Positions 1-22,530 of a stretch of DNA of 22,530 nt are shown here, in pieces (the stretch's first letter is position 1; every line of letters starts with the position of its first letter). The notes beneath the pieces were generated by a model that saw nothing but the letters and a program-made list of their open reading frames with translations, searched no databases and was not told where the DNA came from. The translations under genes were made by a program, and so were the position numbers. This DNA comes from a virus, in the IMG/VR virus record IMGVR_UViG_3300025759_000767, positions 1-22,530 of that record, one strand, 5' to 3'.

Positions 1-1
1 T

Positions 2-1159
2 AATATCCTCGGCGGTCAGGGTGACCTGCAGGGTAGCCTAGACACTATGTCATCTACTGCAGATACCTATGCAACTCAGATGATGGCTAACCAAGACAAT
101 CTACAAGCTGGACAAGACGAGTTTAAGTCTAGCTTCGACACCTACGTAGATCGTTACGGTCAGGATACGGAACTGGCGCAACAAACTCGCGCAGACCTCG
201 CAACGGCACAGGCTAACCAGACTGATCGTCTGCGTGAGGACTTGGGTAACTTTGCTCAGGCGGCTGCTCAGGGGCAGACCAACTTGGCTCAACAGATTGG
301 TACTCTGGGTACTGGCATTGATACTGGGTTCCAGCAACTAGGTAGTGACGTAGGCACTGGCTTCGCAGAGGCTTCTCTAGCAGACCAGACTGCACAGCAA
401 GCCTTGTCCATTCGCCTCGGTAATGTTCGTGATCTTATTCAGACTACTGCAGACACAATTGGTGTTGAGACTAAGCAGCAATACCAGACACTCGCCAACT
501 CCTTCGATGAGAACGGTAACCTCATTGCCAACGCAATCGACGAGCAGGGTAATACAATTAGCCGTGCTATGGATGACCAAGGCAACGTCATTGAGCGTAA
601 GCTGGATGCTAACGGCAACGAGATTAGTGCAGTGCAGATGAACGTAGGCACTATGCTGGATAATGCGGAGCAGTATGAACGCTCCCTACTCGGACAGATT
701 GACCAACGCTTCGACAGTGCTGAAGCAAATACTAATACAGAGCTACGTGCAATTGCATCTGGCTTCAGCGCACAGGATAAGAAGCTGGATACTCAGGCAC
801 GTGACTTGTCTCGGATTGCTGCAGAGCAGACTGATCTAGACGTTAATATGCGTAACGAGTTCCGCGAGTTGGGTCAGGCATTCGACGACCAAGGTAACCT
901 GATCCAGAACAGCATCTCGGATAATGGTACATCAATTTCACGCGCAGTAGATGATAACGGTAACCTACTGCTAAGAGCCTTCGATGCGGGAGGCAACCGT
1001 ATAGGGGATCAGGTTCTAAACATCAATCAGAGCCTGAATAGACTATCTCAACTAAATATGCGTCAGGGAGCAAACGTATCAATGGGCAACCTAAGCCCAG
1101 CGATGTCAGCCAATACACCTAATACTGGCTTCGCATCGCCTTATGCAACGACAGGATAA
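2..1159 (+). CDS. Virion structural protein with 11-residue repeats, 5' end outside the window
   Basis: An in-frame ATG lies at 47, but the same frame is open without a stop from base 2 and encodes plausible protein (NILGGQGDLQGSLDT) running into it. No Shine-Dalgarno sequence precedes 47, so the gene very probably starts left of the window. From ATG47 there are 370 residues rich in Gln, Asn, Asp and Ala, predicted largely helical. Two blocks of four tandem 11-residue units follow the pattern [FIMLV]D-x-x-GN-x-I-x-x-A: residues 153-196 and 279-322. There is no signal peptide or membrane segment. The stop is 3 bases before the lysozyme ATG. Position at the start of a lysis and virion module suggests a tail or head-associated structural protein; I do not recognise the family and the specific role is inferred only. 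Confidence 0.8.
   Translation, partial: NILGGQGDLQGSLDTMSSTADTYATQMMANQDNLQAGQDEFKSSFDTYVDRYGQDTELAQQTRADLATAQANQTDRLREDLGNFAQAAAQGQTNLAQQIGTLGTGIDTGFQQLGSDVGTGFAEASLADQTAQQALSIRLGNVRDLIQTTADTIGVETKQQYQTLANSFDENGNLIANAIDEQGNTISRAMDDQGNVIERKLDANGNEISAVQMNVGTMLDNAEQYERSLLGQIDQRFDSAEANTNTELRAIASGFSAQDKKLDTQARDLSRIAAEQTDLDVNMRNEFRELGQAFDDQGNLIQNSISDNGTSISRAVDDNGNLLLRAFDAGGNRIGDQVLNINQSLNRLSQLNMRQGANVSMGNLSPAMSANTPNTGFASPYATTG
503..634 (+). repeat. Four tandem 33-bp (11-residue) repeats, block 1
   Basis: The units are FDENGNLIANA, IDEQGNTISRA, MDDQGNVIERK and LDANGNEISAV. Each has an aliphatic or aromatic first residue, Asp second, Gly-Asn at 5-6 and a hydrophobic residue at 8. DNA copies differ at many positions, so the repeat is old and held at the protein level. 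Confidence 0.85.
881..1012 (+). repeat. Four tandem 33-bp (11-residue) repeats, block 2
   Basis: The units are FDDQGNLIQNS, ISDNGTSISRA, VDDNGNLLLRA and FDAGGNRIGDQ. The pattern and unit order resemble block 1, 126 residues earlier: both begin with an F-D-x-x-GNLI unit and have an ISRA ending in the middle. This suggests the whole block was duplicated. Confidence 0.85.
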
Positions 1160-1162
1160 GTA

Positions 1163-1894
1163 ATGCACCCAACCTCAGTATCAAAAGACTGTATTGAACT
1201 CGTTAAGAAGTTTGAAGGATTACACAAGCTAAAGGACGATGGCCTAGTACACGCATATCGCTGCCCCGCTGGAAAGTGGACGCTAGGATATGGCGCAACT
1301 AAGGGTATTCGCTCTGGTATGAAGTGTACCGTGGCAGAGGCAGAGCAGCGTCTAATAGATGATCTTAACGAACACGCAAAGATAGTTAAGAAGTCTGTTA
1401 ACGTGCCACTGACCCAAGGACAGTTCGATGCGCTGACATCCTTCGTATTCAACTTAGGCGGCGGGGCGTTCAGGTCATCAACTTTGCTAAAGCGTCTGAA
1501 CAGCGGAAATTACGACGAATGCCCAGAGCAGATCATGCGCTGGAACAAGGCCAGAGTAGACGGCAAGCTACAGCCCCTTCGTGGGCTTACTCGTCGCCGC
1601 GCTGCAGAGGCAGCAATCTTTAGTCGTGATGCCCAGCTACCCTCCGACGAGGGTGGTCCTGAGATGCCCCAGAAGCCTACGGCAGAGCATCCCAAGCCCC
1701 TAACCAAGTCTAAGACTATGGCAGGTGTAGGACTTGCGGGTGCGGCTACGGGTCTTAATGAGGTAGCAGGTGAGCTACAGGGGCTAGTTCCCTACGCAGA
1801 CAGCCTCAAAACCATCTTCTTAATCTGTGCTATCGGCGGCATCGCCTTGGCAGCATACGCTCGATACAAGGACAATAAAGAAGGTATCCACTGA
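1163..1894 (+). CDS. Endolysin: GH24 (T4-type) lysozyme with C-terminal holin-like membrane module
   Basis: This 243-residue protein should cleave the glycan strands of host peptidoglycan. The lysozyme part is residues 1 to about 155. The KKFEG motif gives the catalytic Glu18, and AYRCPAGKWTLGYG gives Cys34 and Thr40 at the positions of the Asp/Cys and Thr of the Glu-Asp/Cys-Thr triad of this family. The Glu-Cys spacing is longer than in the usual E-x8-C form. FVFNLGGGAF and MRWNKA match later family motifs. A proline-rich linker (about 160-180) leads to a Gly/Ala-rich stretch and a hydrophobic segment (about 216-234, IFLICAIGGIALAAYARY) with a charged tail. This resembles the holin-like C-terminal module I recall on some alphaproteobacterial phage lysozymes. 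AGGATAAG precedes the ATG. The stop overlaps the spanin start (TGATG). Confidence 0.9.
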   Translation: MHPTSVSKDCIELVKKFEGLHKLKDDGLVHAYRCPAGKWTLGYGATKGIRSGMKCTVAEAEQRLIDDLNEHAKIVKKSVNVPLTQGQFDALTSFVFNLGGGAFRSSTLLKRLNSGNYDECPEQIMRWNKARVDGKLQPLRGLTRRRAAEAAIFSRDAQLPSDEGGPEMPQKPTAEHPKPLTKSKTMAGVGLAGAATGLNEVAGELQGLVPYADSLKTIFLICAIGGIALAAYARYKDNKEGIH

Positions 1895-2133
1895 TGTTTA
1901 TCTTCGGCAAGATTAAGAGTTACATCATTGGCGCATTGGCCCTAGCCCTGCCTATTATTTACGTAATGGGAAAGGTGCGTGGGGCAGCTAATGAGAAGAA
2001 TAAAGTCCTGAAGGACGATCTACAGGCGCAAAAAAAGGCGACTGATTTTTACAAAGCGATGGCAGAGCATGAAGACGATAATATTGATGATCGTAAGTCT
2101 CTCACTGACAGGTTGCGCGGGAGCGGTCTATAG
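1894..2133 (+). CDS. Inner-membrane spanin (Rz-like)
   Basis: This 79-residue protein has a short N-terminal cytoplasmic part, one membrane segment (about residues 9-26, SYIIGALALALPIIYVMG), then a charged helical periplasmic region with coiled-coil character (residues 30-60). That is the layout of i-spanins, which bind an outer-membrane lipoprotein partner and fuse the two membranes at the end of lysis. The gene overlaps the lysozyme stop by TGATG. Its 3' end contains the start of the o-spanin in another frame, a diagnostic Rz/Rz1-type arrangement. The sequence itself is not conserved enough to assign by similarity; the assignment rests on topology and context. Confidence 0.85.
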   Translation: MFIFGKIKSYIIGALALALPIIYVMGKVRGAANEKNKVLKDDLQAQKKATDFYKAMAEHEDDNIDDRKSLTDRLRGSGL

Positions 2134-2314
2134 GACCAAGCTGGACGTTTATTGTCCACCAATCTCACAATACTCAACAGAATGGAACGAAGAGTTAGCC
2201 ACTGAGCTAGATGCGTTACCTGAAGACTACACGACAATCCCAATGGCAATAGCAGACTACGCAAAGTTGCGGGACCGTATTCGTGCGTGTGAAACAGAGA
2301 AGGGTAAACTATAA
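2069..2314 (+). CDS. Outer-membrane spanin lipoprotein (Rz1-like)
   Basis: This 81-residue protein has a lipoprotein signal peptide with lipobox LTGC, so lipidated Cys16 would be the mature N-terminus. The mature part has two later cysteines and mixed charge rather than the proline-rich form of lambda Rz1. It starts inside the i-spanin gene in a different frame (65-base overlap) and runs past its end. This is the overlapping form of spanin gene pair, between the fully embedded and the separate forms. Its stop overlaps the next ATG (TAATG). Lipobox, partner and position make this a strong call. Confidence 0.88.
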   Translation: MKTIILMIVSLSLTGCAGAVYRTKLDVYCPPISQYSTEWNEELATELDALPEDYTTIPMAIADYAKLRDRIRACETEKGKL

Positions 2315-4773
2315 TGGGCTTTTGGTCAGATACATTTGGCGGTGGCAATAGCTTTACTGAGAGCGTAGCTAATACGTTTACCCCTAATGATGGTGCTTCA
2401 TACGTAGGCGGTACACTTACCTACGACTCAGGTAGTAATGCTGGTAAAGTAGTTGAAAAAAACAGCTCTGGCGGTTATGGGAGTGATAACTCTGGCAAGG
2501 CCGTCTACTCAGGTTCGGCTAATAGTGAGAGTACTAATTCTGAGAACATAACATCCAGCGGTACAAATGAAGACTTTGTACCAGCGGGTTCGGCTCCATC
2601 TGGTATTTCTAAACTTCTAGGATTTGCCTCGCCAGTAGGTATCATTGGTACAATCTCTGGATGGGCAAACAACCTAGACCCAGAGGAAGACATTAAGAAA
2701 GGTTCCGTAGTAGATGGTCGCCAAGTCTACAATAACGGGGAGATGTCCTACTCATATAACTTCTTGGGACTGCCCTACGAAGTCAAAGTCGTAGACATTA
2801 ACGGTGAGCAGAAGGTCATGGATTCTCTGAAAGAGGATGCCAATGGACTATTTCCCGGTATGGAAGGCTACGACCAGTCCACCAGTAAATACAAGATCAT
2901 GGCTGCAGAGCAACGTGCGCAGGGTAATGACGACGATGCAGACCGCATTCTACAGGAAGAGCAGGACAACTCACAGCCGTCAGATGGCGGCTCTGGGGAT
3001 ACTACTAACATAGATCAGATTGTGGAGATGGCTAAGGCTGCAGGTCTTGTGACAAATGCTGCAGAAGCAAACGCCATCATCGCAGACCCTATGAAGTTCC
3101 TCGAAGACCGTGGAATGAAGTTGTCTGACTTGATCCCTACCCTAGACGCTGACGCTGAGGGTACGAACATTGATCCTAATGACCCTAACTACTCGCTCGG
3201 TGATAATGAGGGCTACGACCCTAATACCGTAGCCAACGAAGACATAGCGACTGTAGACGATGTAGAGGGTAAGACTGGTACTACCTACGATCCAGAAATG
3301 GCTAATCTCACAGACAATGAGATGGTGGACCCAGTCACAGGTGAGATCAGAGATGAGAACTTAGTAGACGCGGATAAGTACACTATTGACGTTACTGGTG
3401 CCGCTACTGGCGTTAATGCAGATGGCACTGCCAACGAACTGGGTATTGCACTCAACGACTGGGCTAACGTAGACCTCTCCAAAGTCATCGACACCAGTAC
3501 TACTGCAGGTAAGCTACTGGCTGATAAGCTGGTACGCGAAGGTAAAGAGTTTGTAGATGCCAAGACATCCATAGTCTGGCAGATGAAGACTATTGCGGCT
3601 GAATTTAAAGACGCTAACGGTAATCCAATTATCCCACCTTGGGCGCAAGCGGTTAACCGCGATGTCATGCGTTCCATTAGCTTCAACGGTATCTCAGGTA
3701 CGGCGGCAACCGCTGCAATGTCTAATGCTATTATGGAATCTATGATGGGAGTAGCTGAGAAGGAAGCCACCTTCTTCCAGACACTGACTGTAGAGAACCT
3801 GAACAATAAGCAGGAAGCCATTATCAATAAGGCCAAGGTCTTGTCACAGATTGAGTTGGCTAACTTGGATGTACGCTCACAAGCAGCCGTGCAGAATGCC
3901 AAGGCTTTCCTAGAGATGGACCTGACCAACCTGTCTAATGAGCAACAGGCAGAAGTAATTAACAAGCAAGCACTCGTTCAGGCATTGTTTGATAACACTA
4001 ATGCTACCAACGTAGCTCGTAGGTTCGGCGCAGAAGTCGCCAACGATATGCAGAAGTTCTATGATGAACTTGCTGTGAATATTCAGCGGCACAATACCTC
4101 TGAGATTAACGCACTACTGAAGTTCAATGCTGGCGAGATCAATGACGCTGCACAGTTTAACGCAGACATCCGCAATGACCGCCAGAAGTTTGTAGCTGAG
4201 ATGCAGTACCAGATCGACTTGGCAAATGCTAAGTGGCGACAGACTGTAGAGACTACTACCTTCCAAGCTGAGTTCGATGCGTACACTACTGACGTTAAGT
4301 CTGCCCTAGACCTCACCTCAGAGCAGCAAGCCGAGTTGTGGGACTACGCAGACAACCTGTTAGACTACATCTGGAAGACATCCGACAATGATCAAGAGCG
4401 TGAACTACGTCTACTAATAGCGCAGATGCAAGCTCAGTCTGGGCAGAAGGGCGGTAGCGGATTTATGGAAGGGCTACTGACAATTGGTGGCGCATTCCTA
4501 GGCTCTAGCTCAGGTTCTAAGTGGGCTGTGGACTTCCTGAAGGGTCTATCTGATGTACGCCTGAAAGAGAACATCCAGCACTACGATACGTTGAAGGGTG
4601 TTAACTTCTACACTTGGGACTGGAATGAAGAAGGTAAGCGCATTGGCGCAGATAAATACCCGACATTCGGCGTACTAGCCCAAGAAGTACAGAAAACCCA
4701 CCCAGAGGCCGTCATAGAAGGTGAACATGGATACCTCATGGTTAATTACGGGATGATAAGCAATGACGTTTGA
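2314..4773 (+). CDS. Large helical virion protein with C-terminal S74 intramolecular chaperone domain
   Basis: This is an 819-residue protein. The N-terminal third is Gly/Ser/Asn-rich and low in complexity. Residues from about 460 to 700 are long Ala/Gln/Asn-rich helices, likely trimeric coiled coil. A Gly-rich hydrophobic stretch (FMEGLLTIGGAFLGSSSGS) precedes the last 74 residues, which begin SDVRLKEN (Ser746) and include FGVLAQEVQKTHPEAV. This is the Peptidase_S74 / chaperone-of-endosialidase domain, which helps trimerise phage spikes and fibres and then cuts itself off just before the conserved Ser. Such domains are usual on tail spikes and fibres, so a tail-associated role is likely; the rest of the protein is not recognised. 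The stop overlaps the next gene by 11 bases. Confidence 0.8.
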   Translation: MGFWSDTFGGGNSFTESVANTFTPNDGASYVGGTLTYDSGSNAGKVVEKNSSGGYGSDNSGKAVYSGSANSESTNSENITSSGTNEDFVPAGSAPSGISKLLGFASPVGIIGTISGWANNLDPEEDIKKGSVVDGRQVYNNGEMSYSYNFLGLPYEVKVVDINGEQKVMDSLKEDANGLFPGMEGYDQSTSKYKIMAAEQRAQGNDDDADRILQEEQDNSQPSDGGSGDTTNIDQIVEMAKAAGLVTNAAEANAIIADPMKFLEDRGMKLSDLIPTLDADAEGTNIDPNDPNYSLGDNEGYDPNTVANEDIATVDDVEGKTGTTYDPEMANLTDNEMVDPVTGEIRDENLVDADKYTIDVTGAATGVNADGTANELGIALNDWANVDLSKVIDTSTTAGKLLADKLVREGKEFVDAKTSIVWQMKTIAAEFKDANGNPIIPPWAQAVNRDVMRSISFNGISGTAATAAMSNAIMESMMGVAEKEATFFQTLTVENLNNKQEAIINKAKVLSQIELANLDVRSQAAVQNAKAFLEMDLTNLSNEQQAEVINKQALVQALFDNTNATNVARRFGAEVANDMQKFYDELAVNIQRHNTSEINALLKFNAGEINDAAQFNADIRNDRQKFVAEMQYQIDLANAKWRQTVETTTFQAEFDAYTTDVKSALDLTSEQQAELWDYADNLLDYIWKTSDNDQERELRLLIAQMQAQSGQKGGSGFMEGLLTIGGAFLGSSSGSKWAVDFLKGLSDVRLKENIQHYDTLKGVNFYTWDWNEEGKRIGADKYPTFGVLAQEVQKTHPEAVIEGEHGYLMVNYGMISNDV

Positions 4774-4957
4774 TGATGCAGTAAAGAAATCTATCAAGCA
4801 GTTTCTGAAGGGCAAATTGCTCAAGGACACTGCAGCCCTGAAGCCAGACGGCGTGTTTTTTACCCCTGAGTACTTTGACGACTTAGAAGAAGAACTTCTA
4901 GACGAGAAGACTGACAGTACAATTGAGAAGGAAGAGGAGTTAGAAGATGAGGCTTAA
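4763..4957 (+). CDS. Small acidic protein, unknown function
   Basis: This is a 64-residue protein with a basic N-terminal half (KKSIKQFLKGKLLKD) and a very acidic C-terminal half (about 20 Asp/Glu in the last 30 residues). It starts inside the end of the 819-residue gene and ends inside the start of the next, so it is locked into the virion operon by overlaps at both ends. No family is recognised. The acidic tail is encoded by GAAGAGGAG, which also serves as Shine-Dalgarno sequence for the following gene. Confidence 0.7.
   Translation: MTFDDAVKKSIKQFLKGKLLKDTAALKPDGVFFTPEYFDDLEEELLDEKTDSTIEKEEELEDEA
4931..4951 (+). promoter_or_regulatory. Ribosome binding site in a duplicated gene junction
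   Basis: GAAGAGGAG, then TTA, then GAAGATGAG contains the Shine-Dalgarno sequence and the ATG of the 186-residue gene, and also encodes the acidic tail of the gene before. The junction at 5478-5498 is identical in 18 of 21 positions. Confidence 0.75.
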
Positions 4958-5507
4958 TGCTCCAATTCCCGGTGCAAACTATTTGTCAGACACCCGCAAC
5001 TATGCGTGGCACCGACCACCAGATATTGTAGATTATGACGAAGCAGTCAGCTACTTGATTGATAAAATTGATGAGCCAGAGAAGAAGGAACTGGTCTTCG
5101 CTATGCTGGGCATAGACGCTCACATCACTACTATTGTAACTACCATACTCCTACAGGCCGTGAGCAAGGGTAAGATAGGCATAGACCTAGCCATACTCTG
5201 CGCTGGCCCCCTAGCCCGTTACATTGAGATTTCCGCTAAGGACGTAGACATCAAGTATGAGATGGGTATTGAGGACAAGGACCGCGTAGCAATTACACCT
5301 ACCCTACTCAAGATTTCTCTTGGAATGTCTATTGATGATCCAGAGGAACAGGCGACTGGTGATATAGAACAATCTATGGTGCAGGAGGCCGCTAACCGAG
5401 GTCTCATGTCAATGCCTGAACCAAGCGACATGGTGGCTAGTCCTGAAGAGCAAGCGGCTATGCTAGGCGAAGTAACAGAAGAGGAGCCTGAAGATGAGCT
5501 TTCGTAG
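4947..5507 (+). CDS. Conserved-looking virion-module protein, unknown function
   Basis: This 186-residue protein has a folded-looking first part (residues 1-125) with hydrophobic helices (ITTIVTTILLQAVSKGKIGIDLAILCAGPLARYIEISA) and an acidic, Met- and Pro-rich tail. It has no signal peptide; the hydrophobic stretch contains Lys, Asp and Arg, so it is more likely a buried helical core than a membrane anchor. GAGGAG sits 7 bases before ATG4947. It overlaps both neighbours. Its place between a tail-type protein and two giant proteins suggests a structural or assembly role, but I cannot name it. Confidence 0.75.
   Translation: MRLNAPIPGANYLSDTRNYAWHRPPDIVDYDEAVSYLIDKIDEPEKKELVFAMLGIDAHITTIVTTILLQAVSKGKIGIDLAILCAGPLARYIEISAKDVDIKYEMGIEDKDRVAITPTLLKISLGMSIDDPEEQATGDIEQSMVQEAANRGLMSMPEPSDMVASPEEQAAMLGEVTEEEPEDELS
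5478..5498 (+). promoter_or_regulatory. Ribosome binding site, second copy of the junction
   Basis: GAAGAGGAG, then CCT, then GAAGATGAG carries the Shine-Dalgarno sequence and ATG5494 of the 807-residue gene. It differs from the junction at 4931-4951 only in the three central bases. Confidence 0.75.
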
Positions 5508-7917
5508 TGAGGCTGCAAAAGTACGTGCCAATATTGCCGCTGGTAATTACAAGGAGCCACGGGACTACTTCTCAGGTTTTGCCGACCAAATAGCCGCTGG
5601 TATACGTAGACAGGACGAGGCCAAACGCCAAGAGGAATTGGAGAAGCGGCGAGAGGCCCGCGCCAATGCCCGTTCAATTGCCAAGGCGCAGCGCGAAGAA
5701 GATAAAAAGGTACAGGCTCAGGAGCGTCTGGTTAACGGCTATTTGACTGTTAAGGGTTATGATGTAACCGAGGACAATAAGAATGCCGTCCGTAGTGTGG
5801 TCACTAACCTAGGAATTACTGGGTTTGCAGACCTAGACGCTATTATGAAGCAGTCTTCTAGTTACGTAGAGGGTACGCCACAGGCAGACATCGATCAGCA
5901 AATGAATGATCTAGGGCAGCTACGCCAAGGCGATGGCCCGTTTGAGGCTGAGAGTGCGCGTATCAATAATCTGTCTTCTGAAGGCCGTATTGAGTTTGGG
6001 GCTACCCGTGGTAAAGACCCGCTTGAAATGGATTTAGCAGAAGTTCGATATGAACTGTCTGATCAATCAATTACGGCAGACCGCCGTGCCTTACTTGAGC
6101 GCAGAAAAGCATCACTGACTGATCCTGAAGCATATACACCTACAACTCTCTATAAATCGGACGGTAGTGAAGTCATTGCTCGTACTGAAGCTGAAGAGAA
6201 CGCATACTTGGCACAGGGCTTTAGTCTTGTTAAGGGAGCGGAGACAAGCGATTACGCTAAACGTACTCTTTATAAAGACGGCGCACAAGTTGAAGTCTTT
6301 AATAAGGCAGAAGAAGATAGCTATACTGGACAAGGATGGAGCCGTGAAAAACCTGCAGACGCTACAGAATTTAAGCAGCGCACTGTATACAATGCGGATA
6401 CTGGCGAAGAACAACAGGTATTCTCGCAAGACGAGCTAAATACTGCTATTGCCGCTGGTTTCTCTGCTATTAAACCTGCTCCTTCAGAAAAATACACTAA
6501 GCGTACCTTATATAAAGATGGTGCAGAGTATACGGTAACATCACAAGAGGAAGAGAACCAAGCAGTAGCCGAGGGCTGGTCTGCAGTTAAACCTGCCGAG
6601 GAAAAAGATTTTACTAAGCAGACATTGTACATGAATGGTGCAGAGGTGCAGGTAACTTCTCAGGCTGATCTAGATAAGTATACAGAACAAGGCTACAGCC
6701 CAGTCAAGCCAGCTAACCACGGTCAGATGCTTACGGCTAAACAGGCCGCTCTACAGAGCTTCATGGAAGAAGAAGGTGTCTCCGATCTACAGGGCGAAGA
6801 TTACCGCAACAAGCTAGCTGAATTTGAGCGTAATTGGGAAGAGCAGAGTAAGGCAGTCAAGGATAAGCAGGAGAGCTACACATCCGCAAACTACACTGCA
6901 GACCTAATTAAGTTTGGTTCTATGCTGCTATCTGACGACGAAGCAGAGCGCAAAGAGGCTACTGAGTGGTTTAATACTACCAAGCCAATTATCGAAGGCT
7001 CTCTAAATACTGTAGCTGGCATGGACGATGCGGCTAAGGTAGAGGCTCTAGTGGAGAGCGGTATTGACCGTCAACGCGCCTTGGGTATCGTCAATGGTAC
7101 TATTAAGGTTACTAGTGACGGCTTCGGCAGACCAGTCATCGTCGATACAGCCACAAACCAACAGAGTGAAATCGGTGGTACTGAGACCGTAGATGAGGCT
7201 TCTACTAGAATTAATACAGCGGGTCTAAGCGAAGAAGAAAAGCAAGAGTTAGAGACTGCAGCACAAGAAGCGGAAGAGGCACTTAAAGCTGCAGGGTTTG
7301 AGGGGCGTATTACTGAGCTTAATGATGTCTCTGCAGCCTTCGGACCTGAAGGATTTACAGGTAAGATTGTTAACGTGCTTGGTGGCTTGGTCGGCACTAC
7401 TCCAATGGAGAATGCAGCGGAAGCCACTACCGTAGTCAACGCACTTGGTAAGGTTACTAAGTTTAACATCATCTCAGGATTTGCAGGTCTACGAGACAGT
7501 GTTACCCTAAAGGCCGAAATCGAAACCCTACTTCCCCAGACAGGTAAACTAGGTATTGGTAAACCTGAAGCACTTCGTCGATTTAAAGGCATTAAGGCTC
7601 TACTAGATGAAGCAGTTATACAGCAAGAAGCTAATGCCAACGCTACCAACGTAAACACTGCAGCGGTAAGTAAGGCTAATGTAGCTCTTAACTCTCTACG
7701 GCCTCTAGCAAAATTATATGACACTATTGTTAAAAACATCGAGGGAGAGCAAAACGCCCCTGCAGGTGTTACAGACAGCGTCTTTAAGTCTTCTGGCGGT
7801 ACTACTACCACTGATACAAGTCTTCCAGTTGTCTCTGGCCCAGACGATCCAAAGTTTAAGAGCTTAAAATCTGGCGAAAAGTTTATCCACAACGGCAAGA
7901 CCTACACCAAAAAATAA
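5494..7917 (+). CDS. Large virion protein with five ~40-residue repeats (candidate internal/ejection protein)
   Basis: This 807-residue protein begins with a charged helix (residues about 30-75, rich in Arg, Lys, Glu and Ala). A linker follows, then five tandem repeats at about residues 217-410 with consensus TLYKDGAEVxVxSQEEE, GWSxVKPA and a K/R-rich link. A long, mostly helical C-terminal half ends in a Lys-rich segment. No enzyme motif, signal peptide or membrane helix is evident. With the 1205-residue protein next to it, it occupies the place of the large internal virion proteins of podoviruses, which leave the capsid with the DNA; that role is inferred from size and position only. GAGGAG lies 7 bases before the ATG. 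The start overlaps the previous gene by 14 bases. Confidence 0.8.
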   Translation: MSFRSEAAKVRANIAAGNYKEPRDYFSGFADQIAAGIRRQDEAKRQEELEKRREARANARSIAKAQREEDKKVQAQERLVNGYLTVKGYDVTEDNKNAVRSVVTNLGITGFADLDAIMKQSSSYVEGTPQADIDQQMNDLGQLRQGDGPFEAESARINNLSSEGRIEFGATRGKDPLEMDLAEVRYELSDQSITADRRALLERRKASLTDPEAYTPTTLYKSDGSEVIARTEAEENAYLAQGFSLVKGAETSDYAKRTLYKDGAQVEVFNKAEEDSYTGQGWSREKPADATEFKQRTVYNADTGEEQQVFSQDELNTAIAAGFSAIKPAPSEKYTKRTLYKDGAEYTVTSQEEENQAVAEGWSAVKPAEEKDFTKQTLYMNGAEVQVTSQADLDKYTEQGYSPVKPANHGQMLTAKQAALQSFMEEEGVSDLQGEDYRNKLAEFERNWEEQSKAVKDKQESYTSANYTADLIKFGSMLLSDDEAERKEATEWFNTTKPIIEGSLNTVAGMDDAAKVEALVESGIDRQRALGIVNGTIKVTSDGFGRPVIVDTATNQQSEIGGTETVDEASTRINTAGLSEEEKQELETAAQEAEEALKAAGFEGRITELNDVSAAFGPEGFTGKIVNVLGGLVGTTPMENAAEATTVVNALGKVTKFNIISGFAGLRDSVTLKAEIETLLPQTGKLGIGKPEALRRFKGIKALLDEAVIQQEANANATNVNTAAVSKANVALNSLRPLAKLYDTIVKNIEGEQNAPAGVTDSVFKSSGGTTTTDTSLPVVSGPDDPKFKSLKSGEKFIHNGKTYTKK
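6142..6723 (+). repeat. Five tandem ~39-41-residue repeats inside the 807-residue protein
   Basis: The units start at TTLYKSDGSEV, TLYKDGAQVEV, TVYNADTGEEQQV, TLYKDGAEYTV and TLYMNGAEVQV, and each contains a [GA][FWY]S near residue 25-27. Lengths are about 41, 39, 41, 39 and 34. The pattern suggests small beta-hairpin units. DNA copies have drifted, so this is not a recent slippage repeat. Confidence 0.9.
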
Positions 7918-7927
7918 GGTAAATAAT

Positions 7928-10900
7928 ATGGCTGAAGAAAATCCATTTGGCGATCAGGCTGTAGAAGATAACCCCTTTGGAGATGCTGCCGAGGAAGAGC
8001 AACAGACTTCTGGAGAGTTAGACCTAGCCAAAATCCAACAGCGGCGTAACTCTGGAGAGAGCGACGAAGCTATTTTCAATGACATCGTCAGTCAGGCTGG
8101 TACTGCCTTTAACATGGATGGTAAGCCATTCGACTTGGCCCCAGCTATTCAAGATGGTGTCCCACCTACTGCCCTACTAGACTTCATTATGTCTGGTAAT
8201 ACTATTGATACTAGCATTGATAGCGGCGTTAAGGCTGGTGTTAAGGGTGTTGGTACTGCAGCTACAAACCTTCTTGGCCTACCCGTCGATTTAGTTAACA
8301 TGGGGTTAACGTCTGGTGAGAGTTTATTCCGACAGGGAGTAAACAAGCTGGCTAGCATTAATGCTCCCGAAGGCGTGGACGATCCCAACTCCCCTAATTA
8401 TGACCCAGAGTTTTATCTAAGCACAGACCCAAAAGACTTTGTAGTAGGAGGTAATCCCGCGCCTCTGGGCAGTAGTCAAAATATAAGAAATATAGGTAAT
8501 GCGGTTCTTGGCGAGAATACCTACGTCACTAGGGAGAATGTGCCAGAAGAATACCGCGCACAGTTTGGCGTTAGTCGTGTAGTCACTGAAAACCTTGTTC
8601 CAGCCTTTGCTATTTTAAAGACTGCTAAGGCAGGTATTGGCCTTACTAATCCACTTATAAAAGAAGCTGCTCAGAACCCTACTCGCTTTCGTAATATTGA
8701 AGGCGGTGCCACAGCGGGTGCGGCTGGACTGACTGCGTTTATTGAGAAGGCTGGTCTGGGAGATAACCCTTGGGCGCAAATGGGAGCAGAGTTCTTAGGT
8801 GCGTTAGTAGGCGGTAATGCTGCCTCTGCCACTTCTAGAGTTGGTGGAATTGCAGACGCTACCAGTAAGACACTAGAAGATTTAGTAGCTGGCTTCAGCG
8901 ATGGGGCCGCTCGTAAGGGTGCAGTCAATGACATACTACTAGCTGCGCAGCAACAGCGTAAGGTACTCCTAGATCAAGCTAAGGCGGCTACTGACGCGGG
9001 GGATACTGCCCTAGCAGACCGTCTTACTGAGGCGGCTGACGCACACACTCCAGAGCGTATTATCCAAGACCTAGAGACCTCTCTTGCGCTGGGAGATGCC
9101 AGCCCAGTAGACGGAGTAAACTTACCCGCTGGTACTCTTACCGATAACCCTACACTAGTAGCTATACAGAACGGACTAATTAGTGGTAGCTCTGATAAAG
9201 GTATAAACTTTTCCGCTGCAGTAGCCGAAGAGGTTAATACAGCACTTTCCCAAATTTTGGCTACATCTGAGCGTCTTGCCAGAGCAGGTAACCAGTTCGC
9301 AGCCGATACTCTACGTGAACGCTACTTCCAAAACATATTAGACACACGTATCAAATTGGCACAAGACGAGGCAAATGCTAGGTTAACAAATCTATCACCT
9401 GATATGCGCCAGACTGAGGCTTCTAAAGTCGCCCAGCAAACTCTATTCGAGGCTAGAGCAAATATCATTGAAATGGAAGATTACTTGTATGGACGTATTG
9501 ATGACGGCCTACAAGTAGATGCCTCTAATGTAGATCGAACAATCTCAGAGATGCGCAGGACGCGGCTTCTAGACGGCGAGACTATCGCTGGCGGTGGGCA
9601 ACTAGACGCTGCAATTAATAATTTTGCCATAAAAGCCCGTGAGGGTACGTTATCAGTGGCAGAAGTTCGTAGATTTAGGTCTCGTATGCTGGAAGCTGCC
9701 AGAGAAGCGGCTGATAAGTCTGAGTTTACCAGAGCGGGTATCTTTGACGAGCTTGCCAATGCTTCCGTAGACTCACTAAATGCTATCCCCTACGAAATTG
9801 GTGGTGAAGCTGTAGAAACTGCACGTAAATTTAGCAGTCTAAAGCATGAACGCTTTACTCGCTACTTCAATATGGATGCCCTTAGTACCGTAGGTACAGG
9901 TGGCACTGCCATGCGTCCTGAACAAGTACTAGAAAACGCTCTAGCTGGTACTCCAATTAATCGCGCACAGAACTTATCTGAAATGCGTGGAGCTACAGAG
10001 TTTTCAGACACTATGGGGCCACGGGTCAATGACCTAAAGGAGCGGGAACTTCAGGCAGAGTTCGATAAGTTTGCTAGGGGTATTGGCGCGGAGCCTAATG
10101 ACATTACCATGCCAGCGGAGCTTACTGCCCCAAGCACCACCCTACCCTCTACGAAGACTACGCCCGATCCTCAGAGAATGAGTCCAACTGATCGTCCTGC
10201 AGAGGGTGAACTAAGTCAGGCCCAACAGGCGGCTGAACTACTATTCCGATTTGCTAATAAGATGGAAGCTGATGGTAGAATGGATTTGGCAGAAGAGGCC
10301 AGACGCAGGGCGCAAGCATTCGACCAGTATCGTGGTCCACAGGGAGAAGAATACTTCGATCCCAAAGCTCCCTCACCAGAAGCTGAACCAGTAGACGACT
10401 TCCAGCTAAATGAGGGCGGTGATACTACGTCAGTAGCATTCCCTGATGACACTACTCCTGTAGAGCTTGCCCCTCGTATGTCTAATGCTCAGGAACAGTT
10501 CTTACGAGGTGCGGTCACTAGACTGCGTAATACAGACGGAACTATTGACACAGCTAAACTAGAGAACTTTATGTCTGCTACTGAGAATGCAGACGCGCTA
10601 GAGGGTTTCCCTAATTTTAGAGCGGAACTCACTAGCCTACTAGATGCGCAGAGAACTGCAGACGAAATATTTAAGCAGTTTAGCGCGATAGCAGAGACTG
10701 GTAAGTTACCAGAAGCTATAGGTAAGGTACTCAACTCCAACAAGCCCGTAGACGATTACGTTAAGTTAGCTAACGAGGCTATGGGTGATCAGAATGCGCT
10801 CAGAGACTTGCGCATGGCTACCATCGACACACTATTTGAGGGTGCTAGAGATGCTAATGATAACCCAGACTTCTTCAAGCTAACTACTGAGCTTACTCGA

Positions 10901-11545
10901 CCACTGAGTGGACGGGCCGACGACCTCAGCATCTTAGAGATTATGGAGCAGCAAGGCGTAATTGGCTCTGAAGACATCAGCAACATTGGTCAGCTAATTC
11001 AAGAGGGCTTACGTATTCAACGTAGCACAATGACCCCTGCCCAGTTTAATGAAGTAGTCAAGCCAGCCAGTGACATAGTCAGTAACACCGCTCGTATCTT
11101 CGGTGCTAACTTCGGTGCTATGTTTGGTATGGGCGAAGGCTCACAGCTACAGGCGGCGGCTATCGGTTCGGCTGCATTCAAGAAACTCGTAGCTGGACTG
11201 CCAATGGGGAACAAACTGGAGCAGATGAAAATCCTTATGCTCCAACCAAGAGTACTGAAAGGTGCCATCCAAGATAATCCAGATATTAGACGCGGTGCCT
11301 TGGACAGTGTCAAAGAGTTTATGATCAAGTATGGTTCTGAGTTTAAAGGTCTCAGCAAGACGCAGAAAGCTGGTAAACTCGCCAAGGACGTAACTGTAGG
11401 AGCAGCTACGGCGACAGGCAGAGGAATTGTGAATAGAGCATCGGAAGCCCCTATAGCAACGTCCTCTGCCTTGAGCGAAGCAACTCAACAGGATGAACGT
11501 CCTACGGTGACAGTCGATGATCAGATGATGGATTTGTTTCCTTAA
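7928..11545 (+). CDS. Giant virion protein, candidate internal/DNA-ejection protein
   Basis: This 1205-residue protein is the last of the + strand module. The N-terminus repeats the motif NPFGD twice (residues 5-9 and 15-19) within an acidic segment. Several Gly/Ala-rich weakly hydrophobic stretches follow (near residues 100-120, 260-275 and 285-300). The middle is long and helical, around residue 730 there is a Pro/Thr-rich linker, and a helical C-terminal part follows with another Gly/Ala/Met-rich stretch near residue 1060. Size, glycine-rich amphipathic stretches and position fit podovirus proteins that form a channel through the host envelope, such as T7 gp16. I see no lytic transglycosylase motif, so the comparison is by context only. 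AAGGT lies upstream of the ATG after a 10-base gap, one of the few non-overlapping junctions here. Confidence 0.75.
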   Translation: MAEENPFGDQAVEDNPFGDAAEEEQQTSGELDLAKIQQRRNSGESDEAIFNDIVSQAGTAFNMDGKPFDLAPAIQDGVPPTALLDFIMSGNTIDTSIDSGVKAGVKGVGTAATNLLGLPVDLVNMGLTSGESLFRQGVNKLASINAPEGVDDPNSPNYDPEFYLSTDPKDFVVGGNPAPLGSSQNIRNIGNAVLGENTYVTRENVPEEYRAQFGVSRVVTENLVPAFAILKTAKAGIGLTNPLIKEAAQNPTRFRNIEGGATAGAAGLTAFIEKAGLGDNPWAQMGAEFLGALVGGNAASATSRVGGIADATSKTLEDLVAGFSDGAARKGAVNDILLAAQQQRKVLLDQAKAATDAGDTALADRLTEAADAHTPERIIQDLETSLALGDASPVDGVNLPAGTLTDNPTLVAIQNGLISGSSDKGINFSAAVAEEVNTALSQILATSERLARAGNQFAADTLRERYFQNILDTRIKLAQDEANARLTNLSPDMRQTEASKVAQQTLFEARANIIEMEDYLYGRIDDGLQVDASNVDRTISEMRRTRLLDGETIAGGGQLDAAINNFAIKAREGTLSVAEVRRFRSRMLEAAREAADKSEFTRAGIFDELANASVDSLNAIPYEIGGEAVETARKFSSLKHERFTRYFNMDALSTVGTGGTAMRPEQVLENALAGTPINRAQNLSEMRGATEFSDTMGPRVNDLKERELQAEFDKFARGIGAEPNDITMPAELTAPSTTLPSTKTTPDPQRMSPTDRPAEGELSQAQQAAELLFRFANKMEADGRMDLAEEARRRAQAFDQYRGPQGEEYFDPKAPSPEAEPVDDFQLNEGGDTTSVAFPDDTTPVELAPRMSNAQEQFLRGAVTRLRNTDGTIDTAKLENFMSATENADALEGFPNFRAELTSLLDAQRTADEIFKQFSAIAETGKLPEAIGKVLNSNKPVDDYVKLANEAMGDQNALRDLRMATIDTLFEGARDANDNPDFFKLTTELTRPLSGRADDLSILEIMEQQGVIGSEDISNIGQLIQEGLRIQRSTMTPAQFNEVVKPASDIVSNTARIFGANFGAMFGMGEGSQLQAAAIGSAAFKKLVAGLPMGNKLEQMKILMLQPRVLKGAIQDNPDIRRGALDSVKEFMIKYGSEFKGLSKTQKAGKLAKDVTVGAATATGRGIVNRASEAPIATSSALSEATQQDERPTVTVDDQMMDLFP

Positions 11546-11553
11546 ATAAAGAA

Positions 11554-11577
11554 ACCCCCACCATCTCTGGCAGGGGT
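11554..11577 (-). terminator. Stem-loop terminator, best folded on the - strand
   Basis: On the - strand, ACCCCTGCCA and TGGTGGGGGT pair over 10 positions (two G-U pairs) around a GAGA tetraloop and are followed by TTCTTTATTT. On the + strand the same bases have two mismatches and no T-run follows. It lies 8 bases beyond the end of the 1205-residue gene and would stop - strand transcripts entering the virion genes. Confidence 0.65.
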
Positions 11578-11639
11578 CTCAACCAACGAACAAGGTGGAC
11601 CAATCTCGACCTCATTCGCTAGTATTTTAACAAAAAATA

Positions 11640-11667
11640 AGCCCATAGGTCAAGCGATCTGTGGGCT
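11640..11667. terminator. Bidirectional Rho-independent terminator between converging modules
   Basis: AGCCCATAG and CTGTGGGCT form a 9-bp stem (one G-U) with a 10-base loop. It is followed by ATTTTATT on the + strand and by TTATTTTTTG on the - strand. It would end the virion operon from the left and the RNR transcript from the right. Confidence 0.8.
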
Positions 11668-11677
11668 ATTTTATTGC

Positions 11678-13420
11678 TTATTCACATTTTCTCAGGCCAG
11701 TGGCTACGTCAAAATAACACGCCCCACCCTCTTCAATGAAGTTGTCTTCTTCAGTCTGTGGCTCTTCGGCAATATCCTCTGAAGCGGCTGCATTCAGGAT
11801 ACCATACCGCTTACCTGAAGCTCTGAAAGTTGTACATCCAGACGACCCACCTTCGTAGGCTTTCATGTAGACATCCTTGAACTCTTCCCAAGAGATGTTG
11901 TCTCCTACGTTGCAGGTCTTAGAACAGGCACTGTCTACATAGCGAGAGGCTACGTTAAGAACTTTAACGTGGTCAAACACTGATAGCTCGTCGGCTGTCT
12001 TGCCCTTCACACCAAACACACGGTAGCCATAATCTTCTACCCGCTCTACTTTAGGGCCGTCGAAGGTCTGGATAGTTCTATCGTAGTAATGTGAGAAGAC
12101 TGGTTCAATCCCAGAGGATACGTTGTCGGCTGACAGGCTGATAGTTCCTGTCGGAGCAACAGAAAGAAGATGACTGTTACGAATACCGTGCTGGCTAATG
12201 AGATCACGAATATCGTGAGGCAGAGTAGTAGCAAACTCAGAGCCAAGATATGCCTGAGTAAATAGAGGAAACGGACCCTTCTCAATAGCCAATTCCACAG
12301 AAGTACGATACGCCACATTCCTAATAACCCCCATAATCTCTTCTAGGGTACGTAGGAAAGGCTCACTGCCGTACTCAAAGCCCAATGCCTCAATGGCATT
12401 AGCTACGCCAGTAACTCCCAGCCCCATACGGCGTTTGCTCTTAGCTTCCTGCTCCTGCTCTGGCAGCGGATATGTTGCACGGTCTACTACATTGTCCATT
12501 GCACGTACTACGTGAGGGATGTCGTTACGTAGCTGGTTCATATTGAACACATACTTGCCGTCATGCTCTACTATGTATTTAGCCAAATTAAATGAGCCTA
12601 GTAGACACGCACCGTTTGGCGGTAGAGGTTGCTCACCGCATGGGTTTGTAGCGGCAATCTTCTCACAGTAGTGTAGGTTGTTCTTGCGATTAATACGGTC
12701 AATGAACAGGATTCCCGGTTCTGCCCAGTCCCACGTACTACGTAGAATGTCATCCCACAATGCACGTGCAGAAACTGTCTTATAGACACGGCCTTCAAAG
12801 ACTAGGTCAAAGTCAGCATCCTCTTTGACTGCCTTCATAAACGCATCTGTCACGCCAACTGAGATGTTAAACTGCGTAAGCTCAGTGCTGTTGTTCTTTG
12901 CGCGAATAAACTGCTCAATATCTGGATGGTCTACACGTAGGACACCCATCTGTGCGCCTCTACGGTGTCCTGCAGAGCTAATTGTCTTACAGATTGCGTC
13001 GAAGATGCCCATGAAGCTCATTGGGCCACTGGAGCGGCTGTCTAGGCTGCGTATGAGTGCGCCACGTGGACGTAGAGTACTGAAGTCATAGCCAATACCA
13101 CCACCAAGCTGCATAGTCTTGGCTGCGTTACGTGCGGCTTGCATAATACCTTCCATACTGTCCTCGATAGTCATAGAAACGAAGCAGTTATATGGAGTTA
13201 CGCGGCGGGGTGCGCCCATAGCAGACTGTACTCGACCCGCTGGCAGGAAACGCTGGTTATATAGAATATTTCGAAAGTTATTGAAATGAGATTCATTATC
13301 TTTCAATGCTTCGGCTACACGTGTCATAGCCTCGCGGAAAGTTTCCCCCTCAGACCTGTACTTCTGGGCATGAATTTCCTCAGAAATTGATAGGGTTGGT
13401 CCGTATTCGTTTTTTATCAT
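11678..13420 (-). CDS. nrdJ: Class II (adenosylcobalamin-dependent) ribonucleotide reductase
   Basis: This enzyme reduces ribonucleotides to deoxyribonucleotides for phage DNA synthesis. It is 580 residues from ATG13420. That start is preferred over an in-frame TTG at 13435 because GAGGAG sits 7 bases before the ATG and the TTG overlaps the Shine-Dalgarno region. NPCGE holds the thiyl Cys261 with Asn259 and Glu263. Cys272 follows exactly 11 residues later, as in the Lactobacillus leichmannii class II enzyme, and pairs with Cys79 (YNCF). PTGTISL is present. The C-terminal ACYFD...RKCE cysteines (568 and 579) match the shuttle pair. The 11-residue spacing and lack of an NrdB-like partner nearby support class II. 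The host would have to provide B12. It is the last gene of the - strand module. Confidence 0.92.
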   Translation of the reverse strand: MIKNEYGPTLSISEEIHAQKYRSEGETFREAMTRVAEALKDNESHFNNFRNILYNQRFLPAGRVQSAMGAPRRVTPYNCFVSMTIEDSMEGIMQAARNAAKTMQLGGGIGYDFSTLRPRGALIRSLDSRSSGPMSFMGIFDAICKTISSAGHRRGAQMGVLRVDHPDIEQFIRAKNNSTELTQFNISVGVTDAFMKAVKEDADFDLVFEGRVYKTVSARALWDDILRSTWDWAEPGILFIDRINRKNNLHYCEKIAATNPCGEQPLPPNGACLLGSFNLAKYIVEHDGKYVFNMNQLRNDIPHVVRAMDNVVDRATYPLPEQEQEAKSKRRMGLGVTGVANAIEALGFEYGSEPFLRTLEEIMGVIRNVAYRTSVELAIEKGPFPLFTQAYLGSEFATTLPHDIRDLISQHGIRNSHLLSVAPTGTISLSADNVSSGIEPVFSHYYDRTIQTFDGPKVERVEDYGYRVFGVKGKTADELSVFDHVKVLNVASRYVDSACSKTCNVGDNISWEEFKDVYMKAYEGGSSGCTTFRASGKRYGILNAAASEDIAEEPQTEEDNFIEEGGACYFDVATGLRKCE

Positions 13421-13431
13421 TGATTTGCTCC

Positions 13432-13872
13432 TCAAACTAAATCTTTTAAGTCAGGGGCTGCGTAATGTGGCCCCTTTAATACCTTTCCGTCTTCCCGATA
13501 GATTGGTTTCCCATCGCTACCCAACTTGCTCATGTTGGATGCGTGGACACGACGAACTGCTTCGTCTAAATCCCAGCCGAATGTGGCTGCGAAACCGTAT
13601 GTTACGTAGACAAGATCAGCTAATTCCTTCAGTAGGTTTTCAGGTGTATTTGCATCTGCTACTTCCTGAAATTCCTCATCCAGAAGATTGAAGCGCAGCA
13701 TATCCTTGTTGCTACCCTTCTCCCAAGTATGGCCCGTAGATTGTCCGTATATACGAGCAAACTGCTCCACCATATTCAGCGGTGTCTTGTTTAGGTAAGT
13801 ATTTGAATCTCTTATTAATTCATTGTCGTGGTCATAATACTCAAATGCCACGATATCATCCTTTGAAATCAT
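13432..13872 (-). CDS. MazG-like nucleotide pyrophosphohydrolase
   Basis: This 146-residue protein has an all-helical core. LLDEEFQEV (Glu66, Glu67, Glu70) and LLKELADLVYV (Glu83, Asp86) form the ExxE/ExxD Mg-binding pair of the MazG/PRA-PH/dCTPase superfamily. The C-terminal part ASNMSKL and GKPI-REDGKVLKGP is typical of phage members. The probable reaction is hydrolysis of a non-canonical or excess (d)NTP to the monophosphate and pyrophosphate. Substrates differ among members, so dCTP, dUTP or (p)ppGpp-related roles cannot be told apart here. AGGAAA precedes the ATG. The start overlaps the DUF3310 gene, and the stop TGA lies within the RNR ribosome binding site, so the two are probably translated together for dNTP supply. 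Confidence 0.85.
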   Translation of the reverse strand: MISKDDIVAFEYYDHDNELIRDSNTYLNKTPLNMVEQFARIYGQSTGHTWEKGSNKDMLRFNLLDEEFQEVADANTPENLLKELADLVYVTYGFAATFGWDLDEAVRRVHASNMSKLGSDGKPIYREDGKVLKGPHYAAPDLKDLV

Positions 13873-14140
13873 GTTGGTTTTCCTCGACCTTTTTTATTAA
13901 TCGGTCCAAGTACCAACGCGCCTTCTTCAGGTCTTCTAAGCCATTCTTATAGGGCCACCGCCAGAGGTACTTGAAACAGTTCTGCCAGCAATAGGCTTCG
14001 TGGCTAGGGATATCGCAGCCCTCTGCCATAGCTTCCATTGCGTCGATGCACTCGATATGGCTACCGTTGTAGTGTGGCGGCTTCTCCACCATATCTGGAG
14101 TTACATAGCTATCAGCATTCATTCTATTTCTTGAATGCAT
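13856..14140 (-). CDS. DUF3310 family protein
   Basis: This 94-residue protein shows the family pattern PPHY (21-24), ECIDA (30-34), NCFKYLWR (54-61) and KNGLEDLKKARWYLDRLI (65-82). Such proteins are common in phages next to nucleotide metabolism and replication genes. Some are labelled nucleotide kinase-like, but I know of no firm function and see no P-loop. AAGGAAG lies 8 bases before the first ATG, which favours it over the internal ATG at codon 7. It overlaps the previous stop by one base (TAATG) and the next gene by 17 bases. Confidence 0.85.
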   Translation of the reverse strand: MHSRNRMNADSYVTPDMVEKPPHYNGSHIECIDAMEAMAEGCDIPSHEAYCWQNCFKYLWRWPYKNGLEDLKKARWYLDRLIKKVEENQHDFKG

Positions 14141-14454
14141 TAGTGTAGCTTCCTTGGAAATTTAACTACTTTAGCATCTGCAATAGCTTCCAGAAGTTCG
14201 TCGTCTGGCTCGAAGTCTATTTCCGAATTATTGTATTCTTCCAGTTTGCTCAGAATACCGCCTACAAAGCGTAGGTAATCCATGCCACCGTCTAGGACTA
14301 GGCAGAGGCCATTGTAGATGTCTACAAGTGTCTGAGCTTGTTCTGGGTCTAAGTCTTCACTAGTGTGCTGCGCAGAGGTAATGGAGAGCGTTTCAGCTTC
14401 TTCATCCAAGCTAATGACTAGCATTATGCTATTTTCTGGTAGGTCTTCTGTCAC
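14140..14454 (-). CDS. Acidic protein, unknown function
   Basis: This 104-residue acidic protein starts with GTG at 14454, supported by AGGAG 6-7 bases upstream. It has a probable beta segment (SIMLVISLDEEAETLSI), a helical middle, and the ending VVKFPRKLH. It has no cysteine pairs, membrane helix or known motif except possible dimer-type helices. It overlaps the nuclease gene upstream by 26 bases and the DUF3310 gene downstream by one. I do not recognise it; its place suggests an accessory role in replication or nucleotide metabolism. Confidence 0.75.
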   Translation of the reverse strand: MTEDLPENSIMLVISLDEEAETLSITSAQHTSEDLDPEQAQTLVDIYNGLCLVLDGGMDYLRFVGGILSKLEEYNNSEIDFEPDDELLEAIADAKVVKFPRKLH

Positions 14455-14803
14455 GTTTTGCTCCTGCTAATTTAAAAAAATGTTCTGCGTCCATGACAGC
14501 CAAGGGTTTCTGGCGATCACCTTTAATAATTGCCACTGGCTCCGCTCCCTTCGGACAGTTCTCAGCGGCCTGATCCATAACTTTGTAGATGGCGAAACTC
14601 TTAAAAGCCTTGCACTCTACAGAGTATGGGAAGAGGCGTCTGGCGGCGGGACTTAACTGAATGTCCTCACCGCCAGCCCCCATCGAAGTGCTTCTGACAT
14701 CGTCAGGGAGGAGCAGCCTTGGGAATAGAGCGAGAATGCGGTCTCTAACCCATTGCTGATGTCGTCGGCCCTTCGCCTTGGCACTGGATGTTTTTATAGC
14801 CAT
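14429..14803 (-). CDS. Small PD-(D/E)XK nuclease, possibly Holliday-junction resolvase-like
   Basis: This 124-residue protein opens with a basic stretch (KAKGRRHQQWVRDRIL, residues 9-24) like the start of phage resolvase-like nucleases. VRSTSMGAGGED ends at Asp47, and FPYSVECK gives Glu63-x-Lys65, so the D...ExK signature of PD-(D/E)XK nucleases is complete. The Glu often found in the first helix of archaeal Hjc enzymes is not evident (QQ in its place). Its probable job is resolving branched DNA made by replication and recombination, comparable in place to T7 endonuclease I, but a simple endonuclease is possible. The start overlaps the exonuclease end by 10 bases, and no Shine-Dalgarno sequence is visible, so translation is probably coupled. 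Confidence 0.7.
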   Translation of the reverse strand: MAIKTSSAKAKGRRHQQWVRDRILALFPRLLLPDDVRSTSMGAGGEDIQLSPAARRLFPYSVECKAFKSFAIYKVMDQAAENCPKGAEPVAIIKGDRQKPLAVMDAEHFFKLAGAKRDRRPTRK

Positions 14804-15564
14804 TTAGGGGGTTCTAAGAGGCTATATTCGCCCCACCCTGTGCCAAAGTCCTCTTTGTCGATTGCTTCCTTAATAATCTCCAAAGTCTTGTGCATTTGCT
14901 CCGTAGCCCTGACCAACAACTCAGGGCTGACTACGTGCATATGACTTACGTAGGGAGCAGACTTCTCCACCGCTATGAAGTGGAAGCGATCCACCTCGAT
15001 ACCGCCAAGATTACATACGTAAAGATAGAAGGCTGCTTGGATTGGATACGAATATTTCCAGCACTCTGAGGCGAAACCTTTTGGGCTTGCATCCTGTGTG
15101 GTCTTAATATCGTAGACAATTCCCTCAGAGGGTATGTACAGGTCAGGTCTCGTCTTGAGTATCAGACCTGTGTTTTCACACTCGGCAAAGATACTGACCT
15201 CGTTTACTCGATCCTTGTGTCTCAGGGCATCGTGGCAGACCTTATTCTTTAAAGTCTCTGTCGCCATACGATTAGCCACGTGGTACTCTACTTCCGTGAG
15301 TAGTACCTGATCTTGTTCTAGGTCTTCCTGTAATTCCTTAAAGCCCTTGGAGTTGCGGGTCTTTGGTCCCTTTACTACTAGGTCACGGTCTTCCTCTAGC
15401 AATAGAGCGTGGACCGCCGTACCCAAGTCGAATGCCGCAGATGTCTTCCGCTTCTCACCTTTCCAGTGAGCCACTGACTTTTTAAATACTGTCTTTACCG
15501 CCGAAGAGGATATACCACCTTGTTGGTGGTACACCTCATTAGACATATTCTCTACAACGCCCAT
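14794..15564 (-). CDS. RecE/exonuclease VIII-like PD-(D/E)XK exonuclease
   Basis: This 256-residue protein matches the C-terminal nuclease domain of RecE (DUF3799, PDDEXK-type). MSNEVYHQQGGISSS is the typical opening; GTAVHALLLE holds His52, NEVS Glu122, KTRPDLY Asp141, and VYDIKTT Asp152 and Lys154. YSYPIQAAFYLYV corresponds to the Q/Y helix of the family. It would degrade the 5' strand of duplex DNA ends to leave 3' tails for annealing. No RecT is seen; the 272-residue protein directly upstream takes that place. ATG15564 overlaps the previous stop (TAATG). An internal ATG at codon 7 (MSNEV) is a second possible start and lies nearer the usual family N-terminus. Confidence 0.85.
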   Translation of the reverse strand: MGVVENMSNEVYHQQGGISSSAVKTVFKKSVAHWKGEKRKTSAAFDLGTAVHALLLEEDRDLVVKGPKTRNSKGFKELQEDLEQDQVLLTEVEYHVANRMATETLKNKVCHDALRHKDRVNEVSIFAECENTGLILKTRPDLYIPSEGIVYDIKTTQDASPKGFASECWKYSYPIQAAFYLYVCNLGGIEVDRFHFIAVEKSAPYVSHMHVVSPELLVRATEQMHKTLEIIKEAIDKEDFGTGWGEYSLLEPPKWL

Positions 15565-16382
15565 TATGCTACGTCTGCGTCTAGAGCCTGTTCTACCTTG
15601 TCTACTATTGTTGCGGCCTCTCCGACCTCACGCTCAATATTCAATGCCTCTTTATAGGCTTGGTTGATACGAGCGTTCTCATCAGTCACCAACTTAGTGA
15701 CGTAGGCAAGACTATCATACGTCATCTGGTCCATTGGCAGCGGGTTTGCAAACTGTGGGTTAAAGCGCATTACGTAGAACGTCTTACCATAAGAGTTCTT
15801 CTTCTTGTCCGTAGACAAAATACTCTCGAAGTCCCATAGGTTCATACCATTCGGTAAACGCTTCATAACATCGTGATAAAACGGTCCATAATTTTTACGT
15901 TTAGTCTCCAGCTTAAATGGCTGGTTTTCAATGGTTACCTCTTGGCCCTGTGAAGTGGTGCCTGTGTACGTAATTAGTCCACGGATTACACGATATCGGT
16001 CCATACCCTTATATTTCTCCTTCTCTTCAGGAGACATTTGGATGGACTGCTCGTATGTAGGCATCCCACACATAAAGCCACCCAGCATATCACGCGCCTC
16101 TTCACGCTGATTTTTAATAAGCAGAGACTTGTTTACTAAGCCATCTACATCATCCCAATGCTGGTATTGAATATGGTTACTGAAGGCACGAATACGCACG
16201 TTTTCTGTGGCGTATACATGATCCTGACCAGTCTTCAGAAAGAATGCACCCATCGGGGCATCATCTGGTTCATAGTTCATTTTAAGAGTGGGGATTGTCG
16301 GTCCCGACTGGGATGCTGCACCAAGTTGTGCTGCGATTTCTTCCATTGTGTAGTGATTTTCTTGTACTGCTAGTTCTGACAT
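15564..16382 (-). CDS. Candidate single-stranded DNA-binding or annealing protein
   Basis: This 272-residue protein starts at ATG16382 with GAGGAA 8 bases upstream. It opens with IPTLKMNYEPDD, has predicted beta-rich central parts (residues 60-220) with many aromatic residues (FSNHIQYQHWDD, YGPFYHDVMK, YGKTFYVMRFNP), and a helical, acidic C-terminus ending EQALDADVA. A beta-rich core with an acidic tail, and position between DNA polymerase and a RecE-like exonuclease, fit an SSB such as T7 gp2.5 or an annealing partner. I do not recognise a named family and the C-terminal Phe usual in SSBs is absent, so this is inference. It is the first gene after the only strong promoter in the - strand module, which suggests high expression, as expected for an SSB. 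Confidence 0.6.
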   Translation of the reverse strand: MSELAVQENHYTMEEIAAQLGAASQSGPTIPTLKMNYEPDDAPMGAFFLKTGQDHVYATENVRIRAFSNHIQYQHWDDVDGLVNKSLLIKNQREEARDMLGGFMCGMPTYEQSIQMSPEEKEKYKGMDRYRVIRGLITYTGTTSQGQEVTIENQPFKLETKRKNYGPFYHDVMKRLPNGMNLWDFESILSTDKKKNSYGKTFYVMRFNPQFANPLPMDQMTYDSLAYVTKLVTDENARINQAYKEALNIEREVGEAATIVDKVEQALDADVA

Positions 16383-16408
16383 AACTAATTCCTCAATAGT
16401 GGACTTAC

Positions 16409-16437
16409 ATTATACATTAGTTAAGTGCTTCAATCAA
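16409..16437 (-). promoter_or_regulatory. Sigma70-type promoter upstream of the 272-residue gene
   Basis: Read on the - strand: TTGATT (-35, 16432-16437), a 17-base spacer, and TATAAT (-10, 16409-16414) preceded by TG. The predicted transcript start is about 20 bases before ATG16382. The -35 box overlaps the stop codon of the DNA polymerase gene. The spacer contains AGCACTTAACTAATG, an element shared with two other intergenic spaces. Confidence 0.8.
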
Positions 16438-18584
16438 GCATATTCCTCTTGATCAAGCCAATTTGTCCCACGACTTATTTCTATTTCTAGAGGAACTACT
16501 ATGCTGTAATTAAATCGTTTTTCTGCCTCTTCTCCGACCTTTGTCATCGCCTCTGTGAGTATTTCTTTGACGATTTCTTCTTCATCAGGATGAGTATCGA
16601 CGACGATGCTATCGTGTACCGTGAGTATCAGCTTTGAAATCAGGTCTTTTTCTTTGAATAACCTAAAAGTTCTTATACACGCCAACTGCACTAGGTCTGC
16701 ACTGAAGCCCTGTACTGGGTAGTTCAGTATCTGCGTAGCCTTGGTCACTCGGTTGTTTCGAGTACGTATGACGTTAGGCCAAAAGTACTGGCGACCAGAT
16801 GGTGTCTCGACAGTGCCATTCTTCAGCGCACCTGTCATAAGAGATTGGTGCCACGTGTAGATGCCATCGTAGATTTCATAGAAACGGTCAAAGTATGCCT
16901 TGATATGCTCTGGTTGACCTGCGCCCGTACCCCCAAACAGCGGCTGGAAGCTAGCCCACTTGTGACCCTGCCTCTCTGCCTTACTCACCTCTTCAGGAGA
17001 CTTCTGTAGGCAGATACTCGCAGTCTGTCTGTGAATGTCCTTACCCTCGATGATGTCGGCAATGCCCTGCCCATCACGCGACAACTCACACGCCGTTCTA
17101 AATTCAAGACCTGAGTAGTCACTTTCTAAAAGCAGACCGTTTTCGAACCGACTTACAAAGCACTTACGTACAGGAAATCCTCTCTTAGGCTGGTTCTGCA
17201 AATTTAATGACATACCGCCGCCCGAAGACAGGCGACCAGTAGAGGCGATGCACTGATTAAAGTTTGCGTGGAGAAGACCCGTAGATCGTGTACCTCGTTT
17301 GATACCTGCGACGAAACTATCTAGGTAGACAGACACGGCACTCAGGCGAGAAAGTTTCGTGAGAAATTCTACGGCAATATCTTTATTTTTGCGCTCTGCC
17401 TGACGTATCAGTGACTGGATAGTCTCCTTATCGGTCTTAAATCCGTTGATACTAGCGTCATAGGGTGAGCTTGGAGATAACTTCAGCCCTGCTACTTCCC
17501 CAGTAGATACGTAAATAGCACCTACACCCTTACACGGCTTGCATTTAGTACGGTTTTTGTAGGGGTCACCTTGGATACGATACTTCTTACCATTCTTCTG
17601 TCGAGTGATCTGCTTGTATTGCTGAATGGAGCCTATGCCATTACAGTCTCTGCACTTGTGAGCAGTCTTACGGAATACAACTCTAGTAGTTGCGCGAACA
17701 GCATCCACAAACTGATTGGTACTCATATAAGGTGGTCTGAGAGGTTTGCCCTCATCGTCTGTGAATATGTTAAACGTCTGTCGGTGTATGTCCTTGTCTA
17801 TTACTTCACGTGAGTAGATGACTTTGGTCATGTGGATACCGCTGTTAAAGTTTACTGGCTCGTCGCCCATAACCATTTCAGCGATTTCTCTCAGCCGCTT
17901 CTCCAGTTCTACCTTCTCGGCTTCAAACTCCTTTTCCACCTCTAGTAGAGCGTCCATGTCTATCTTCACGCCATTCATTTCTATTTCGCATAGAAACATC
18001 AGCATCTCATTCATAAATGGGATTACTTTCTTTAGGCTCTGATTGTGTTCACGCTCGAAGATTTCTTGCTGCGCGAGGTATAGCTCCCCAGTGGCTCTGA
18101 CATCGGCCTCGGCATACTCTATTACCGTATCTAGTGGCATTGCCTCGAAGCCTGTACCACTCTTAAACAACTCATCAATCAGGTCTGATTTCTTGATGCT
18201 CTCAGTCTTACGTCTGATGGCACTGTCCTTCAGCGACAGACCTCTGTTCTGCCCCTTGGCTAGTAAGTACTCTGCTATCATCGTGTCGAATACTTGCGCA
18301 GGTATGTCGAAGCCCATTTCCTGTAGCCACTCTACATCAAACTTTGCGTTGTGGCAGATAAGCAGGTCAGCTTCTGCGAGGTGTTCTCTTAGTTGATCTA
18401 TGCCGTCAGGATATGGCTTCTCGTTGTGATACCATACGTCATTATGTACGTCCTCTACTGTCGTGTCAGACAACCAGCCGTAGTGGGCCGATACACATCT
18501 GTTATTTGGGTTCTTCGGGCTGTTATCTATGCGCCCTTCTATACGCTCGACGGTGGTCTCTAAGTCTAGTACTAGTTTCTTCAA
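16434..18584 (-). CDS. polA: Family A DNA polymerase with 3'-5' exonuclease and inserted DnaJ-like zinc module
   Basis: This 716-residue replicative polymerase starts with TTG, supported by GGGGAG 8 bases upstream; no in-frame ATG lies nearby. Exonuclease motifs are LDLETT (Asp7, Glu9), CHNAKFD (Asn79, Asp83) and YAEAD (Tyr157, Asp161). Residues 311-355 hold two CxxCxGxG units (CRDCNGIG and CKPCKGVG) about 33 residues apart, as in DnaJ zinc fingers. Polymerase motif A is DYSGLEF (Asp489), motif B R538-QGH-K542-WAS-F546, and motif C VHDS (His657, Asp658). Phe546 aligns with E. coli Pol I Phe762. Motif C has Ser where HDE is usual. The zinc insertion is the unusual feature reported for phage HMO-2011. 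Its start overlaps the stop of a 49-residue ORF, suggesting coupled translation. Confidence 0.95.
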   Translation of the reverse strand: MKKLVLDLETTVERIEGRIDNSPKNPNNRCVSAHYGWLSDTTVEDVHNDVWYHNEKPYPDGIDQLREHLAEADLLICHNAKFDVEWLQEMGFDIPAQVFDTMIAEYLLAKGQNRGLSLKDSAIRRKTESIKKSDLIDELFKSGTGFEAMPLDTVIEYAEADVRATGELYLAQQEIFEREHNQSLKKVIPFMNEMLMFLCEIEMNGVKIDMDALLEVEKEFEAEKVELEKRLREIAEMVMGDEPVNFNSGIHMTKVIYSREVIDKDIHRQTFNIFTDDEGKPLRPPYMSTNQFVDAVRATTRVVFRKTAHKCRDCNGIGSIQQYKQITRQKNGKKYRIQGDPYKNRTKCKPCKGVGAIYVSTGEVAGLKLSPSSPYDASINGFKTDKETIQSLIRQAERKNKDIAVEFLTKLSRLSAVSVYLDSFVAGIKRGTRSTGLLHANFNQCIASTGRLSSGGGMSLNLQNQPKRGFPVRKCFVSRFENGLLLESDYSGLEFRTACELSRDGQGIADIIEGKDIHRQTASICLQKSPEEVSKAERQGHKWASFQPLFGGTGAGQPEHIKAYFDRFYEIYDGIYTWHQSLMTGALKNGTVETPSGRQYFWPNVIRTRNNRVTKATQILNYPVQGFSADLVQLACIRTFRLFKEKDLISKLILTVHDSIVVDTHPDEEEIVKEILTEAMTKVGEEAEKRFNYSIVVPLEIEISRGTNWLDQEEYA

Positions 18585-18730
18585 AAGTCTGGCTCCCCAT
18601 GCTCGTCAAAGGTAGGCCGTCTATATTCTTGCACTCTCGCGGCTACCTCTTGTGGTTTTTTCTCAGCCATCACACCAAATTGTCGTACCTGTAGTTCAAT
18701 GTGTGGCGGTAATCTGGCTTCACACTTCAT
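18581..18730 (-). CDS. Small ORF between helicase and polymerase, unknown
   Basis: This 49-residue ORF fills the only gap between helicase and polymerase and overlaps both: its ATG (18730) lies inside the helicase end (11 bases) and its stop TGA overlaps the polymerase TTG start (TTTTGA). The sequence is charged, with a likely helix (MAEKKPQEVAARVQEYRRP) and an acidic end (FDEHGEPDF). There is no strong Shine-Dalgarno sequence at the first ATG; an internal ATG at codon 21 is also possible. Exact tiling of the gap supports a real gene. Function is unknown; it may act mainly to couple polymerase translation to the helicase message. Confidence 0.6.
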   Translation of the reverse strand: MKCEARLPPHIELQVRQFGVMAEKKPQEVAARVQEYRRPTFDEHGEPDF

Positions 18731-19937
18731 AGCGCGAAGTCTTATGGTCTAGCTGACACATGACTGTGCCGTGCCACCCTGAGATTTTATTCTTCATCAC
18801 CGTAATCCAGCGAGAAGGATCGTCGGGGTTTTCCTTGTCATCCATCTTACCTAAGCCTATTAAGATGTCGCTCTCGGCTACCTTACCCACCTTACTACCT
18901 TCCAGCATTGTTGGCGTGAGGCGTGTCTTACCTTCAGCTTCGGCAGATGCTTGTGAAAGACCTATTAAGGCCACGTTATGCTTCTTGGCTAATTCACGTA
19001 GGCGGTAGTACAATTCTCTCAGGCGTTCATGCCCAGAGTTAAATGTCTGCGTGAGTGCGATCTTGTCTGCCATATCCACGATTACGACATCAAATTTTTG
19101 TTGGCTCAGGAAGGCATCGAGTTGCTGTATATCCCAGCCCTGACTATCTGCGAAGATAAGACGGTCCCTAATAGCTGCATACCGTGCGGCAGCGGCCTGT
19201 GGCTCGAAGTTCATCTCCTCTTTGGTCATACCAGTGAACGCTTGCATGGCACGTAGCTTAGTGCGCTTACCCACCTCTTCGTTGGCTATGTAACCAACCT
19301 TGGCACCTTGCTGGCAGAAGCCGTCTGGGGCAGCGCATAGGCTAATAGCAAATGCCGTCTTGCCTACGTTAGAGTATGCTGCAATGACACCGAACTCTCC
19401 GCGCCCAATGCCATATACATTTCTACTCAGGGTCTCGATGTTAAACTTAAATCTATTGTCGTCTGATACAGTAGCTAATAGCTCGTAGATATCGTCTGTG
19501 ACTATGTAGTCATTAAAGTTATCTGGTAGGTATCCATCTGATACACGGTCCAAAAGAGTATTCAGCTTGTCCATTGCAGAGGCATCACCCTCAGACATTG
19601 ATATACCTAGCTGGGCAATATCTAAACCAATGTGCTGCCGCCAGAGTGTCTCGATGACATCACTAGCTACGGCACTGTCTATGTCATCAGCATTGGAAAT
19701 AGAATTTACTAGGTCTTCAATCTCAGCCGACCACGAACCCGTCGATGTAGGATTTTTAGACTTCCAGTAAGTAAATAGTTCAAGAGGCGTAATGTCCTTC
19801 TCAAACTTATCGTGCATCGAGATAATTGTCTCGAATACATCTTTCATAGTCTCGTCGAACAGTGATGCTCGAAGTTTTGCCTTATTTTCCTCATAGAATG
19901 AGTGGTTAAGGCAGCTTTTAAGAAGTGATTGGTCCAT
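18720..19937 (-). CDS. DnaB-type replicative helicase
   Basis: This 405-residue protein has an N-terminal helical domain (1-160) and a RecA-like C-terminal domain. AYSNVGKT (187-194) is the Walker A motif with Lys193. ANEE (218-221) holds the catalytic Glu. DVVIVDMAD (283-291) is Walker B with Asp288, and IGLSQAS (325-331) is the motif-3 Gln. LEGSKVGKVAESDILIGL matches the late DnaB/RAD55-like motif. It would unwind the fork as a hexamer with the primase encoded upstream. The first Gly of Walker A is Ala here. The ATG follows the shared AGCACT element and a terminator, so this is probably the start of a transcription unit. No strong Shine-Dalgarno sequence is seen (GAAG close to the ATG). Confidence 0.9.
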   Translation of the reverse strand: MDQSLLKSCLNHSFYEENKAKLRASLFDETMKDVFETIISMHDKFEKDITPLELFTYWKSKNPTSTGSWSAEIEDLVNSISNADDIDSAVASDVIETLWRQHIGLDIAQLGISMSEGDASAMDKLNTLLDRVSDGYLPDNFNDYIVTDDIYELLATVSDDNRFKFNIETLSRNVYGIGRGEFGVIAAYSNVGKTAFAISLCAAPDGFCQQGAKVGYIANEEVGKRTKLRAMQAFTGMTKEEMNFEPQAAAARYAAIRDRLIFADSQGWDIQQLDAFLSQQKFDVVIVDMADKIALTQTFNSGHERLRELYYRLRELAKKHNVALIGLSQASAEAEGKTRLTPTMLEGSKVGKVAESDILIGLGKMDDKENPDDPSRWITVMKNKISGWHGTVMCQLDHKTSRYEV

Positions 19938-19939
19938 TC

Positions 19940-19990
19940 TTCGCTATCCATTAACAATTAATAGAGTGCTATAGTAGACCAATTAGCGAA
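19940..19990 (-). promoter_or_regulatory. Regulatory leader of the helicase operon
   Basis: This space between the terminator at 19999 and the helicase ATG contains AGCACTCTATTAATTG (19955-19970, - strand), matching elements upstream of the 272-residue gene and the primase. It also has the small dyad ATTAA-TTG-TTAAT, and is bounded by a perfect 7-bp inverted repeat TTCGCTA (19940-19946) / TAGCGAA (19984-19990). No clean -35/-10 pair is seen. It is probably a promoter or operator, but which is undecided. Confidence 0.45.
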
Positions 19991-19991
19991 A

Positions 19992-20022
19992 TAAAAAAAG
20001 CCCCAACTTTGCAGAAGGGGCT
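19992..20022 (-). terminator. Rho-independent terminator after the 68-residue gene
   Basis: On the - strand AGCCCC, a 12-base loop and GGGGCT are followed by seven T residues (19992-19998, with the end of the stem). It lies 25 bases beyond the stop of the 68-residue ORF and separates it from the helicase unit. Confidence 0.85.
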
Positions 20023-20047
20023 AATTAGTTTGATTACGTTAGTAGTA

Positions 20048-20254
20048 CTAGTTGGCTCTGAATTTCATTTTACTCAGGTCTACAGAACCAGCCTCACCTC
20101 GGCGTTCTCGAAGCTCACACTGATACGTAATTACCCGTGGGTTCTTTTCACAGTATTCACGTATCAGCTTCTCTAGTGCTTCTTCTTCAGCAGCGGCTTC
20201 TCGGAAGCCCCCATCAATTTCTAGATCGATTATAGCTATTCCTCTAGCTTTCAT
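20048..20254 (-). CDS. Small protein, unknown function
   Basis: This 68-residue protein begins MKARGIAIIDLEIDGG, a beta-like segment, followed by a helix rich in Glu and Ala (FREAAAEEEALEKLIREYCEK) and a second strand (PRVITYQCELRERRG), ending KMKFRAN. AAAGGAAT is placed 6-9 bases before the ATG. A strong terminator follows it. The beta-helix-beta layout is compatible with a small regulator, but no family is recognised. It is preceded by up to 250 bases with only a doubtful ORF. Confidence 0.7.
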   Translation of the reverse strand: MKARGIAIIDLEIDGGFREAAAEEEALEKLIREYCEKNPRVITYQCELRERRGEAGSVDLSKMKFRAN

Positions 20255-20342
20255 TATACCATTCCTTTAACTTTAACGTCTGTACTGGTGGCCTAGACGG
20301 TGTTTTTGTTAACCCAGTTGTCCTCTGGATAGTGATTGGCAG
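20255..20342. other. Non-coding space, nothing clear
   Basis: There is no ORF, promoter pair or stem-loop that I can support in these 88 bases, apart from the ribosome binding site of the 68-residue gene at the left edge. If the ORF at 20343-20543 is not real, the empty space extends to 20503. Confidence 0.6.
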
Positions 20343-20543
20343 CTATAAGGAATGAATCGGAGGACCGCTAGGGGGATTCTGTAATGACACCACATAAGTC
20401 ATCATTTTTATAGGACGCTCTGCCGCCTTAGTACGTGATCTTCTGCGATTTACTCTAGACCTATTACCCCCACAAGTAATAAAGGCCCACGTAAATACGC
20501 TACTTACCGTAGTAAATTGTTTATCTGTTCTGTAGTGAGCCAT
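20343..20543 (-). CDS. Doubtful small basic ORF overlapping the primase end
   Basis: This 66-residue ORF starts 40 bases inside the primase 3' end, with GAGAAAG 6 bases before the ATG, and fills most of the space to the next gene. It has an Arg-rich centre (NRSRVNRRRSRTKAAERP) and a Pro-rich end. Against it: the long out-of-frame overlap, lack of any recognised family, and two GANTC sites within it, a motif almost absent from the certain genes. It could be a small DNA- or RNA-binding protein or simply an open stretch of non-coding DNA. Confidence 0.35.
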   Translation of the reverse strand: MAHYRTDKQFTTVSSVFTWAFITCGGNRSRVNRRRSRTKAAERPIKMMTYVVSLQNPPSGPPIHSL

Positions 20544-21259
20544 TTAAGGTCTTTCTCAGTTAGTCGCAGCTTTAGGGTCTTATCTTTACTTCTGATTGTA
20601 TTGAGTGCCTTAGTGTTCGCGTCTTTGTCAAGAACTAAATACCTATTAGTGTAACAACTAATTGACTGCTTTATTGTGGAAGTCAAGTTTGTACCTAGCA
20701 TTGCCACACCTACGTAGCCGTCTAGTCTACTCACACTACAGGCTGATGGTATGTCTTCTACGAGTACGGCATCAGTTCCCTCACCTACGTGTACACCGCC
20801 TTCGATGACACCATAAGTCATCCACTTAGGTCCATAGGGTTTCAGGCATCTACCCACTGCACCTCTATCTGCGTAGAACATTACTCGGTCTTCGGCTGGT
20901 GCGTAGCGTACATCTATCCATCCGTTCTGGTAAGCCTCTAGACTATTCACAGACTTCAGGAAGTCGATTGCTGGTTTATGGTTATCTACTGAAGTAGTTA
21001 TCTCTGGTAATGGTTTAACCTTAGCAGTCGTCTTAGATACTTTTGCTAGATAGTCTTTGGAAGACTGAAGAGATCGTCTACCTTGGTATATGCCTCTTCC
21101 ATTACAGCTTGCTCTATAACAGAACCACTTTAGTTGACCATCTATTTTAGAGACTGCTAGCTTCTTATAACCACCACAGAAAGGGCATTGGATTACTATA
21201 GTATCCCCCTCTCTGATATTAATAGTCTTTACTATTTCTAACTGCTCTAAGTAGGTCAT
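20504..21259 (-). CDS. DNA primase (zinc finger plus TOPRIM)
   Basis: This 251-residue protein has an N-terminal zinc-binding domain with CPFC (Cys25, Cys28) and CYRASC (Cys47, Cys52). The TOPRIM domain has VLVEDIPSA with catalytic Glu168 and YLVLDKDAN with Asp211 and Asp213, the DxD metal pair. It would make RNA primers for the phage replisome with the separately encoded DnaB-type helicase, unlike T7, where the two are fused. It is shorter than cellular DnaG (about 580) because it lacks the helicase-interaction domain. No strong Shine-Dalgarno sequence is visible before the ATG. The leader contains a short hairpin (21279-21298: CTG-C-CCCT, TCGC loop, AGGG-A-CAG) and the shared AGCACT element. 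Confidence 0.9.
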   Translation of the reverse strand: MTYLEQLEIVKTINIREGDTIVIQCPFCGGYKKLAVSKIDGQLKWFCYRASCNGRGIYQGRRSLQSSKDYLAKVSKTTAKVKPLPEITTSVDNHKPAIDFLKSVNSLEAYQNGWIDVRYAPAEDRVMFYADRGAVGRCLKPYGPKWMTYGVIEGGVHVGEGTDAVLVEDIPSACSVSRLDGYVGVAMLGTNLTSTIKQSISCYTNRYLVLDKDANTKALNTIRSKDKTLKLRLTEKDLKWLTTEQINNLLR

Positions 21260-21330
21260 CTCTAGTCCGTTGGTTATACTGCCCCTTCGCAGGGACAGCG
21301 TCAGCTTATCGTCAAAAACAATTTAGTCAA

Positions 21331-21362
21331 CAACTAATTAAGTGCTATATTAAAACACTTAA
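21331..21362 (-). promoter_or_regulatory. Shared AGCACT element and inverted repeat upstream of primase
   Basis: AGCACTTAATTAGTTG (21331-21346, - strand) matches the elements at 16414-16429 and 19955-19970. A perfect 7-bp inverted repeat TTAAGTG (21338-21344) / CACTTAA (21356-21362) overlaps it. It is probably an operator or promoter for the primase transcript, or an arm site of the neighbouring attachment region. Confidence 0.4.
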
Positions 21363-21415
21363 AGTTAACAGGTATTAATGTAAGTATATCATAAGCCATT
21401 GATTTTAAACATCAT

Positions 21416-21460
21416 CTGTTAATCAATTGGTCGTAGGTTCGATCCCTACCGCCGGAGCCA
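21416..21460 (+). other. attP: Candidate attP: 3' half of a tRNA-Asn(GUU) gene
   Basis: This 45-base segment reads as the end of a tRNA-Asn gene: anticodon loop CTGTTAA (21416-21422, anticodon GUU), stem strand TCAAT, variable loop TGGTC, T arm GTAGG-TTCGATC-CCTAC (21433-21449), acceptor strand CGCCGGA (21450-21456), discriminator G and CCA. The 5' half is absent: no TCCGGCG acceptor strand or D arm lies upstream, and the bases before 21416 do not complete the anticodon stem. A tRNA 3' half in a phage non-coding segment is the usual form of an attP core for a tyrosine integrase. No integrase is in the window. Confidence 0.8.
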
Positions 21461-21497
21461 ACTATTTGATATTATTAGATAAATAACTGTTTGGCTA

Positions 21498-21551
21498 GTG
21501 TAAGTGGCATGGCAGATAGCTTTGTGGCAGTCTGCCATTTTTGCCACTCAC
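21498..21551. other. Strong composite stem-loop next to the attP-like core
   Basis: GTG, AGTGGCA (21503-21509) and TGGCAGA (21510-21516) on the left pair with TCTGCCA (21531-21537), TGCCACT (21542-21548) and CAC (21549-21551) on the right, with a 2-base bulge, a 4-T bulge and a 14-base loop. TGGCA occurs three times directly and TGCCA twice. It could be a structured RNA, a terminator of - strand transcription after the 45-residue ORF, or a protein-binding site of the attachment region. Confidence 0.55.
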
Positions 21552-21558
21552 GTTATTA

Positions 21559-21696
21559 TTATTTGACCGACTCAATCTCCAGTCTGGATTCTGTTAGTCT
21601 GGGATTGTTGATTTCTTTATCAGCCACTGACTTAGTTGTGTTCTTGTAGGCGAACACTGCGCCAGTCTTCTTGCATATATATTTGATCTTAACCAT
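21559..21696 (-). CDS. Small basic ORF downstream of the 70-residue gene, unknown
   Basis: This 45-residue ORF begins MVKIKYICKKTGAVFAYKNT and ends LEIESVK. Its ATG overlaps the stop of the 70-residue gene (ATGGTTAA) with GAGAG upstream, so coupled translation is plausible. The first part looks like a short beta-hairpin with a single Cys, a shape common in tiny phage proteins. It contains two of the rare GANTC sites. No family is recognised. Confidence 0.55.
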   Translation of the reverse strand: MVKIKYICKKTGAVFAYKNTTKSVADKEINNPRLTESRLEIESVK

Positions 21697-21901
21697 CGGA
21701 CATCTCTCGAATGTGATCTTCTATGAAGTCATAGACTATTTGCATATCCAGCTTGGCGGCTGCGCAGTAGAGTACCAGCTTCAAGCCTTCCTCTGTCAGT
21801 AAGTTTCTGCACTTGTCGTCCATGTGAAACTGATACGTAGCGGAACCGTCTTCGTGTTCTTCTACAGTCTCTACTCCGATTATTCCTGCGTCAGTATTCA
21901 T
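21689..21901 (-). CDS. Small protein, unknown function
   Basis: This 70-residue protein overlaps the ThyX stop by ATGA and is therefore probably translated with it. Predicted layout: strands GIIGVETVEEHEDGSATYQFHMD, then helices LLTEEGLKLVLYCAAAKLDMQIVYDFIEDHI. It resembles small hypothetical proteins often seen in phage replication regions, but I cannot name a family. Confidence 0.75.
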   Translation of the reverse strand: MNTDAGIIGVETVEEHEDGSATYQFHMDDKCRNLLTEEGLKLVLYCAAAKLDMQIVYDFIEDHIREMSDG

Positions 21902-22530
21902 TCTTCATACATCCTCAGTGCTTCCCACGAGACAGGGTACAGCCTCATCATCTCGTCATTGATCTGATCGGCTACTAGACGGCTTTCATATTGTGTGACG
22001 GGCTTACAGCGTAGGCTACACATATCAGCAAAGGCATCCAAGCTACCTGACCAGTACCACTCAGTCATCATGCTCTGTGGCAGTACCATACGTGCTTGCT
22101 CTGGGGCTACACCTTGTTCAAGCATTGCTTCATAAACATCAATGCAAATGTCCTCTGCACGGTAGCTGCAGTGGTCAGGGAGATATACATGATAAGGGTC
22201 AAACTCCACGACACCATCACTGCCCTGCTTCTTATCCTGACTACGCCCACGCCATACATCAGGTGAGTAGAACTCAGGCTCTTCATCAACGTAGCGGCGG
22301 CTAATCTCATTCCAACGTAGAAACTTATGCTTAACTAGCTGACGTGCTACAAACACAGGTGCCTTAACATGGAACGATGCAAAGGCATGACCAAAGGGGC
22401 TAGTATGCTTGTGCTTGGCGAGATACTTGATCAGCTTGGTGTCTTTGTCTGACAGAACCATCTCAAGGTATTCACCTTGTTCGTCCTGTTTTACTGCGCC
22501 TTCCACAAGTTCACTCTTCTTACCGAAGCT
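21898..22530 (-). CDS. thyX: Flavin-dependent thymidylate synthase ThyX, N-terminus outside the window
   Basis: The enzyme makes dTMP from dUMP with FAD, NADPH and methylene-tetrahydrofolate. The reading frame is open to the window edge, and the residues before a possible GTG at 22506 read SFGKKSEL, the conserved ThyX ARVSFGK region, so the real start lies beyond 22530. LAKHKHTSPFGHAFASFHVKAPVFVARQLVKHKFLRWNEISRRY carries the family core in pieces: HTSPFGH, then the signature region where KHK-x4-NEISRRY replaces the usual RHR-x4-NExSxRY. ARMVLPQ and the late LRCKPVTQYESR correspond to the C-terminal substrate-binding helices. The stop overlaps the next gene by ATGA. It belongs with RNR and the MazG-like enzyme in dNTP supply. 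Confidence 0.9.
   Translation of the reverse strand, partial: SFGKKSELVEGAVKQDEQGEYLEMVLSDKDTKLIKYLAKHKHTSPFGHAFASFHVKAPVFVARQLVKHKFLRWNEISRRYVDEEPEFYSPDVWRGRSQDKKQGSDGVVEFDPYHVYLPDHCSYRAEDICIDVYEAMLEQGVAPEQARMVLPQSMMTEWYWSGSLDAFADMCSLRCKPVTQYESRLVADQINDEMMRLYPVSWEALRMYEE

Follow-up and report, generated by a model that had tools for sequence, protein, structure and literature searches.

McClelland in 1984 and Deschavanne and Radman in 1991 reportedly dealt, in earlier works, with the avoidance of GATC by phages whose hosts have Dam and MutH. We know of no GANTC-directed MutH in Alphaproteobacteria. In the Dam/MutH case the site of the host's solitary regulatory adenine methylase is likewise lost from the phage, and MutH together with mismatch repair offers a mechanism, yet the forces are called unclear in the part of PMC5014478 considered here. 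Depletion of GANTC, the CcrM site, has already been published for pelagiphages: in the part of PMC9516812 considered here these are likewise marine alphaproteobacterial phages, the depletion is split by clade, and the hosts have a methylase for GANTC but no known restriction enzyme to go with it. Alphaproteobacterial chromosomes themselves hold GANTC at least two-fold under expectation on average (PMC3973325, in the section drawn on here). That part of PMC9516812 covers SAR11 phages and GANTC, whereas we treat HMO-2011-type roseophages, further avoided words and measured chromosomes of likely hosts. The DNA analysed, called the window, is a stretch of 22,530 nucleotides from IMG/VR virus record IMGVR_UViG_3300025759_000767. 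It has lost most copies of GANTC, a word whose methylation times the cell cycle of its likely hosts. Because at least two other restriction-type words are avoided in it too, and the likely hosts themselves avoid two of all these words (GANTC and CCWGG), the window plainly exemplifies something already described and is not a new phenomenon; it carries GANTC depletion beyond the pelagiphages into a dominant marine phage group.

A sequence-only reading of the window had reported strong genome-wide avoidance of GANTC, and a recount confirmed the depletion: there are 12 sites, all at the positions that had been read, against 87 expected from base composition, 86.7 under a Markov-1 null, 86 under Markov-2 and 58 under a maximal-order Markov null (observed/expected, O/E, 0.14 by Markov and 0.21 by maximal order; Poisson P(≤12) = 2e-23 with 86 expected and 2e-13 with 58 expected). 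The depletion also survived a codon shuffle in which proteins and pooled codon usage were kept (18 ORFs, 20,721 coding bases, 100 shuffles), with 8 sites observed against 55.8 expected (z = -8.1; lowest shuffle, 43). GATC occurs 15 times in the first 3.3 kb, the figure given earlier, and 61 times in the whole window (78 expected). The interval 3741-9769 is indeed free of GANTC; the longest gap, from 13805 to 20354, is 6.5 kb. The term "genome-wide" rested on a fragment of 22.5 kb. Most of the window is matched at ~99% identity by a contig of 48.8 kb (88% in one stretch of 0.76 kb), and the depletion recurs in the 20 kb stretch of this same-species contig that the window does not match (GANTC 14/68 = 0.21).

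The prediction that depletion would be unique to GANTC failed, since the depletion of CCWGG and CCGG is at least as strong. Observed over expected counts in the window were 0/37 (Markov-1) and 0/50 (Markov-2) for CCWGG, 4/44 or 4/33 under the same two nulls for CCGG, and 3/56 for CCNGG, with Poisson P ≤3e-10 for each of the depleted words. CCGG (z = -6.6) and CCWGG (z = -6.3) fell, like GANTC, far below the codon-preserving null; moderately low words in the shuffle included GCNNGC (0.46, z = -6.5) and CGNNCG (0.39, z = -4.7). The 32 palindromes tested were of NNNN or NN-N-NN form; a ratio below 0.2 was reached by GANTC, CCGG and CCNGG alone, so the avoidance is multi-site and not a general palindrome effect. 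Similar depletion of many unrelated palindromes had been named as the result that would speak against the reading; this holds in part, for CCWGG and CCGG.

Phage identity and attachment site

The window and its main features are as follows (coordinates, strand, feature).

1..22530, unstranded, window avoiding GANTC, CCWGG and CCGG; fragment of an HMO-2011-type, probably temperate roseophage
1163..1894, plus, endolysin/lysozyme
11678..13435, minus, ribonucleotide reductase (RNR)
16434..18584, minus, family A DNA polymerase with two zinc-binding CXXCXGXG-type motifs, an HMO-2011-type hallmark
18720..19937, minus, DnaB-like replicative helicase
20504..21259, minus, DNA primase
21416..21460, plus, 45-base copy of the tRNA-Asn 3' half (T arm to CCA), probable attP core
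21898..22530, minus, thymidylate synthase, open at the window end

HMO-2011-type polymerases have a partial DnaJ central domain, according to the part of PMC9038755 considered here. The window polymerase carries this domain with its two CXXCXGXG-type zinc motifs, in which C311, C314, G316, G318 and C348, C351, G355 are invariant in 12 polymerases. In a quick polymerase tree (no bootstrap) the window was nested with CRP-738 in an 8-row clade (SH-aLRT 100), and GANTC O/E in the wider 44-row clade around it was 0.10-0.46. The polymerase of CRP-738 is 95.5% identical to that of the window, and in this HMO-2011-type phage (same part of PMC9038755) the gene order from primase to RNR is, by eye, that of the window; the window nevertheless groups with contigs L013-L015 (polymerase 99% identity) rather than with CRP-738. 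Judged by these sequence features, the window is a piece of an HMO-2011-type roseophage whose nearest isolate is CRP-738. None of the 18 window ORFs scanned was identified as a portal, terminase or coat gene; in relatives these genes lie outside the part covered by the window. The phage is probably temperate. CRP-738 has an annotated integrase, and that of the window, if any, lies outside it.

Of 385 sampled Alphaproteobacteria, 3 contain the 45-mer of the probable attP core exactly and a fourth genome (G255) has it with one mismatch. The last 35 bases of the core occur in 20 of 80 IMG/VR loci and are absent from the first 50 kb of CRP-738. From this tRNA-Asn attachment site we infer a tie to one alphaproteobacterial family, the Rhodobacteraceae. 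A polymerase-profile search for a prophage of the HMO-2011-type group in a named genome gave 9 loci, 35-39% identical, and no host link; these belong to MAGs and one single-cell genome with mixed labels, and are probably viral contigs binned with the genomes. Against G025, G157, G334, G255 and G427 the window polymerase gave weak matches alone (26-29% identity, frames of 939-995 aa), which are probably the genomes' own Pol I.

Word use in likely hosts and in related phages

Among 61 genomes of the attB-bearing family, 58 had CcrM, one match each, and no second CcrM-like methylase turned up in any of the 61 (both at E≤1e-20). Across the whole class Alphaproteobacteria a second CcrM-like match was present in 4 of 58 genomes; a HinfI methylase would presumably appear as such a match by homology. 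CcrM has N6_N4_Mtase and RAMA domains in the one family genome scanned. Its gene in G025 is flanked, by eye, by RNase HII-like and cyclase-like genes, with no endonuclease seen within 4 kb.

GANTC O/E was below 1 in all of 30 host chromosome samples (29 genomes of the attB-bearing family plus the one-mismatch genome G255), ranging from 0.21 to 0.75 with a median of 0.34; since the likely-host chromosomes are also short of GANTC, its avoidance in the phage reflects in part a host trait already known. CCWGG was mostly depleted in the same samples (0.13-1.32, median 0.50). In 20 of them GANTC and CCWGG were the lowest of the tested words, their own sub-words aside, and CCGG, GATC and CGCG were not depleted (pooled 0.94-1.06). 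Two of the words avoided in the window are hence the ones that likely host chromosomes avoid most as well, and the third, CCGG, is phage-specific. Chromosome samples without ccrM overlapped in GANTC with those carrying it (0.50-1.02, n = 9, vs 0.27-1.16, n = 10; one short ccrM-negative sample was left out). Long adaptation to a CcrM-bearing alphaproteobacterial host had been proposed from the GANTC count, with a GANTC-cutting restriction enzyme as the alternative. This interpretation is borne out in part: the former draws support from the kinship to roseophages, the attachment site, the prevalence of CcrM in the family and its GANTC-poor chromosomes; the latter is weakened by the single CcrM-like match per family genome.

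EcoRII-C was detected in 6 of 100 family genomes, two of the six with internal stops. G427, the one genome in which completeness was judged, has a full set of C5-methylase, Vsr and EcoRII, with an integrase, on an island beside tRNA-Asn; an EcoRII island was present in one of the three tRNA-Asn islands examined (G427, G025, G157). In the islands of G025 and G157, 42 ORFs of at least 180 aa matched 7 PADLOC families at 1e-10, none of them restriction-modification, and 60 Pfam families, with none of restriction-modification among the 25 listed. RE_HpaII (CCGG) had no match in 100 family genomes, nor had RE_LlaMI (CCNGG), whose control was without a match anywhere. CCWGG avoidance did not track EcoRII carriage: the medians, 0.55 in 5 carriers vs 0.46 in 25 others, differed in the wrong direction (carrier G401, a weak match with stops, was left out). 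The avoidance of CCWGG and CCGG fits type II restriction.

Among relatives the set of missing words changes by clade, and GANTC depletion is graded from 0.1 to 0.95. The roseophage RDJL Phi 1 has 1 GANTC of ~270 expected, with none of the other six words below 0.75. HTVC011P and HTVC019P, over their first 25 kb, lack GANTC (0/53 and 0/52) and GATC (0/48 and 0/57), as well as CCWGG, GGCC and GCGC. The GANTC loss in these three phages, near-total in RDJL Phi 1 and total in the two 25 kb stretches, looks like restriction. GANTC in phages of the single host strain FZCC0040 ranges from 0.15 (CRP-235) to 0.68 (CRP-207), and CRP-603 (0.95), HTVC033P (0.94) and DSS3phi2 (0.89) are hardly depleted; avoidance is thus not uniform across phages of presumed CcrM hosts, and a host presumed to bear CcrM does not by itself set the GANTC level. 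Three phages of gamma- and betaproteobacterial hosts, which we take to be without CcrM, all keep GANTC (0.88, 1.24 and 1.12, a small sample) and have GATC at 0/100, 0/75 and 0/53. CCWGG is absent from Vibrio phage VpV262 (0/48), so the CCWGG signal is not peculiar to the inferred host family.

A phage-borne PF01555 methylase, which could protect in place of avoidance, was not found in any of 20 phage records, of which 18 were public entries labelled complete and 2 were contigs from IMG/VR. A C5 methylase is encoded by CRP-603, and no Pfam family matched the proteins annotated as "methylases" in CRP-207 and CRP-2. Temperate versus lytic growth as the cause was unsupported as a rule. Phages with an integrase lie at both extremes of GANTC (HTVC011P and HTVC019P without a site, CRP-603 at 0.95, CRP-2 at 0.82), and an integrase is unannotated in HTVC010P (0.77, 25 kb seen) and HTVC033P (0.94, 50 kb).

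Explanations for the missing sites

On balance we lean, by a modest preference, towards a roseophage that shed the sites of several host DNA-modifying systems, namely GANTC (CcrM), CCWGG/CCNGG and CCGG, with a CcrM-linked cost of GANTC. The sites would have been lost mostly by synonymous choice. Replicating DNA would pass through un- and hemimethylated GANTC, and because CcrM and GcrA act on these forms, GANTC may be costly in CcrM cells and spare sites would be purged, from chromosomes and, faster, from phages. CCWGG and CCGG would be avoided because EcoRII-type and HpaII-type enzymes may be met in parts of the host range. It is rather unlikely, in our judgement, that the CcrM/GcrA cell-cycle system itself purges phage GANTC without restriction or mismatch repair, as a counterpart of GATC avoidance in Dam hosts; if it does, GANTC content would record the time that a phage lineage has spent in CcrM cells, and RDJL Phi 1 would be the cleanest case.

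Type II restriction-modification might instead cut all three words, with a HinfI-like enzyme for GANTC and CcrM merely protecting the hosts, a possibility to which we give real weight while thinking it the less probable account. CGCG, CCGG, GATC and CCWGG are lost all-or-none, clade by clade, in relatives; GANTC vanishes alongside other restriction-type words in HTVC011P and HTVC019P and almost completely in RDJL Phi 1; the family has a complete EcoRII-type system; and second CcrM-like matches exist class-wide. Chromosomes keep intergenic GANTC more than 1.5-fold (PMC3973325, in the section drawn on here), but four annotated relatives show no intergenic excess, with 7 sites in 12.1 kb of intergenic vs 157 in 187.9 kb of coding DNA (ratio 0.69, p 0.41, not significant). 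However, the search of the 61 family genomes, which covers CcrM-like methylases and which an unrelated GANTC methylase or a rare system would escape, gave no second match beside CcrM, and the chromosome samples of 30 genomes are GANTC-depleted although CcrM should protect chromosomes.

Codon-pair or oligonucleotide bias acquired from the host, the sites themselves not being under selection in the phage, would accord with the correlation between pooled host samples and window over the 32 palindromes (Spearman 0.52). We regard it as very improbable: the maximal-order Markov null and the codon shuffle still predict many GANTC, CCGG is depleted in the phage and not in hosts, and the window's CCWGG count of 0/50 is lower than in the most depleted host sample (P 0.002). 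Just as improbable is decay of methylated sites by mutation (5-methylcytosine deamination in CCWGG/CCGG) or a sampling accident. Dcm-type enzymes methylate the inner C of CCWGG, and the inner-C products are without clear excess (observed/expected, CTAGG 23/25.9, CTTGG 37/28.4, CCAAG 35/29.1, CCTAG 20/22.7), as are the CCGG decay words (TCGG 53/50.1, CTGG 116/121.4, CCAG 98/123.3, CCGA 36/39.0); a modest excess is seen in the outer-C products (TCAGG 48/28.0, TCTGG 45/36.5). N6-methyladenine in GANTC has, to our knowledge, no mutagenic effect, and the Poisson probabilities speak against accident. For phages that metagenomes alone have revealed, the missing-word profile is a usable clue to host and restriction history. 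RDJL Phi 1 is a culturable system in which to ask why phages avoid the CcrM site.

Remaining sites

The GANTC and CCNGG sites left in the window are these (coordinates, strand, position).

2425..2429, unstranded, GANTC inside ORF 2314-4773
2821..2825, unstranded, GANTC inside ORF 2314-4773
3736..3740, unstranded, GANTC inside ORF 2314-4773
9770..9774, unstranded, GANTC inside ORF 7928-11545
10180..10184, unstranded, GANTC inside ORF 7928-11545
12710..12714, unstranded, GANTC inside the RNR gene, adjoining the CCNGG/CCGG site at 12714
13290..13294, unstranded, GANTC inside the RNR gene
13805..13809, unstranded, GANTC inside a nucleotide pyrophosphohydrolase gene
20354..20358, unstranded, GANTC, intergenic by ORF calls; CRP-738 without GANTC in the matching gap
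20375..20379, unstranded, GANTC, intergenic by ORF calls; CRP-738 without GANTC in the matching gap
21569..21573, unstranded, GANTC inside a 45-codon ORF (~21559-21696, minus, by eye; outside the gene list)
21587..21591, unstranded, GANTC inside the same 45-codon ORF (~21559-21696, minus)
2854..2858, unstranded, CCNGG containing CCGG (2855)
4968..4972, unstranded, CCNGG containing CCGG (4969)
12714..12718, unstranded, CCNGG containing CCGG (12715)

Functional retention of GANTC in promoters was rejected, the window's two intergenic sites being missing from the matching gap of CRP-738 and the four annotated relatives having no intergenic surplus of GANTC. The fourth CCGG, at 21452, sits within the 45-base tRNA-Asn copy, a place where agreement with the host's tRNA gene would be required.

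GANTC and other words depleted in the window

The window holds 12 GANTC sites in 22,530 bases, and the sequence-only reading had placed all of them correctly. Expected numbers are 87 from composition, 86.7 and 86 from first- and second-order Markov models, and 58 from a maximal-order model. Each of the four forms is scarce (GAATC 3, GACTC 3, GAGTC 1, GATTC 5). When synonymous codons were exchanged among 18 ORFs (20,721 coding bases, 100 shuffles), the 8 sites observed compared with a mean of 55.8 (z = –8.1) and a minimum of 43. The depletion is real, and neither composition nor codon usage accounts for it. A 48.8 kb contig of the same species has a GANTC ratio (observed/expected, O/E) of 14/68 in a 20 kb stretch without match to the window. 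The phenomenon itself was already known: about half of 33 pelagiphages are reported as GANTC-depleted, and past restriction or host range was proposed as the reason (PMC9516812).

Uniqueness to GANTC, set beforehand as a test, did not hold, because CCNGG, CCGG and CCWGG are strongly depleted as well. Among 32 palindromes of the forms NNNN and NN-N-NN, the lowest ratios were those of CCNGG (0.05), CCGG (0.09) and GANTC (0.14), followed by CATG at 0.46. CCWGG is absent, against 29.1 expected by codon shuffle and 50 by a second-order Markov model. By codon shuffle, GCNNGC (0.46, z = –6.5) and CGNNCG (0.39, z = –4.7) were moderately low, and a number of six-base palindromes with ~7–9 expected, CAGCTG and GAATTC among them, do not occur at all. 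Strong depletion is thus limited to a few words. All three residual CCNGG sites contain CCGG; the fourth CCGG lies within the tRNA-derived attachment site, where the host tRNA gene would dictate its sequence.

Phage identity and avoided words among relatives

The window is an entire record, a virus contig of 22,530 bases. Its polymerase shares 95.5% identity with the counterpart in Roseobacter phage CRP-738, the nearest isolate, and 53–57% with those of CRP-235, CRP-212 and CRP-3. The cysteines and glycines that are invariant in the inserted zinc domain, described as a mark of HMO-2011-type phages (PMC9038755), are present in it. PHROGs matches comprise endolysin, ribonucleotide reductase, nucleotide pyrophosphohydrolase and thymidylate synthase, together with RusA-like resolvase, exonuclease, polymerase, DnaB-like helicase and primase. 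One further feature is a probable attP:

21416–21460: 45-base copy of a tRNA-Asn 3' half, between the primase and thymidylate synthase genes

Of 385 Alphaproteobacteria sampled, three contain the 45-mer unchanged and a fourth has it with one mismatch. Its seven exact genomic places are complete tRNA-Asn genes (4) and bare 3' fragments (3), as integration would leave. Of 80 related IMG/VR loci, 20 share the last 35 bases of the core, which do not appear in 11 HMO-2011-type isolates, each covered over its first 50 kb. No integrase lies within the 22,530-base window; the attachment site and the integrases in relatives suggest a temperate lifestyle. The hosts of isolate phages point to Rhodobacteraceae as the family bearing attB.

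Across the same 11 isolates (first 50 kb each) and 80 loci, the set of avoided words differs from clade to clade. CGCG is absent from CRP-235, CRP-212, CRP-3, CRP-345, CRP-1, CRP-603, CRP-2 and HTVC033P, the last with an expectation of merely 4–5. HMO-2011, whose host is alphaproteobacterial, has no GATC in its first 50 kb against 156 expected. A 53-row polymerase tree included 41 of the 80 loci (46 of at least 7 kb, minus 5 with partial polymerases). Among its assessable rows, O/E was below 0.25 for CCWGG in 43/52, CCGG in 22/50, GANTC in 24/53 and CGCG in 8/45. Unlike that of the other words, GANTC depletion is graded: 0.10–0.46 within the 44-row clade that holds the window, 0.68 in the two rows beside it and 0.44–0.95 in the other seven. 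AGCT stood at 0.11–0.19 in five loci (L049, L055, L056, L069, L091) by a first-order model; by second order it was below 0.25 in only 1 of 53 tree rows.

GANTC in other phages and in likely hosts

Eleven further phage records were counted over their first 25 kb.

GANTC sites, observed/expected, in the first 25 kb of each record
RDJL Phi 1: 0/106
HTVC011P: 0/53
HTVC019P: 0/52
HTVC008M: 9/52
SIO1: 28/75
CRP-4: 33/68
HTVC010P: 43/56
DSS3phi2: 131/148
VpV262 (non-alphaproteobacterial host): 76/86
MEP402 (non-alphaproteobacterial host): 78/63
H4/4 (non-alphaproteobacterial host): 65/58

Counts in the last three are near or above expectation; within this small set, phages of non-alphaproteobacterial hosts therefore keep GANTC. 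The same three wholly lack GATC, and VpV262 has CCWGG at 0/48. GATC loss also occurs outside this group, in HMO-2011, HTVC011P and HTVC019P; over their first 25 kb the latter two lack GANTC, GATC, CCWGG, GGCC and GCGC alike. Beyond its first 25 kb RDJL Phi 1 has 1/164, giving one GANTC in 62.7 kb against ~270 expected, with the other six tested words at 0.75 of expectation or above. Its record annotates a ctrA-named regulator, and that of HTVC011P an anti-restriction protein.

The sequence-only reading had proposed a CcrM-bearing host or a GANTC-cutting enzyme, and its first part gained support: in the attB-bearing family, 58 of the 61 genomes searched gave a CcrM match, a single one each (E ≤ 1e-20); the one family CcrM scanned has methylase and RAMA domains. 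Class-wide, 43 of 58 alphaproteobacterial genomes matched (E ≤ 1e-30), four with a second match. GANTC was below expectation in all 30 chromosome samples of ~19–100 kb (29 family genomes and the one-mismatch genome), at 0.21–0.75 (median 0.34); CCWGG ranged from 0.13 to 1.32 (median 0.50). In 20 samples these two were the lowest of the words tested, their own sub-words aside, and pooled CCGG, GATC and CGCG were near 1. GANTC is scarcer in the window than in the median sample (P = 2.5e-4), but not clearly scarcer than in the lowest sample (P = 0.09); CCWGG is scarcer in the window than in every sample (P = 0.002). Thus, GANTC depletion in the phage is largely a stronger form of a host-like trait, and CCGG depletion belongs to the phage itself. 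Scarce GANTC in alphaproteobacterial chromosomes is established (PMC3973325).

Causes of avoidance

The HinfI methylase is akin to CcrM. The lack of a second CcrM-like methylase in the 61 family genomes speaks against a common HinfI-type system in that family, although an unrelated one could be missed. Deamination is not the obvious cause of the CCWGG loss: products of inner-C change show no clear excess in the window, but TCAGG is in excess (48/28.0). We therefore place a CcrM-linked cost first, as a somewhat probable cause of GANTC avoidance, and restriction second, as a tentative one. The strongest objection to the CcrM-linked cost is that O/E ranges from 0.15 to 0.68 among phages of one strain, FZCC0040. 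The classical parallel is the avoidance of GATC in connection with mismatch repair (PMC5014478); some phages of Alphaproteobacteria are reported to encode GANTC methylases instead (PMC5537653, PMC7139368). The main text of the CRP-738 description has nothing on GANTC, restriction or 'methyl-' words (PMC9038755). Literature matches for GANTC with roseophage or RDJL gave just the annotation of a CcrM-like domain. Among the matches listed for GANTC depletion, avoidance or CcrM in phages, a scope outside which most subscription journals fall, no title named an HMO-2011-type phage.

Loss of CCWGG is naturally read as an effect of restriction. Six of 100 family genomes have an EcoRII-C match, interrupted by internal stops in two of them. 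In one of the six (G427:C23:51001-62871, locus L214), integrase, C5 methylase, Vsr, EcoRII with both domains and DUF3800 are grouped on a segment that runs up to tRNA-Asn and the end of the contig. This EcoRII-type restriction island, with an enzyme whose specificity we take to be CCWGG, lies at the gene that the window phage appears to use for integration. Against a simple link, chromosomes of EcoRII-C carriers are not more CCWGG-depleted than those of non-carriers. An HpaII-type enzyme, for CCGG, was found in 0 of 100 family genomes; an LlaMI model search of them gave no match, nor did its controls. Two other genomes (G025 and G157; loci L232–L236) carry elements of ~28 and ~45 kb with tRNA-Asn on one side and a duplicate of its 3' part on the other; individual ORFs in them have matches to GTPase-associated domains and to Pycsar-type cyclase models.
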